This document shows positions 1 to 64,000 of a DNA stretch of 64,000 nt, in pieces. This stretch comes from Giesbergeria sp. (GTDB lineage Bacteria; Pseudomonadota; Gammaproteobacteria; Burkholderiales; Burkholderiaceae_C). Numbering within the stretch: the stretch's first letter is position 1; the number at the start of each line of letters is the position of its first letter. Made by a program: the position numbers and the translations under genes. Under the pieces are notes generated by a model. That model had not been told where the DNA came from, made no database searches, and worked only from the letters and a program-made list of their open reading frames with translations. The stretch covers positions 1 through 64,000 of the forward strand of contig JAGNYI010000012.1 of NCBI GenBank assembly GCA_017985015.1, given 5' to 3'.

Positions 1-91
1 CACTTCACAATCATGATATTGCCACTACAGAAAATTACAAAACCTGCTTCTATGTGCTTGATTCAAATGAGACCGACATCGAGAAATCGGC
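1..91. other. Unidentified AT-rich flank at the gnd break
   Basis: This stretch is visibly richer in A and T than the rest of the window and joins the broken gnd gene. No complete reading frame or recognisable motif is present. It could be the end of a mobile element that continues to the left of the window, but no terminal repeat can be shown from what is visible. Confidence 0.3.
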
Positions 92-427
92 TCAAACCGC
101 GATTTGGTGTCGAACTCGGGGGCGCAGGTCGTCGTGGTAGTACGAATTGCCGCCGTCGATGACGGTGTCGCCGGGGCTGAGCAAGGGCGCCAGATCGTCC
201 AGCACGCCATCGACCACGGCGGCCGGCACCATGAGCCAGATGGCGCGCGGCAGGGTGAGGGCAGCGGCGAAACTTTGCAGCGTGGTGCTGCCCGTTGCGC
301 CCAGGTCCACCAGCCGCTGGACGGCCTCGGCACTTTGGTCGTGCACCACCAAGGCGTGCCCGCCGTGCAGCAAACGGGTGCTCATGCTGGCCCCCATGCG
401 TCCCAAACCAATCATTCCGAGCTGCAT
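92..427 (-). pseudogene. gnd: Truncated 6-phosphogluconate dehydrogenase (N-terminal fragment)
   Basis: The 111 residues begin with the NAD(P)-binding Rossmann motif GLGRMG at residues 7-12. They continue through LMVPAAVVD to IDGGNSYYHDDL near residue 100, all characteristic of decarboxylating 6-phosphogluconate dehydrogenase of the oxidative pentose phosphate/gluconate pathway. Homology stops right after HDDLRP and the frame ends eight residues later. A full enzyme needs about 200 more residues, including the catalytic helical domain, so this is a 3'-truncated gene and should be inactive. The sequence beyond the break (positions 1-91) is more AT-rich and unrelated, which suggests a recombination or insertion junction near position 105. 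Family identity is secure; the cause of the break is inferred. Confidence 0.8.
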
Positions 428-884
428 GCCATCGTCCTGTTCTTCCGCGTCGACTGGGTGTTTTCTACGCGTTCGCGGCTGTCGTCGGCACGGGAGGGTG
501 GGCAGTCAAACGTGGCAGCACCTGAGCGTGTGAATGTCCTGGTGCAGCGACGATGCTAGACCTTGCGCCGGGGCAAGGCTGTCGGTGAAGACCGACAGTG
601 GCATTGCGCAGGCCGATTTTTTTCGTCAACGCTCCCATCAACCCGTATCTGGTGGCTAGGCCCCTCGACTGGGCTGCTTGCGCGCCAGGTTCTGCGCCAG
701 CAGGCGGCGCAGGATTTCGTCATCCGGCATATTGAGCGCGTCGCCGTAGAACTATTGTTTCAATAGCTGGCTGGGCCACTCCCATAAGCGCTAGAGGCCG
801 ATTTCCCCCATATTTGTTAAGTTGCAGACTTGTCCGATGGGTCGGCTAAATTTTGACGAGTCATTGGATGGATAGCCAGGGCCG
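428..884. other. Gene-poor decayed stretch with a possible coding remnant
   Basis: No intact gene is seen here. On the minus strand, about positions 656-751 read FYGDALNMPDDEILRRLLAQ and onward to a TAG stop at 656-658. That looks like a genuine protein C-terminus, but it is preceded by an in-frame stop at 752-754, so it would be the 3' end of a lost gene. I do not recognise the parent family with confidence. Just beside it (about 750-798) lies a copy of the interspersed palindromic repeat described separately. The rest shows nothing recognisable. Confidence 0.35.
750..798. repeat. Interspersed palindromic repeat copy
   Basis: ACTATTGTTTCAATAGCTGG is followed by CCCATAAGCGCTAGAGGCCG. The second part matches the family core exactly. 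It lies between the decayed coding remnant and ccdB. Confidence 0.7.
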
Positions 885-1199
885 TCAATAGTCGCGCAGC
901 AGCATGTCGAGGGCGGTTTCCATTTCCAGCATTTGCGCTTTGGCGCTGTTGCAGCTTTGGCGCAATTCGGACTGCAGGAAAACGGCAATGCCCAGTGGGT
1001 GTAGGTGCACCGTTTGCTCGCCCACCGCGATGGCCGGGTTGAAGCGCTCGGTCATGCCGGGAAAGGCGCCGGGCCGGGCCAGCGGGACGCAGACGCGTTC
1101 AGCAAACTGGTAGAGCAGGTCGCTCTGGATTTCCAGCACAAAGGGGAAGTCGGCCCGGTCTGGCTCTATGGGGTTGGGGTAGATGTCGAATCGCGCCAC
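885..1199 (-). CDS. ccdB: CcdB-family toxin
   Basis: The 104-residue product starts MARFDIYPNP and matches the CcdB fold family (F-plasmid CcdB is 101 residues): an N-terminal strand, an FVLEIQSDLL segment, a V-PL turn, and a C-terminal helix ending in LLRDY. CcdB toxins poison DNA gyrase by trapping the GyrA-DNA complex. The start codon is GTG at 1199-1197, only 3 bases after the TAA of the upstream antitoxin gene, so translation is probably coupled. Antitoxin-first gene order is the usual type II arrangement. The toxin appears intact. The unusual antitoxin partner is discussed in its own entry. Confidence 0.85.
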   Translation of the reverse strand: MARFDIYPNPIEPDRADFPFVLEIQSDLLYQFAERVCVPLARPGAFPGMTERFNPAIAVGEQTVHLHPLGIAVFLQSELRQSCNSAKAQMLEMETALDMLLRDY

Positions 1200-1202
1200 G
1201 GC

Positions 1203-1493
1203 TTAAACGCCTTCGCTGCGCCAGCGGCGGACGCGCTGCGAATAGGGCTCGCGCTCTGCCGCCCATGTGTTGTACTGCGCGATCTCCCCGGCGTGCTGCT
1301 GAGCCCATTGGGCGGTGGAGGCATTGCGGGTGTCGTAGCGAGCGGGTTCTTCCTGCACCGAAGTTGTCAGGGGTACGACTTTGACCGGGCGCATCACGAT
1401 GCTGCCGTCCTCCTGCGTTTGCAGGTCAAAAAGCTGCCCTGCGTACTTCTTGCCCAGCGAGATTTGGCCGCTGGCGCCGACTTCTTTGAGCAT
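1203..1493 (-). CDS. Antitoxin with AbrB-like N-terminus and CcdA-like C-terminal tail
   Basis: The ATG at 1493 was chosen because AGGGA lies 7 bases upstream; in-frame ATGs at 1517 and further upstream lack such a site. The product has 96 residues. Residues 1-45 contain GQISLGKKYAGQ followed by an acidic turn and SIVMRPVKVVP, which resembles the swapped-hairpin AbrB/MazE DNA-binding fold and not the ribbon-helix-helix of classical CcdA. Residues 72-94 (EIAQYNTW...PYSQRVRRW) resemble the toxin-binding tail of F-plasmid CcdA (EVARFIE...SFADENRDW). It lies immediately upstream of ccdB, and its upstream region runs into the 3' end of mutS. It should neutralise CcdB and autoregulate the operon; this is inferred from position and the tail. 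Confidence 0.65.
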   Translation of the reverse strand: MLKEVGASGQISLGKKYAGQLFDLQTQEDGSIVMRPVKVVPLTTSVQEEPARYDTRNASTAQWAQQHAGEIAQYNTWAAEREPYSQRVRRWRSEGV

Positions 1494-1545
1494 GACGTGA
1501 TCCCTGTTAAACGTCATGCCATCATGCAGCATGAAAATTTGCTGG

Positions 1546-4215
1546 TCAAGATTTGGGCATTGCGCCCTTGAGCTGGTACAGCGCGTCGAGCGCCTCGCGC
1601 GGACTGAGCTTGTCGGGGTCGAGGGCGGCGAGGGCGGCTTCGACGCGGCTGGGCGCCAGCATTTCGGGCGCGGGCGGTGGGGCGAACAGGTCCACTTGCA
1701 ATGCCCCTTCACCGGCCCGCGCCTCCAGGGCTTCCAGCGCGTGGCGCGCATGGTTGAGCACGGCGGCGGGCATGCCGGCCAGTTTTGCAACCTGAATGCC
1801 GTAGCTGCGGCTGGCCGGGCCGGGGGCGATTTCGTGCAGGAAGACGATGTCGCTGCCCGATTCGGCCGCGCTCACATGCATGTTGACCGCGTGGCGCGCT
1901 TTGGCGGGCAGTTCGGTCAGCTCGAAGTAGTGCGTGGCAAACAGCGTGAAGGCGCGGGTCTTGTCGTGCAGTTGGGTGGCAATGCTGCCCGCCAGCGCCA
2001 GGCCGTCGAAGGTGCTGGTGCCGCGGCCGATTTCGTCCATCAGCACCAGGCTGTGCGGCGTGGCGGCGTGCAGGATTTGCGCGGCTTCAAGCATCTCCAG
2101 CATGAAGGTCGATTGCGCGTTGGCCAAATCATCCGCCGCACCGATGCGGGTGTGGATGGCGTCGATGGGCCCCAGGCGGCAACTCGCGGCGGGCACGTGG
2201 CTGCCGATGCTGGCCAGCAGGACGATTAACGCCACCTGGCGCATGTAGGTCGATTTGCCGCCCATGTTCGGGCCGGTGATGACCTGCATGCGCGTGTTGG
2301 CGTTGAGCCGCGTGCTGTTGGCGATGAAGGCGCCGCTCGACGTTTCCGCCAGGCGCGCTTCCACCACCGGGTGGCGGCCGGCTTCGATCTCGATGCAGGG
2401 CTCGGCCACAAACTGCGGCGCGCACCAGTTCAGGGTGAGCGAGCGCTCGGCCAGGCAACACAGCACGTCGAGCGTGGCCAGCGCCTCGGCCAGGCGGGCG
2501 AGCGCCGGCACGTGGGGCTGGAGCTGCGCCAGCACCTGGTCGTAGAGCCATTTCTCACGCGCAAGCGCCCGCTCGGAAGCCGACAGCGCCTTGTCTTCAA
2601 AGGCTTTGAGTTCGGGGGTGATGAAGCGCTCGGCGTTCTTTAAAGTCTGGCGGCGGCGGTAGTCGCCTGGCACTTTGCCGAGCTGGCTGCTGGTGACTTC
2701 AATATAGAAGCCGTGCACCTTGTTGAACTGCACGCGCAGGTTGGCGATGCCGCTGCGTTCGCGCTCGCGTGTTTCCAGGTCGAGCAGGAAGGCGTCGCAG
2801 TTGGTCTGGATGGCGCGCAGCTCGTCCAGATCGGCGTCGAAGCCGGTGGCGATGACACCGCCGTCCCGCACCAGCGCGGCGGGCTCTGGGGCAATGGCGC
2901 GCGCCAGCAGCGCGGTGCAGTCGCTGGGCGGCGTCAGCGCAGAAAAAATATAGGTCAAATAGGGCTCTAGCGCATACCCTGCTTGCGCTAGCAGCTCTGT
3001 TTTTTGTAGCGTCTGGCCCAGCGCCAGCAATTCGCGCGGGCGCACCTGGCCGAGGGCCACGCGGGCGGTAATGCGCTCCACATCGCACACGCCCTTGAGC
3101 GCGGCGCGCAGGCGCGTCCAGCTGCCGTCGCCGCCGTTACTGCCGTCGTTGCGCAAGGCGCTGGTGGCCGAGAGGCGCGCGCGGGCCGGGGCGCGGTCGC
3201 GCTCGGGCTCCAGCAGCCAGCGGCGCAGCAAGCGGCTGCCCATGCCGGTCATGCAGGTGTCGAGCAGGGAGAACAGCGTAGGCGCGTCGTCGCCGCGCAG
3301 CGTTTTGACGAGTTCGAGGTTGCGCCGGGTGCTGGCGGGCAGGTCGATCAGCTCGCTGCCCCGCTGCACGCGCAGGCTGTGGATGTGCGTGAGCGGCCGG
3401 CCCTGGGTGTGCTCGGCGTAGTGCAAGAGCGCAGCGGCAGCGGCGTGGGCCTCGTGCAGCTCGTTCGCGCCAAAGGCCTGCAGCGTCGCCACTTGCAGGT
3501 GCGCGAGCAGGGTGCGCTCGCCCAGCGCGGCGTCGAACTGCCAGTCCGGGCGCGGCGCCACGGGGCAGCCAAAAACGCCTTGCTGGCGCAGGGTTTTGAG
3601 GTGGTGCTCAAAGCGCTCGGTGACGCCGGCGCTGTAGATCAGCTCGCTGGGCCCAATGCGGGCCAGCCAGGCGGGCAGTTCGTCCAGCGCGCACTCGGCC
3701 AGCAGCACGCAGCCCTGCGTCACGCTCAGCCACGCCAGGCCGCAGCGTGCGCGCTTGCCGGCGTGCACGGCAAGCAGGGTGGATTCGACTTTGTCGGACA
3801 GCAGTTCGGTGTCGGTCAGCGTGCCGGGGGTCACCACGCGCACCACCTTGCGCTCCACCGGCCCCTTGGCCGTGGCCACGTCGCCCACCTGCTCGGCAAT
3901 GGCCACCGATTCGCCCATGCGGATGAGGCGTGCCAGGTAGTTCTCCAGCGCGTGAAAGGGCACGCCCGCCATCACCACGGGCTGGCCGGCCGACTGGCCG
4001 CGCTGGGTCAGCGTGATGTCGAGCAGGCGCGCGGACTTTTCGGCGTCGGCAAAAAAGACCTCGTAGAAATCGCCCATGCGGTAGAGCAGCAGCGTGTCGG
4101 GGTACCCGGCCTTGAGGGCGAGGTACTGCTGCATCATGGGGGTGTGAACCGGAGAATCAAATTTGTCCATATAAATCGATAAATTGAGTTCAACCACCGG
4201 ATCGGATTGGGACAA
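1546..4215 (-). CDS. mutS: DNA mismatch repair protein MutS
   Basis: The 889-residue protein binds mismatched DNA and starts methyl-directed or strand-directed repair with MutL. GDFYE at residues 48-52 carries the Phe-X-Glu mismatch-reading motif. The ATPase has Walker A GPNMGGKS near residues 645-655 and Walker [17 protein letters not shown] near 726. Length is slightly above the E. coli protein (853). Part of the excess is a 20-25 residue segment around residues 402-425 ([15 protein letters not shown]) that coincides with an in-frame copy of the interspersed repeat. MSQSDP at 4215 is used as start; MDKFDSP, 15 codons in, is a possible alternative. The gene's end lies about 50 bases from the antitoxin start. 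Confidence 0.97.
2938..3008. repeat. Interspersed palindromic repeat inside mutS (in frame)
   Basis: It has the core GGCTCTAGCGC...GCGCTAGCAGCT flanked by A-rich and T-rich ends, the reverse orientation of the family consensus AGCGCTTAT-n-ATAAGCGCTAGAGGC. It keeps the mutS frame open and adds an extra loop to the protein. Confidence 0.65.
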
Positions 4216-4368
4216 ATCTGGGCATTCTCAGTGTATTTTGCCAGCCCTCCCAGACAGACTCCTGCGCTCTGGGAAGACTGCGCGCCTGTCCAAATGATGG
4301 AGCGTCCAAGCATGAGCTGGATTAGGTCGTGCGCGATGTCCTGCAGAGGCGGTTCGAAAAACCGGTGA

Positions 4369-4438
4369 TTCGCTGAACAGCGAAAGTTAATTATTTATCA
4401 AATATTCGATATAATGTTATTATTCGCTGGACAGGGAA
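4369..4438 (+). promoter_or_regulatory. Promoter and paired palindromic operators of the AbiEi-like operon
   Basis: A perfect palindrome TTCGCTGAACAGCGAA (4369-4384) and a close copy TTCGCTGGACAGGGAA (4423-4438) flank a 38-base AT-rich stretch. That stretch contains TATAAT at 4410-4415 as a likely -10 box with a weak -35 near 4386. Flanking inverted repeats fit the known negative autoregulation of AbiE-type operons by the antitoxin. The repeats are seen directly; binding by the encoded regulator is inferred. Confidence 0.65.
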
Positions 4439-4449
4439 TAACCAGTATC

Positions 4450-5529
4450 ATGACTGAATTGACCGTCGCTGAACGAGCTCTGTTGGAGCGGTTCCTGGAA
4501 GCACTCCGGGAGCTGCCGGAGGTGCGCGCCGAGATGGATGTGCGGGAGGCAACCCCGACGGTGTCCTGCAAAGTCGATGCCGAGATTCATCTTGACGTCG
4601 CCGGAAAGGCGATCGTCCTGCTGGTCGAGGTAAAAAAGACCGCGTATCCCCGGGACGTGCGCCAAGTGCTGTGGCAGTTCAAGGCGCTGCGTCAGGCATC
4701 CCCGCCCGAGGTTCAGCTTCTGCTGGTTGCCGAGTCCCTTTCTCCGGGCGCGAAGGACTTGCTCAAGTCGGAGCGCGTTGGCTACTACGACAGTGGCGGT
4801 AGCCTGTTCCTCGCGGCCTCGGGGGCCTACGTGTACATCGACAGACCGCCACCGAAGAGGCTTGAGAAATCGGTGCGGTCGCTGTTTTCCGGGCGCCGCG
4901 CGCAGGTGCTGCAGGCGCTGCTTATTCATCATCAGGACTGGTTCGGCGTTACTGAGGTGGCAGAACGGGCGCAGGTCGCGCCGTCCACCGTTTCCGATGT
5001 ACTGGGCGAACTGGAGCGGTTCGATTGGCTCGAGTCTCGCGGGCAGGGGCCGGGCAAGGAGCGCCACCTGCGCGAGCCAGGTGAGTTGCTTGACGCGTGG
5101 GCCCGGCAGCTCGGTGGATCAACCGCGCCAGTACTGCGCCGCTATTACGTGCCCGGTCTGAAATCCGATGCCTTGCTGCAGCGTCTGGGCGAAGTCCTCG
5201 CTGCGCATGAGGTCGGCTATGCGGTGAGCTACGAGGCCGCCGCGCAGCGCTTTGCACCGTTTCTGTCCGGTATTTCGCAGGTGCGCACGCGGCTGTTGCC
5301 AGGAACGGGTGCCGACGCCGCGCTGGCGGAACTCGATGCCCGCGTCGTCACCGAGGGCGCGAACCTCGCCATCATCGAGACCAAATCCACGGGAGAACTG
5401 TTGTTCCGTGAGCAGGTTGATGGCGTATGGTTGGCGAGCCCAGTGCAGGTCTACCTCGACCTGTTGCGGGGGGAAGGTCGTGCCAAAGAGATGGCTGAGC
5501 ACTTGCGGCGGGAAATGATGGGTTTCTGA
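4450..5529 (+). CDS. AbiEi-like antitoxin/transcriptional regulator (nuclease-fold plus winged helix)
   Basis: The chosen ATG at 4450 gives 359 residues; an in-frame ATG at 4414 overlaps the probable -10 box, so it was rejected. Residues about 35-80 contain DAEIHLD...LLVEVKKT, reminiscent of a restriction-endonuclease-like core (acidic residue, then E-x-K). Residues about 145-205 form a winged helix (ALLIHHQDWFGVTEVAERAQ, then APSTVSDVLGELERFDWLES). The C-terminal region ends in SPVQVYLDLLRGEGRAKEMAEHL, typical of proteins named type IV toxin-antitoxin AbiEi family. It probably represses its own operon through the flanking palindromes. Its stop overlaps the next start (TGATG), so the two genes are coupled. 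It could be a plain DNA-binding regulator rather than an antitoxin. Confidence 0.72.
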   Translation: MTELTVAERALLERFLEALRELPEVRAEMDVREATPTVSCKVDAEIHLDVAGKAIVLLVEVKKTAYPRDVRQVLWQFKALRQASPPEVQLLLVAESLSPGAKDLLKSERVGYYDSGGSLFLAASGAYVYIDRPPPKRLEKSVRSLFSGRRAQVLQALLIHHQDWFGVTEVAERAQVAPSTVSDVLGELERFDWLESRGQGPGKERHLREPGELLDAWARQLGGSTAPVLRRYYVPGLKSDALLQRLGEVLAAHEVGYAVSYEAAAQRFAPFLSGISQVRTRLLPGTGADAALAELDARVVTEGANLAIIETKSTGELLFREQVDGVWLASPVQVYLDLLRGEGRAKEMAEHLRREMMGF

Positions 5530-6425
5530 TGGCCAAGCCCGCAACGTTCGATGGCTACAGCGATCAGTACACCAGTGACTGTGAACGTGTCCTCGTGACG
5601 CTGCTGCGCGGGTTGGGGCCATGGAAGGACTCGGTCTACCTGGTCGGCGGGCTCACACCACGTTATCTGGTGAAGGCACGGCCTCCTGTCGTGCCGGCAC
5701 ACGCAGGCACGATGGACGTCGACATCGTGATCGATCTGCAGATTCTGGCCAACACGGACGCTTATCACACGCTCGAAGAGAATCTGAAGAAGATGGGCTT
5801 CGAGCGTGCCGAGAACGACAGGCAGCAAAAGCTTTCCTGGCGTTGGCAGGCCCGCACCGAGCATGGAGCGCTCATGGTGCTCGAGTTTCTGGCGGACGCG
5901 CCGGAGATCGCTGGAGGCCGGGTGCAACCGTTGCCGACCAGCGGGACGATCTCGGCCATCAACATTCCCCACTCGTCGATCGTGTTCGACCTGTATGAAG
6001 TCACCGAGATCGAGGCAGAACTGCTGGGCGGCGACGGGATCGCCGTTGAAAAGATCAAGCATGCCAACCTGATCAGCTTTTCATGCTTGAAGGCATTTGC
6101 GTTCGACCAGCGTTTCGAGCGCAAGGATGCGCATGACCTGATCTATTGCCTGGAGCATGCCGCTGGAGGTGCTGATGCGGTGGCGCGGGCGTTTCGCCAA
6201 GCGCTTGACGGCAAGCACAGCGATGTTGTGAAAAACGCGCTGGACCTGTTGCGTGTCCGATTTGCGCAGGTTGGAGAGACCGAGGGTTACCGTAAGGACG
6301 GTCCGGTTGCGGTGGCCAAGTTTGAGTTGGGCGAAGGCGATGAGCCTGAGCAGCGAGAGGCGAGGGCGTTGCGGCAGCGCGAGGCCAGTGACATCATTGC
6401 GCAGATACTGTCTCGTATTGACTGA
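5529..6425 (+). CDS. Nucleotidyltransferase, AbiEii-like candidate toxin
   Basis: The 298-residue protein has the signature of the DNA polymerase beta-like nucleotidyltransferase superfamily: YLVGGLTPRYL at residues 37-47 followed by MDVDIVID at 62-69, giving a GG and a DxD metal-binding pair. AbiEii toxins share this fold and use nucleotides to modify their RNA targets. Coupling to an AbiEi-like gene by a TGATG overlap makes the AbiE assignment likely. However, the N-terminus does not look like classical lactococcal AbiEii, so it may be a divergent subgroup. The next gene follows after 10 bases. Intact as far as can be seen. Confidence 0.68.
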   Translation: MAKPATFDGYSDQYTSDCERVLVTLLRGLGPWKDSVYLVGGLTPRYLVKARPPVVPAHAGTMDVDIVIDLQILANTDAYHTLEENLKKMGFERAENDRQQKLSWRWQARTEHGALMVLEFLADAPEIAGGRVQPLPTSGTISAINIPHSSIVFDLYEVTEIEAELLGGDGIAVEKIKHANLISFSCLKAFAFDQRFERKDAHDLIYCLEHAAGGADAVARAFRQALDGKHSDVVKNALDLLRVRFAQVGETEGYRKDGPVAVAKFELGEGDEPEQREARALRQREASDIIAQILSRID

Positions 6426-6435
6426 TGGGAAGAAC

Positions 6436-9400
6436 ATGGTGACGCTCCCGGACGGCCGATACGACTTGCTGCTGACTGAGCGGCTAATTTCCAATCTGGA
6501 CCTCGAACGGGCCGACGTGGCTGCGTTGGGCGGCGAGAGGTTTGAGCTTCTGCTCGACGTTCTGACCCGACAACTTTCAAATGCGCTCGAGGACGCTGAG
6601 GTCAAAGGCTTTGCCTCAGCCGCACGTCAGGTCGAGATCGTCAACGCCTTGCTCGGGTTGTTGCGCCAGCGACAGCAGGCGGCTCGACCGGGAGCCACGG
6701 ACCTTGTTGACCTGATCGCTACGCCACCGCAAGTCCTGCGATCAATTCAGCGGGGCAGGCAGTTCCCTGAGGCGCCAGAACTCGGCCTGGCGGTGCCCTG
6801 GCTTTTCACCGCGGGTAAGGGATCTCCCTCGCTCCTGCAGGAAATCCGCAAGGAGCTGGCTTCGGCAGACCGAGTGGATATATTGGTGAGTTTCATTACC
6901 GTGTCCGGGGTTCGCAAGCTGCACGACGTGCTTCAACGGATCACGGCGCGAAGCGGTCGTGGCGATGTGGCCACTCGGTTGCGCATCCTGACCACGACCT
7001 ACACCGGTGCAACGGAGGCGCGTGCCTTGGATGAGCTGGCGCGACTGCCCGACTGCGAAGTGCGCGTGTCGCTTGATGGCCGGCGTACCAGGCTGCATGC
7101 AAAGGCTTGGTTGTTCCATCGCCGCAGCGGATTCGGATCCGCCTACGTCGGCAGCGCCAATTTGTCGGGCGCTGCGCTCACCGGCGGTCTCGAATGGACA
7201 GTGAAGCTGACGCAGCGGGCTCAACAGGCTCTCTTTGATCGCGCTGCCGCCCACTTCGAAACCCTGTGGGCGGACAGCGAGTTCCAACGCTACGACCCTA
7301 ACGACCCGAGCCATCGTCGGGCGCTGGCTGAGGCTTTGGGCCGGGAGTCCTTCGGTAGCGATGGGCCGGTCACAGTGGCGTTTTTCGACCTGCAGCCCAA
7401 GACTTACCAGCAAGACATGCTGGAGCAATTGACCACGGAGCGGGCGCATGGACGGCGACGTAACCTGCTCGTGGCGGCTACTGGTACTGGTAAGACCGTT
7501 GTGGCCGCATTCGACTATCGCCGCACATGCGCCGCCGAAGGCGGCCGTCCTCGGCTGCTGTTCGTTGCCCACCGCGAGGAAATCTTGCGCCAAGCGCTGC
7601 GAACCTACCGAGAAGTCTTGCGTGATCCGGAGTTTGGCGAACTGCTGGCGGGCGGCAAGGAGCCCGAGCGGTATGACCACCTCTTTGCCACAATCGACAG
7701 CATCACCAGCCGCAACTTGGTCAATCGGCTCGGTACCGTGCACTGGCACACCGTGGTGGTGGACGAATGCCACCGGCTGGCCGCAGATCGCTTCCAAGCG
7801 TTCGTGACCCACATAAGCCCTCGAATCTTGCTGGGTCTAACCGCCACGCCCGAGCGCAGCGACGGCCAGCCAATCGCCCCGTACTTCGACGCTCGCCCAG
7901 ATGGCGCGCCTGCCGTGGAGATGCGACTGTGGCATGCGCTGGACCTGCAACTGCTGGCCCCGTTCGAGTACTACGCCTGCGACGATGCCACCGATTTCTC
8001 GTCCGTGCCGTGGAACCGGCCGGGCGAGCGGGACGCCATTGACCAACTCGTGACCGGCAACGACATCCGAGCACGGCTGGTGGTGAACGAGTGGCGGCGG
8101 CTCGCTTCGGATGCCCGCCGCAGCCGTGCCCTGGTCTTCTGCGTGTCTATTAGTCATGCGCAGTTCATGGCTGATTGGCTCAATCGCGCGGGCTTGCCGG
8201 CAGCCTGCGTCGTCGGGGAAACGCCTGCCGAAGAACGCCGGCGCGCACCGCAACGCCTGGCCAGCGGTGAGTTATCCGCTCTGGTCACCGTCGATCTCTA
8301 CAACGAAGGGGTGGACCTCCCGGCTGTGGATACCCTGCTGTTATTGCGGCCCACGCAAAGCCCGGTGCTGTTCCAACAGCAAATCGGGCGCGGACTCCGG
8401 CTGGCGCCCGGCAAGGAGAGTTGCCTGGTGCTGGATTTCGTCGGTCAGCACCGAGCCGACTTTCGGTTCGACCGCTTGCTGTCAAGCCTGACCGGCCTGT
8501 CGCGACGCGAGCTGTTGTCAGGTGTCGAGAGCGGCTTTGGCAGTCTGCCGCCGGGCTGCCACATCCATCTGCAGCGCCAGACGCGCGAGCAGGTGCTGCA
8601 GGGGTTGCGGACACTGACAGCCCAAAACTGGCGCCGCATGAAGACCGAACTGCAAGCCCACGTGGCACTGCGCGGCCGCGCCTCGGTCAGCCTCGCTGGC
8701 TTTCTCCACGACCAGGCCTTGGAACTGGAAGATGTGTATCGTGCTTCAAACGGATCTGGGCGAAGCGGGTGGACCAACCTGAAGCGCGAAGCCGGCTTGA
8801 TCGTCGCGGAACCAGGGACCGAGGAGGAGTACTTTAGCCGGCGCTTTGCTGGGTTGCTGCACGTGGATGATTCGTGTCGTCTGGATGCCATCGGATCCGT
8901 GGCCCGCGACTGGGTAGAGGCACGGCAGGAGGCCAGCAAAGCGTCGACCACAGTGCAGATGCTGGCGTATCAGATTGACGGCAGATATGACCAGAAAGGC
9001 AGTGCAGGGGCGTTCGTGGATCGGCTGCATGGTCAACAAGGCATCGCCGACGAATTGCGCGAACTCGCTGCATTGCTCCAGGCACGAACGACTCTGCCAG
9101 CAATGCCCCTGCCAGGCATGGAGGACACACCACTCGTCTTGCACGCCAGCTACGGCATTCGCGAGGTGTTGACGGCGGTGGGCTGGCTCACTGCCAATCG
9201 ACGGAACCCCTTCCAAGCGGGTGTGCTGGCCCTACCTGCCCGGCGAACGGAGCTACTCTTCGTTACTCTGGACAAGAGCGAGGGTTACCACGATCGCATC
9301 GCTTACCACGACTACGCGATCAGTGCCGAACGATTCCACTGGCAGACCCAGAACAGCGCCGGGCCAGATACGCTCGCCGGCCGGCGCTATCTCCATAGCG

Positions 9401-9582
9401 CCCCAGAGGGCTGGAAGTACCAGCTCTTCGTCCGTGTCCGCAAGGGCGACGTGTACCGCGCATGTGGCCCAGTGCTCATGGAGTCTGCGGAAGGCGACCG
9501 CCCCATGACGATCATCTGGCGCCTAGCCTCGCCGCTGCCAGTAAAGCTGTTTCGGGAGTTCAGCGTGTTGCGCGACTTGTAA
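6436..9582 (+). CDS. PLD-like nuclease / superfamily 2 helicase / DUF3427 protein
   Basis: The ATG at 6436 is chosen because GGGAAG lies 5 bases upstream and it follows the preceding stop; the product has 1048 residues. In order: an N-terminal alpha region; a phospholipase D-like module around residues 135-270 with LHAKAW and VGSANLSG (an H-x-K half-site and the following S-x-N); a helicase core with Walker A ATGTGKT near residue 350, DECH near 444, LTATPER near 470 and QIGRGLRLAPGK near 650; and a C-terminal DUF3427 domain (residues about 900-1045, FVTLDKSEGYHDRIAYHDYAIS). Such proteins are ATP-driven helicases or translocases with possible nuclease activity, frequent in defence islands. The specific role here, downstream of an AbiE-like pair, is inferred. 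Confidence 0.82.
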   Translation: MVTLPDGRYDLLLTERLISNLDLERADVAALGGERFELLLDVLTRQLSNALEDAEVKGFASAARQVEIVNALLGLLRQRQQAARPGATDLVDLIATPPQVLRSIQRGRQFPEAPELGLAVPWLFTAGKGSPSLLQEIRKELASADRVDILVSFITVSGVRKLHDVLQRITARSGRGDVATRLRILTTTYTGATEARALDELARLPDCEVRVSLDGRRTRLHAKAWLFHRRSGFGSAYVGSANLSGAALTGGLEWTVKLTQRAQQALFDRAAAHFETLWADSEFQRYDPNDPSHRRALAEALGRESFGSDGPVTVAFFDLQPKTYQQDMLEQLTTERAHGRRRNLLVAATGTGKTVVAAFDYRRTCAAEGGRPRLLFVAHREEILRQALRTYREVLRDPEFGELLAGGKEPERYDHLFATIDSITSRNLVNRLGTVHWHTVVVDECHRLAADRFQAFVTHISPRILLGLTATPERSDGQPIAPYFDARPDGAPAVEMRLWHALDLQLLAPFEYYACDDATDFSSVPWNRPGERDAIDQLVTGNDIRARLVVNEWRRLASDARRSRALVFCVSISHAQFMADWLNRAGLPAACVVGETPAEERRRAPQRLASGELSALVTVDLYNEGVDLPAVDTLLLLRPTQSPVLFQQQIGRGLRLAPGKESCLVLDFVGQHRADFRFDRLLSSLTGLSRRELLSGVESGFGSLPPGCHIHLQRQTREQVLQGLRTLTAQNWRRMKTELQAHVALRGRASVSLAGFLHDQALELEDVYRASNGSGRSGWTNLKREAGLIVAEPGTEEEYFSRRFAGLLHVDDSCRLDAIGSVARDWVEARQEASKASTTVQMLAYQIDGRYDQKGSAGAFVDRLHGQQGIADELRELAALLQARTTLPAMPLPGMEDTPLVLHASYGIREVLTAVGWLTANRRNPFQAGVLALPARRTELLFVTLDKSEGYHDRIAYHDYAISAERFHWQTQNSAGPDTLAGRRYLHSAPEGWKYQLFVRVRKGDVYRACGPVLMESAEGDRPMTIIWRLASPLPVKLFREFSVLRDL

Positions 9583-10337
9583 GGAATCTACGAAGGCTTT
9601 CGGGCTCCCAGAAGAACTTTGCACGATACGCAACCCGGATCGGTGGCGAGTGGGAAAAATCATCCGACGGGTTCAATGAGTTCTATTTCAAGCGGGCAGT
9701 TGCTCGCGGGCTCATCTTCCGCGCCACCGAGCGGATCGTGTCTGCACAGCCTTGGTACAACGGCGGATACCGGGCCAACATAGTGGCCTACACGCTGGCC
9801 ATGCTCGGCGAACTTGCAAAGCGAAGGAAGGCGTGCGTGGACTTTCCGGGCATGTGGAATGCACAGGGCGTCAATACCGTGCTTGAAAGCTCCATTGCCG
9901 TCGTAGCCGGAGTGGTGAACGATGACATCATCAGGCCGCCGGTTGGTATCTCGAATATCTCCGAATGGTGCAAGAGGGAAGCTTGTTGGACGCGGATTCA
10001 GACGCGCATTGAAGATGTCGAGAAGCTGCTTCCTCCTGAGTTCCACGCTCAGCTCCTTTCGATCGACGATCAGGCGGCGGAGGTCAGATCTGCCAAGCAC
10101 ACCCAGAAGATCGACAACGGCATCGAAGCGCAGCGGCATGTGCTGGCTGTTCCCGCGGGTGGGTGGGCTCGCCTTCATCAGGCGCTGCTCGAAAAGGAGC
10201 TTCTCACGCCAAAGGAGGCCGGAGTTCTCAGGATAGCCATGCAGATCCCCGCGAAGATTCCCACCGAAAAGCAGTGTGCGATTCTTCTTGATGTCCTTGG
10301 CAGAGGGCGCGCGGAAGGCATTGTGGTTGAGAGGTAA
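9583..10337 (+). pseudogene. 5'-truncated AIPR-family (abortive infection) gene
   Basis: An open frame runs from the end of the helicase gene to a stop at 10335-10337. From about 9601 it reads SGSQKNFARYATRIGGEWE, then FNEFYFKRAVARGLIFRATE and WYNGGYRANIVAYTLAMLGE, the conserved C-terminal part of AIPR proteins associated with abortive phage resistance. A complete AIPR protein has some 550-700 residues; only about 245 remain. There is no start codon or ribosome site near the left edge; in-frame starts lie inside the helicase. The break sits within about 20 bases of the helicase stop, so a deletion probably removed the 5' part. It is presumably non-functional unless translated by read-through or re-initiation. 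Confidence 0.65.
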
Positions 10338-10702
10338 GTTCTTGGCGCGAGATGAAGCTGCACGAAATTCCGGAATTGTCATGCGGAAGCGGAAAAAAAG
10401 GAGGCAAGACAACTAGGGAGGCTGCGGCAAGAATTCAGAAAGTACGCCAACGCACGCTCGGCTATGCACCATTGCTCTAGTCGCATCATGGGGGTGTGAG
10501 GTGTGTCGGTCATGCGGTGCGACAGGTTGAGGCTGGCCCTGCTGGGAGTCCCTTCTTGGGGGTTCGCATTGTCCCTGATCGAGCCAAGGCGCTCCAGGAA
10601 TGCCCCAACGCTTGGCCTGCATAGGGTTATCGGGTGCCGATTCGTTACGTTTTGACATACTATGGTTCGACGTGCCGCGTCTGATCTGCGACGCTTGTTT
10701 CC
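10338..10702. other. Intergenic stretch after the defence island
   Basis: No convincing gene is seen. Short frames exist on both strands but show no recognisable motif or ribosome site. A TTGACA hexamer at about 10650 has no good -10 partner. This is probably the right boundary of the acquired island. Confidence 0.4.
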
Positions 10703-10750
10703 ATGCAAGACGTGCCGTCTGCCTTTGCCTTGTTTGCGGGAGATTTTTGC

Positions 10751-13300
10751 GTGACCGAAACCCCGTCAGTGCTTCAAGACCCTGCTCGTGAGCCGGCGAA
10801 GCGCTCTGCGCTGCCCGATGACACGCCGCCGCCGCAGGCTTCGCTTGATGCGGTGCCTGTTGCGCTGCTGGCATTTCGTCTGCGCGGCGCGCAGCTGTGT
10901 CTGGTGTCGGCCAACGCCGCCGCGCGCCAAAGGCAGGGGCTGCGGGCCGCGCTGTCGCCGGGCGTCTCGGCGGTCAAGGTGTTTGTCCAACTGGCCGGAA
11001 CGCTGGTGGTTGAGCAACTGGAATCCGTTGCGCGCACGGGGGAGGCGCTGACGTGCCGGCATGTGCTGCGTGAGCAGGGGCGTCTGGTGCTGGCCTGGAA
11101 AATCCATGCGCATTGCACTGGTTTGGGCAGCATTTTGGTGACGGTGCAGGATATTTCCGAGCTGGAACAACTGCGCTACACCCTGACCGACACCGAAGCA
11201 GTGCTTCACGATACCCGGCGCGAACTGCAAGAGCAGACCGAAGTATTCGGAACCATGGAGAGCATGGCGCGCACCGGCTATTGGCGCCGGATCCGGGACG
11301 AGGGCGAGTCCGTGCTGCTGTGGTCGCCGGGGCTGTGCGACATTGCCGGGTTCGAGCGCCAGGAATGGATCGGCACCGAGCGTGCGCTCAGCGGAGTTTT
11401 GCCAGAGGATCGCCATGTGATCGCTTCGGCTCCCACCGACGAGCCCGCCGGCGACGTCGAATACCGGTGGCGCCGACCCGATGGCGAGGTGCGCTGGATG
11501 CGTTCGCGCACGCGGCGCGCTGCCGTGGAAGGCGGGGTGCTGGTGGAGATGGGAGTGGTGCAGGACGTGACCGATGAGCACCGCTCTGCGGGCCGTCTGC
11601 GCGATCAGCTCGACTTCATTCAGAGCATTGCCGGCAGCATTCCAGGTTTTATCTACCAGTGCCGCATTCATCCGGACGGTAGCCACAGCTTGCCGTATGT
11701 GAGCGAGGCGGTGAATGAACTGATGGGCGTGTCGAACCAGCTGGTGCGCCAGGACACCCAGGCACTGGAGCGCAATGTGCTGCCGTCGGATCTTCCCATG
11801 CTGCGCCGCTCACTGGCCCGCGCGGTGCGCACGCTTCGGCCCTGGCATTGCGAATACCGCGTGACGGCACCCGATGGCGCGGTGCGTTGGCACATGACAA
11901 GCGCCGCCTTGCAGGCCGAAACAGACGGCACCGTCTTGATGCACGGCTACACCATTGACATCACCGACCGCAAGCACGCCGCGCAAGAGATCGAGCGCTT
12001 GGCGTTCTATGACGTGCTCACCCAACTGCCCAACCGGCGTTTGCTGCTCGACCGCTTGCAGCGCTCGGTACTCAGCAGCCAGCGAAAACGCCAGCATGGG
12101 GCGCTGCTGTTCATCGATCTGGACAACTTCAAGGACCTCAACGATACCCTGGGCCACGATATGGGAGACCAACTGCTCAGCCAGGTCTCCGAGCGCCTGT
12201 TGGGCAGCGTGCGCCAATGCGACACCGTGGCCCGTTTTGGCGGCGACGAATTTGTGGTGCTGATCGACGGTCTGGACGAGGACCCGGCGCAGGCCCGCGT
12301 GCAGGCCGATGCCGTCGCCATCAAGCTGCTGCTCAGCTTGAACAAGCCGTTCGAACTGGCAGGGCAGCAACACTACAGCACCCCCAGCATCGGGCTGACT
12401 TTGTTCGGTCAGGAGCGCCTGAGCGTGGACGAACTGCTCAAACGCGCCGATCTGGCGATGTACGAAGCCAAAGCCGCTGGGCGCAATACGCACCGGTTTT
12501 TTGACCCCGGCATGCAACAGGCGCTGCACGCGCGCTCCAGCCTCGAAGTCGATCTGCGCCTGGGGCTCGCCAATGGCGAGCTGTTTGCCCACTACCAGGC
12601 CGTGGTGGACCCACAGGGGAAAGTCCACGGCGTGGAGGCTTTGGCCCGCTGGAACCACCCAGAACGCGGTGCCATCAGCCCGATGGAGTTCATTCCGCTG
12701 GCGGAACAGACGGGTTTGATTCTGCCCTTGGGTCAGCTGATCCTGCGTGCTGCCTGCGAGCAATTGGTGCGCTGGGCGGCCAGTACGAAAACGGCGCATC
12801 TGAGCATGGCGGTCAACGTCAGCGCACGGCAGTTTCGCCAGCTCGATTTTGCGGCGCAGGTGCTGCAAATTCTGCGCGAGACGGGCGCCAATCCGTGCCG
12901 GCTCAAGCTCGAATTGACCGAGAGCCTGTTGCTGGGAGACATCGAAGGCACAGTGGCGCGCATGGAGGAACTCAAGCGCGAAGGCGTCGGCTTTGCGCTC
13001 GACGACTTCGGCACGGGCTATTCGAGCCTGGCCTACCTCAAGCGTCTGCCGCTCGATCAACTAAAAATTGACCGCGGCTTTGTGCGCGACGTGCTGACCA
13101 ATCCGAACGACGCAGCCATTGTGCGCACGGTGCTGGCGCTGGCAGACAGCCTGGACCTCACTGTGGTCGCCGAAGGCGTGGAAACGGTGGAGCAATTGGC
13201 CTTCCTTCGCCTGCACGGTTGCGTGCAGTTCCAGGGCTACCTGTTTGGCCGCCCTGGTCCGGTGGGCGGCGTGGAGGCGCTGCTTGACGGCGGTGCTTGA
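10751..13300 (+). CDS. PAS-GGDEF-EAL protein (cyclic di-GMP synthesis/degradation)
   Basis: The GTG at 10751 was preferred because GGGAGA lies 7-8 bases upstream; an in-frame ATG at 10703 has no such site. The product has about 849 residues. The N-terminal half holds PAS-like sensor domains (for example YRWRRPDGEVRWMRSRT and YRVTAPDGAVRWHM) separated by short helices. A GGDEF domain follows with RFGGDEFVVLID near residue 497, so the catalytic motif is intact. The C-terminal EAL domain has VEALARWNHP near 627 and DDFGTGYSSLAYLKRLP near 750. Both catalytic halves look functional, but which activity dominates cannot be told. No transmembrane segment is evident, so it is probably a cytoplasmic sensor. 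It precedes the hybrid kinase by 30 bases. Confidence 0.93.
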   Translation: MTETPSVLQDPAREPAKRSALPDDTPPPQASLDAVPVALLAFRLRGAQLCLVSANAAARQRQGLRAALSPGVSAVKVFVQLAGTLVVEQLESVARTGEALTCRHVLREQGRLVLAWKIHAHCTGLGSILVTVQDISELEQLRYTLTDTEAVLHDTRRELQEQTEVFGTMESMARTGYWRRIRDEGESVLLWSPGLCDIAGFERQEWIGTERALSGVLPEDRHVIASAPTDEPAGDVEYRWRRPDGEVRWMRSRTRRAAVEGGVLVEMGVVQDVTDEHRSAGRLRDQLDFIQSIAGSIPGFIYQCRIHPDGSHSLPYVSEAVNELMGVSNQLVRQDTQALERNVLPSDLPMLRRSLARAVRTLRPWHCEYRVTAPDGAVRWHMTSAALQAETDGTVLMHGYTIDITDRKHAAQEIERLAFYDVLTQLPNRRLLLDRLQRSVLSSQRKRQHGALLFIDLDNFKDLNDTLGHDMGDQLLSQVSERLLGSVRQCDTVARFGGDEFVVLIDGLDEDPAQARVQADAVAIKLLLSLNKPFELAGQQHYSTPSIGLTLFGQERLSVDELLKRADLAMYEAKAAGRNTHRFFDPGMQQALHARSSLEVDLRLGLANGELFAHYQAVVDPQGKVHGVEALARWNHPERGAISPMEFIPLAEQTGLILPLGQLILRAACEQLVRWAASTKTAHLSMAVNVSARQFRQLDFAAQVLQILRETGANPCRLKLELTESLLLGDIEGTVARMEELKREGVGFALDDFGTGYSSLAYLKRLPLDQLKIDRGFVRDVLTNPNDAAIVRTVLALADSLDLTVVAEGVETVEQLAFLRLHGCVQFQGYLFGRPGPVGGVEALLDGGA

Positions 13301-13330
13301 ACGCTTGGCTCAGAGCGGGAGCTTTCGGCC

Positions 13331-18194
<4,864 letters not shown>

Positions 18195-18205
<11 letters not shown>

Positions 18206-19319
18206 TGACGCTGTTCAAGTGCCCGCCGAGCGGCTTGTGAGCCAATTGCCCACCGTGCTGGTGGTGGATGACACCCCAGACAACCTGGTCTTCATGTCCG
18301 CGCTGCTGGGCGAACACTACCGCGTCAAGGTGGCGAGCAGCGGAGCGCGCGCGCTCAAAGCGGCGCAGGCTGCGCCGGTGCCCGACCTGGTGCTGCTCGA
18401 CATCATGATGCCGGACATGGACGGCTATGAGGTGTGTCGCCAGCTCAAGGCCAACGATGCCACTCGCGACATCCCGGTGATTTTTCTCACCGCGCGTGTG
18501 GATACTGAAGACGAGCGCAAAGGCTTCGCGCTGGGCGCGGTCGATTACGTCACCAAGCCCATCAGCCCGCCGATCTTGCTGGCGCGCGTGCAAACCCATC
18601 TGGCGCTCAAGGCCACGGCCGATTTTTTGCGCGACAAAAGTGCCTATCTGGAGCGCGAGGTGGCGCTGCGCACGCTGGAAGTGCAGGCGATCCAAGATGT
18701 CACCATCATGGCCATGGCCTCACTGGCCGAAACGCGCGACGACGAAACCGGCAACCACATCCGGCGCACCCAGCTCTACGTCAAGGCGCTGGCCGAGCGG
18801 CTGCGCTCGCACCCGCGGTTCGAAGCCGTGCTGAGCAGCCGCATGATCGAACTGCTCTACAAATCTGCGCCGCTGCACGATATCGGCAAGATCGGCGTGG
18901 CCGACCACTTGCTGCTCAAACCCGGCAAATTGACCGAGAGCGAGTTTGACGCCGTCAAACAGCACAGCCGCCTCGGGCGCAAGGCCATCGAGAGTGCCGA
19001 GCGCCGATTGGGCATGCGGGTGCCATTCTTGAACGTCGCCAAGGAAATGGCTTGCAGCCACCACGAGTGCTGGGACGGGGCAGGCTACCCCGAAGGCCTG
19101 GCTGGTGACGCGATTCCAGTGCCGGCGCGGCTGATGGCGCTGGCCGACGTCTACGACGCCATCATCAGCCAGCGGGTGTACAAAAGCGCCGGCACGCACG
19201 AGCAGGCCTGCGTGGCCATTGTCAAAGGGCGGGGCACGCAGTTTGATCCCGACATGGTCGACGCCTTCATCGATATTGCCGAAGAGTTTCGCAGCATTGC
19301 GCAGCGCTTTCCCGATTGA
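18195..19319 (+). CDS. Response regulator with HD-GYP phosphodiesterase output
   Basis: The 374-residue protein has an N-terminal receiver domain (VLVVDDTPDN, phospho-Asp in LLDIMMPDMDG near residue 67, FLTARVDTEDE) and a C-terminal HD-GYP domain with HDIGKIGVADHLLLKPG near 228 and CWDGAGYPEGLAG near 297. HD-GYP domains hydrolyse cyclic di-GMP. The start at 18195 has AGGAAG 5 bases upstream and lies inside the 3' end of the hybrid kinase gene. The kinase therefore very likely controls this enzyme, and together with the upstream GGDEF-EAL protein the three genes form a cyclic di-GMP control unit. Confidence 0.95.
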
Positions 19320-19331
19320 GCTTCAGGACGG

Positions 19332-20246
19332 TCAGACCGGCGCGTCGTCTTGGGGCTGATCTGGAGCGTCGGCCGCGCCTTCTTGCGGTGCCAGCGCTTG
19401 CTCGGCCTGGCGCACCGCGGCTTTTTCTCCCGCTGTGGCGAACTTGCTGTATTTGCCCAGAATCTGCACCAGTTGCCCGTAGATGCGCGGTGTGCCTGCC
19501 AGGCATTCGCGTTGCTCCATGAAGTCGGCTTCGCCAGTGAAGTTGCCAATCAGGCCGCCGGCCTCGGTGACCAGCAGCGAGCCCGCTGCCACGTCCCAGA
19601 TCGACAGGCCGGTTTCAAAAAAACCTTCGGTATAACCAGCGGCCACGTAGGCCAGATCCAGCGCGGCAGAGCCGGGGCGGCGCAGGCCGGCGGTGCGCTG
19701 CATCACGTCGCCCATCATGTTCAGGTAGCTCTTGAAGTTGTCGCCCGGGCGGAACGGGAAACCCGTGGACAGCAGCGACTCTTTGAGCTGCGTGCGCTTG
19801 GAGACACGAATGCGCCGCTCGTTCAGGAAGGCGCCGCGGCCCTTGGTCGATGTAAACAGATCGTTGCGGCTCGGGTCATAGATGACGGCTTGCTCCACCT
19901 TGCCGCGCACCGCCAGCGCAATGCTGACGCAGTACACCGGAAAGCCGTGAATGAAGTTGGTGGTGCCGTCCAGCGGATCGATGATCCAGACGTATTCCGA
20001 ATCCTTGGCGCCATGTTCGCTGCCCGATTCTTCCGCAATGATGCCGTGGCCGGGATAGGCCGTGAGCAGCGTTTCAATGATGACGCGCTCGCTGGCGTGG
20101 TCAACTTCGGTGACGAAGTCGTTGATCTGCTTTTGCGAGATGCGCACCGATTCCACGTCGAGCGCCGCGCGGTTGATGATGGCGCCGGCGGCGCGGGCGG
20201 CCTTGATGGCCACGTTGAGCATGGGGTGCAGATTGGGGGACGACAT
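19332..20246 (-). CDS. suhB: Inositol-1-monophosphatase SuhB
   Basis: The 304-residue Mg2+-dependent phosphatase has the family motifs [21 protein letters not shown] and [17 protein letters not shown], which supply the metal ligands. It dephosphorylates inositol monophosphates; SuhB also assists rRNA transcription complexes in E. coli. The length beyond the usual ~267 comes from a C-terminal Ala/Gln/Pro-rich tail ([15 protein letters not shown] to the end) common in this bacterial group. ATG at 20246 ([11 protein letters not shown]) is used; MLN, 8 codons in, is equally possible since neither has a clear ribosome site. The gene is divergent from trmJ. Confidence 0.9.
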
Positions 20247-20390
20247 GGAATTTTTAAGCGGGTGGGCGGCGTGCCAGAGCGGCGCGGCGCACAGGGTGCA
20301 GGAACGGGAAATCGCCGGCCGGCGATGCGGGCAGCGACAATAAGCCCCCGATTTTACGCGTCCGGCTCTTGAACCGGCCGGGACCGTCCC

Positions 20391-21206
20391 ATGAAAACCC
20401 GTTTTGTCCTGATCCACACCAGCCATGCCGGCAACGTGGGCGCCACCGCCCGCGCCATGAAAACCATGGGCTTCGGCGATCTGGTGCTGGTGGCGCCGCG
20501 CTGGCCCAACGTATTGCGACGCGAGGAAACAATCCAGCGCGCCAGCGGCGCCCTCGACGTGCTGGAGAACGCGCGCATCGTCGCCACGCTCGATGAAGCG
20601 CTCGATGGCGTGAGCCACCTCTGCGCCACCGCCATGACGCCGCGCGACTTCGGCCCGCCCACGGTGGCGCCGCGTGCGCATTTTGAATCGCTATTGAAAA
20701 GTGAGCTGCTTACGCATACAGAGCAAGCGATAGAGGCAAAAAATACTTCAAGTTTTGCGCCGGATGTGAGCGCGCCGGCTGCGTCCAGCGCCGAGGCAGG
20801 CATTGCCTTCCTGTTTGGCTCCGAACGCTTCGGCATGGCCAACGAAGACGTGTACCGCTGTCACGTGGCGCTCTCGATCCCCACCAACCCGCAGTTCAGC
20901 TCGCTCAACCTCGGCGCGGCGGTGCAGCTCATCGCCTACGAATGGCGCCAGGCGCTGGGGGGTTTTCCAGTGCATAGCAGCACGCCGCCGGCGCAGCAGG
21001 CCGACGCGCAGCAGGTGGCCGGCATGCTGGCGCACTGGGAGCAGGCGCTCGCTGCCATCGGTTTCCTGGATCCGGACGCACCCAAAAAGCTGATGCCGCG
21101 CCTGAACCAGATGTTCAACCGCGCGCAGCCGACGCAGGAGGAAATCCACATCCTGCGCGGTGTCGCCAAGGCCATGCTGCAGACCGCCGCCCAGGCAAAG
21201 CATTAA
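20391..21206 (+). CDS. trmJ: tRNA (cytidine/uridine-2'-O-)-methyltransferase TrmJ
   Basis: The 271-residue SPOUT-class methyltransferase begins [23 protein letters not shown], the family N-terminus, with the AdoMet-binding knot in [15 protein letters not shown] and [19 protein letters not shown]. TrmJ 2'-O-methylates position 32 of several tRNAs. The segment at residues about 98-120 ([20 protein letters not shown]) is an insertion relative to the family and is encoded by a copy of the interspersed palindromic repeat in frame. The stop codon touches the left end of a separate inverted-repeat element. Function should be retained, since the insertion precedes the knot. Confidence 0.88.
20684..20752. 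repeat. Interspersed palindromic repeat inside trmJ (in frame)
   Basis: CGCTATTGAAAAGTGAGCTG is followed by TTACGCATACAGAGCAAGCGATAGAGGC and an A-rich end. This is a diverged copy of the family, read through by trmJ as about 22 residues. Confidence 0.65.
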
Positions 21207-21371
21207 GGCAATGCTGAAAAAGTCCCTCGCGCGCAGCGCATCCGTGCTTCGGGCGGTCTGCGGCGTTGCAAATCCTCGCCATAGCTGCGGCTATGGCTGT
21301 GGTTTGCGCCTTGCATCCCATCCCGACGCACGGCGTGCATCATCGCGGTGACTCATTCAGCATTGCCCTAA
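21204..21371. repeat. Inverted-repeat element (~168 bp, MITE-like) between trmJ and cysE
   Basis: The left end reads TTAAGGCAATGCTGAA and the right end is its near-complement (TTCAGCATTGCCCTAA), about 20 of 22 bases matching. The interior holds CGCCATAGCTGCGGCTATGGC-like symmetry. There is no coding capacity. It resembles a small non-autonomous element. It occupies almost all of the trmJ-cysE gap, leaving little room for a separate cysE promoter. Confidence 0.6.
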
Positions 21372-21406
21372 ACTGGCTACCCGCCTGCTTCACTCTCTCG
21401 TTCCCC

Positions 21407-22186
21407 ATGTTCTCCCGCCTGCGCTCCGACATCCAATGCATCCTGGAGCGTGACCCGGCCGCGCGCAGCACGTTCGAGGTGCTCACCTGCTACCCCGGTC
21501 TGCACGCGCTGTGGCTGCACCGCCGCGCCCACTGGTGCTGGACGCACGGCCTCAAATGGCTGGGCCGCTTCATCTCGCACCTGGCACGCTGGTTCACGGG
21601 CATTGAAATCCACCCCGGCGCCAAGATTGGCGAGCGCGTGTTCTTCGACCACGCGATGGGCGTGGTGGTGGGCGAAACCGCCGAAATCGGCGACGGCTGC
21701 ACCATCTACCAGGGCGTGACGCTCGGCGGCACCTCGCTCTACAAAGGCACCAAGCGCCACCCGACGCTGGGACGCGACGTGGTGGTCAGCGCCGGCGCCA
21801 AGGTGCTGGGCGGCTTCGAGGTGGGCGATGGCGCAAAAATAGGCAGCAACGCCGTCGTCATCAAGCCCGTGCCCGCTGGCGCCACGGCGGTGGGCATCCC
21901 GGCGCGCATCATTCCGTCCAAGGCGGGCGAGAGCGCCGACGTCACCGAATCGCAGCCGGTGCGGCCGTTCACGGCCTATGGCATCACCCAGGAAGACGAC
22001 CCGCTCTCGCAGGCCATGCGCGGCCTGGTGGACAACGCCAGCTCGCAGGAGCACCAGATTGCGCTGCTCTGGAAAGCCATTGAAAAGCTCTCGGCTGGCC
22101 AGCACACCCAGGGCTGCGTGCCGGGCGACGCGGCGCTGAAAGAGCAGTTCGAGGCGGGCAAGTTGAATGATCTGATCGGCAAATGA
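21407..22186 (+). CDS. cysE: Serine O-acetyltransferase
   Basis: The 259-residue enzyme acetylates L-serine with acetyl-CoA, the first committed step of cysteine synthesis. The N-terminal helical part ([20 protein letters not shown]) is followed by the left-handed beta-helix of hexapeptide repeats, with [19 protein letters not shown] (catalytic His and Asp region) and [21 protein letters not shown]. The ATG at 21407 matches the usual N-terminus; an upstream in-frame ATG at 21266 lies inside the inverted-repeat element and was rejected. It is followed by a copy of the interspersed repeat. Confidence 0.94.
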
Positions 22187-22188
22187 CT

Positions 22189-22250
22189 AGCTATTGAACT
22201 AATAGCTACTAGCGCTTATTGCATAAGCGGTAGAGCTATTTTTCTTTAGA
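22189..22250. repeat. Interspersed palindromic repeat after cysE
   Basis: AGCTATTGAACTAATAGCTA is followed by CTAGCGCTTATTGCATAAGCGGTAGAGC and a T-rich end. It is one of the best-preserved copies, with the AGCGCTTAT/ATAAGCG palindrome nearly intact. The remaining bases to the next gene (22251-22408) show nothing recognisable. Confidence 0.75.
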
Positions 22251-22408
22251 GATTCCAAAGGAGAAGCGTGCCTAACAGCCCGTCAGCCCTTCGCTGCGCT
22301 TGGGCGCGGCGTTGGTGAAGGCGCGTGCCCCCCAGGCATCCTCAGGCATCCTCAGGCCGCCATAGCGTGTTTCAGTGATGGCGCTATTCGGGCCATCTCT
22401 TCGCTACT

Positions 22409-23425
22409 TCACACGGGCTGAAGAATCTCTTTCAGATACTTCGGTAGCGCGCCAAGGCTGAGGAAAGTCAGCTCATACATAGCAGTCAGCCCCGCGGCTT
22501 GCTCATCGTCGAGATCGGTGGCGCAGATCACAAAGTGGCTGCGCGGCAGCCCGAGGCGCTTGCGCAGTCGCAGGTACTTGTCGATGTCGCGGCGGAATTC
22601 GCCCGACTTGCACTCGATGCAGAGCGGCGTGCCGCCTTGTGGCAGACACAACACGTCGAGCTCATGCAGGTCTTCGTTGGGGAAAACGACTTTCACGCCG
22701 CGTGCACAAGAGAACGGTCGACCCGCCTGGTTGGCACGCTCCAGTTGCAGCATGAAGACGTACCACTCCAGCCAGCCACCGTCGAAAAACTGGCGCACCG
22801 CAGGCGCCGTTTGCAGTGTCAGGCGAACAATTTTTTCGGCCTTCTGGTAGTGGTAGCGAGCAAAAAACGTGTGGCTGTAGAGCTGGCGGCACAGGTTGTT
22901 GATGGCCTGCGCATCTTTTTGCGAGAGATTTGCCAGTTCCAGGTTGACCCAGCTGTGGCTCTTTCGGTAGGCGAACCGAATGCGCTCCATCAGCTCGCCA
23001 AAGAGCGCGTATCCGTCGCCGATCAAGCGGGCGGCATCGTCGAAAAAACCGCTGGTGTCGATGAGTGAGTGATCAAAGCGCGCCTCAATCTGGCGCGCAG
23101 TGAACCAGGCTTGCAGGGGTGCGTGCTGCTCGGGCGTTGCCAGGGCGCTGGTGTTGTGGAGATCGCCACCCAGGTAGGGCGCAGTGCTTTCCTGGCCTGC
23201 CTGATCTTCTGACTGATCGGGCGGCGGCTCGGCATTTTCGCTGGCGCGCAGCGCCGCGAGTTCGCGCGTTGCAGCAAAGTAGCGCTCGACGAGTTTTTCG
23301 ACGTAGTACACCGTGCCAAAGACGGTGCTGGGTGCGCCGCAGCGCGAGCACGGGGTTTGCGCGCCCACAGGAAGGAGGGCGCCTTCGGCCACGAGGCCAC
23401 ATTGGTTGCAGCGGTAGATCGGCAT
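22409..23425 (-). CDS. Zinc-ribbon protein with Card1-like PD-(D/E)XK nuclease domain
   Basis: The 338-residue protein of unknown physiological role begins with a four-cysteine zinc ribbon: CNQCGL at residues 6-11 and CSRCGA at about 26-31. A charged linker and a helical middle follow. The C-terminal domain has WLEWYVFML, NEDLHELDVLCL and CIECKSGEFRRDIDKYLRLRKRLGL, giving the ELDV...ECK signature of PD-(D/E)XK nucleases. The pattern with DIDKYLRLRKRLG resembles the nuclease half of Card1/Can2-type effectors, but no CARF ligand-sensing domain is present and no CRISPR locus is in the window. It stands alone between cysE and mog. It could be a repair or defence nuclease. Confidence 0.6.
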   Translation of the reverse strand: MPIYRCNQCGLVAEGALLPVGAQTPCSRCGAPSTVFGTVYYVEKLVERYFAATRELAALRASENAEPPPDQSEDQAGQESTAPYLGGDLHNTSALATPEQHAPLQAWFTARQIEARFDHSLIDTSGFFDDAARLIGDGYALFGELMERIRFAYRKSHSWVNLELANLSQKDAQAINNLCRQLYSHTFFARYHYQKAEKIVRLTLQTAPAVRQFFDGGWLEWYVFMLQLERANQAGRPFSCARGVKVVFPNEDLHELDVLCLPQGGTPLCIECKSGEFRRDIDKYLRLRKRLGLPRSHFVICATDLDDEQAAGLTAMYELTFLSLGALPKYLKEILQPV

Positions 23426-23463
23426 CAGTCCAAATGGGGGAAATCAGAGAAAAGGACTGCGGT

Positions 23464-24072
23464 TTAGTCTCGCAGCGGCCGCTGCGCCGTCTTGGGCCGA
23501 AACGCCTTGCACACTGCTTCGCGCGTCTCCAGGTACGGCCCCCCAATCAAATCGATGCAATAGGGAACCGCAGCAAAAATGCCTGCGGCCAGGAGGCTGC
23601 CGTCTGCGGCGCGGGCGCCTTCCAGGGTTTCGGCAATCGCCTTGGGCTGGCCGGGCAGGTTGATGATCAGGCTCTGGCTGCGAATCACCGCCACCTGGCG
23701 CGAGAGGATGGCCGTGGGCACGAAGCGCAGGCTGATGCTGCGCATCTGCTCGCCAAAGCCCGGCATCTCCTTGTGCGCAATGGCCAGCGTGGCCTCGGGG
23801 GTCACGTCGCGCGGTGCGGGGCCGGTGCCGCCGGTGGTCAGCACCAGGCTGCAGCCGGCGTCCACCAGGGCCACCAGGGTGTCGCTGATGGTCTGCTGTT
23901 CGTCGGCAATCAGGCGCGGGACGAATTCGATGGGGTTGTGCAGCGCGCGCGCCAGCCAGTCCTGCAGCGCGGGCAGGCCCTTGTCTTCGTAAACGCCGCT
24001 GCTGGCGCGGTCGCTGATGGAAACAATGCCGATCTTCACCGACTCCGGCGGGGGCAGGGCGGGGTCAGTCAT
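23464..24072 (-). CDS. mog: Molybdopterin adenylyltransferase
   Basis: The 202-residue protein of the MogA/MoaB family adenylates molybdopterin before molybdenum insertion. Motifs seen are IGIVSISDRASSGVYEDKGLP, LTTGGTGPAPRDVTPEAT and IINLPGQPKAI. The ATG at 24072 gives the normal N-terminus and overlaps the 3' end of the upstream darP gene by 8 bases. Molybdopterin is needed by the nitrate reductase encoded elsewhere in this window. Confidence 0.93.
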   Translation of the reverse strand: MTDPALPPPESVKIGIVSISDRASSGVYEDKGLPALQDWLARALHNPIEFVPRLIADEQQTISDTLVALVDAGCSLVLTTGGTGPAPRDVTPEATLAIAHKEMPGFGEQMRSISLRFVPTAILSRQVAVIRSQSLIINLPGQPKAIAETLEGARAADGSLLAAGIFAAVPYCIDLIGGPYLETREAVCKAFRPKTAQRPLRD

Positions 24073-24739
24073 TGGGTTCGTCTTCGTCGGGGGCCTCTGC
24101 CTCGTCGCCGGCATGGGCCGCGCCGCCCAGCGTGGTGCGCACCAGCGCAAACAAGTCGCGGTAGGCGCGGCCCTTGCGCGGGGCAAGGCCTGTGGATTCG
24201 GCAACTTTGGCGTCGTGGGCGCTCTGCGCGTCCTTGCGTGCCTGGCGGATCAGTGCGCGCAGCTGCTGGATGTCGGTGTCCGGGTGGTGGGCAATCCATT
24301 CGGCCTGCGCGGCGTCTTCGCCAATCAGCCGGTCGCGCCACTGCTCGGCCTGGTGCAGTGCCATCTTCTCTTGTGCCGAGCCACTGTGCTGCACCTCCAG
24401 CGCGGCGCGGGCGGCCTCTACCGTGGCCTCGTCGAGCTTGCGCATCAGCTTGCCGACAAACTGCATCTGCCGGCGTTTGCCCTCGAAGTTGGTGATGCGC
24501 CGTGCCTCTTGCATGGCGTCGCGCAGCTTGTCGGGCAGGTGCAGGGTGTCCAGCAGATCGGTGCGCAGCGTGAGCAGATCTTTGCCCAGATCCTGCAGCG
24601 CATCGCTCTCGCGCTTCTGGTCGGTGCGGCTCGCATCGGGCGTGCCTTTGAGCTCGGCCTTGAGTTCGAGGTCCAGTTCGCTGCCTTCGGCAACGAACTG
24701 GCCGCGCACGTAGTAGCCTTTTTTGGGTTTGCGTGACAT
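24065..24739 (-). CDS. darP: Ribosome biogenesis factor DarP (YjgA, DUF615)
   Basis: The 224-residue, highly charged protein starts MSRKPKKGYYVRGQFVAEGS, typical of the YjgA/DarP family in betaproteobacteria. It contains the DUF615 helical core (RRITNFEGKRRQMQFVGKLMRK). Family members associate with late 50S assembly intermediates. The C-terminus is acidic (DEAEAPDEDEPND). The gene is divergent from pmbA and overlaps mog downstream, so darP-mog is probably one transcript. Confidence 0.88.
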   Translation of the reverse strand: MSRKPKKGYYVRGQFVAEGSELDLELKAELKGTPDASRTDQKRESDALQDLGKDLLTLRTDLLDTLHLPDKLRDAMQEARRITNFEGKRRQMQFVGKLMRKLDEATVEAARAALEVQHSGSAQEKMALHQAEQWRDRLIGEDAAQAEWIAHHPDTDIQQLRALIRQARKDAQSAHDAKVAESTGLAPRKGRAYRDLFALVRTTLGGAAHAGDEAEAPDEDEPND

Positions 24740-24818
24740 GTGGAAATGGGGTTGGGGCAGCACGGGCTGCCCGGGGCGCTCTCCTGATGGAGAAGCCGCA
24801 AGTATCATAGCCCTCGCC

Positions 24819-26207
24819 ATGAACCCAACCGAATCCCGCGCCGACACCGGCTTCAGCTATTCCCGTCCTTTCTTCGAGGAGCTGGTCGATCAGGCCTTGA
24901 AGCATGCCAAAAAGCTCGGTGCCACCGACGCCGCAGCCGAAGCCTCCGAAGGCAGCGGCCTGTCGGTGGGGGTGCGCAAGGGCGAGTTGGAGACCGTGGA
25001 GCGCAACCGCGACAAGTCGCTCGGCGTCACGGTCTACGTCGGCCAGCGCCGCGGCAACGCCAGCACGTCTGATTTTTCGCGCGCCGCCATCGAGCAGACG
25101 GTGCAGGCGGCCTACGACATTGCCCGCTTCACCGCCGCCGACCCCATGGCCGGCCTGCCCGACGAGGGCGACATCGCCCCACCCGCGACGCACCGCACCG
25201 ATCTGGAGCTGTTCTACCCCTGGGCCTTGACCAGCGAGGAAGCGGCGCGCATTGCGCTTGAATGCGAGGCGGCGGCCTTTGCCACCAGCCGGCGCATCAC
25301 CAACAGCGAAGGCGCGGGCGTGTCGGCGCAGCAAAGCCATTTCTTCACCGCCCACACACGCGGCTTTTGCGGCGGCTACGCCACCTCGCGCCACAGCCTT
25401 TCCTGCGCGCCCATTGCCAAAAGTCCCGGCAAGCGCGGCGACATGCAGCGCGACGCCTGGTACACCTCCATGCGCGACGCGCAGGAACTTGCCGCGCCCG
25501 CTGCCGTGGGCCGCTACGCCGCCGAACGCGCGCTCAGCCGGTTGGGCAGCCGCAAGATGCCCACCACCGAATGCCCGGTGCTCTTCGAGTCGACCCTGGC
25601 TGCCGGCCTGCTCGGCGCCTTTGTGCAGGCCGTCAGCGGCGGCGCGCTGTACCGCAAGAGCAGCTTTTTGCTCGACTCGCTGGGCAAGCAGGTCTTTCCG
25701 AAGCACATCGATCTGCTCGAAGACCCCTTTGTCCGGCGCGGCAAGGGCAGCTCGCCCTTTGACGAAGAGGGCGTGCGCGTGCAGCCCCGCAAGGTGGTGG
25801 ACGCCGGGCGCGTCCAGGGTTATTTCCTCAGCAGCTATTCGGCGCGCAAGCTGGGCATGAAGACCACCGGCAACGCAGGCGGCTCGCACAACCTGGTGCT
25901 GACATCGCGCCGCACCAAAAAAGGCGACGATCTGGACGCCATGCTGAAAAAGCTGGGGACCGGCCTCTTCGTCATCGAACTCATGGGCCAGGGCGTGAAC
26001 TACGTGACGGGCGACTACTCGCGCGGCGCCAGCGGTTTCTGGGTGGAGAACGGCGAAATTGCCTTTCCCGTGCACGAGATCACCATCGCCGGCAACATGC
26101 GCGACATGCTCAAGGGCATCGAAGCCGTGGGCGCGGATGTGTACAACTACGGCGCCAAGACGGTGGGCTCGGTGCTGGTGAACCGGATGAAGGTGGCGGG
26201 GAGCTGA
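24819..26207 (+). CDS. pmbA: Metalloprotease-like protein PmbA/TldE
   Basis: The 462-residue TldE/PmbA-family protein is the partner of TldD in proteolytic maturation of modified peptides (microcins) and in CcdA antitoxin degradation in E. coli. Conserved features are SVGVRKGELETVERNRDKSLGVTVY near the N-terminus and, at the C-terminus, GNAGGSHNLVL and MGQGVNYVTGDYSRGASGFWVENG. The ATG at 24819 is preferred to an upstream in-frame ATG that overlaps darP. The historical link of TldD/TldE to CcdA is interesting because a CcdB system lies in the same window; no direct connection is shown. Confidence 0.94.
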   Translation: MNPTESRADTGFSYSRPFFEELVDQALKHAKKLGATDAAAEASEGSGLSVGVRKGELETVERNRDKSLGVTVYVGQRRGNASTSDFSRAAIEQTVQAAYDIARFTAADPMAGLPDEGDIAPPATHRTDLELFYPWALTSEEAARIALECEAAAFATSRRITNSEGAGVSAQQSHFFTAHTRGFCGGYATSRHSLSCAPIAKSPGKRGDMQRDAWYTSMRDAQELAAPAAVGRYAAERALSRLGSRKMPTTECPVLFESTLAAGLLGAFVQAVSGGALYRKSSFLLDSLGKQVFPKHIDLLEDPFVRRGKGSSPFDEEGVRVQPRKVVDAGRVQGYFLSSYSARKLGMKTTGNAGGSHNLVLTSRRTKKGDDLDAMLKKLGTGLFVIELMGQGVNYVTGDYSRGASGFWVENGEIAFPVHEITIAGNMRDMLKGIEAVGADVYNYGAKTVGSVLVNRMKVAGS

Positions 26208-26261
26208 GGGCTGCGGGGATGGCTGGCGAGTGACGAAGCAAAGCGCTGATTCGTTGTGGGT

Positions 26262-26438
26262 TCACTCTGGAGTGCGGACATCGCCATCGTCGCCTGGGGC
26301 GGATAGTGCCTGTCGCTCCAATTCTTCGTCAGACAGTTCGGGTGCCTCGTTGAGAGCCTTGAATTCTTCAACAAACTCGTCCGTGGGCTCTTGCCCTTCT
26401 CCGAGCACCTGTTGAATGGTTTGTGGCGCTGCTTTCAT
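26262..26438 (-). CDS. Small acidic ORF coupled to the tartrate dehydrogenase gene (hypothetical)
   Basis: The 58-codon frame has its ATG overlapping the TGA of the upstream dehydrogenase gene (ATGA arrangement). The product is strongly acidic (QEPTDEFVEEFKALNEAPEL, then SDEELERQAL). No family is recognised. The exact coupling and strongly biased composition favour a real gene, but its shortness leaves doubt. It may be a remnant of a longer gene. Confidence 0.4.
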   Translation of the reverse strand: MKAAPQTIQQVLGEGQEPTDEFVEEFKALNEAPELSDEELERQALSAPGDDGDVRTPE

Positions 26439-27535
26439 TTCTTGCGCTGGGCAACCATCGCCGCAATCGCCTCCCCCACCTGCGTCGTATTCGCCGTCCC
26501 GCCCAGATCCGGCGTACGCGGCCCGTTTTTGATGACTTCTTCCATCGCCGCCACGATCGTATCGTGCGCAGCCCGGCCGGCGCCCTGGCCGTGGGTCAGA
26601 AAATCGAGCATCAGCGCACCTGACCAGATCATGGCGATGGGGTTGGCGATGTTCTGGCCGTAGATGTCGGGTGCCGAGCCGTGCACCGGCTCGAACAGGC
26701 TGGGGAACAGGCGCTCGGGGTTGAGGTTGGCGGACGGCGCCAGGCCGATGGTGCCGGTGGTGGCGGGGCCCAGGTCGCTGAGGATGTCGCCAAACAGGTT
26801 GGTGGCGGCCACCACGTCGAAGCGGCCGGGCTGCAGCACGAAGCGGGCGGTGAGGATGTCGATGTGCTGCTTGTCGAGCGTCACATCCGGGTAGCCCTGG
26901 GCGATGTGGTCGGCGCGCTGGTCCCACCAGGGCATGCTGATGGCGATGCCGTTGCTCTTGGTGGCCAGGGTGACGTGTTTGCGCGGGCGGCTCTGGGCCA
27001 GCTCGAAGGCGTATTTCAGCAAACGGTGGGCCCCGTGGCGCGAATAGACCGATTCCTGGATGACGATTTCGCGCTCGGTGCCCTCGTACATGATGCCGCC
27101 GAGCGAGGTGTATTCGCCCTCGGTGTTCTCGCGCACCACCAGGTAGTCGATGTCGCCGGGTTTGCGGCCCGCCAGCGGGCAGGGCACGCCTTCAAACAGG
27201 CGCACGGGGCGCAGGTTGATGTACTGGTCGAACTCGCGGCGAAACTTGAGCAGCGACCCCCACAGCGAGACATGGTCGGGCACGGTAGCGGGCCAGCCCA
27301 CGGCGCCGAAGAAGATGGCGTCCATGCCCGAGAGCCGGGCCTTCCAGTCGTCCGGCATCATTTTTCCGTGGGCGGCGTAGTAGTCGCAGCTGGCCCAGTC
27401 GATGGGGGTGATGTCCAGCTGCAGGCCAAAGCGCTGTGCGGCGGCCTGCAGCACGCGCAGGCCCTCGGGCATGACTTCCTTGCCGATGCCGTCTCCGGCG
27501 ATGGCGGCGATCTTGAACGCTGGGGTCTGGGTCAT
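26435..27535 (-). CDS. Tartrate / D-malate dehydrogenase (decarboxylating, NAD-dependent)
   Basis: The 366-residue member of the isocitrate/isopropylmalate dehydrogenase family starts with FKIAAIAGDGIGKEVMPEGLRVL. It continues with VPDHVSLWGSLLKFRREFDQ and INLRPVRLFEGV, VVRENTEGEYTSLGGI, KSNGIAISMPWWD and FEPVHGSAPDIYGQNIANP. The YTSLGG loop and DHVSLWG segment are typical of tartrate dehydrogenase/D-malate dehydrogenase (TtuC/DmlA) rather than LeuB. It oxidises and decarboxylates D-malate or tartrate. It lies downstream of an aldolase on the same strand, suggesting hydroxy-acid catabolism. Confidence 0.88.
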   Translation of the reverse strand: MTQTPAFKIAAIAGDGIGKEVMPEGLRVLQAAAQRFGLQLDITPIDWASCDYYAAHGKMMPDDWKARLSGMDAIFFGAVGWPATVPDHVSLWGSLLKFRREFDQYINLRPVRLFEGVPCPLAGRKPGDIDYLVVRENTEGEYTSLGGIMYEGTEREIVIQESVYSRHGAHRLLKYAFELAQSRPRKHVTLATKSNGIAISMPWWDQRADHIAQGYPDVTLDKQHIDILTARFVLQPGRFDVVAATNLFGDILSDLGPATTGTIGLAPSANLNPERLFPSLFEPVHGSAPDIYGQNIANPIAMIWSGALMLDFLTHGQGAGRAAHDTIVAAMEEVIKNGPRTPDLGGTANTTQVGEAIAAMVAQRKK

Positions 27536-27573
27536 GACAGGTCCTTCGTAGAGGGGGCAAGGCCTTGAGGCCG

Positions 27574-27650
27574 AAAATAGCAGTAAAAAATGCCTCTAGC
27601 GCACAACCAGAAAGCGTTTGTAGCTACTATTGTTATAGTGATCTACACGC
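27574..27650. repeat. Interspersed palindromic repeat upstream of the dehydrogenase
   Basis: AAAAATGCCTCTAGCGCAC is followed by AGCGTTTGTAGCTACTATTG. This is a diverged copy in reverse orientation, sitting in the 140-base gap between the dehydrogenase and aldolase genes, where a promoter might be expected. Confidence 0.6.
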
Positions 27651-27675
27651 TGCCGTGGGTGATGGGTACGAACGG

Positions 27676-28482
27676 TCAATAGGCCGCGCTGGCCGCATTC
27701 CCCGCAGCGGGCGCTCGGTCAGCGCCAAAGCGCGCGCGCAACTGGCGCGCGGCATTGGCAAACACCAACACGTCCACGCCCACGGCCACGAAGGTGCAGC
27801 CGCGCTGCAGGTAGGCCTCGGCCAGCGCCGGGTCCGACGTGAGAATGCCGGCCGCCTTGCCGCTGGCCACGATGGTGTCGATGGCGTGGTTGATGGCCGC
27901 CTGCACCTCGGGGTGCGCCGGGTTGCTGCGGTGGCCCATGGAGGCCGACAGGTCCGCTGGGCCAATGAACACGCCGTGCACCCCGTCCACGGCGCAGATG
28001 TCCGGCAGATTTTTCATGGCAGCCACGGTTTCGGCCTGCACCAGCAGGCAGATTTCGTCGTCGGCAACGTCCATGTAGTCGGCGCGGTCTGTCCACCGTG
28101 AGGAGCGCGCCACCGCGCTGCCCACACCGCGCACGCCCCGCGGCGGGTACTGCGTGGCGGCGGCGATGGCGCGGGCCTGCTCGGCCGTGTCCACCATGGG
28201 CACCAGCAGCGACTTGGCGCCGAGGTCGAGCACCTGTTTGATCAGGGCCGTGTCGCCCTGCGGCACACGCACCACGGGGTGCGAAGGGTAGGGTGCGATG
28301 GCCTGCAGGGCAGCGAGCGTGCTGCGCAGGTCGTTGGGGGCGTGTTCGCCGTCGATCAACAGCCAGTCGAAGTGGGCCGTGGCGGCCACTTCGGCGAGGT
28401 AGGCGTCCGCCATGGAGAGCCACAGGCCGATCTGGGGCTGGCCTGCGGCCAGGGCGGATTTGAAGGGGTTGTGGGCGGGCAT
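27676..28482 (-). CDS. HpcH/HpaI-family class II aldolase
   Basis: The 268-residue aldolase of the 4-hydroxy-2-oxoheptanedioate / 2-keto-3-deoxyglucarate family splits 2-oxo acids to pyruvate and an aldehyde. Conserved blocks are [31 protein letters not shown] (general base region), [11 protein letters not shown] and a metal-binding [14 protein letters not shown] segment, then [10 protein letters not shown]. It probably works in the same degradation route as the dehydrogenase downstream. The substrate cannot be fixed from sequence. Confidence 0.88.
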
Positions 28483-28550
28483 GGCGGTGTGGCGGGTTCA
28501 AGCGGGGCGCTCAGACCACCATCGTAGCGCCAGCCCCTGCTGCCCAGGGT

Positions 28551-29009
28551 TCAGTGGGCGCTCAGACCCGCCAGTGCAGCCTTCACGGCGGCCGATACCT
28601 GGCCCATGTCGGCTTTACCGGCCAGGCGGGTCTTGACCACGCCCATGACCTTGCCCATATCGGCCTGGCCCTTGGCGCCCAGTTCAATGACGATGGCTTG
28701 CACGGCCACGGCGGTCTCTTCGGCCGACATGCGCTCGGGCAGGTAGCCTTGCAGCACAGCCATTTCGGATTTTTCCTTGTCGGCCAGGTCCTGTCGGCTC
28801 GCGCCCTCGAAGGCGGTGATGCTGTCCTTGCGCTGCTTGATCAGCTTGTCGACGATGGCCACCACGGCGGCGTCGTCGAGCACGATGCGCTCATCGACTT
28901 CGCGTTGCTTGCACGCGGCCAGCAGCAGGCGGATGGTGCCCAGGCGCTCGCTGTCCTTGGCGCGCATGGCGGTTTTCATGTCTTCGGTGATCTGGTCTTT
29001 GAGGCTCAT
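28551..29009 (-). CDS. GatB/YqeY domain protein
   Basis: The 152-residue YqeY-type protein (MSLKDQITEDMKTAMRAKDSE, with LLAACKQREVDER and VLQGYLPERMS) is related to the tail domain of GatB of the tRNA amidotransferase. Its function is unsettled. It usually follows rpsU in a small operon, as here, but an rpsU terminator and a block of hairpin repeats lie between them. The ATG at 29009 gives the family N-terminus; longer upstream frames run into the repeats. Confidence 0.92.
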   Translation of the reverse strand: MSLKDQITEDMKTAMRAKDSERLGTIRLLLAACKQREVDERIVLDDAAVVAIVDKLIKQRKDSITAFEGASRQDLADKEKSEMAVLQGYLPERMSAEETAVAVQAIVIELGAKGQADMGKVMGVVKTRLAGKADMGQVSAAVKAALAGLSAH

Positions 29010-29035
29010 GGCGATTACTTTCTTTTTGGGATGGG

Positions 29036-29222
29036 GTCTGCCAAAAGACGCTCTGGCGTCGTTGCAGTGCCTTGTCGTAGCGATGCTACTGCCTGCGGCG
29101 CTGCGCCTAGCCAGAACACTAAGGGTTTGCCAAAAAGCGCTCTGGCGTCGTTGCAACGCCTTGCCGTAGCTGCGCTACTGTCTGCGGCGCTGCGCCTAGC
29201 CAGAACGCTTTTTGGCAAACCC
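29036..29222. repeat. Two tandem ~85-100 bp hairpin repeats upstream of yqeY
   Basis: The second copy (29123-29222) has 17-base perfect terminal inverted repeats, GGGTTTGCCAAAAAGCG and its complement. Its interior reads CTCTGGCGTCGTTGCAACGC to TGCGGCGCTGCGCCTAGCCAGAAC. The first copy (29036-29119) has the same interior but degraded ends. A third fragment of the right end recurs at about 29272-29295. They are non-coding and MITE- or REP-like. Confidence 0.75.
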
Positions 29223-29297
29223 TGAAACAGGGAAAACTCGATCTGGTGTGGTTTTGATGGACCAACCCCGAGCGCCTTTTGGCAAACCCTGAAACGG

Positions 29298-29330
29298 AAA
29301 AACCCGCGCTGGGCGTCCCTGGCGCGGGTT
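29298..29330 (-). terminator. Intrinsic terminator of rpsU
   Basis: On the minus strand AACCCGCGC and GCGCGGGTT form a strong stem with a 12-base loop, followed by a run of T. It lies 34 bases after the rpsU stop. Confidence 0.8.
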
Positions 29331-29363
29331 CTTGCAATCTGGAAGAAGCTTCCGATCGGCAGA

Positions 29364-29576
29364 TCAGTACATCTTCTTGGGCAGCTGCATGCTGCGCACG
29401 CGCTTGTAGTGGCGCTTGACGGCGGCCGCCTTCTTGCGCTTGCGCTCGGCGGTGGGTTTTTCGTAGAACTCACGGGCGCGCAGGTCGGTCAGCAGGCCGA
29501 GCTTTTCGATGGTGCGCTTGAAGCGGCGTAGCGCTACGTCAAAGGGTTCGTTCTCTTTTACACGGACGGTTGTCAT
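29364..29576 (-). CDS. rpsU: 30S ribosomal protein S21
   Basis: The 70-residue, very basic protein starts [21 protein letters not shown] and carries the [12 protein letters not shown] tail typical of S21. It helps mRNA-30S pairing during initiation. It is full length for the family. The 120 bases upstream contain a CCCCGTC...GACGGGG stem, which may be part of its leader, and a TATAGA-like hexamer; no promoter is assigned with confidence. Confidence 0.97.
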
Positions 29577-29704
29577 CAGCTAATGTTTCCAATTTTTGGT
29601 GCTCCCAGAGGGTGCACGGGAGATCGGGCCCGGGCGCCATGTGAAGCGGTTTCCCCGTCTATAACTAGTATTGGCCGACGGGGTATTGCCAGCAAAGCCA
29701 AGCA

Positions 29705-30058
29705 TTATAGCGAGTGGCCGTGTTGCATGCGTGAATCTTCCGGTGCCTCGGCGCGCTCGTTCAGTCCGTAATCGCGCAGCACCTGCGCCACGCGCAGGCG
29801 GTAGTCGGCAAACACCCCCGCGCGGCCCGCTGCCTGCGCCTTGCGATGTGCGGGCAGGGCACGCCAGCCGCTCACCGCCGCCTCATCGCGCCAGAACGAA
29901 AGCGAAAGCATTTTGCCGGGTTGGCTCAGGCTCTCAAAGCGCTCCACCGAGATGAAGCCGTCCATGGATTCGAGCCTGGCGCGCAGGGCGGCGGCAGTGT
30001 CCAGATAGGTCTGGCGCCCCGCAGCGCTGGGCAGGACTTCGAAGATCACCGCAATCAT
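29705..30058 (-). CDS. Antibiotic-biosynthesis-monooxygenase (ABM) fold protein
   Basis: The 117-residue protein starts [29 protein letters not shown], then [28 protein letters not shown], the ferredoxin-like ABM fold found in small heme-degrading or quinol monooxygenases. Its start overlaps the stop of the upstream NIPSNAP gene (ATGA), so the two are translated together. The substrate is unknown. Confidence 0.82.
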
Positions 30059-30402
30059 GGCGTGGCACCCTCGGCCAGTGCGGCGCGGCCCAGGGTGCCG
30101 TCGACCACCTCGGTGAAGCTGCGCTCCTCGCGCAGGATGAAGCGCTGGCGCTGAGCGCGCTCGAAATTGGCGCGGCCTTCGGGGTCGGCGCGCAAACGCG
30201 TGCGGTAGGCTTCGTACGCGGCAAGGCTGTCGAAGGCGATCAGCCCCCAGGCTTCGTAGTTGCTGCCCTCGCAGGGCAGGAAGTAGCCCAGCAAGTGCCC
30301 GCCGCAGCGCGGGATGATGCGACCCCAGTGCTCGGCGTACTCGCGAAAGGCGTCTTTTTGGAAGGGGTCGATTTCGTAGCGAATGAAGCAGGTGAGGGTC
30401 AT
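30055..30402 (-). CDS. NIPSNAP-family protein
   Basis: The 115-residue protein contains [23 protein letters not shown], then [20 protein letters not shown], the ferredoxin-like alpha-beta barrel of NIPSNAP proteins. It forms an overlapping pair with the ABM protein. The divergent ArsR-type regulator 114 bases away is the likely controller. The biochemical role is not known. Confidence 0.85.
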
Positions 30403-30516
30403 GGGGCGTGCTCCGAAAGCTGGTGGTGAACAAGCCCTGATGGTGCGGTGCCGGCCTGCCGCCATGCTTCGCTCTGGAGCGAAGCGTTGCGCCGTCAATT
30501 CCCGCACACTGCCACC

Positions 30517-31233
30517 ATGAACACCAACCGCATCGCCTACGTCGCCGCCTTGGTTGGCGAACCGGCGCGCACCGCCATGCTGCTGGCGCTGATGGATGGG
30601 CGCGCGCTCACCGCCAGGGAGCTGGCCGAGGCCGCGCACATCACCCCGGCCACCGCCAGCCGCCATCTGGCCTTGTTGGTCGAGGCGGCCTTGCTGCAGG
30701 TGCAGCAGCAGGGTCGGCACCGCTACCACCGCCTGGCCTCTGCCGAAGTGGCGCGGATGCTGGAAGGCCTCATGCAACTGGCCGCCCCGCAGGCAACGCG
30801 CCGCGTGGCCACCGGGCCTGCGGACGCTGCGCTGCGCACTGCGCGCAGTTGCTACGACCACCTGGCTGGGCGCCTGGGCGTGGCCATCGCCAGCCATTTG
30901 CAGGAGCTGGGGGCGGTGCAGGTCGATGCCGAAGGTGCGTCGGCGCGGGTGACGCCCCGTGTGGAAGCGGCGCTGCGCCCCCTCGGCATCGCTGCCGATG
31001 CGCTGACGGGGCAGGGCGGCCACCGGCCGGCGTGCCGCCCCTGCCTCGATTGGAGCGAGCGGCGCATGCACCTGGCGGGGCGTATGGGTTCGCTGATCTG
31101 CCGCCACGCCCTGGACAGTGGCTGGTTGCTGCGCGGCGCTGGTACGCGCGCACTGGCCATCACCCCCGCCGGGGCCGTCGCCCTGCGCGACTGGCTGGGC
31201 CTGGCGCGCTGGCGTGAGGTGGCGGGCGATTGA
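30517..31233 (+). CDS. ArsR-family winged-helix transcriptional regulator
   Basis: The 238-residue regulator has an N-terminal ArsR-type winged helix ([19 protein letters not shown] then [22 protein letters not shown], and [11 protein letters not shown]). The C-terminal extension contains the pair [13 protein letters not shown] and a conserved helix, as in the longer ArsR proteins linked to ABM/NIPSNAP genes. ATG at 30517 is used; an in-frame ATG at 30448 has no support. It is transcribed divergently from the NIPSNAP-ABM pair and is likely their repressor. The Cys-x2-Cys could bind metal or sense redox state. Confidence 0.87.
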
Positions 31234-31240
31234 CGCCTGT

Positions 31241-32476
31241 TCAGCGCCCGGGCAGCGCCTGCGCGCAGGCCGCCGCGCTGGCCCAGGCCCACTGAAAGTT
31301 GTAGCCGCCCAGCCAACCGGTGACGTCCACCACCTCGCCAATGAAGTAGAGCCCCGGCTGCGCCTTGCACTCCATGGTTTGCTGCGACAGCGCGCGCGTG
31401 TCGACGCCGCCGAGCGTGACCTCGGCTTTTTTGTAGCCCTCGCTGCCGGTAGGAACCAACTCCCACCGCGCGAGCTGCTGCGCCAGCCGCACGAGCGCTT
31501 TGTCGGGTACTTCGGCCATGGGGCGCTGCCAGTCGCTGCTTTGCGCCACCCAGGCATCGGCGAGCCGGCTGGGCACCCATTGGGCCAGTTCGTTGGCCAA
31601 GAGTTTGCGCGAGCGCAGCTTGGCCTCGGCCAGCGCTGCCGGCAGGTCCACGCCCGGCGCCAGGTGGATGGACAGGGGCGCACCTGGGTTCCAGTAGCTG
31701 GAGATCTGCAACACCGCCGGACCCGAGAGGCCGCGGTGGGTGAACAGCAGGTCTTCCTGGAAAGCCATGCGGTCCTTCTTGGCCCCCGTGCTGATCTCTA
31801 CCGGCAAAGCCAGCCCAGAGAGCTGCGCATACGGCGCCCAGGCAGCGCCATCGAAAGTCAGCGGCACCAGGCCCGGCCGGCGCTCGATGAGCGGCACGCC
31901 GAACTGCTGCGCCAGGCGGTAGCCGAAATCGGTGGCGCCGATCTTGGGGATGGACAGACCGCCCGTGGCCACCACCAGGCTGCGCGCATTCACGGGGCCG
32001 CGATCGGTATTGATTTGATAGCCGCCAGCGCTAGTCCCATATGCGCTAGAGGCCGAAAAGGCTATATTTTTGACGCTGCAGGGCTGCCAGTGCGTCACGC
32101 CGCCCGCAGCACATTCGGCCAGCAGCATGGCGATGATGTCTTCGGCCGAGTGGTCGGCAAAGAGCTGGCCCTTGTGCTTCTCGTGCCAGGCAATGCCGTG
32201 GTGCTCCAGCAGGGCGATGAAGTCCTGCGGCGCGAACCGCGACAGCGCCGAGCGGCAGAACTGCGGGTTCTGGCCGACGAAGTGCTTGTGCGGCGCGCGC
32301 GGATCGAGATCGCGATTGGTGAAGTTGCAGCGCCCGCCGCCCGAGATGCGGATTTTTTCGGCCACCTTGTCGGCGTGGTCGATCAGCAGCACGCGCAGCC
32401 CGCGCTGGCCAGCCTGGCCGGCGCAGAACAGGCCGGCGGCGCCGGCACCGATCACGACGGCGTCAAATATTTCCAT
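31241..32476 (-). CDS. HI0933/BaiN-type NAD(P)/FAD-dependent oxidoreductase
   Basis: The 411-residue flavoprotein has an N-terminal dinucleotide-binding motif [19 protein letters not shown], then [18 protein letters not shown], the signature of the HI0933/YhiN family, and [19 protein letters not shown]. The C-terminal FAD part has [20 protein letters not shown]. The reaction is unknown; BaiN relatives reduce bile-acid-type enones. Residues about 131-154 ([20 protein letters not shown]) are encoded by an in-frame interspersed repeat and are probably a surface loop. Confidence 0.88.
32013..32082. repeat. Interspersed palindromic repeat inside the flavoprotein gene (in frame)
   Basis: TTGATAGCCGCCAGCGCTAG is followed by CCATATGCGCTAGAGGCCGAAAA and a TATATTTTT end. 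It is read through by the minus-strand gene without a stop or frame change. Confidence 0.7.
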
Positions 32477-32491
32477 GAAAAGAGGGTGCCA

Positions 32492-32546
32492 GCGTTTGTT
32501 CTGTAAGCGCTAGATGCTACGAAAAAGAAAGCTTAAAGACTGGCGC
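32492..32546. repeat. Partial interspersed repeat between cobA and the flavoprotein gene
   Basis: TGTAAGCGCTAGATGCTACGAAAAAGAAAG keeps one arm of the family palindrome and the A-rich end; the other arm is missing. Confidence 0.5.
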
Positions 32547-32550
32547 CGGT

Positions 32551-33390
32551 TCAGCCCTGCGCCGCGAAGGGCGAGTGTAGTGCCGGGGCCTGTTGCCCCG
32601 CGGCCGCAGCGACGCCCTGCAGCACGTCGCCCACGACGATGATGCACGGGCTGGCCAGGCCTTCGCTGCGGGCGGTGGCGTGCAGGCTCGCCAGCGTGCA
32701 CCTGGCCACGCGCTGCTCCGGCAGGCTGACGCGCTCGACGATGGCGGCCGGCGTGTGGGCGGGCAGGCCGGCAAGCAGGCCTTGCTCGATGTTGGCCAGG
32801 CGGCTGACGCCCATGTAGATCACCAGCGTCAGGCGTGCGGCATGGGCGGTGCCGGCAATCAGGGCCCAGTCGGTTTCGCGCCCCGGGTGGGCATGGCCGG
32901 TGATGAAAAGCACCCCGTGGGCCTGCTCGCGGTGCGTCAGCGCCGTCCCCAGCGCCGCGCTGCAGGCGATGCCTGCGGTCACGCCGTTCACCACCTCCAC
33001 CGCGATGCCGGCGGCGCGCAGGTGCGCTACCTCCTCGCCACCGCGGCCGAACACCATGGGGTCGCCGCCCTTGAGGCGCACCACGTTCTCGCCTTCCAGC
33101 ACGGCCATCTGCATCAGGCGTTCGATGAACCCTTGGGGCGTGCTCTTGCAGCCGCCGCGTTTGCCCACGTGCACCACGCGGGCCATGGGGCGGGCGAGCG
33201 CCAGCACGCCAGGGCTGACCAGGTCGTCCACCAGCAGCACGCTGGCGGCCTGGATGGCGCGCACCGCCTTGAGCGTGAGCAGCTCGGGGTCGCCCGGCCC
33301 TGCGCCCACCAGGGTGCAGCGGCCGCGCAGCAGGGGGACGTCGGCTGCGGAGTGGGCGGGGGAGGTCAGGGCTGATGGGGGTGGTTTCAC
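32551..33390 (-). CDS. cobA: Uroporphyrinogen-III C-methyltransferase (siroheme branch)
   Basis: The 279-residue SUMT adds two methyl groups to uroporphyrinogen III, giving precorrin-2, the precursor of siroheme. Family motifs are VGAGPGDPELLTLKAVRAIQ, VRLKGGDPMVFGRGGEEVAHL and VNGVTAGIACSAALGTALTHR. It lacks the dehydrogenase/ferrochelatase half of CysG. Its start overlaps the ybiB stop (ATGA). Location downstream of nirBD/nasA fits supply of siroheme to nitrite reductase. Confidence 0.95.
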   Translation of the reverse strand: MKPPPSALTSPAHSAADVPLLRGRCTLVGAGPGDPELLTLKAVRAIQAASVLLVDDLVSPGVLALARPMARVVHVGKRGGCKSTPQGFIERLMQMAVLEGENVVRLKGGDPMVFGRGGEEVAHLRAAGIAVEVVNGVTAGIACSAALGTALTHREQAHGVLFITGHAHPGRETDWALIAGTAHAARLTLVIYMGVSRLANIEQGLLAGLPAHTPAAIVERVSLPEQRVARCTLASLHATARSEGLASPCIIVVGDVLQGVAAAAGQQAPALHSPFAAQG

Positions 33391-34322
33391 GGTGCTGGCC
33401 TTGCAGATTCAATCTGCAGGGCCAGACGCAAGATGTGTTCCACCTGCCGTGCGATGGGGGCCGGCACGGGCAGGTGGCCGTCCAGCATGGCGCGTATGAG
33501 GGCGGCGGTGCCCTCGGCGTCGGCGCCGGTCGGCAGCTCGGGCAGGGTGGTGAGCGGGCCACCCTGGGCGTCTTCCAGGCGGGTGACCGCACCCGCCACA
33601 AAACCATCCATCTGCGGCACGCGCCGCGCGTCGGCCACCGGCTCGCCCTCGGTGCCGCGCAGCAACAGCGCATCGGCGCCGGTCAGCGCAAAGGTGGCGG
33701 CCATGGACTGCGCGTATTCCGGGTGCGTGTAGCTGCCCACCACCAGGGCGCGCGCGCCCACAGGCGCCAGCGGGTTCATCAGCTTGACCAGGCTGTGCGC
33801 GCTGTTGCGCAACCCCAGCGTGCGCCGCACGGCCAGCAGGCGCGCCAGGCCCGGCAGCAGCAGGGCGGTGGGCACGAACGCGACGCTCCCAGGTGCTATG
33901 GTTTGAATAGCTTGAAGCACCGGTACATCAAGCGCTGCAAGCACATTTTGGCTAAAAATTCGGCTGTCTTCGGTGGCGGTGCCGTGCACCAGCACCGGCA
34001 AGCCCTCCCGCGCCAGCAGCAGCGCCAGCAAGGGCGTGAGCACCGGCAGCTTGCGCGCGCCGTTGTAGCTGGGCAGCACCACCAGCGTGCGCGTGCTGGC
34101 GGGCAGGGGCGCCAGGCGGGCGTGGACGGCGTCGAGAAAGCCGGCCATTTCCTCGGGCGTTTCGCCTTTGACGCGCATGGCGATGCAAAACGCCCCCACC
34201 TCCAGATCGCTGATGCTGCCATCGAGCACCTGGCCGAACAGGTCGCAGGCGTGCTCCCGCGACAGGTGGCGGGCGCCCTGGGCGCCGCGGGCGATGATTT
34301 TGAGGTAGTGGCTGATGGGCAT
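33387..34322 (-). CDS. ybiB: YbiB-type phosphoribosyltransferase-fold protein
   Basis: The 311-residue protein resembles anthranilate phosphoribosyltransferase in fold (MPISHYLKIIARGAQGARHL, SREHACDLFGQVLDGSISDL, LGLRNSAHSLVKLMNPLAP), but YbiB members bind nucleic acid rather than catalyse tryptophan synthesis. YbiB is often found next to nitrate assimilation genes in betaproteobacteria, as here between nasA and cobA. Residues about 121-143 (FSQNVLAALDVPVLQAIQTI) coincide with a diverged interspersed repeat read in frame. Confidence 0.85.
   Translation of the reverse strand: MPISHYLKIIARGAQGARHLSREHACDLFGQVLDGSISDLEVGAFCIAMRVKGETPEEMAGFLDAVHARLAPLPASTRTLVVLPSYNGARKLPVLTPLLALLLAREGLPVLVHGTATEDSRIFSQNVLAALDVPVLQAIQTIAPGSVAFVPTALLLPGLARLLAVRRTLGLRNSAHSLVKLMNPLAPVGARALVVGSYTHPEYAQSMAATFALTGADALLLRGTEGEPVADARRVPQMDGFVAGAVTRLEDAQGGPLTTLPELPTGADAEGTAALIRAMLDGHLPVPAPIARQVEHILRLALQIESARPAP
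33890..33959. repeat. Diverged interspersed repeat inside ybiB (in frame)
   Basis: GTGCTATGGTTTGAATAGCTTG, then CATCAAGCGCTGCAAGCAC and TTTTGGCTAAAAATT match the outline of the family (AATAGCT, AAGCGCT, A/T-rich end) with several substitutions. It is less certain than the other copies. Confidence 0.45.
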
Positions 34323-34370
34323 GCACGCGTTCTCAGAAGAGGTGTGCCGGGATTGTTGCGCAGATGGCCG

Positions 34371-37220
34371 TCAGGCCGCGCTTGCCTGCGCCGGCGTGCC
34401 CTGCACCAGGCGGCGCAGCTCGGGCACGCAGGAGCCGCATTGCGTGCCACAGCGCAACTGGGCCTGCAGGGCGCTTAGCCGGGCTGCGGCGTCGCCCACC
34501 AGGCGCGTGAGCGCGTCCGCAATGGCGCCTTCGCTCACCCCGAGGCAGCTGCACACCTGGCGTGCCCCTGCTGCGGCGCCCAGGGTGCCGCGCGGCGGCT
34601 TGGCGCCGGGCGCCAGCAGCATGCGGCCATAGGGGTTGGTCGGCAGCTCGTGCTGGAGCACACCGGTGAGCCAGTGCTGCGCCTCGGTGTCGCCGGCCAG
34701 CAGCAGGGCGCCCAGGGTGTTGTGCGCTGCGCCGGGCACGAGGCGTGCAGCGCGCCGCTGGCCCCGGCGCCGGTCGGCGTAGCGCAGGGTGCCCTCGCTG
34801 GCCAGGCCCAGCAGCGCTTCGATGCGTTCGAGCAGGGCATCGGGCGCGGCGTAGTGCCCGGCGGCCGTGAGGCAGACGCCGGTGCGTGCGGGCGTGCCGG
34901 AAGTGGAGGGCGCTGCAAACAGTGTGCAGCTGGCGAAGGCGAACGCGTCCATCAGCCCGGCCAGCGCGGTGCGGGCGCGCAGCGCCTCGTCCTCGGGGAA
35001 CCAGGCCATGGCGCAGAGCTGCCAGGGCAGGTCGACTTTGAGGATCTTGACGGCGGTGTGCTTGAGCGCGGGCTGCTGCGAGATGGGGCAGCGCACCTGC
35101 GTGGTAAGGGCATTCACCCCGGCCAGCGAGCGCCCGGCCGCCGACTGCCCGCCCAGCCATTCGCTGCCCCAGTGCATGGCGATGAAGGCCTGGCCGGGTG
35201 CTATTTCAGCGCTGGCGTGCGCTGGCAGCACGATGCTGGCGCGCGCGCTGGTGACGCAGGCGAGCGCACCCTCCTGCAGGCCCTGGCGCGCCATGTCGCC
35301 CGCATGCATTTGCACGCAGGGCGTGCCCGCGTGGCCCGAGAGGCGCGCCACGGTGCCGGTGCGGCTCATGCCGTGCCACTGGTCGCGCAGTCGCCCGGTG
35401 GTCAGCAGAAAGGGGTAGCGCAGGCCCGGCGACTCGGCCAGGCCCTGGGCCGCCAGCACGGCAAAGCGCGCCCGGCCGTCGGGCGTGGGGAACACGCCGT
35501 CCTCGTACAGGCGCTTGCGCCCGTGCGTCGCCCCGTCTGGCAGGGGCCACTGCTGCGGGCCGGCGGCGTCCAGCCTGGCGTAGGAGAGGCCGGTGATGTC
35601 CAGATCGCGCCCGCGCGTGCTCTCGCGGTGCTCGTTCCAGATGGCCTCGGTCGCGGCTTCGGCGCTGGCCAGGTGGTCGGCGTAGGGGAACAGGGTGGGT
35701 GCGCCAGGGCGCAGGCGCTGCTCAAGGCGCTGCGCGAATTGCAGTGCGATCTGCCAGTCGTGCCGGGCCTCTCCCGCAGCGGGCACGGCACTGCGGACAC
35801 GGGAGATGCAGCGCTCGCTGTTGGTCACCGTGCCGGTTTTTTCGCCCCAGGTGCTGGCGGGCAGGAGCAGGTCGGCATAGGCGGCGGTGGCGGTGTGGGC
35901 AAACGCCTCCTGCAAGACGACGAATTCGGCACGCTCCAGCGCGCGGCGCACCGCGCTCTGGTGGGGCAGGCTCTGCGCCGGGTTGGTGCAGGCGATCCAC
36001 AGCGCACGGATTTCGCCATCGGCCGCGGCCTCGAACATCTCTACCGCCGTCTTGCCTGGCCGGGCGGGAACCTCGCTCAATCCCCACAGCGCGGCCACTT
36101 CCGCACGGTGCTCCGGGTTGGCCATGTCGCGGTGGCCCGAGAGCAAATTCGACATGCCGCCGACCTCGCGCCCGCCCATGGCGTTGGCCTGGCCGGTGAG
36201 TGAGAGCGGCCCGGCGCCGGGCTTGCCGATCTGCCCGGTGGCCAGGTGCAGGTGCACCAGCGCGGCGTTGTTGGCGGTGCCAGCGCTGCTCTGGTTCAGG
36301 CCTTGGCAGTACAGGCTGAGCGTGCGCCCGCGCGGCGCGGTGGTGTCGCCTACGCCGGCAAACCAGCGCGCCGCCTGCACCAGGTCGGCCAGCGCAATGC
36401 CGCATTCGCGTGCCACGCGCTCGGGCGTGCAGGCGGCCAGTTGCGGCTGCAGTGCGGCAAAACCGCTGGTGTGCGCGGCGATGTAGTCGGTATCGAGCCA
36501 GGCCTGGCGCTGCATGAGGTGCAGCATGCCGGCCATGAGCACGGCGTCGCTGCCGGGCTGGATCTGCAGGAACAGGTCGGCGCAGGCGGCGGTGTCGGTG
36601 CGGCGCGGGTCGACCACGATGACCTTCATGTCCGGCCGTGCGGCGCGTGCGTCCTCGATGCGCCGGAACAGCACCGGGTGCGCCCAGGCGGTGTTGCTGC
36701 CGATGATGAACAGGCAGTCGGCGTGCTGCAGGTCGCCGTAGCAGGCCGGCGGCGCGTCGGCGCCCAGCGTGGCCTTGTAGCCGGCGGCGGCGCTGCTCAT
36801 GCACAGGCGCGAGTTGGTGTCGATGTTGTTGGTGCCCACCAGGCCTTTGGCGAGCTTGTTGAAGACGTAATAGTCCTCGGTAAGCAATTGGCCCGAGACG
36901 TAAAAACCCACCGCATCCGGCCCGTGCGCGGCGATGGTGCCGGCGAAGCGGTTGGCGGCGAGGTCGAGCGCGCTGTCCCAGGCGATGGGTGCAGGCGCTT
37001 GGGTGCGCGTGGCACGCACCAGCGGCTGCAGCAAGCGCATCTGGCGGGTCACGCTGGGGCTGGCGCTCAGGTGCAGGGTGGCGCCTTTGGTGCACAGCCG
37101 CCCGAAATTGGCCGGGTGGTCGGGGTCGCCGCGCACGCCGGTGATGGCGTTGCCCTCGGTCTCGATGACCACGCCGCAGCCTACGCCGCAGTAGGGGCAG
37201 GTGGATTTGGTTTGTTGCAT
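34371..37220 (-). CDS. nasA: Assimilatory nitrate reductase, catalytic subunit with C-terminal BFD domain
   Basis: The 949-residue molybdopterin oxidoreductase reduces nitrate to nitrite in the cytoplasm. The N-terminus holds the [4Fe-4S] site CPYCGVGC...LCTKG at residues about 9-45. Molybdopterin domains follow with NIDTNSRLCMSSAAAGYKATLGAD and LSLTGQANAMGGREVGGMSNL. The molybdopterin-dinucleotide-binding end has FLLTTGRLRDQWHGMSRTG near 620. The C-terminal 60 residues add a BFD-type [2Fe-2S] domain (QVCSCLGVSEG and RCGTQCGSC), an electron entry site. There is no signal peptide, consistent with assimilation. It follows nirBD in order but is separated from nirD by a long inverted-repeat element. 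Confidence 0.95.
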   Translation of the reverse strand: MQQTKSTCPYCGVGCGVVIETEGNAITGVRGDPDHPANFGRLCTKGATLHLSASPSVTRQMRLLQPLVRATRTQAPAPIAWDSALDLAANRFAGTIAAHGPDAVGFYVSGQLLTEDYYVFNKLAKGLVGTNNIDTNSRLCMSSAAAGYKATLGADAPPACYGDLQHADCLFIIGSNTAWAHPVLFRRIEDARAARPDMKVIVVDPRRTDTAACADLFLQIQPGSDAVLMAGMLHLMQRQAWLDTDYIAAHTSGFAALQPQLAACTPERVARECGIALADLVQAARWFAGVGDTTAPRGRTLSLYCQGLNQSSAGTANNAALVHLHLATGQIGKPGAGPLSLTGQANAMGGREVGGMSNLLSGHRDMANPEHRAEVAALWGLSEVPARPGKTAVEMFEAAADGEIRALWIACTNPAQSLPHQSAVRRALERAEFVVLQEAFAHTATAAYADLLLPASTWGEKTGTVTNSERCISRVRSAVPAAGEARHDWQIALQFAQRLEQRLRPGAPTLFPYADHLASAEAATEAIWNEHRESTRGRDLDITGLSYARLDAAGPQQWPLPDGATHGRKRLYEDGVFPTPDGRARFAVLAAQGLAESPGLRYPFLLTTGRLRDQWHGMSRTGTVARLSGHAGTPCVQMHAGDMARQGLQEGALACVTSARASIVLPAHASAEIAPGQAFIAMHWGSEWLGGQSAAGRSLAGVNALTTQVRCPISQQPALKHTAVKILKVDLPWQLCAMAWFPEDEALRARTALAGLMDAFAFASCTLFAAPSTSGTPARTGVCLTAAGHYAAPDALLERIEALLGLASEGTLRYADRRRGQRRAARLVPGAAHNTLGALLLAGDTEAQHWLTGVLQHELPTNPYGRMLLAPGAKPPRGTLGAAAGARQVCSCLGVSEGAIADALTRLVGDAAARLSALQAQLRCGTQCGSCVPELRRLVQGTPAQASAA

Positions 37221-37245
37221 GGCGTGGGTTTGGGGTGTTTTTTGG

Positions 37246-37302
37246 TTCTATCGCTTATCTATAAAGCGCCGGTAGCTATTGTTTTGGTAGCTTCGATTTC
37301 CC
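37246..37302. repeat. Interspersed palindromic repeat upstream of nasA
   Basis: TCTATCGCTTATCTATAAAGCGCCGGTAGCTATTGTTTTGGTAGC keeps the CGCTTAT/ATAAAGCG palindrome and the TAGCTATTG end of the family. Confidence 0.65.
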
Positions 37303-37367
37303 GCTGTCTGTTCGGGCTGAGCTTGTCGAAGCCGGGGCGTGCTTGTTTGAAAGGCGTGCCTTTGTTG

Positions 37368-38053
37368 AGGGTGGAGGCCGGGAGTCGCCCGGCATGCGAG
37401 TAACTTTCTTTCGCTTCGCCGAAAGAAAGTCACCAAAGAAAGGGCGACCCTACTGCGCGCGTCCCTTCGCTGCGCTACGGGCAACCTGCGATGCTCGGTC
37501 AGGGTGTGCGCCGCAGAACTCACTGCGCGCTGCGCGCTCCGTTCAAACAACTGCGGCAAGTCAGTGCACGAAGTGCGTGTGTCCTGCGGCACACGCACGC
37601 ACACCCTGCCCTGCGCTTCTCGGCACGCGCAGAAGGGACCCCGCAGCCGGACATCCATTCGGGCCATTGCTGCGCTCGGCCGCGCCTGCGCGGCGCGAGG
37701 CGCTTGCGCACGGAAGATCGGGCCGAGCGAAGCAAAGGCCCGTGTGGCTGTTCGGCTGTTTGGATGTTCGGCTGTCCACCCCCTGCTGGCTGCGCCTGCG
37801 GCGGGGCAGTTGCGGGGTGAGCATGGGCGCCCGCGCGCCCATGCCTCGTCATCTGACTCGCCGTGGCTGTCCGAGCGGCGCGCGCCAGCGCAAAGCGAGT
37901 TCCACGGCGCACCCCGCAACCGCTCCGACGCAGGTTTGCCCCGTAGCGAAGCGATGGGGTCGCAGACTGGGGGTCGCCCTTTCTTTGGTGACTTTCTTTC
38001 GGCGAAGCGAAAGAAAGTTACTCGCATGCCGGGCGACTCCCGGCCTCCGCCCT
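37368..38053. mobile_element. ~686 bp non-coding element with 78 bp perfect inverted ends
   Basis: Positions 37373-37450 and 37971-38048 are perfect reverse complements over 78 bases; with one mismatch the match extends outward to about 37368/38053. Inside the ends the complementarity continues imperfectly for another 80-90 bases (CGCTACGGGCAACCTGCG against its partner). Each end contains a nested hairpin, CTTTCTTTCGC...GCGAAAGAAAG. The core is GC-rich with long spurious frames on both strands, and no transposase motif is seen. It lies between nirD and nasA and would form a very large hairpin in the transcript. It resembles a MITE or a decayed composite of two inverted copies. Confidence 0.7.
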
Positions 38054-38090
38054 GAAACGAAGCACATCTCGCCAACAAGACAACCAGCAT

Positions 38091-38474
38091 TCAAGCAACC
38101 ACCAATCGCCCCACCGGCCCCGCCACCGGCCGCGTCTCGGTGGTGGCGTGGCGCGCCAACTCATCGGCGTCGAGGAAGACCTGGCCGTTTTCCACCTTCA
38201 CCGCAAACTTCGGCGTGCACCCCTCATCGGGTGCGGCGGCCTGGCCGGTGCACAGGCCAATGGTCCAGTTGTGCAGCGGGCAGGCGACGCTGGTGCCAAA
38301 GACGATGCCTTGCGACAGCGGCCCGCCCTTGTGCGGGCAGGAGTCGAGCAGGGCAAAGATCTGGTCGTCGGCGCTGCGGAAGATGGCCACATCCAGGCCC
38401 TGCGCCCGCGCCACGCGGCGGGCGCCCAGGCGGGGAATGTCGTCCACACGGCAAATGGGGGTCCAAGTGGTCAT
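38091..38474 (-). CDS. nirD: Nitrite reductase (NADH) small subunit
   Basis: The 127-residue NirD has a Rieske-like beta fold (TTWTPICRVDDIPRLGARRV, CPHKGGPLSQGIVFGTSVACPLHNW). The start at 38474 has AAAGGAA 6 bases upstream. It retains Cys-Pro-His and Cys-Pro-Leu-His, as in longer Rieske-type NirD proteins that may carry a [2Fe-2S] cluster. It works with NirB to reduce nitrite to ammonium. Confidence 0.95.
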   Translation of the reverse strand: MTTWTPICRVDDIPRLGARRVARAQGLDVAIFRSADDQIFALLDSCPHKGGPLSQGIVFGTSVACPLHNWTIGLCTGQAAAPDEGCTPKFAVKVENGQVFLDADELARHATTETRPVAGPVGRLVVA

Positions 38475-38546
38475 TGCTATTCCTTTAGTAGCTGGTTGCG
38501 CTTATGGGATAAGCGCTAGAGGCTGTTTTTGCTTGAAGTTTCGTGA
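38472..38546. repeat. Interspersed palindromic repeat between nirB and nirD
   Basis: TAGTAGCTGGTTGCGCTTATGGGATAAGCGCTAGAGGCTG is followed by TTTTTGCTTGAAGTTTC. This is the clearest copy of the family, with a perfect GCGCTTATGGGATAAGCGC stem. It overlaps the nirD ribosome-binding region on the minus strand. Confidence 0.8.
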
Positions 38547-38558
38547 AATCAGGGGGTA

Positions 38559-41006
38559 TCAGGCGATGGCAATCGGGATGAACTGGCGTTCGTCCACCTG
38601 CGCCCGCTGGCTCTCGAACCACGGGTCGGGCTCGCCCGCCAGCGCGTGCTGCAGCCGCGCCCACAGCGCCTTGCGGCCCGCCGGGTCGCCAAGGATTTTT
38701 TTCTTCACATGGTCCAGCCCGACACGCGCCACGTAGTGCACCGTGCGCTCCAGGTACCAGCCTTCCTCGCGGTAGAGCTGCATGAAGGCGCCGGTGTGCT
38801 CCATCACTTCTTCGGCGGTCTTGAGCTTGACGAAGAACTGCGCCACCTCGGTCTTGATGCCGCCGTTGCCGGCGATGACCATCTCCCAGCCGCTGTCCAC
38901 GCCGATGATGCCCACGTCCTTGATGCCGCTCTCGGCGCAGTTGCGGGGGCAGCCGCTGACGGCGAACTTGACCTTGTGCGGTGCCTGCATGCCGAAGAAG
39001 GCGTGCTCGAGGTCCTTGCCCATCTGCGTGCTGTCCTGCGTGCCCATGCGGCACCACTCCTTGCCGACGCAGGTTTTCACGGTGCGCAGCGCCTTGGCGT
39101 AGGCGTGGCCGCTGGGCATGCCGATGTCGCGCCAGACGGCCTGCAGGTCTTCCTTCTTGACCCCCAGCAGGTCGATGCGCTGGCCACCCGTCACCTTGAC
39201 GGTGGGGATCTGGTACTTGTCCACCACGTCGGCGATGCGGCGCAGCTCGGCGGCGCTGGTCTCGCCGCCCCACATGCGCGGCACCACGGAATACGTGCCG
39301 TCTTTCTGGATATTGGCGTGGCTGCGCTCGTTGATGAAGCGGCTTTGCGGGTCGTCCTGGGCCTCGTGCGGCCAGCTCGATAGCCGGTAGTAGTTGATGG
39401 CCGGGCGGCAGGTGGGGCAGCCGTCGGGCGTCTTCCACTCCATGAAGCGAAACACGGCGTCGCTCGTCAGCAGGTGGTGCACCGCGATGGCGTCCCGCAC
39501 CGCCTGGTGGCCGTGGTCGGTGCAGGCGCACACCGGCTTGGTTTTGGGCGTGGCGGAATAGTCGCCGCCGGCCGTAGCCATGAGGATCTGCTCGACCAGG
39601 CCGGTGCAGGAGCCGCAACTGGCGCTGGCCTTGGTGTGCTTGCGCACTTCGTCCAGCGTAAACAGGCCTTTCTCCTGGATGGCCTTGCAGATCTGGCCCT
39701 TGGTCACGCCGTTGCAGCCGCAGACCTCGTCGGTGTCCAGCATGGCGGCGGCCTTGTTCTGGCCCTGGTGGCCGGCGTCGCCCATGTTGGATTCGCCAAA
39801 CATCAGCTTGTCGCGCAGGTCGCCCACGGCGCGGCCGTCGCGCAGCAGCTTGAAGTACCAACTGCCGTCCACGGTGTCGCCATACAGGCAGGCGCCGACC
39901 AGCTTGTCGTCCTTGATGACGAGCTTTTTGTACACGCCCGAATACGGGTCGGAGAGCACGATTTCTTCCGTTCCTTCGCCGCCCTGGAAGTTGCCGGCCG
40001 AGAACAGGTCGATGCCCGTGACCTTGAGCTTGGTGGACGTGAGCGAACCCACGTAGCGGCCAATGCCGAACTCGGCCAGGTGGTTGGCCAGCACCTTGCC
40101 CTGCTCGAACAAGGGCGCTACCAAGCCGTAGGCAATGCCGCGGTGCGCCGCGCATTCGCCCACGGCGTAAATGCGCGCGTCGGTGGTGGTCTGCAGCGTG
40201 TCGTTGACGACAATGCCGCGGTCGACGTGCAGGCGCATTTTTTCGGCCAGCTGCGTGTTGGGGCGGATGCCTACGGCCATCACCACCAGGTCGGCCGGCA
40301 GTTCGCTGCCGTCCTTGAACTTGACCGCACGGACGCGGGCCGCATCGTTCCCCAGCAGCTCGGCGGTCTGCGCCTGCATCAAGAACTGCATGCCGCGCTC
40401 GGTGAGCGATTTTTGCAGCAGCTTGCCGGCCACGCTGTCGAGCTGGCGTTCCATCAGCCATTCGGCGGCATGCACCACGGTGACCTGCATGCCGCGTTTC
40501 ATCAGGCCGTTGGCGGCTTCCAGCCCGAGCAGGCCGCCGCCGATCACCACTGCGTGGCGGTAGCGCGTGGCGGCCTCGATCATGGCTTGGGTGTCGGCGA
40601 TGTCGCGGTAGGCCAGCACGCCGTGCAGGTCCTTGCCCGGAACCGGCAGGATGAAGGCATTGGAGCCGGTGGCCATGATCAGCCGGTCGTAGCCGGCAGT
40701 GAGTGTTTCGCCCGCTGCGCTGGTGGCGCTTACCGTGCGCTGCGTGCGGTTCACGTCGGTGACGGTAAAGCCGGTATGCAGGCTGATGCCGTGTTCCTGG
40801 TACCACGCGTGGTCGTTGAGGATGATCTCGTCCACCGTCTGCTCGCCGGCCAGCACCGGCGAGAGCAGGATGCGGTTGTAGTTGGGGTGCGGCTCGGTGC
40901 CGAAGACGGTGATGTCGTACAGATCGGGGGCGATCTTCAGCAGCTCTTCGAGCGTACGCACCCCGGCCATACCGTTGCCCACCATGACCAGCCTGGGTTT
41001 TTTCAT
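38559..41006 (-). CDS. nirB: Nitrite reductase (NADH) large subunit
   Basis: The 815-residue siroheme enzyme reduces nitrite to ammonium with NADH. The N-terminal FAD/NAD part has VMVGNGMAGVRTLEELLK and VVIGGGLLGLEAANGL. A BFD-type [2Fe-2S] domain has CGCNGVTKGQICKAI and CGSCTGLVEQIL. The sulfite/nitrite reductase half has the [4Fe-4S]-siroheme cysteines in CVGKEWC and GCPRNC near residues 640-690. ATG at 41006 is fixed by AAGGAG 7 bases upstream; longer frames to 41360 pass through the promoter region. A sigma-54 box lies 70-85 bases upstream. Confidence 0.96.
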   Translation of the reverse strand: MKKPRLVMVGNGMAGVRTLEELLKIAPDLYDITVFGTEPHPNYNRILLSPVLAGEQTVDEIILNDHAWYQEHGISLHTGFTVTDVNRTQRTVSATSAAGETLTAGYDRLIMATGSNAFILPVPGKDLHGVLAYRDIADTQAMIEAATRYRHAVVIGGGLLGLEAANGLMKRGMQVTVVHAAEWLMERQLDSVAGKLLQKSLTERGMQFLMQAQTAELLGNDAARVRAVKFKDGSELPADLVVMAVGIRPNTQLAEKMRLHVDRGIVVNDTLQTTTDARIYAVGECAAHRGIAYGLVAPLFEQGKVLANHLAEFGIGRYVGSLTSTKLKVTGIDLFSAGNFQGGEGTEEIVLSDPYSGVYKKLVIKDDKLVGACLYGDTVDGSWYFKLLRDGRAVGDLRDKLMFGESNMGDAGHQGQNKAAAMLDTDEVCGCNGVTKGQICKAIQEKGLFTLDEVRKHTKASASCGSCTGLVEQILMATAGGDYSATPKTKPVCACTDHGHQAVRDAIAVHHLLTSDAVFRFMEWKTPDGCPTCRPAINYYRLSSWPHEAQDDPQSRFINERSHANIQKDGTYSVVPRMWGGETSAAELRRIADVVDKYQIPTVKVTGGQRIDLLGVKKEDLQAVWRDIGMPSGHAYAKALRTVKTCVGKEWCRMGTQDSTQMGKDLEHAFFGMQAPHKVKFAVSGCPRNCAESGIKDVGIIGVDSGWEMVIAGNGGIKTEVAQFFVKLKTAEEVMEHTGAFMQLYREEGWYLERTVHYVARVGLDHVKKKILGDPAGRKALWARLQHALAGEPDPWFESQRAQVDERQFIPIAIA

Positions 41007-41075
41007 CGAAGCACTCCTTGGGCAAACAAACTGCAAAACATTGGCGCCCTGGGTTTGCGCCGACAAGCAATGCAA

Positions 41076-41091
41076 TGCAATGACCGTGCCA
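41076..41091 (-). promoter_or_regulatory. Sigma-54 promoter of nirB
   Basis: On the minus strand the sequence is TGGCAC-GGTCA-TTGCA, a full match to the -24/-12 consensus (TGGCAC-N5-TTGC). Transcription would begin near 41064, giving a leader of about 58 bases before the nirB start. Confidence 0.85.
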
Positions 41092-41132
41092 GTGATGAAG
41101 ACCGTGTGCCAGCCGGTGGGAACGGTTTCTGA

Positions 41133-41147
41133 GCACCATGGCGGTGC
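41133..41147. promoter_or_regulatory. NtrC-like palindrome upstream of nirB
   Basis: GCACC-ATGGC-GGTGC is a perfect inverted repeat with the spacing of NtrC sites (TGCACC-N5-GGTGCA). It lies about 45-55 bases upstream of the sigma-54 box. A second related palindrome, GGTGCCATGCACC, is at 41175-41187. Enhancer function is inferred. Confidence 0.65.
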
Positions 41148-41253
41148 GCCAGGCCCTGACCGTGGGGTGTATGCGGTGCCATGCACCATGCTGGGGGGGC
41201 GTCGCCCCGAGGGCGGTTCTTCGCAGGGCGGGCCTGTGCCATTGCGGCGCACA

Positions 41254-41290
41254 TAAAAAAGGCCCGCACCGTTTGCACGGTGCGGGCCTT
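41254..41290 (-). terminator. Intrinsic terminator of the DUF4148 gene
   Basis: AAGGCCCGCACCGT and ACGGTGCGGGCCTT form a 14-base-pair stem with a 4-base loop. On the minus strand it is followed by six T residues. It ends the DUF4148 gene and insulates it from nirB. Confidence 0.9.
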
Positions 41291-41325
41291 GTGAGACGGC
41301 GGCGCCTGGCGCCCGGGCGCAGGTT

Positions 41326-41622
41326 TTAGCTGCGTTCGCCGGTGGCGATCTGGTGGGCACGGGCAGCGATCACGGCGTCCGAACGGACGGCGGTGCGCTC
41401 CAAGGTGCTGGTGGCGCGCGCAGCGTAGTCTGCCACGGGACCCTTGGCAAAGTTGGGCAGTGCCTGTTGGCCTTCGGCGCGCACGTCGGCGCGGTTGCGG
41501 ATGGACTGCGCGTGGGCTTCAAAGTCCGTGCCGTACAGGTTGCCGTTCAGTTCGCCGGCTTGGGCGCCGATGGAGGCGAAAGCGGCGACAGCGGCGATGG
41601 AGAGGATGCGTGCGGTATTCAT
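41326..41622 (-). CDS. Secreted DUF4148-family protein
   Basis: The 98-residue protein has a Sec signal peptide (MNTARILSIAAVAAFASIG, cleavage after AQA) and a short charged mature part ending QIATGERS. DUF4148 proteins are small periplasmic or secreted proteins common in Burkholderiales; the function is unknown. The start at 41622 is set by AAGGAAA 6 bases upstream. A strong terminator follows. Confidence 0.82.
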   Translation of the reverse strand: MNTARILSIAAVAAFASIGAQAGELNGNLYGTDFEAHAQSIRNRADVRAEGQQALPNFAKGPVADYAARATSTLERTAVRSDAVIAARAHQIATGERS

Positions 41623-41950
41623 GATGGTTTCCTTAGGTTCAAACGTACTCAAATGGACCCGCTGCCTGAAGCCTTTTGCCAGGCCTGCCTGGAAGCGGTT
41701 TCGGTGAGTCGCCTTGTTGTGTTCGGCTCATCGATGGGTTGAACTGTAAGCCTGATCAGACCACATGAAAACTACTCGGTCACGAATTGACTGTTCCAGT
41801 ATTGGGAATAATTGACGCGCTTGTCTTTCTGGTTTCTGGCGCGGCTTACGGGTTTTGTTGCTCCTGCTCACAAACCCTGAGCAAGTCCTGTTGCGCTTCG
41901 CAGCGCGATCGGCTGAAATGCTTGTGTCGATTTATTCAGGGAGCCAGAAG
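41623..41950. other. Intergenic region between the DUF4148 and CBS genes
   Basis: It holds the divergent start regions of both genes. TTGACT at about 41789 and TAATTG 16 bases later could be a promoter for the CBS gene, but the match is weak. No gene or repeat is recognised. Confidence 0.35.
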
Positions 41951-42391
41951 ATGACGGTTGTTGCAGAAATACTCAAAGCCAAGCCGGACGCCACCGTTCA
42001 AACGATCGCCCCCGACGCCTCGGTGCTCGAAGCCTTGCGCACCATGGCCGACAAGCACATCGGCGCGCTGTTGGTGGTACAGAACGGCCACATAGAAGGC
42101 ATCTTCACCGAGCGCGACTACGCGCGCAAGATCGCGCTGATGGGGCGCAGTTCGGCCGATACCCCGATGCGCGAGGTCATGACCCGCTCGGTGATGTTTG
42201 TGCATCCCACCCAGACCAGCGAAGCGTGCATGCAGCTCATGACCGACAAGCGCCTGCGCCACCTGCCGGTAATGGACGGTGAGCAACTGGTGGGCATGAT
42301 CTCTATCGGCGACTTGGTGGCCGACATCATTTCCGAGCAGAAATTCATCATCGAGCAGATGACGCACTACATCGGCGGCAACGTGCGCTAA
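41951..42391 (+). CDS. CBS-pair domain protein
   Basis: The 146-residue protein consists almost entirely of two CBS domains: ASVLEALRTMADKHIGALLV with GIFTERDYARKI, then TSEACMQLMTDKRLRHLPVM with GMISIGDLVADI. CBS pairs bind adenosine nucleotides and act as energy-state sensors; no effector domain is attached. The start at 41951 has AGGGAG upstream (12 bases); an in-frame ATG at 41855 is unlikely. Confidence 0.9.
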   Translation: MTVVAEILKAKPDATVQTIAPDASVLEALRTMADKHIGALLVVQNGHIEGIFTERDYARKIALMGRSSADTPMREVMTRSVMFVHPTQTSEACMQLMTDKRLRHLPVMDGEQLVGMISIGDLVADIISEQKFIIEQMTHYIGGNVR

Positions 42392-42410
42392 GCACATTTC
42401 TCGGCAGCTT

Positions 42411-43346
42411 TCAGGTGCTGCTGCGGACCGTAAGCTCAAATCCCAGGTCGACGCAGTTGCGCGCCACGGGTTCACCGCGCATCAGCGAAAGCAGCATGCG
42501 CGCGCTGGCTTCGCCGATGCTGCTGCGCGGCGTGCGCACCGTGGTGAGGGCGGGCAGCATTTGCTCGCTGCCTGCCAGATCGTTGAAACCGGCGATGGCC
42601 ACCCGATCTGGTACGGCCACGCCGAGCCTCGGGGCTGCCAGCAAGGCGCCCTGCGCCAGGTCGTCGTTGCAGAAAAATACGGCGTCCACGTCTGGATGCG
42701 CGCGCAGCAATTGCGCAAACAGTTCGCCCCCCACGCGCAGCGAAGACGCCTCGGGGCGGAGCAGTTCAAGGCTGGGGTCGTACCGGCCTGTTGCCCGCAG
42801 GCTGCGCCGATAGCCTTCGGCGCGCTGCAGGGTGCGCGGGTCGAGTTGCGCGGCCACAAAGGCGATGCGGCGGTAGCCGCGCCCAAGCAAATGCTGCGTC
42901 ATGCACTCGCCTGCATCCTGCTGCGAAAAGCCCACGCAATAGACGTCGTTGGCGCGCGTGGTTTCCATCAGGTGCACGCAGGGCACGCCGCTGGCCGCCA
43001 CGCGCTGGCGTGCGTCCGGGGTGCGGTCAAAACCGGTGAGCAACAGGCCTGCGGGCCGCATGGCGAAGTAGGACGCCAGCAGCTTTTCTTCTTCCTTAGG
43101 GTCGTAGTGCGTCACGCCGATGAGCATCTGGTAGCCCTCGGGCGCCAGTTGGCGCTGCACGGCTTCGAGCACGTCGACGAACAGCGCGTTGGACAGCAGC
43201 GGCACCAGCACCGGCACCAGCACACTGCGCTGCGACGCCAGGGCGCGCGCAGCGGGGTCGGGCACATAGCCGAGGGCGTCGGCCGCCTGCCGGACCCGCT
43301 CGACCAGCTCGGCCGCCACTGCGCGCTCGCCGCGCAGGGCACGCGA
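42411..43346 (-). pseudogene. LacI-family repressor lacking its start and most of the DNA-binding helix-turn-helix
   Basis: The frame encodes a LacI/GalR-type ligand-binding core (VPVLVPLLSNALFVDVLEAVQ, FFCNDDLAQGALLAAPRLGV, AIAGFNDLAGSEQMLPALTTV, RSSIGEASARMLLSLM) similar to GntR-type gluconate repressors. The N-terminus begins abruptly at SRALRGERAV, in the middle of the recognition region. The first ~20 residues of the helix-turn-helix and the start codon are absent; upstream codons are out of register and belong to a plus-strand gene fragment. The protein cannot bind DNA normally. Confidence 0.75.
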
Positions 43347-43351
43347 ACCCC

Positions 43352-43450
43352 CAGGGCGAGCCCGGTGTGCTGGTGCTCGATGCCACCCGCCCACTGCCCG
43401 AGCTTTGCGATGCCGTGTACGCCTGGCTGGCTGCATCGGTGGAGGCCTGA
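43352..43450 (+). pseudogene. C-terminal fragment of a probable gluconokinase
   Basis: In the frame ending with TGA at 43448-43450 the sequence reads GEPGVLVLDATRPLPELCDA then VYAWLAASVEA. This resembles the C-terminus of GntK-type gluconokinases, where a GEPG-x-VVDAT strand-turn is followed by a final helix. The rest of the gene is missing; the break coincides with that of the LacI gene on the other strand. It is followed 4 bases later by the TRAP transporter start, as an intact gntK would be. The kinase identity rests on about 30 residues. Confidence 0.5.
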
Positions 43451-43454
43451 CGCC

Positions 43455-43934
43455 ATGCCGACACCCAAATTCTTTCAGCGGGCTGTGGAAGCCTTGATGG
43501 CGCTCAGCTTGCTGGTCATGGTGATTGCCGTGTTTGGCAACGTGGTGCAGCGCTACCTTTGGGGCACGGGCTGGGTGGTGTCCGAGGAGCTCTCGCGCCT
43601 GCTGTTTGTCTGGCTGGTCAGCCTGGCCGCCACGCTTGCTTACAGCGAGGGGCAGCACCTGGGGTTTGATCTGGTCACTGCGCGCTTGCATGGGCGCCGG
43701 GCGGCTGCGGCGCGCTGGCTTGCGCGCGGGCTCATCGCCGTTTCGCTGTATTACCTGATCGTCGGCGCCTGGCAGCAGGTGCTGGTCGGTATGGACAGCC
43801 GCAGCCCGGTGATGAACTACCCGCTGGCGCTGGGCGCGGGCGGCATTCTGTTCATGGGTGTGTGCATGGCGGTGATTTTGGTGGCCGAGTGCTGGACAGA
43901 ACTGCGCGGTCAGCGCACGGGGGACGCAGCATGA
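43455..43934 (+). CDS. TRAP transporter small permease (DctQ type)
   Basis: The 159-residue membrane protein has four hydrophobic segments (around residues 13-33, 48-65, 88-110 and 128-148) and the DctQ signature GTGWVVSEELSRLLFVWLV. It forms the membrane complex with the DctM subunit. Its stop overlaps the next start (ATGA). Substrate unknown; the adjoining remnants suggest gluconate or a related sugar acid. Confidence 0.9.
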   Translation: MPTPKFFQRAVEALMALSLLVMVIAVFGNVVQRYLWGTGWVVSEELSRLLFVWLVSLAATLAYSEGQHLGFDLVTARLHGRRAAAARWLARGLIAVSLYYLIVGAWQQVLVGMDSRSPVMNYPLALGAGGILFMGVCMAVILVAECWTELRGQRTGDAA

Positions 43935-45208
43935 CCATCGCCCTGTTTCTTGGCGTGCTCTTTGCCACCATGGTGGTGGGCGTACCGATTGCCTTTTCAC
44001 TGCTGCTGACGGCGCTGGCGCTCATGGTGCAGCTCGATTTTTTCGACGCACAGTTGCTGGCCCAGAACACCCAGGCCGGGTTCGACAGCTTTCCGTTGCT
44101 GGCCGTGCCTTTCTTCATCCTGGCCGGCGAACTGATGAATGCTGGCGGCCTGAGCCGGCGCATCATCGATCTGGCGCGCACCTTTGTCGGCCATGTGGAG
44201 GGCGGCCTGGGCTACGTGGCGATTGCCGCCTCGCTCATGCTGGCCTCGATGAGCGGCTCGGCCATTGCCGATACCGCCGCGCTCGCCACGCTGCTGCTGC
44301 CCATGATGCGGCGCCAGAATTACCCGGATGGGTCGAGTGCCGGCCTGATTGGTGCGGGCGGCATCATCGCACCCATCGTGCCGCCGTCCATGCCCATGGT
44401 GATCTACGGCGTGACGACCAACACCTCCATCAGCAAGCTGTTTCTCGCCGGCATCGTGCCGGGCATCCTGATGGCGGTGGCCCTGGTATTCGTCTGGCGC
44501 GGCGTGGCCAAATCCAAGGCCTTGCCGGTGGCCGAAAAGGCATCGTGGGCCGAGCGCCGGCGCGCCCTGGTCACCAGTGCCTGGGCGCTGGGTTTGCCGG
44601 TGATCATCATCGGCGGGCTGCGCGCCGGACTGTTCACGCCGACCGAAGCGGCCGTGGTGGCGGCGGTCTATGCGCTGCTGGTGGCCACGCTGGTGTACCG
44701 CGAACTGAATTTGGCCGGCATTTATCGTGTGTTTGTGGCTGCGTCGCGCACCACGGGTGTGGTCATGTTTTTGTGCGGCGCGGCTACCGCAGCGTCGTAC
44801 ATGATCACGCTGGCGGACCTGCCCAGCCAGCTGGCGCAGAGCATGGGTCCGTTGCTGCACAGCCCGCTGCTGTTCATGACGGTGGTGTGCCTGTTTCTGC
44901 TCGCCGTGGGCATGGTGATGGACCTGACTCCCACCATTCTCATTCTCGGCCCGGTGCTGGCGCCCTTGGCGGCACGCGCCGGTATCGACCCGGTGTACTT
45001 CGGCTTCATCTTCATCTTCGTCGGCTGCCTGGGCTTGTTGACGCCGCCCGTGGGCACGGTGCTCAACGTGGTGGCCGGCGTCGGCCAGCTGCGCATGGAG
45101 CCGGTGATCCGCGGCGTGATGCCGTTTCTGGCGGTGTACCTCGTCACTCTGGTGCTGCTCATCGTGTTCCCGCAGATCGTGCTCTGGCCTCTCCAACTGA
45201 TGTTCTGA
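43931..45208 (+). CDS. TRAP transporter large permease (DctM type)
   Basis: The 425-residue protein with about 12 hydrophobic segments is the ion-coupled transport channel. Family signatures are ASMSGSAIADTAALATLLLPMM, GAGGIIAPIVPPSMPMVIYGV and GCLGLLTPPVGTVLNVVAGVG. Start at 43931, overlapping dctQ. It is followed after 46 bases by the binding protein gene. Confidence 0.95.
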   Translation: MTIALFLGVLFATMVVGVPIAFSLLLTALALMVQLDFFDAQLLAQNTQAGFDSFPLLAVPFFILAGELMNAGGLSRRIIDLARTFVGHVEGGLGYVAIAASLMLASMSGSAIADTAALATLLLPMMRRQNYPDGSSAGLIGAGGIIAPIVPPSMPMVIYGVTTNTSISKLFLAGIVPGILMAVALVFVWRGVAKSKALPVAEKASWAERRRALVTSAWALGLPVIIIGGLRAGLFTPTEAAVVAAVYALLVATLVYRELNLAGIYRVFVAASRTTGVVMFLCGAATAASYMITLADLPSQLAQSMGPLLHSPLLFMTVVCLFLLAVGMVMDLTPTILILGPVLAPLAARAGIDPVYFGFIFIFVGCLGLLTPPVGTVLNVVAGVGQLRMEPVIRGVMPFLAVYLVTLVLLIVFPQIVLWPLQLMF

Positions 45209-45254
45209 GGCCGCGCGGTTTTCTTTTGTCTGCCCCGTTCCCAAGGAGATTTCC

Positions 45255-46286
45255 ATGAAATTCAAGCCACTTGCACATGTCGCCGGTCTTGCCGCGAGCC
45301 TCGCCCTCGCTGCCACGCTGGGCGCGGGCGCCGCCCACGCGCAGGACGCGAAGAACCGCATCATCCGTTTTGGCTACGGCCTGAACGAAATGTCCAACCA
45401 GGGCCGCGCCACGAAGCTGTTTGCCGAGGAAGTCGAGAAAAACTCCGGCGGCAAGATGAAGCTGCGCGCCATTGGTGCGGCCGCCCTGGGCTCCGACGTG
45501 CAGATGCAGCAGGCATTGATCGGCGGCGCGCAGGAGATGATGGTCGGCTCGACGGCCACACTGGTCGGTATCACCAAGGAAATGGCGATATGGGACACCC
45601 CCTTCCTGTTCAACAACGGCAAGGAAGCCGACGCCGTGCTCGATGGCCCCGTCGGCCAGAAGATCATGGACAAGCTGCAGGAAAAGGGCCTGGTCGGCCT
45701 CGTGTACTGGGAGAACGGGTTTCGCAACCTGACCAACAACAAGCGCGCCGTCACCAAGCTTGAAGACCTCGACGGCATCAAGCTGCGCGTGATGCAGAAC
45801 AACGTCTTCATCGACAGCTTCAAAACGCTGGGCGCCAACGCCGTGCCGCTGCCGTTTTCCGAGCTGTTCACCGCCCTGGAAACCAAGACCGTCGACGGCC
45901 AGGAAAACCCCTTCAACACCATCCTGTCGAGCAAGTTCTATGAGGTGCAAAAGTACCTCACGGTGACCAACCACGTCTACAGCCCCTGGATCGTGCTGGT
46001 GAGCAAGAAATACTGGGATGGCCTGTCCAAGAGCGAGCAAAAAGTGCTGATGGACGCCGCCAGGAAGAGCCGCGATTTCGAGCGCCAGGACACCCGCGCC
46101 GAAGCCGACAAGGCGCTGGCCGATCTGAAGGCCAAGGGCATGGAGATCAACCAGCTGCCGCCCGCCGAGGCCAACCGCATGCGCGAGAAGCTGAGCACGG
46201 TGAACGCCGGCATCGCCGCCAACGTGGGCCAGCCGCTGTGGGACGAAGTGCAGGCCGCGGTGAAGAAAGCACGCGCCGCGCAGTAA
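45255..46286 (+). CDS. TRAP transporter solute-binding protein (DctP type)
   Basis: The 343-residue periplasmic protein has a Sec signal peptide ending AAHAQD and an AAGGAGATTTCC ribosome site. Conserved features are FAEEVEKNSGGKMKLRAIGA, the ligand-binding region DLDGIKLRVMQNNVFIDSF (Arg-x-Met contact for a carboxylate) and ENPFNTILSSKFYEVQKYL. It captures an organic acid for the DctQM permease. The dctQ-dctM-dctP operon has lost its probable regulator. Confidence 0.93.
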   Translation: MKFKPLAHVAGLAASLALAATLGAGAAHAQDAKNRIIRFGYGLNEMSNQGRATKLFAEEVEKNSGGKMKLRAIGAAALGSDVQMQQALIGGAQEMMVGSTATLVGITKEMAIWDTPFLFNNGKEADAVLDGPVGQKIMDKLQEKGLVGLVYWENGFRNLTNNKRAVTKLEDLDGIKLRVMQNNVFIDSFKTLGANAVPLPFSELFTALETKTVDGQENPFNTILSSKFYEVQKYLTVTNHVYSPWIVLVSKKYWDGLSKSEQKVLMDAARKSRDFERQDTRAEADKALADLKAKGMEINQLPPAEANRMREKLSTVNAGIAANVGQPLWDEVQAAVKKARAAQ

Positions 46287-46345
46287 GCGCACGGTGCTTG
46301 TCCGAAACCAAGGCTGCCGAGGCCGCCTTTTTTCCAGGCCCGCGC

Positions 46346-47197
46346 TCAGGCCGCCTTTTCCACGTGCGCCTGCCGGGTGTACAAAAAATCCAGCACCGCT
46401 TTGCGGCAGCGCAGGTAGACCGGGTCTTCGGCCAGCACCACGCGCTGGCGTGGGCGCGCAAGGGGTACGTGCAGCACCTCGCCAATGGTGGCTGCGGGGC
46501 CGTTGGTCAGCATGACGATCTTGTCGGCCAGCAGCACGGCTTCGTCCACGTCGTGCGTCACCATCACCACGGTGCTGCGCGTGCGCAGGACGATTTCCAG
46601 CAGTTCGTCCTGCAGCCTGGCGCGGGTGAGGGCGTCGAGCGCGCCGAAGGGCTCGTCCATCAACAGCACCTGCGGCTCCATGGACAGCGCGCGGGCGATG
46701 CCCACGCGCTGCTTCATGCCGCCCGAGATTTCGCCTGGGCGTTTGCCGGCGGCGTGCGACAGCCCCACCAGCGCCAGCGCCGCCTGCGTGCGCTCGCGCA
46801 ACTGGGCGCGGCTCTCGGTGGTGCCGAAAACCCGTTCCACCGCCAGGTAGACGTTGTCGTGGCAGCTCATCCAGGGCAGCAGCGAATGGTTCTGGAACAC
46901 CACCGCGCGCTCCGGGCCGGGGCCTTTGATCTCGCGGTTGGCGCACAGCAGCACGCCGCTGGTGGGCGTGGTGAGCCCGGCCATCAGATTGAGCAGCGTC
47001 GATTTGCCGCAGCCCGAATGCCCGATCAGAGCGACGAATTCGCCCTGCGCGATCTGCAGGTTGATGTTTTGCAGCGCAGTGAACGGGCCTTTGGCCGTCT
47101 TGAAGGTTTGCCCCACCTGCTGGATGTCGAGGTAGCGTGCAGCCTGTGGCGCAGAGCGGGCGGGCAGGGCGGCGGTGGTGTCGCTGTGGGTGGTCAT
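46346..47197 (-). CDS. nrtC: Nitrate ABC transporter ATP-binding protein
   Basis: The 283-residue ABC ATPase has Walker A IGHSGCGKSTLLNLM, Q-loop VVFQNHSLLPWM, signature ISGGMKQRVGIARAL and Walker B VLLMDEPFGALDALT. The Q-loop context and the C-terminal LDFLYTRQ tail match NrtC/NrtD-type importers of nitrate, nitrite or cyanate. It lacks the extra NrtA-like domain of cyanobacterial NrtC. Its start overlaps the nrtB stop. Last gene of the nrtABC operon. Confidence 0.92.
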   Translation of the reverse strand: MTTHSDTTAALPARSAPQAARYLDIQQVGQTFKTAKGPFTALQNINLQIAQGEFVALIGHSGCGKSTLLNLMAGLTTPTSGVLLCANREIKGPGPERAVVFQNHSLLPWMSCHDNVYLAVERVFGTTESRAQLRERTQAALALVGLSHAAGKRPGEISGGMKQRVGIARALSMEPQVLLMDEPFGALDALTRARLQDELLEIVLRTRSTVVMVTHDVDEAVLLADKIVMLTNGPAATIGEVLHVPLARPRQRVVLAEDPVYLRCRKAVLDFLYTRQAHVEKAA

Positions 47198-48123
47198 GTG
47201 CGTGTCTCCTCAAAAGTGAAGGCCGATGCGATGCGCACCAGGGCGAATTCCAGTGCGTAGCCGACCACGCCGATGATGAAGATGGCGATCAGGATGTGGG
47301 CCACGTTCAGGTTGTTCCACTCGTCCCACACCCAAAAGCCAATGCCGACGCCGCCGGTCAGCATCTCGGCCGCCACGATCACCAGCCAGGCGGTGCTGAC
47401 CGCCAGCCGCACGCCGGTCAGCATGTAGGGCAGCACGGCGGGGAACAGGATGCGCGTGGCGATCTTCCATTCCGACAGGTTCAGCACGCGCGCCACGTTC
47501 ATGTAGTCCTGCGGCACGCGCTGCACGCCGGTGGCGGTGTTGATGACCATGGGCCAGATCGAGCAGATGAAGATCGTCCAGATGGCCGCCGGGTTGGCGC
47601 CCTTGAACACCAGCAGGCCAATTGGCAGCCAGGCCAGGGGCGAGACCGGCCGCAGCAGGCTGATGAGCGGCCCGAACATGCGCGAGAGGAAGGTGAAGCG
47701 CCCGATGGCAAAGCCCGCCGGAATCCCCACCGCCGCCGCCAGCCCAAAGCCCACGGCCACGCGTTCGAGCGAGGCCAGCACGTTCCAGCCCACGCCCTGG
47801 TCGTTGGGGCCGTTGCGGTAGAACGGGTCGGCAAACAGCTCGCGCGCCTGCTGCCAGGTAGCGGCCGGGCCGGGAATGCTGGCGCCCGTGCCGGCCGAGA
47901 CCAGCGCCCACACGCCCAGCAGCAGCGCAAAGCCGCACAGCGGCGGCAGCACCGCCAGCCAGAAGGCGCGTGTCGGCAGCGGGCCACGCGGGGTATTTTC
48001 AAGGTCTTTTGGGCCTCTAGCGCTTGTGCTGATTGCGCTAACAGCTATATTTTTAATAGCCCCGGAGTGCGCAGGCACGCCTGCGGTGGCTTCGGGCGGG
48101 GAATGGAAAACGGCGGCAACCAT
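47194..48123 (-). CDS. nrtB: Nitrate ABC transporter permease
   Basis: The 309-residue inner-membrane protein has about six hydrophobic segments and the BPD permease loop AAEMLTGGVGIGFWVWDEWNNL. LLRPVSPLAWLPIGLLVFKGANP matches NrtB. TAGGAG precedes the start at 48123. Residues about 20-40 (AIKNIAVSAISTSARGPKDL) are encoded by an in-frame interspersed repeat, lengthening the cytoplasmic N-terminus before the first membrane segment. Confidence 0.93.
   Translation of the reverse strand: MVAAVFHSPPEATAGVPAHSGAIKNIAVSAISTSARGPKDLENTPRGPLPTRAFWLAVLPPLCGFALLLGVWALVSAGTGASIPGPAATWQQARELFADPFYRNGPNDQGVGWNVLASLERVAVGFGLAAAVGIPAGFAIGRFTFLSRMFGPLISLLRPVSPLAWLPIGLLVFKGANPAAIWTIFICSIWPMVINTATGVQRVPQDYMNVARVLNLSEWKIATRILFPAVLPYMLTGVRLAVSTAWLVIVAAEMLTGGVGIGFWVWDEWNNLNVAHILIAIFIIGVVGYALEFALVRIASAFTFEETRT
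48000..48062. repeat. Interspersed palindromic repeat inside nrtB (in frame)
   Basis: GGGCCTCTAGCGCTTGTGCTGATTGCGCTAACAGCTATATTTTTAATAGC is the reverse orientation of the family. It keeps the nrtB frame open. Confidence 0.75.
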
Positions 48124-48140
48124 GGGGGAGCTCCTAAGGG

Positions 48141-49385
48141 TCAGGCGTGAATCTTGAAACCGTCGGCGTACTTGGCGGGGTCTTTGCCGTCCCACACCAC
48201 GCCGTCGATCAGTGTGCTGCTGCGCACCTCGCTCCTGGGCAGCGGCGTGCCGCTGGCCGCGGCGGCCTCCTTGTAGAGGTCGATGCGGTTGATGGCGCGC
48301 GCCACGCCGGCGTAATCGGGGTGGTCTTTGAGCAGGCCCCAGCGCTTGTGCTGCGTCAGGAACCACATGCCGTCCGACAGGTAGGGGAAGTTGACCGCAC
48401 CGCCGTCATAGAACTTCATGTGGTTGGGGTCGTCCCAGGTCTTGCCCAGGCCGTTGTCGTAGCGTCCGAGGATGCGCGGGGCAATCGTGTTCACCGAGGT
48501 GTTCACGTACGACTTGGCGGCAATGGTCTGCGCCATGCGCGTCTTGTTGGCGGCGCTCTCGTCGATCCAGCGGCTGGCCTCCAGAATGGCCGCCGTCACC
48601 GCGCGGGCGGTGTTGGGGTACTTCTGGGCAAATTCGGCGGTGGTGCCCAGCACTTTTTCGGGGTGGTCCTTCCACACATCCTGCGAGGTGGCGGCCGTGA
48701 TGCCCACGCCATCGGCAATGGCGCGCGCGTTCCAGGGCTCGCCCACGCTGAAGCCGTCCATGTTGCCCACGCGCATGTTGGCCACCATCTGCGGCGGCGG
48801 CACGACGATGCACTTGACATCCTTGAACGGGTCAATGCCGGCAGACGCCAGCCAGTAGTACAGCCACATGGCGTGCGTGCCGGTCGGGAAGGTCTGTGCA
48901 AAGGTGTACTCGCGCGGCTCTTTCTTCATCAGCGCCGCCAGGCCGGCCAGGTGGGTCGCGCCCTTGTCGGCCAGCGCTTTGGAGAGCGTCAGCCCCTGGC
49001 CGTTGCGGTTGAGGGTCATCAGCACCGCCATGTCCTTTTTAGGGCCGGCCAGCCCGAGGTGCACGCCGTAGACCAGGCCGTACAGCACATGGGCGAAGTC
49101 CAGTTCGCCGTTGACCAGCTTGTCGCGCACGCCGGCCCAGCTTGCCTCTTTGCTGGGCACGATGGTGACGCCGTGCTTCTTGTCGAAACCCAGCACCGAG
49201 GCCATCACCACGCTGGCGCAATCGGTCAGCGGGATGAAGCCAATCTTCACCTCCTTCTTCTCGGGGGCGTCCGAGCCCTGGGCGTGGACCAGCGCGCGCA
49301 GCGCGGGGCAGATCCCCACGGCGCCCACGGCGGCGGCCTGCAGCACGGTGCGGCGGGGCAAGCGGGTTGTCAGAAGATCGGTCAT
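48141..49385 (-). CDS. nrtA: Nitrate ABC transporter substrate-binding protein
   Basis: The 414-residue NrtA-type protein begins with a Tat-like signal (LPRRTVLQAAAVGAVGI). It contains FIPLTDCASVVMASVLGFDKKHG, DFAHVLYGLVYGVHLGLAGP, then GNMDGFSVGEPWNARAI and AEFAQKYPNTARAV, characteristic of nitrate/nitrite-binding NrtA. AAGAGGAA lies 5 bases upstream of the start. A long leader carrying two hairpins and a terminator precedes it. Confidence 0.94.
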   Translation of the reverse strand: MTDLLTTRLPRRTVLQAAAVGAVGICPALRALVHAQGSDAPEKKEVKIGFIPLTDCASVVMASVLGFDKKHGVTIVPSKEASWAGVRDKLVNGELDFAHVLYGLVYGVHLGLAGPKKDMAVLMTLNRNGQGLTLSKALADKGATHLAGLAALMKKEPREYTFAQTFPTGTHAMWLYYWLASAGIDPFKDVKCIVVPPPQMVANMRVGNMDGFSVGEPWNARAIADGVGITAATSQDVWKDHPEKVLGTTAEFAQKYPNTARAVTAAILEASRWIDESAANKTRMAQTIAAKSYVNTSVNTIAPRILGRYDNGLGKTWDDPNHMKFYDGGAVNFPYLSDGMWFLTQHKRWGLLKDHPDYAGVARAINRIDLYKEAAAASGTPLPRSEVRSSTLIDGVVWDGKDPAKYADGFKIHA

Positions 49386-49412
49386 GGGGTTCCTCTTTGC
49401 GTTGGGGCAATG

Positions 49413-49479
49413 AAAAAAGGCGTCCTCACGCTGCGCAGCGCCGCTAGGGGCGGCAGATGCGCAGGGTGGGGACGCCTTT
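49413..49479 (-). terminator. Attenuator (intrinsic terminator) in the nrtA leader
   Basis: On the minus strand AAAGGCGTCC and GGACGCCTTT close a long GC-rich hairpin followed by a T run, ending about 28 bases before the nrtA ATG. Its position between promoter and gene means nrtABC can be expressed only if termination is prevented. Confidence 0.8.
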
Positions 49480-49490
49480 GTCCGTTGAGC

Positions 49491-49542
49491 GGCAGCCTCC
49501 ACCCGCCATTGGGTGGTGCCGCCGTGTGGACCCCGAAGGGTC
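49491..49542 (-). promoter_or_regulatory. Two-hairpin leader, candidate ANTAR (NasT) target RNA
   Basis: Reading the minus strand, GACCC-TTCG-GGGTC (49542-49529) is followed by CCACCC-AATGGC-GGGTGG (49516-49499) with an outer GGCGGC/GCTGCC extension. The second loop is a hexanucleotide with A at position 1 and G at position 4, the hallmark of RNAs bound by ANTAR proteins. The first hairpin does not show that loop pattern. It lies directly upstream of the terminator. Confidence 0.6.
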
Positions 49543-49554
49543 TGCAAGGATCAA

Positions 49555-49570
49555 TGCAAGGCTTGTGCCA
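49555..49570 (-). promoter_or_regulatory. Sigma-54 promoter of nrtABC
   Basis: On the minus strand the sequence is TGGCAC-AAGCC-TTGCA, a full -24/-12 match. The predicted start near 49544 places the first leader hairpin at the very 5' end of the RNA. Confidence 0.85.
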
Positions 49571-49668
49571 ACTTGTGGGCGGAGTGCTTGCCAGGGGAAG
49601 AGGAGCGCGAGACTCTTGGCTCTAGAGCGCTGGGGCGAGGGTTTTTGTGACCCGCGGTGCGTGGGAAT

Positions 49669-49683
49669 GCACCGGGGTTGTGC
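49669..49683. promoter_or_regulatory. NtrC-like site upstream of nrtA
   Basis: GCACC-GGGGT-TGTGC is an inverted repeat with one mismatch to GCACC-N5-GGTGC, about 100 bases upstream of the sigma-54 box. A neighbouring GGTGC...GCACC pair at 49656-49673 could be a second site. Confidence 0.5.
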
Positions 49684-49747
49684 GCCGCACCATGGGAGCG
49701 CGGGAGAGACGAAGATCGGAAATGGCCCGCCTGAACCGGTGGGCCGG

Positions 49748-50290
49748 CTAAACGCCCGGTGGCAGCTTGGAGGCCATCATCTTCTTTCGGTCGATCTTGT
49801 CCCCATCGACGATGAACGTTCCGTCACCCACGGCGTGAACCGTGCGCTTTTCCGTGCGGCCGGTATCGAGGTAGGCGGCCACCGCCTTCAGCACGACAAT
49901 GTGGTGCTTCGGGATGAGGTCGACGACTTGGCACTCGATGTTGGCGAGGCATTCCCTGATCAAGGGCGGCCTGACGTGCTTGGCCGGCACGGGCGTGAGC
50001 CCGAATCTGGAAAACTTGTCCGTGTCCGCCCCGGAGCATGTCCCTATGCCGACCACCTTGTCCAGGAGGTCAACGGTGGGGATCGCAATCACGCATTCCC
50101 GGGTTTTTCGCAACGCCGCGAAAGAGTGGTTCCATTCCCCGGTGGTGATGGCGAACATCGGAGTGAAATCCAGCACCATGGTCCAGGAAATGGTCATGAC
50201 GTTGGGTTTCTCCCCATCATGGGTGGTCACGAGGACCACGGGCCCCGATTCCATCAGAGTGAAAGCCTTGCCCAGGTCAAACCGCTTCAT
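49748..50290 (-). CDS. Flavin reductase family protein (FMN-binding split barrel)
   Basis: The 180-residue protein has MKRFDLGKAFTLMESGPVVLVTTHDG, then NVMTISWTMVLDFTPMFAI and RECVIAIPTVDLLDKVVGIGTCSG, the FMN-binding split barrel of FlaR/flavoredoxin-like proteins. The start at 50290 has GGAGGTG 5 bases upstream. It could supply reduced flavin or sense redox state. Its placement between nasT and nrtA may be coincidental. Confidence 0.87.
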   Translation of the reverse strand: MKRFDLGKAFTLMESGPVVLVTTHDGEKPNVMTISWTMVLDFTPMFAITTGEWNHSFAALRKTRECVIAIPTVDLLDKVVGIGTCSGADTDKFSRFGLTPVPAKHVRPPLIRECLANIECQVVDLIPKHHIVVLKAVAAYLDTGRTEKRTVHAVGDGTFIVDGDKIDRKKMMASKLPPGV

Positions 50291-50504
50291 GAGAGCACCT
50301 CCGTGCGCGTTCGATGTTAGAGCCTGTTCATGCAAAGTTCATGTCCAGGCTCTGGCCCGTGGAATTCCAAGGAGCCTCTGCGGCATGTTTGCACCCAGCC
50401 CCGGTCGGCCGCAGCGCAGTTCGGGCGGTGCGTACAGCCACCTCCTCCATCGGGCATGTGGGGGCGCATGCAAAGGCATGGCGGCCCCTTCGCCAGGATG
50501 GTTC

Positions 50505-51131
50505 TCACCCCAGCAAATCCACCATCTCCAGCATCCGCCGCGCTACCTCGCCCAGCTTCAGCCCCTTTTGCATGGCCGTCTTGCGCAGCTTCTCGTAGGC
50601 GGCGTGTTCGCTCAGCCCCTGGCGCTGCATCAGCAGGCCTTTGGCGCGGTCGATGGTTTTGCGGTCTTTCAACTCGCTTTTGGCATCGGCCAGTTCGCTG
50701 CGCAGGGCTTGCTCATGGGCGAAGCGGGCCAGGGCGACATCGAGGATGGGGCGGATGCGCTGGGGCGCCAGGCCCGCCACGATGTAGGCGCACACGCCCG
50801 CGGCCACGGCGTCGCGCACGTGGGTGGTGTCTTCGTCGTTGGTGAACAGCACGATGGGGCGGGGCGCATCGCGCGTGGCCATCACCACGTGTTCGAGCGC
50901 GTCGCGGGCTTCGCTTTCGGCGTCCACGATGACCAGATCGGGCTGGAGCTGCGCCAGGCGTTCGCTCAGGAAGGCGTCGGCCGGCAGCACGGCGACGAGG
51001 TTGAGGTTGTTTTCCAGCAGGCCGATGCGCAGCATGCGCGAGCGCTCGGCCAGCCGCAGGGCGTGCCGGTCTCGCAGGTCGGCCACAGCCAACTCGGGGG
51101 CCACCACCACGATGCGCAAAGCTTCTTTCAT
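50505..51131 (-). CDS. nasT: ANTAR-domain response regulator NasT
   Basis: The 208-residue protein has an N-terminal receiver-like domain (LRIVVVAPELAVADL, PDLVIVDAESEARDALEHV) and a C-terminal ANTAR RNA-binding domain (DRKTIDRAKGLLMQRQGLSE, AAYEKLRKTAMQKGLKLGEV, ARRMLEMV). NasT binds leader RNA hairpins to prevent termination ahead of nitrate-assimilation genes. The usual partner and nitrate sensor NasS is not adjacent. The nrtA leader 1 kb downstream is the obvious target. A sigma-54-like box lies just before the start codon. Confidence 0.88.
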   Translation of the reverse strand: MKEALRIVVVAPELAVADLRDRHALRLAERSRMLRIGLLENNLNLVAVLPADAFLSERLAQLQPDLVIVDAESEARDALEHVVMATRDAPRPIVLFTNDEDTTHVRDAVAAGVCAYIVAGLAPQRIRPILDVALARFAHEQALRSELADAKSELKDRKTIDRAKGLLMQRQGLSEHAAYEKLRKTAMQKGLKLGEVARRMLEMVDLLG

Positions 51132-51143
51132 GGCGGTGAGCGA

Positions 51144-51159
51144 TGCAATTTCCGTGCCT
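51144..51159 (-). promoter_or_regulatory. Possible sigma-54 promoter of nasT
   Basis: AGGCAC-GGAAA-TTGCA on the minus strand differs from consensus by one base. The predicted transcription start (about 51133) would be only 2 bases before the nasT ATG, giving an almost leaderless mRNA, so the box may be fortuitous. Confidence 0.4.
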
Positions 51160-51389
51160 CAACTCTTGGTTCGGGGCAGGGCCTGCGCAGGCCAAGCGGT
51201 GCGGGTATGTGGGTATTCGCGTTGCCACACCCATAGGGCCGTGACAATGCAGCCGTGCTGGCCTGTCAAGGGGTTTTCCTTGCCACCCTTGAAACTTGCT
51301 AATGGCAGGGCTTTCCCGCTATTGCATCCGATAGAGGTCTTATATACCTCTGGTCACAAACATTACCTCTAACTGACGGAGTTGCCCGC

Positions 51390-52550
51390 ATGACCCAATT
51401 TTTGAACCGACGCCGATTTACCGCGGGGGTGGCACTGGCTCCCCTGGCCGCAGGCGGGCTGCTAGCCGGTTGCAGTGGCATGCCCGACACCGTGCGCATT
51501 GGCGTGGCGCAGCCGCTCAGTGGCCCGCTGGCCGCACTGGGCCAGGATTTGCTCAACGGCGTGATGCTGGCGGTCAAGGAACTCAATGCCAACAATTTCA
51601 GCGTGGATGGCAAGCGCGTTGCGCTGGAAGTGGTGACGGTGGATGACAAGGCGGATGCCGAAGTCGGCAAACAAGTGGCGCAGCAACTGGTTGATGGAGG
51701 CATCTGCGCCGTCATCGGCCACCTCAATTCGGGCGTCAGTATTGCCGCCGCGCCCATCTATGCGGGCAAAGGCATTGCGCAGATCGCCATTTCCACCAAC
51801 CCCAAGTACACCGACCTCGGTTTTCCGACCACGCTGCGCATGGTGGCCAATGACAAGCTGCAAGGTGCGGCCCTGGCGTCGTTTGGCGCCGAGCAACTGG
51901 GGGGCAAGCGCTACGCGGCGCTGGACGACGGCACGCCGTATGGCAAGGATTTGTCGGAAGGCGCAGCCCAGCGCCTGGAAGCAGCAAAGAAGAGCGTGGT
52001 GCTGCGCCAGTCGTTTGACGACAAGACCGTGGCTTTTGACGAACTGGCCGCGAAATTGAAAGCCGAGAACGTCGACGTAGCCATCTCCACGCTGAACGAT
52101 TTCCAGGCTTTGGCGCTGCTTGCGGCACTCAAGAAGATCAACTACACCTCACTGCGCCTGCTGGGCGGTGACACGGTCAAGACCACCGACATGCAAAAGG
52201 GCGCAGGCATCATCGATGGCATTTATGCCACCTCGCCGGTGCTCGAAGCCAAGGAGTTTGTCTCTGGCGCGGCATTTTTGGAGAAATACCAAGCCGCCTT
52301 CAAGATGGCGCCGGCCTACGGCGGCCACTACACCTACGACAGCATGTACGTGCTCTCGCAAGCGCTGCAACTGGCCAAGTCGGCCAAGCCTGCAGACATC
52401 ACAGCCGCGCTGCACAAGATCAACGGCTACGCCCCCGTCACCGGCACCATGAAGTGGGACGAAAAAGGCGAACAGCGCTACGCCGCCGTCGGCGTGTACG
52501 AGCTGCGCCGCGGCAACTGGGAACTGCGCATGCGCTCCGACCGCTGGTAA
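51390..52550 (+). CDS. Branched-chain amino acid-type ABC transporter binding lipoprotein
   Basis: The 386-residue periplasmic binding protein of the LivJ/leucine-binding family has [40 protein letters not shown] and [14 protein letters not shown]. The N-terminus [21 protein letters not shown] ends in AGC, combining a Tat-like twin arginine and a lipobox. No transporter genes adjoin it, so it may work with a LivHMGF set elsewhere. It is divergent from nasT. AmiC, the partner of the ANTAR protein AmiR, shares this fold, but the export signal argues against a cytoplasmic AmiC-like role. Confidence 0.88.
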
Positions 52551-52774
52551 TAGCGCACGCGCGCCGAATCGCTACAGCGCCCCTCCCGGGCGCTGTTTGC
52601 TTTGTAGGGACGCGAACGTTGAACATCAGCCCAATGCTTGAGGCGGGCGCTAAAAAAACCAGCAACCACCGCGCAAGGGCCGCCCCGCCGCGCTGGTGGT
52701 GTCCCCCTTCCGCAGCGCGCAGCGATGCAAGAGAAGGGGGAAGGCGCGAAGCGCCTCAGGGGGGAGTACCGAAT

Positions 52775-54193
52775 TCAACACTCGATGACATTCACCGCCA
52801 GCCCGCCGCGCGAGGTTTCCTTGTAGCGGCTCTTCATGTCGGCGCCGGTCTGCACCATGGTGCGGATCACCTGGTCGAGCGACACCTCGTGCCGGCCATC
52901 GCCGCGCAGCGCCAGCCGCGCGGCGTTGATGGCCTTGATGGCGCCCATGGCGTTGCGCTCGATGCACGGAATCTGCACCAGGCCGCCCACGGGGTCGCAG
53001 GTCATGCCCAGGTTGTGTTCCATGCCGATTTCGGCAGCGTTTTCCACCTGCGCCGGGCTGCCGCCCAGCACCGCAGCGAGCGCGCCCGCCGCCATGCTGC
53101 AGGCCACGCCCACTTCGCCCTGGCAGCCCACTTCGGCGCCTGAGAGCGAGGCGTTCTTTTTGTACAGGATGCCGATGGCGCCTGCAGTGAGCAGGAAATC
53201 GAGCACGCCCTGCTCGTTCGCGTCGGGCACAAAGTTGCGGTAGTAGTGCAGCACCGCCGGAATCACCCCGGCCGCCCCGTTGGTGGGCGCGGTGACCACG
53301 CGGCCGCCGGCGGCGTTTTCTTCGTTCACCGCCATGGCGTAGAGGTTGACCCAATCGAGCATGGCCAGCGGGTCGCGCAGCGCGGCCTCGGGGTGGCTGC
53401 ACAGGCTTTTGTGCAGCTCGGCCGCACGGCGGCGCAGTTGCATGCGCCCGGGCAGGTGGCCGCTGGCTGCGCAGCCGCGCGTGACCGAGCCCTCCATGAC
53501 GGCCCAGATGGCGAGCAAGCGGCTGCGCACCGCCTCAGGGCTTTGCCGCTGCGCCTCGTTGGCCGCCATGAGCTGCGCTACCGAGAGGCCGCTGGCGCTG
53601 CACTGCGCCAGCAGGTCGGCGCCGCTGGCAAAGGGGTACAGCGCGGGCGCCGTGCTGGGCGCGGCGGTGTCGGCGCTGGCGTTGACCACGCGCTGGCCCG
53701 CCGCGTCGACGACAAAGCCGCCGCCAATCGAATAGAAGTCGCTGGCCAGTAGCTCTTCGCCCGCCGGGCCCAGCGCGGCAAAGCGCATGCCATTGGGGTG
53801 TAGCGGCAGGCTTTTGCGGCGCATCAGCAAATGCTCCTTTTCGACGAAGCGCACCGGGTGCTGGCCCAGCAGCGAGAGGCTTTGTGAACTGCGAATGGCT
53901 TCGATGGCAGGGGCGATGGCCTCGGGGTCGACGCGGTCGGGCTCGTGGCCGGCCAGGCCCAGCAGCACCGCGCGGTCGGTGCCGTGGCCGATGCCGGTGG
54001 CCGAGAGCGAGCCAAACAGCTCGACGCGCACGCCGTGCACGGGTGCCAGCCCCAAGGCCGATTGCAGTTGGCAGACAAACTGGCGCGCGGCAATCATGGG
54101 CCCGACGGTGTGCGAGCTGGACGGCCCGATGCCAATCTTGAACAGATCAAAGACGCTGACAAAGCTGTCTGCGGGCGCGCAATCGTGGGTCAT
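52775..54193 (-). CDS. sdaA: L-serine ammonia-lyase
   Basis: The 472-residue iron-sulfur L-serine dehydratase converts serine to pyruvate and ammonia. Motifs are [21 protein letters not shown] at the N-terminus, then [35 protein letters not shown] and [20 protein letters not shown]. Conserved cysteines in these C-terminal blocks hold the [4Fe-4S] cluster. ATG at 54193 gives the normal start. Confidence 0.96.
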
Positions 54194-54335
54194 GAAGCGA
54201 ACGGGCCAGAAGCTGGCCTGTGAAAAAGTGGCAGTGCGCGCACAGTACGCACGGCGCCGTCGCCGGGCATGCGCGCTTACCCTGAGGCACTGCGCTGGGC
54301 GCGCCCCAACGGCCGATGCGGGCAAAAAGGAATGC

Positions 54336-54403
54336 TATATAAAAACTAGCTGCTAACGCATATGGGATAAGCGCTAGAGGCCAGTTACATTCAAAATTGT
54401 TGC
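54336..54403. repeat. Interspersed palindromic repeat between sdaA and hpnC
   Basis: TATAAAAACTAGCTGCTAACGC is followed by ATGGGATAAGCGCTAGAGGCC and an AAAATTGTT end. It is a well-preserved copy. Confidence 0.75.
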
Positions 54404-54439
54404 GGCAAACAGCGTCTGCTTGTTGCCCATGAAACTTGC

Positions 54440-55327
54440 TTACATCGCCATGGCGCGTACCAGCAGCAGGGGCGCGTCCCAGGCGCGGATGCGTGGGCGC
54501 TGGGTGAGGCAAGCGCCTTGCAGCGCGTCGATTTTGTCGAGCACGCGCAGGCCGCCCTGGACGACGAGGCGCAGCTCCCAGCCCGCGCGGCCGGGCAGGC
54601 GGTGCACCAGCGGCGCGCCGCCTTCCATGCAGTGCCGCGCCCAACGGGCCAGGTCGGCCACCAGGCGGTCGCTGGCGGGGGTGCGCGGCTGCGCCAGCAG
54701 GTCTTGCGCCCGCAGCGCCTGCGCGGCGGCGTCGGCTTGCGGCACGTACCAGCGCCGGCGCGGCAGGTCCACGCTGAGGTCTTGCCAGAAGTTGATCAGT
54801 TGCAGCGCCGTGCAGATGGCGTCGCTCTGCGCCAGCGCCGGGGCGTCGTTCACACCGTACAGGTGCAGCAGCAGCCGCCCCACGGGGTTGGCCGAGCGGC
54901 GGCAGTAGTCCAGCAAAGCTGCACGGTCGGCGTAGGGCTGCGCGGACTGCGTTCGCTCCACGTCCTGGCGGAAGGCGCTGAGCAGGTCGGTCAGCAGGGG
55001 CAGGGGCAGGGCGTGGCGTTCGATCATCGCCGCGAGCGGCCCAAACACCTCGCGCCAACGCGTGCCTGGCGCCGCGCCACTGGCAACGGCCAGCAGCTCG
55101 GTTTCGAAGTCGTTCAGGTCCGCCAGGCGCTGGCTTGGCGCGGCATCGCCTTCGTCGGCGATGTCGTCGGCGGTCCGGGCAAACGCGTAAATCGCCGCAA
55201 TGGGAGCGCGCAGCGCCGGCGGGCACAGCCAGGAGGCGACAGGGAAGTTCTCGTAGTGCGTCACCGGCAGCGGCGCTGCGGGCTTGGGCGGAACGGGGGC
55301 GGGGTTTGGGCTGGGGTCGGACGGCAC
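54440..55327 (-). CDS. hpnC: Squalene/phytoene synthase-family protein HpnC
   Basis: The 295-residue prenyl-joining-family protein has HYENFPVASWLCPPALRAPI, the hallmark HpnC N-terminus, followed by the first Asp-rich motif DDIADEG and the second in INFWQDLSVDL. With HpnD and HpnE, HpnC makes squalene from farnesyl diphosphate in hopanoid producers. No other hpn gene is in the window. Confidence 0.9.
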   Translation of the reverse strand: MPSDPSPNPAPVPPKPAAPLPVTHYENFPVASWLCPPALRAPIAAIYAFARTADDIADEGDAAPSQRLADLNDFETELLAVASGAAPGTRWREVFGPLAAMIERHALPLPLLTDLLSAFRQDVERTQSAQPYADRAALLDYCRRSANPVGRLLLHLYGVNDAPALAQSDAICTALQLINFWQDLSVDLPRRRWYVPQADAAAQALRAQDLLAQPRTPASDRLVADLARWARHCMEGGAPLVHRLPGRAGWELRLVVQGGLRVLDKIDALQGACLTQRPRIRAWDAPLLLVRAMAM

Positions 55328-55357
55328 CCGGCGATTGTCGCCTGCAGTTTTTGCGCA

Positions 55358-55400
55358 AAGGTATTGATAACTAACCAGTCAGTCAGTAATAATGCGCACC
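55358..55400 (+). promoter_or_regulatory. Probable promoter/operator of the RND efflux operon
   Basis: ATTGATAACTAACCAGTCAG is followed by TCAGTAATAAT, a short direct-repeat CAGT array with a TAATAAT -10-like box about 35 bases before the ATG. Such ACTNACTGGT-like sequences are often TetR/AcrR operators of efflux pumps. No TetR gene is nearby. Confidence 0.4.
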
Positions 55401-55423
55401 TCAAACAACACGCATTCCCATCC

Positions 55424-56611
55424 ATGTCGCATCCGCACGCCACCAACCGTGGGCGCTTTTCGGCGCTTTTGCTCTTCTCGTCGGTGCTGGCGCTGGGTGC
55501 CTGCTCGCGCAGCGAGCCACCGCCCGAGCCGATTCGTGCCGTCAAGCTGTTGACCGTAGGGGTCAGCCCGCTGACTGCACAGGTGGAATATGCCGGCGAG
55601 GTGCGGGCGCGCACCGAGTCGCGCCTGGGGTTTCGCGTGCCCGGCAAGATCCTGCAGCGCCAGGCCGAGCTGGGCCAACGGGTGCGCGCCGGGCAGCTGC
55701 TGGCGCAGCTCGACCCGCGCGATTTCGAGCTCGCCGCCACGGCGGCGCGCGCACTGGTGAGCGCGGCACAGACGCAGCGCGATCTGGCCGCGGCCGACGC
55801 CAGGCGCTACGGGGCGCTCAAGGCGCAGAACTTCATCAGCGGCGCCGAGCTTGAGCGCCGCGAGGCGTCGCTCAAGGCCGCGCAGGCCTCGCTGCAGCAG
55901 GCACAGGCCCAGGCCGCGTCACAAGGCAACCAGGCGGCGTACACCCGGCTGGTGGCCGACGCCGATGGCGTGGTTACCGGCATCGATGCTGAGCCCGGCC
56001 AGGTGGTGGCCGCTGGCGCCAGCGTGGTGCGCCTGGCGCGCGACGGCGCCCGCGACGTGGTGTTTTCCGTGCCCGAGGACAAGGTGGGGCGCCTGGCGGT
56101 CGGCCAGGCACTGGCCGTGCACAGCTGGTCGGGCGGCGCGCCGCTGGTCGCCACGGTGCGCGAGGTGGCGGCCAGTGCCGACCCGGCCACGCGCACTTTT
56201 GCCGTCAAGGCGGCCATTGAAGGCGATGCAGCGCCGCAGCTCGGTGCCACCGTCAATGTGGTTGCGCCTGCGCTCTCGGCACAAGGGGCGCAGGCCATTT
56301 TGCTGCCCACCACCGCGCTCATGCAAAGCGGCGGCGGCACGGCGGTGTGGGTGTTCGATGCCTCCACCAGCACGGTGCGCGCGCAGCCGGTGCAGGTGGC
56401 CACAGCCGATGGCAACCAGGCGGTGATCGCCAGCGGCCTGGCGCCGGGCATGCAGGTGGTGGCCACGGGTGTGCATGTGCTCTCGCCCGGACAGAAAGTG
56501 ACGATTTATCAGGAAAAATATGCTCCAGCGCAAGGACAGCAAGCGAAAGCAGCTACTGAAGTGATAGCAAATCAACCCCTGCCCGCAGCTTCGGCTGCCG
56601 CTGCGCAATGA
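55424..56611 (+). CDS. RND efflux periplasmic adaptor (membrane fusion protein)
   Basis: The 395-residue lipoprotein has signal FSALLLFSSVLALGAC with lipobox LGAC. Features of RND adaptors are VEYAGEVRARTESRLGFRV and VPGKILQRQAELGQRVRAGQ (lipoyl-like domain), an alpha-hairpin (residues about 95-160) and the beta-barrel DARDVVF-like part. Residues about 364-383 (EKYAPAQGQQAKAATEVIAN) come from an in-frame interspersed repeat in the flexible C-terminal tail. Its stop overlaps the start of the pump gene (ATGA). Confidence 0.92.
   Translation: MSHPHATNRGRFSALLLFSSVLALGACSRSEPPPEPIRAVKLLTVGVSPLTAQVEYAGEVRARTESRLGFRVPGKILQRQAELGQRVRAGQLLAQLDPRDFELAATAARALVSAAQTQRDLAAADARRYGALKAQNFISGAELERREASLKAAQASLQQAQAQAASQGNQAAYTRLVADADGVVTGIDAEPGQVVAAGASVVRLARDGARDVVFSVPEDKVGRLAVGQALAVHSWSGGAPLVATVREVAASADPATRTFAVKAAIEGDAAPQLGATVNVVAPALSAQGAQAILLPTTALMQSGGGTAVWVFDASTSTVRAQPVQVATADGNQAVIASGLAPGMQVVATGVHVLSPGQKVTIYQEKYAPAQGQQAKAATEVIANQPLPAASAAAAQ
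56514..56574. repeat. Interspersed palindromic repeat inside the RND adaptor gene (in frame)
   Basis: AAATATGCTCCAGCGCAAGG is followed by ACAGCAAGCGAAAGCAGCTACTG and AGTGATAGCAAATC. It is a diverged copy that keeps the A-rich, AGCGC and AGCTACT blocks of the family. Confidence 0.5.
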
Positions 56612-59600
56612 GCGCCGGCATACCCTCAGGCGAGCCCGCAGCCGGGTTCAACCTCTCGAAGTGGGCGCTGGACCACCCGGCGCTGACCCGCTACCTGATG
56701 GTGGTGCTGCTGCTGATGGGTGTTCTGGCCTACTTTCAGCTCGGGCAGGACGAAGACCCGCCCTTCACTTTCCGTGCCATGGTGGTGCGCACCTACTGGC
56801 CGGGCGCCACGGCGCAGCAGGTGGCCGAGCAGGTGACCGACAAGATCGAGCGCACGCTGCAAGAAGTGCAGTACGCCGACAAGATCCGCAGCTATTCGAA
56901 GCCGGGCGAGTCGCAGATCATTTTCCAGATCAAGGATTCGTCCAAACCGAACGAGGTGGCGGGCGTCTGGTACGCCGTGCGCAAGAAGATCGGCGATATG
57001 CGGCTCACCTTGCCGCAGGGCGTGCAGGGGCCGTTCTTCAACGACGATTTTGGCGATGTCTATGGCGTGATCTACGCGCTGGAGGCCGAAGGCTTCAGCC
57101 TGGCCGAATCCAAGGCCTTTGCCGACGACGTGCGCCAGCAGTTGCTGCGCGTGCCCGACGTGGCCAAGGTGGAGCTCTTTGGCGTGCAGGATGAAAAGCT
57201 GTACATCGAAGTCTCGCAGCAGCGCCTGGCACAGCTCGGCCTCGACATGAACCAGGTGCTGGCGCAGCTCGGCCAGCAGAACGCGGTGGAGAGTGCCGGC
57301 GTGGTGCAGACGCCGACCGACCAGCTGCAGGTGCGCGTGCAAGGGCAGTTCCACGCCATTGAAGACTTGCGCGCCATGCCGATTCGCGCCGCATCGGGCC
57401 GGCAATTGCGCCTGGCCGACATTGCCGAGGTGCGGCGCGGCTATGTGGACCCGCCCACCGTCAAGGTGCGGCACGACGGCCAGCAGGTGATTGCGGTTGG
57501 CATTTCGATGGCCAAGGGGGGCGACATCATTGCGCTGGGCAAGGCCTTGCACGCCACCGTGGCCCGCATCGACACGCAGTTGCCCGCCGGCGTGCGCCTG
57601 GTGAACGTGCAGGACCAGCCCAAGTCGGTTGCCAGTTCGGTGAACGAGTTTGTCGGCGTGCTGGTCGAGGCTGTGGTGATCGTGCTGATCGTCAGCTTTA
57701 TCAGCCTGGGTCTGCACCAACGCAGCGGCGCGCAGCGCTGGTGGCGCCGCTGGTACGTGGACCCGCGGCCGGGGCTGGTGGTGGGCATCACGATTCCGCT
57801 GGTGCTGGCGGTCACCTTCCTCGCCATGCGCTACTGGGACATCGGCCTGCACAAAATCTCGCTGGGCTCGCTCATCATCGCTCTGGGCCTCCTGGTGGAC
57901 GACGCCATCATTGCCGTCGAGATGATGGTGCGCAAGCTGGAAGAGGGCTACGACAAGGTACGCGCCGCCACCTTCGCCTACGAGATCACCGCCATGCCCA
58001 TGCTGACGGGGACCTTGATCACCGCCGCCGGTTTTCTGCCCATTGGCCTGGCCAAGTCGATGACCGGCGAGTACACCTTCGCCATTTTTGCCGTGACCGT
58101 CATTGCGCTGGTGATCTCGTGGGTGGTGTCGGTGTACTTCGTGCCTTATTTGGGAACCTTGCTGCTCAAGACACCGGAGCATGTGCAGCCCCGCCCCGCC
58201 GACGGGGAAATATCCCCGGACCCTCACGAGGTGTTTGACAGTCCCTTCTACAACGCCTTTCGCCGCGCAGTGCACTGGTGCGTGGCGCACCGCTGGATCA
58301 CCATCGGCGCGACGCTGGCGATCTTTGCGCTGGGCATCGTGGGCATGGGCCGGGTGCAGCAGCAGTTCTTCCCCGATTCGAGCCGACCGGAAATCATCGT
58401 TGACGTCTGGTTCCCAGAAGGCACCTCGCTGGCCGGCAATGAGGCCGTCACCAAGCGCGTGGAAGCGCGGCTGCGGTCCGAGCCGGGGGTGGCCAGCGTC
58501 AGTACCTGGGTGGGCTCGGGCGTGCCGCGCTTCTATCTGCCGCTGGACCAGGTGTTTCCGCAGACCAATGTGTCGCAGTTCATCGTGGTCGCGCGCGACC
58601 TGAAGGTGCGCGAGCAGCTGCGTGTCGCCTTCCCTACGCTCTTGGCCACCGAGTTCCCCGAGGTGCGTGGCCGCGTCAAGCTGCTGCCCAACGGCCCGCC
58701 CGTACCCTACCCGGTGCAGTTCCGTGTCATTGGCCCAGACCCAGCGCAGTTGCGCGTGCGCGCCGACGAGGTGAAGGCCGCATTGCGCGCCTCGCCCCAG
58801 ATGCGCGGCGTGAACGACAACTGGAACGAATCGATCAAGGTTATGCGGCTTGACGTGGACCAGGCCAAGGCGCGGGCGCTGGGCGTCACCAGCCAGTCCA
58901 TCGCCCAGGCGTCGCGTGTGATGCAGTCGGGCATGCCGGTGGGGCAGTACCGCGAGGGCGACAAGTTGATCGACATCGTCTTGCGCCAGCCTGCGGACGA
59001 GCGCAGCGCCATCACCGACATTGCCAACGCCTATTTGCCGACGGCCTCGGGCCAGTCGATTGCCTTGACCCAGATCGCCAAGCCCCGCTTCACCTGGGAA
59101 CCCGGCGTGATGTGGCGCGAGAACCGCGACTACGCCATTACCGTGCAAGGTGACGTGATGGAAGGCCTGCAAGGCGCCACGGTGACCAAAGCGCTGCTGC
59201 CCGGCCTGCGCAAGATCGAGAGCGGCTGGCACGCCGCCGGCCAGAACGCCTACCGCATCGAGGTGGCGGGCGCTGTCGAAGAAAGCGCCAAGGGGTCCGA
59301 TTCGATTGCCGCCGGCCTGCCGGTGATGCTGTTCATCACCTTCACGCTGCTCATGCTGCAACTGCACAGCTTCAGCCGCGCCATGCTGGTGTTCCTGACC
59401 GGGCCGCTCGGGATTGCCGGCGTGGCCGGAGCGCTGCTGCTGTTGGGGCGGCCGTTCGGCTTTGTCGCGCTGCTGGGGGTGATTGCGCTCATGGGCATGA
59501 TCCAGCGCAACTCGGTGATCCTCATCGACCAGATCGAGCAAGACCGCGCCCGCGGTGTGCCGGCGTGGGACGCCATCGTCGAATCGGCCGTGCGGCGCCT

Positions 59601-59796
59601 GCGCCCCATCGTGCTGACGGCCGCCGCAGCGGTGCTGGCGATGATTCCGCTGTCCCGCAGTGTGTTCTGGGGGCCGATGGCGGTGGCCATCATGGGCGGG
59701 CTGATCGTCGCCACCGTGCTCACTTTGCTGGCGCTGCCAGCCATGTACGCAGCGTGGTTTCGCGTGCGCCGCCCCGAGCCTGAGGTGCCTGCGTGA
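56608..59796 (+). CDS. RND-family efflux transporter permease
   Basis: The 1062-residue inner-membrane pump has about 12 transmembrane segments. N-terminal helix LTRYLMVVLLLMGVLAYFQL; DEDPPFTFRAMVV; PGATAQQVAEQVTDKIERTL; a membrane motif with acidic residues LGLLVDDAIIAVEMMVRKLE for proton relay; C-terminal LLGVIALMGMIQRNSVILID. It forms a proton-driven export complex with the adaptor. No outer-membrane channel gene follows, so a shared TolC-type protein must be used. The substrate is unknown. Confidence 0.95.
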   Translation: MSAGIPSGEPAAGFNLSKWALDHPALTRYLMVVLLLMGVLAYFQLGQDEDPPFTFRAMVVRTYWPGATAQQVAEQVTDKIERTLQEVQYADKIRSYSKPGESQIIFQIKDSSKPNEVAGVWYAVRKKIGDMRLTLPQGVQGPFFNDDFGDVYGVIYALEAEGFSLAESKAFADDVRQQLLRVPDVAKVELFGVQDEKLYIEVSQQRLAQLGLDMNQVLAQLGQQNAVESAGVVQTPTDQLQVRVQGQFHAIEDLRAMPIRAASGRQLRLADIAEVRRGYVDPPTVKVRHDGQQVIAVGISMAKGGDIIALGKALHATVARIDTQLPAGVRLVNVQDQPKSVASSVNEFVGVLVEAVVIVLIVSFISLGLHQRSGAQRWWRRWYVDPRPGLVVGITIPLVLAVTFLAMRYWDIGLHKISLGSLIIALGLLVDDAIIAVEMMVRKLEEGYDKVRAATFAYEITAMPMLTGTLITAAGFLPIGLAKSMTGEYTFAIFAVTVIALVISWVVSVYFVPYLGTLLLKTPEHVQPRPADGEISPDPHEVFDSPFYNAFRRAVHWCVAHRWITIGATLAIFALGIVGMGRVQQQFFPDSSRPEIIVDVWFPEGTSLAGNEAVTKRVEARLRSEPGVASVSTWVGSGVPRFYLPLDQVFPQTNVSQFIVVARDLKVREQLRVAFPTLLATEFPEVRGRVKLLPNGPPVPYPVQFRVIGPDPAQLRVRADEVKAALRASPQMRGVNDNWNESIKVMRLDVDQAKARALGVTSQSIAQASRVMQSGMPVGQYREGDKLIDIVLRQPADERSAITDIANAYLPTASGQSIALTQIAKPRFTWEPGVMWRENRDYAITVQGDVMEGLQGATVTKALLPGLRKIESGWHAAGQNAYRIEVAGAVEESAKGSDSIAAGLPVMLFITFTLLMLQLHSFSRAMLVFLTGPLGIAGVAGALLLLGRPFGFVALLGVIALMGMIQRNSVILIDQIEQDRARGVPAWDAIVESAVRRLRPIVLTAAAAVLAMIPLSRSVFWGPMAVAIMGGLIVATVLTLLALPAMYAAWFRVRRPEPEVPA

Positions 59797-59885
59797 AAAG
59801 GACGGGCCCGCGCAGGGTAAAATCGCGGGCTAACCAGTTTCAAGCGGGCGCCGGAAACATTTTTCGGCGCCTGTCTGTTTGAAGT

Positions 59886-59972
59886 GCGCGGGTGGCGAAA
59901 TTGGTAGACGCACCAGGTTTAGGTCCTGACGCCTTCACGGGCGTGCCGGTTCGAGTCCGGCTCCGCGCACCA
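59886..59972 (+). tRNA. tRNA-Leu (anticodon UAG)
   Basis: The 87-base tRNA has a 7-base-pair acceptor stem (GCGCGGG with CTCCGCGC), D-loop AATTGGTAGACGC, anticodon loop TTTAGGT (anticodon TAG, reading CUN codons), a long variable arm (GCCTTCACGGGCGT), T-loop GGTTCGAGTCC and an encoded CCA. The long variable arm confirms class II tRNA-Leu. Confidence 0.97.
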
Positions 59973-60050
59973 TCTTTGAAAACTTTGCGCACGAGCGCAA
60001 TACGCGCCGGCTGACGTCGGCGCACGAACGAAATTCCTACAGGAGCAGCC

Positions 60051-61364
60051 ATGGCAGTCACCGTTGAAACCCTCGACAAGCTCGAACGCAAGATCACCCT
60101 CAATCTGCCCTTGTCGGCCATCCAGGGCGAGGTGGAAACTCGCCTCAAGCGTCTGGCACGCACCGTCAAGATGGACGGTTTTCGTCCCGGCAAGGTGCCG
60201 ATGAACGTGGTTTCTCAGCGTTATGGCTATTCGGTGCAGTACGAAGTGCTCAACGACAAGGTGGGCGAGGCTTTTGCCCAGGCGGCCAACGAAGCGCAAC
60301 TGCGTGTGGCGGGCCAGCCGCGGATCACTGAAAAGCAGGATGCGCCCGAAGGCGAAGTGTCCTTTGACGCCATCTTCGAGGTCTACCCCGAAGTGAAAAT
60401 TGGCGACCTGGCCGACGCCGAAGTGGAAAAACTCTCGACCGAAGTGACCGACAGTGCGATTGACAAGACGGTAGACATTCTGCGCAAGCAGCGCCGCAGC
60501 TTCGCACAGCGCGCGCTGGACGCCGCCGCCCAGGACGGCGACCGCGTGACGGTGGACTTCGAAGGCAAGATCGACGGTGAAGTCTTCCAGGGCGGCAAGG
60601 CCGAAGACTTCCAGTTCCTGGTTGGCGAAGGCCAGATGCTCAAGGAATTCGAAGACGCCGTGCGCGGAATGAAGCCGGGTGAGAGCAAGACCTTCCCGCT
60701 GGCCTTCCCCGAGCAGTACCACGGCAAGGATGTGGCCGGCAAGACAGCCGATTTCCTGGTCACGGTCAAGAAGATCGAAGCGGCTCACCTGCCGGAAGTC
60801 AACGACGCTCTCGCCAAATCGCTCGGCATCGCCGACGGCACGGTCGCCGGCCTGCGCGCCGACATCAAGACCAACCTGGAGCGCGAGGTGAAGTTCCGCC
60901 TGCTGGCACGCAACAAGCAAGCCGCCATGGACGCGCTGCTGTCCAAGGCCGAGCTCGACCTGCCCAATGCCAGCGTGGAAGCCGAGATCGACCGCCTGCG
61001 CGAGGCTGCGCGCGCCGACCTCAAGCAGCGCGGCATGAAGGATGCTGACAAGGCCGAAATCCCTGCCGACGTCTTTCGCCCGCAGGCCGAGCGCCGCGTT
61101 CGCCTGGGCCTGGTGGTGGCCGAACTGGTCAAGGCCAACAGCCTGCACGCCAAGCCCGAGCAGCTCAAAGCCCATATCGACGAACTGGCTGCCAGCTATG
61201 AGAAGCCAGAAGATGTCGTGCGCTGGTACTTTGGCGATCGCCAGCGCCTGGCCGAAGTCGAAGCGGTGGTGATCGAAACCAACGTGGCCGACTATGTGAT
61301 GGGCAAGGCCAAGGTCAACGACAAGTCCGTCAGCTTCGAAGAGTTGATGGGCCAGCAGGGCTGA
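60051..61364 (+). CDS. tig: Trigger factor (ribosome-bound chaperone)
   Basis: The 437-residue protein has an N-terminal ribosome-binding domain ([12 protein letters not shown]), a central FKBP-type peptidyl-prolyl isomerase domain ([40 protein letters not shown]) and a C-terminal helical chaperone part. The start is preceded by ACAGGAGCAGCC. It is first in the tig-clpP-clpX-lon order. A GGCGCTCG/CGAGCGCC hairpin at 61381-61400 follows the gene but lacks a T run. Confidence 0.97.
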
Positions 61365-61480
61365 TCTCTGCCGGTTTTTGGGCGCTCGAACGCGAGCGCC
61401 AGAATAAACAGGGGCTTGTGCTTTCGGGCATGAGCCCCAACTCGTTTCTGGGTACAGTACCCGCCTGATCTGGAGAAAAA

Positions 61481-62089
61481 ATGAGCGCACTGGAAACACA
61501 AGCCTTGGGCATGGTCCCCATGGTGATCGAGCAGTCGGGCCGCGGCGAGCGGTCTTACGACATTTATTCGCGCCTGTTGAAAGAGCGCGTTATCTTTCTG
61601 GTGGGCGAGGTCAACGACCAAACGGCCAACCTGGTGGTGGCGCAGCTGCTGTTTCTGGAGAGCGAAAACCCGGAGAAGGACATTTCGTTCTATATCAACT
61701 CCCCGGGTGGCAGCGTGACGGCAGGCATGGCTATCTTTGACACCATGAATTTCATCAAGCCCGATGTCTCGACGCTTTGCTGCGGTTTTGCAGCCAGCAT
61801 GGGGGCCTTTCTGCTAGCGGCTGGTGCCAAGGGCAAGCGTTTGTCGTTGCCGAACTCGAAAATCATGATCCACCAGGTGCTGGGCGGCGCCCGCGGCCAG
61901 GCGACGGATATTGAAATTCACGCGCGCGACATTCTGCGCACCAAGGACCAGATGAACCGCATCCTGGCTGAGCGCACGGGCCAGACGTTGGAAAAAATCA
62001 AGCAGGACACCGAACGCGACTACTTCCTCACGGCAGACGAAGCCAAGGACTATGGGCTGATTGATCAAGTGATCTCCAAGCGCGCCTGA
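61481..62089 (+). CDS. clpP: ATP-dependent Clp protease proteolytic subunit
   Basis: The 202-residue serine peptidase has its active-site Ser in [15 protein letters not shown], His in [12 protein letters not shown] and Asp further on in ILRTKDQMN. It forms the 14-mer chamber served by ClpX or ClpA. TCTGGAGAAAAA precedes the ATG. Confidence 0.98.
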
Positions 62090-62109
62090 ACGCTTTTCCC
62101 TGTTGCTAG

Positions 62110-62140
62110 AACGGCGTTTCCCGGCGCGGGAAGCGCCGTT
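62110..62140 (+). terminator. Hairpin between clpP and clpX
   Basis: AACGGCGTTTCCCG and CGGGAAGCGCCGTT form a 14-pair stem with one G-T pair, followed by TGCATTTCGTT. It may be a partial terminator or processing site that adjusts the ClpP:ClpX ratio. Confidence 0.55.
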
Positions 62141-62193
62141 TGCATTTCGTTATCATTCCTTTCACTTTTCACCGAATACAAGGCAACGTTCCC

Positions 62194-63459
62194 ATGGCCG
62201 AGAAAAAAGGCTCCTCCAGCGAAAAAACGCTTTACTGCTCGTTCTGCGGCAAGAGCCAGCATGAGGTGAAGAAGTTGATCGCCGGACCATCGGTCTTTAT
62301 CTGCGAAGAATGCATTGACCTGTGTAACGAGATCATCCGTGACGAGCTGCCTGCGGCGGACACCGAGCGACTGGCGCGCAGCGAACTGCCCACCCCTGCC
62401 GATATCAAGGCCAATCTCGACAATTACGTCATCGGGCAGGAGGTCGCCAAGCGCACGCTGGCGGTGGCGGTGTACAACCACTACAAGCGCCTGCGCTACA
62501 AAGACAAGGCGGGCAAGGACGACGTTGAACTCTCCAAAAGCAATATTTTGCTGATCGGCCCGACGGGTTCGGGCAAGACGCTGCTGGCCCAGACCCTGGC
62601 GCGCATGCTCGACGTGCCCTTCGTGATGGCGGACGCCACCACGCTGACCGAGGCGGGCTACGTTGGCGAAGACGTCGAAAACATCGTGCAAAAGTTGCTG
62701 CAGAGCTGCAACTACGAGGTGGAGCGCGCCCAGCGTGGCATCGTCTACATCGACGAGATCGACAAAATCTCGCGCAAATCCGACAACCCCAGCATCACGC
62801 GCGACGTCTCAGGCGAAGGCGTGCAGCAGGCCTTGCTCAAGTTGATTGAAGGCACCATGGCCAGCGTGCCGCCCCAAGGCGGGCGCAAGCACCCGAACCA
62901 GGATTTTCTGCAGATCGACACGACCAACATCCTGTTTATCTGTGGCGGGGCCTTTGCGGGCCTGGAAAAGGTCATTGAAAACCGCACCGAGGCTTCGGGC
63001 ATCGGTTTTGGCGCCGCAGTGAAAAGCAAGAAACAGCGGGCACTGTCGGAAGTGTTCCAGGACATCGAGCCGGAAGACTTGATCAAGTTTGGTCTGATTC
63101 CCGAGCTGGTGGGGCGCATGCCGGTGGTGACGGCTTTGGCCGAGCTGCATGAAGAAGCTTTGGTGCAAATCCTCACCGAGCCCAAAAACGCGCTGGTCAA
63201 GCAGTACAGCAAGCTGCTCGCCATGGAAGGCGCGGAGCTGGAGATTCGCCCGGCCGCGCTCAAGGCCATTGCCCGCAAGGCGCTGGCCCGCAAAACGGGT
63301 GCGCGCGGCCTGCGCTCCATCTTGGAGCAGACCTTGATCGGCACCATGTTCGACCTGCCCAACAGCAGCAATGTGGAAAAAGTGGTGGTGGACGAGTCAA
63401 CCGTCGAAGAAAACAAGCCCCCACTGCTGGTCTACCGCGAAGCGGCCAAAAAGGCCTGA
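62194..63459 (+). CDS. clpX: Clp protease ATPase subunit ClpX
   Basis: The 421-residue AAA+ unfoldase has an N-terminal zinc-binding domain (CSFCGKSQ and CEECIDLC), Walker [13 protein letters not shown], Walker [11 protein letters not shown], pore loop GYVGED and the RKH loop GRKHPNQ. It recognises and unfolds tagged substrates for ClpP. ATG at 62194 gives the usual start. Confidence 0.98.
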
Positions 63460-63544
63460 GCGGCCGGGCCGCATTGCTTTGCGAGTGCGGCTTGAAAATT
63501 CCTGTCTTCGGACCATATTTCCAGGACCCTCATTAAGGAACCCG

Positions 63545-64000
63545 ATGTCCGGACAACCCCTGCTTCCCGCCGAACCGCTTGTGCTGCCTCTGCTGCCGTT
63601 GCGCGACGTGGTTGTATTTCCCCACATGGTGATTCCGCTGTTTGTCGGGCGCGCCAAGAGCATCAAGGCGCTCGAACTGGCCATGGAGAGCGACCGCCGC
63701 ATCATGCTGGTGGCGCAAAAGGCCGCTGCCAAGGACGAACCGTCTGTTGCCGACATGTTCGACGTCGGCTGCGTCTCCACCATCCTGCAAATGCTCAAGC
63801 TCCCCGACGGCACCGTCAAAGTGCTGGTCGAGGGGCAGCAGCGCGCCAAGGTGGGCGAGATTGAAGACCTGGATACGCATTTTTCTGCCACTGTGGTGCC
63901 CGTGGAGGCGCAGGACGCGCAGACCCGGCCGAGCGAGATCGAAGCGCTGCGCCGCGCGGTGATGCAACAGTTTGATCAGTACGTCAAGCTCAACAAGAAG
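63545..64000 (+). CDS. lon: ATP-dependent protease Lon (5' part, continues beyond the window)
   Basis: The 152 codons encode MSGQPLLPAEPLVLPLLPLRD then VVVFPHMVIPLFVGRAKSIK, the Lon N-terminal substrate-recognition domain, with VLVEGQQRAKV. The ATPase and Ser-Lys protease domains lie outside the window. TTAAGGAA lies 6 bases before the ATG. Lon degrades misfolded proteins and many antitoxins, including CcdA-type proteins. Confidence 0.97.
   Translation, partial: MSGQPLLPAEPLVLPLLPLRDVVVFPHMVIPLFVGRAKSIKALELAMESDRRIMLVAQKAAAKDEPSVADMFDVGCVSTILQMLKLPDGTVKVLVEGQQRAKVGEIEDLDTHFSATVVPVEAQDAQTRPSEIEALRRAVMQQFDQYVKLNKK

What the first reader, a model, noticed from the sequence alone, without database searches (positions are those of the whole stretch)
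750..56574. A 50-75 bp palindromic repeat family invades intergenic gaps and, in frame, six protein-coding genes
About 13 copies share AATAGCT / AGCGCTTAT-n-ATAAGCGCTAGAGGC plus an A- or T-rich end. They lie near 750, 2938, 20684, 22189, 27574, 32013, 32492, 33890, 37246, 38472, 48000, 54336 and 56514. Six sit inside mutS, trmJ, the HI0933-type flavoprotein gene, ybiB, nrtB and the RND adaptor gene. In every case the frame stays open and the repeat gives about 20 extra residues where the protein family seems to tolerate a loop or tail. In both orientations it lacks stops in the used frame, like a protein-coding palindromic element. I know of no named family for it.
Basis: partly seen in the sequence, partly recalled or inferred. 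Interest (0 to 1): 0.75.

Follow-up and report, generated by a model that had tools for sequence, protein, structure and literature searches.

The report
Evenly spaced genome-wide palindromic DNA signal
The repeat is real and common in this group of bacteria, but it does not look like an element that jumps into genes: it behaves like a 67-base DNA signpost kept in place by evolution, perhaps a tag for recognising the species' own DNA, and what reads it is unknown.

Summary
All 13 reported copies are recovered. They belong to a ~67-bp AT-rich motif with dyad symmetry; 70 copies lie in 464 kb of this genome, none in the reversed control.

The 'protein-coding insertion' reading largely fails. In mutS, ybiB and (elsewhere) trpF the motif overlays native protein segments of unchanged length. 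The HI0933 gene is 4 residues longer than in two motif-free congeners. trmJ is 25-29 residues longer than in 8 outgroup orthologs. 'nrtB' is not a supported gene.

Of 38 comparable sites, 35 persist in G012, conserved in step with motif information. No close subfamilies, RAYT link, terminator or strand bias appeared. Spacing is more even than chance in 6 of 7 stretches, not in the window. Congeners G002 and G005 give no match.

Fragments were printed in 2017 as 'potential novel motifs' in Acidovorax and Polaromonas, function open (PMC5217627). Best reading: a dsDNA signal read by a protein, most likely a self-DNA uptake tag, in a family where sequence-specific transformation is suspected (PMC4212676). 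Main rival: a chromosome-architecture site. Neither function is tested.

The parts
750..816 (+). copy 1, intergenic
   Evidence: R1 53.6 bits; nhmmer 42.5 bits
2945..3011 (-). copy 2, overlaid on mutS (ORF 1546-4215 -), native segment, no length change against motif-free orthologs such as L099, L100, L103
20689..20755 (+). copy 3, in trmJ (ORF 20391-21206 +), in a linker longer than in other families
22189..22255 (+). copy 4, intergenic, 3 bp after a stop codon; no motif at this site in G012 or G015, remnant (14.3 bits) in G004
27574..27640 (-). copy 5, intergenic; kept in G012
32005..32071 (+). copy 6, in the HI0933-type flavoprotein gene (31241-32476 -); 12 nt longer than in motif-free G002 and G005
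32467..32533 (-). copy 7 (weak), between genes, overlapping the start of the HI0933-type gene by 10 bp
33894..33961 (+). copy 8 (weak), in ybiB (33387-34322 -); clear motif only in own, G007 and G012, without an indel
37226..37292 (-). copy 9 (weak), between a molybdopterin oxidoreductase gene and a Rieske gene, at the end of an unsupported ORF
38475..38541 (+). copy 10, intergenic; at least 15 bits in 4 of 6 congeners compared (G003, G004, G007, G012), 13.5 bits in G006, none in G013
47995..48061 (-). copy 11, intergenic
54333..54399 (+). copy 12, intergenic, between divergent genes; kept in G012
56503..56569 (-). copy 13 (weak), near the 3' end of an RND adaptor gene (54518-56611 +); kept in G012

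Best explanation
It is a genome-wide, ~67-bp, dyad-symmetric double-stranded DNA signal that is kept at fixed places by selection or biased recombination and that arises at least partly in place by substitution; it is not a mobile or protein-coding element. Most likely mechanism (inferred): it marks self-DNA for natural transformation. A receptor of the type IV pilus/competence machinery would bind the core and its A/T tracts. Fragments with good sites would be taken up more often and recombined, which would pull loosely constrained DNA (3' gene ends, linkers, tolerant codons) towards the motif, as proposed for DUS/USS. Lineages that lose the specificity would lose the motif. Shown: motif, symmetry, density, persistence between close relatives, no sign of young copies, absence from some congeners. 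Inferred: a protein reader and the uptake function.
For: Overlay without length change on native protein: mutS, ybiB, trpF against motif-free G002. Third-position GC in the segments is 0.51 (OTC), 0.40 (HI0933) and 0.26 (ybiB) against 0.87, 0.85 and 0.89 in the rest; 0 of 259 (OTC) and 0 of 341 (HI0933) windows elsewhere are as low. 35 of 38 comparable sites kept at >= 15 bits in G012, 17 of 18 in G007. Identity in 30 own-G012 pairs: 0.92, 0.78, 0.62 at high-, mid- and low-information columns. Pairwise identity no higher than in column-shuffled copies. No orientation preference, 40 with and 43 against the genes. A/T tracts at columns 53-55 and 62-66, about one helical turn apart by inspection; AAA and TTT interchangeable at 53-55. 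Even spacing in 6 of 7 stretches. In the same family Acidovorax and Verminephrobacter are naturally competent; tested Acidovorax strains were not transformed by DNA of another Acidovorax species, and selective uptake is inferred for Verminephrobacter (PMC4212676). Uptake sequences are proposed to evolve by point mutation in place (PMC1939737).
Against: No uptake experiment exists. The motif is longer than known uptake signals and palindromic, whereas DUES are said not to be palindromes (PMC1939737). ComEC and DprA families are present in motif-free G002 and G005, so their loss does not explain loss of the motif. trmJ is much longer, and OTC 3-4 residues longer, than in other families, so insertion may have contributed at some sites. 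Synonymous codon identity in the OTC and HI0933 segments (0.72, 0.70) is about that of the rest of the gene (0.73, 0.67), and the HI0933 segment is also AT-shifted in motif-free G002/G005 (0.53 against 0.72). The ybiB segment also diverges faster among motif-free orthologs (G004-G014 0.28 against 0.15). In 14 more distant motif-bearing congeners 24 of 41 comparisons, mostly at a few in-gene sites, reach 15 bits. Spacing in the window is not even (CV 1.01), nor overall in the 150 best sites of G004. Few intermediate sites (8 at 8-15 bits against 70 copies).
Confidence: 0.4

Rival explanations
1. Chromosome-architecture or topology site: a nucleoid-associated protein, or a topoisomerase such as gyrase, binds the dyad and its A/T-tract flanks at regular intervals, mostly at 3' gene ends where supercoils meet (this mechanism is from recalled knowledge, no call).
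For: Dyad symmetry of the base-frequency matrix: correlation 0.52 in one register, at most 0.12 in the 12 others tested. Spacing more even than chance in 6 of 7 stretches, mean 5.7-7.6 kb. Occupied gaps: convergent 40 of 99, divergent 10 of 133. No replichore polarity among 150 sites of complete G004.
Against: No reader protein is known. The motif is missing from congeners (0 copies in 240 kb of G002 and 60 kb of G005). Evenness fails in the window.
Confidence: 0.3
2. Ancient REP/MITE-like element, spread long ago by a lost transposase and now fossil or co-opted.
For: Palindromic, mostly intergenic, near 3' ends. trmJ linker longer than in other families. Patchy across genera. Total mutual information between columns exceeds shuffles (147.9 against 137.0, sd 1.3) and the spread of pairwise identity is slightly wider (sd 0.062 against 0.053).
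Against: No young copies: maximum pairwise identity 0.79, as in column-shuffled copies; 11 of the 12 strongest column pairs are at most 2 columns apart. No clean empty site or target duplication seen in the alignments. Y1_Tnp occurs with and without the motif, and the own gene is 4.3 kb from the nearest copy in a 14-kb stretch. No length change in mutS, ybiB or trpF. Conservation graded by information.
Confidence: 0.17
3. Transcription terminator or RNA-level element (bidirectional hairpin at gene ends).
For: Both strands can fold, mean z -2.0 and -2.3 against mononucleotide shuffles, 55 copies. 40 of 65 distances to a 3' gene end are <= 15 bp.
Against: 0 of 8 copies in 20.5-39.5 kb coincide with any of 21 terminator-like sites. 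No covariation (on copies mostly chosen for a fixed core). Inside housekeeping genes in both orientations.
Confidence: 0.06

Closest known systems
'Potential novel motifs' GCTTAT(N)5AAGCG of Acidovorax ebreus TPSY and ATAGCT(N)22CAAAAG of Polaromonas naphthalenivorans CJ2 (PMC5217627, Table 7)
   Same: By inspection the first fits columns 26-31 and 37-41 of this motif in register; the second fits 14-19 and 42-47 with CAAAAG for CTAGAG. Same intergenic and convergent-gene bias (44 convergent, 4 divergent in A. ebreus). Function left open there.
   Different: The section read gives only spaced short words in two species.
DNA uptake sequences DUS/USS (Neisseriaceae, Pasteurellaceae)
   Same: Genome-wide, both strands, proposed to evolve in place, tolerate coding sequence (PMC1939737, passages); dialects known for DUS (PMC3630211, abstract).
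   Different: 67 bp against a 9-11 bp core (PMC4212676; a longer ~30-bp USS is recalled, no call); dyad-symmetric; about 1 per 6.6 kb; uptake not tested.
REP/BIME with RAYT (features recalled, no call)
   Same: Palindromic, 3' gene ends.
   Different: No RAYT link, no young copies, places shared with close relatives.
Rickettsia palindromic elements (RPE)
   Same: In-frame copies in unrelated genes.
   Different: RPEs are ~150-bp insertions (PMC10969869, passage); here several frames, and no length change in mutS, ybiB or trpF.

Membership tests
Protein-coding palindromic element (RPE type) | insertion adds residues relative to orthologs | tested here: not met
   No length change in mutS, ybiB, trpF; HI0933 4 residues longer than G002/G005; trmJ an exception, 25-29 residues longer than 8 of 8 outgroup orthologs
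Protein-coding palindromic element (RPE type) | one conserved encoded peptide | tested here: not met
   Several frames and both orientations used
REP/RAYT | associated RAYT (Y1 transposase) | tested here: not met
   PF01797 present in G002, G005, G008 and absent from motif-bearing G003, G011, G019, G020; own gene not flanked by the motif
MITE | similar young copies, empty sites with target duplication (feature recalled) | tested here: not met
   38 of 70 sites comparable with G012
DUS/USS | over-represented on both strands, in coding and non-coding DNA | tested here: met
DUS/USS | arises in place by point mutation | tested here: inconclusive
   Equal length and in-place change at ybiB, mutS, trpF; trmJ is an exception; short-tract conversion not excluded
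DUS/USS | promotes DNA uptake/transformation | not testable with these tools
   none
DUS/USS | short, non-palindromic | tested here: not met
   67-bp dyad
Intrinsic terminator | GC-rich hairpin followed directly by a T run | tested here: not met
   0 of 8 copies
Structured RNA | compensatory base changes | tested here: inconclusive
   No covariation above shuffles, but most copies were selected for a fixed 3' arm
Known Rfam family | match at gathering score | tested here: not met
   Only a tRNA in the window

The most novel reading that the evidence does not exclude
A previously undescribed class of genome-wide signal: a 67-bp dyad read as double-stranded DNA, kept about every 6-7 kb with mutual spacing, written over coding sequence by substitution, and switched on or off lineage by lineage with an unknown reader, serving self-DNA recognition and/or chromosome organisation in Comamonadaceae.
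Probability: 0.45. Interest if true: 0.88.

Novelty: new variant of a known kind. Interest (0 to 1): 0.72.

Why it matters
Sequence-specific transformation is suspected in Verminephrobacter and Acidovorax, and no uptake sequence is named in the passages I read (PMC4212676); this motif is a concrete candidate. Whatever reads it, it is a case of a long DNA signal overwriting protein-coding sequence in place. It also corrects a tempting misreading: orthologs show that in-frame 'repeat insertions' can be native segments bent to a DNA signal.

Tried and rejected
RNA structure: no covariation on A2, a biased sample. Rfam: no match. RAYT: rejected. Terminator: rejected. Competence loss as the cause of motif loss: ComEC and DprA do not separate motif-bearing from motif-free genomes. 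Polarity: none among the 150 best sites of complete G004, a capped list; there overall spacing was not even (CV 1.07, uniform null 0.99), though gaps under 2 kb were depleted (p 0.012). Another dialect in G002/G005: no motif-like 11-mer among the top k-mers; in G005 the motif word CTCTAGCG is enriched (14 against 3.3 expected), but by eye none of its 14 contexts, nor the 16 in G002, carries the rest of the motif. Mobile carriage: 0 exact 16-mer matches in viral contigs; phage records gave only 18-base matches at E 6; plasmids gave 10 records, 6 of them named Comamonadaceae or its genera, of which only the Diaphorobacter and Acidovorax ones are below E 1e-4. Accessory DNA: 0 motifs in 16 kb against 2.3 expected, too few to decide. 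Literature: searches for the core and the inner arm found nothing on this motif; searches gave nothing on it; two searches listed PMC5217627, PMC4212676, the RPE and USS papers. I did not look for the reader protein genome by genome.
Full report
Observation. A covariance model from 36 copies (30 from other contigs, 6 from the window) recovers 13 of 13 listed sites; 7 of the 13 were not in the model. A profile HMM finds the same 13. In 464 kb of this genome (parts of contigs C101, C23 and C84 and the window; not drawn at random) it finds 70 non-overlapping copies at E < 0.01, and 0 in the same sequence reversed. That would extrapolate to about 500 copies in 3.37 Mb. The 13-bp core with up to 1 mismatch occurs 263 times against 3 for the reversed pattern.

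Anatomy. From 54 strong copies the consensus is TGCTATTAAATTGATAGCTGCTAGCGCTTATGGAATAAGCGCTAGAGGCCAATTTTACTTAAAATTT, with invariant AGC (columns 16-18) and GCG (39-41). The halves are related by a dyad: column j correlates with the complement of column 66-j at 0.52, and at no more than 0.12 in the 12 other registers tested. Columns 53-55 are TTT or AAA together, which suggests that A-tract shape is read rather than bases (inference). The copies look like near-independent draws: mean pairwise identity (0.604) and maximum (0.79) equal those after column shuffling, the spread is slightly wider (sd 0.062 against 0.053), and total mutual information exceeds shuffles (147.9 against 137.0, sd 1.3), with 11 of the 12 strongest pairs at most 2 columns apart. 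So there is no sign of young copies or close subfamilies.

Where it lies. In 7 stretches of 5 genomes (own, G004, G007, G012, G013) there are 179 copies, 140 between genes and 39 in called genes. Among gaps of at least 50 bp, convergent ones are occupied in 40 of 99, co-directional in 51 of 220 (--) and 32 of 177 (++), divergent in 10 of 133; orientation is indifferent, 40 with and 43 against the genes. In the own set 40 of 65 distances to a 3' gene end and 14 of 45 to a 5' end are <= 15 bp. Genes were called by my own codon-usage script trained on this genome; it missed trmJ, so in-gene counts are approximate.

Spacing. Against a null that keeps gap types and in-gene numbers, the coefficient of variation of gaps is low in 6 of 7 stretches (own C101 0.44 against 0.90, p 0.0003; own C23 p 0.042; G012 p 0.018; G007 p 0.016; G004 p 0.017; G013 p 0.049) but not in the window (1.01, p 0.77). 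The three own contigs combined give p 8e-4. The stretches of the other species were chosen around the ortholog of an own C101 gene and are not independent of C101. The 150 best sites of complete G004 show depletion of gaps under 2 kb (p 0.012) but no overall evenness, in a capped list.

Not simple insertion. mutS: the segment is homologous and of equal length in loci such as Pseudacidovorax L099 and Variovorax L100 and L103, which have no motif match (the output was cut, so not all rows were seen, and some printed rows are longer or shorter). At the same mutS place 4 of 80 loci carry a motif-like stretch at E <= 1.1e-3 (L086, L097, L101, L102). ybiB: 10 of 11 orthologs compared have the same interval, the eleventh (G010) one base more, placed in the flank by the alignment. 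Only own, G007 and G012 have the motif clearly (23.8, 19.6, 31.4 bits), with faint traces in G001 and G010 (11.9, 7.2). G012-G004 divergence is 0.46 in the segment against 0.20 in the rest, but the segment is also faster among orthologs without it (G004-G014 0.28 against 0.15; G004-G003 0.45 against 0.21). trpF: motif-free G002 has equal length and a similar protein. HI0933: 12 nt longer than in G002/G005, with alignable sequence inside the motif. OTC: equal interval in motif-free G002, G005 and G008, 3-4 residues longer than in other families. trmJ: the interval is 25-29 residues longer in own than in 8 of 8 outgroup orthologs, 22 longer than in G005 and 7 longer than in G002 and G008; among 11 motif-bearing congeners it differs from own by -11 to +2. 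So change without insertion is shown for some sites, and an old insertion remains possible for trmJ. Whether the changes came by point mutation or by short-tract conversion from another copy is not settled. In the in-gene segments third-position GC falls to 0.51 (OTC), 0.40 (HI0933) and 0.26 (ybiB; 0.73 in the other orthologs) against 0.85-0.89 in the rest; in motif-free genomes it is 0.65 against 0.68 (OTC) and 0.53 against 0.72 (HI0933). Synonymous identity is not clearly raised.

Persistence and loss. Of 38 sites whose two flanks could be matched in G012, 35 keep the motif at >= 15 bits; of 18 in G007, 17 do; 32 of 70 own sites could not be compared with G012. In 14 more distant motif-bearing congeners 24 of 41 comparisons reach 15 bits; these are mostly a few in-gene sites, ybiB among them. 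In G002, G005 and G008 it is 0 of 4, 0 of 2 and 0 of 1. Neighbouring intergenic DNA is often poorly alignable. Identity in 30 own-G012 pairs, chosen for a retained motif, rises with column information: 0.62, 0.78, 0.92. G002 has 0 copies in 240 kb and G005 0 in 60 kb. In the whole-genome search, which scored at most 81 candidates a genome, both give 0 and G008 gives 1, while 23 of 26 genus members including the own genome give 69 or more; 6 of 10 genomes of other genera of the family have at least one match and 0 of 24 genomes of other families. Of 200 family genomes, 19 (15 genera) have at least 30 core matches and at least 2.5 times the reversed control, by my count of the table; counts can differ within a genus (118 against 12 in g40; 108 against 6 in g64).

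What it is not. RAYT-type transposases occur with and without the motif, and the own one is about 4.3 kb from the nearest copy. None of 8 copies coincides with 21 terminator-like sites. There is no covariation, on a biased sample, no Rfam match and no exact 16-mer in viral contigs.

Known work. PMC5217627 (section 13 and passages read) lists GCTTAT(N)5AAGCG in Acidovorax ebreus (114 copies, 107 intergenic, 44 convergent, 4 divergent) and ATAGCT(N)22CAAAAG in Polaromonas naphthalenivorans (125 copies, 18 in genes) as potential novel motifs. By inspection both fit this motif in register, the second as a variant. Their function was left open. PMC4212676 (passages and part 1 of the discussion) reports natural transformation in Acidovorax and Verminephrobacter, none with DNA of another Acidovorax species, and infers selective uptake; no uptake sequence for them is named in what I read. 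PMC1939737 (passages) describes uptake sequences as evolving by point mutation in place, notes that their even spacing has been read as a role in replication, repair or compaction, and argues that they are neither palindromes nor even enough for compaction. PMC3630211 (abstract and outline) describes DUS dialects. PMC10969869 (one passage) describes RPEs.

Judgement. That this is a maintained dsDNA-level signal rather than an inserted coding element I hold at about 0.85. The uptake-tag function I put at 0.4 and an architecture or topology site at 0.3. The symmetry and the sparse, fairly even spacing favour the latter; change in place, loss by lineage and the competence record of the family favour the former. 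ComEC and DprA do not separate motif-bearing from motif-free genomes, which neither supports nor excludes loss of a specific receptor.

Noticed in passing
window 37234-38078: A dispersed repeat of ~700 bp with matches in several other own contigs and in relatives, on both strands. The 280-aa ORF over it has no Pfam match.
   Followed up: partly
window 29034-29302: Two tandem 87-nt repeats (87% alike) and an overlapping 41-nt pair.
   Followed up: no
L276:2497-2557 (plasmid pP11b, class 1 integron): The DUF1010 cassette between dfrA12 and aadA2 carries a copy of this motif (42.9 bits), within the ORF annotated as DUF1010. It hints at, but does not show, a Comamonadaceae origin of that cassette.
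   Followed up: partly
L063:6938-7690 (own contig C55): A Y1_Tnp (RAYT-like) gene; Y1_Tnp matches occur in 46 of 60 genomes searched, with or without the motif.
   Followed up: partly
G002, G005 stretches (L226-L240): The two motif-free congeners have lower GC (0.58-0.59) than the motif-bearing ones compared (0.63-0.68).
   Followed up: no
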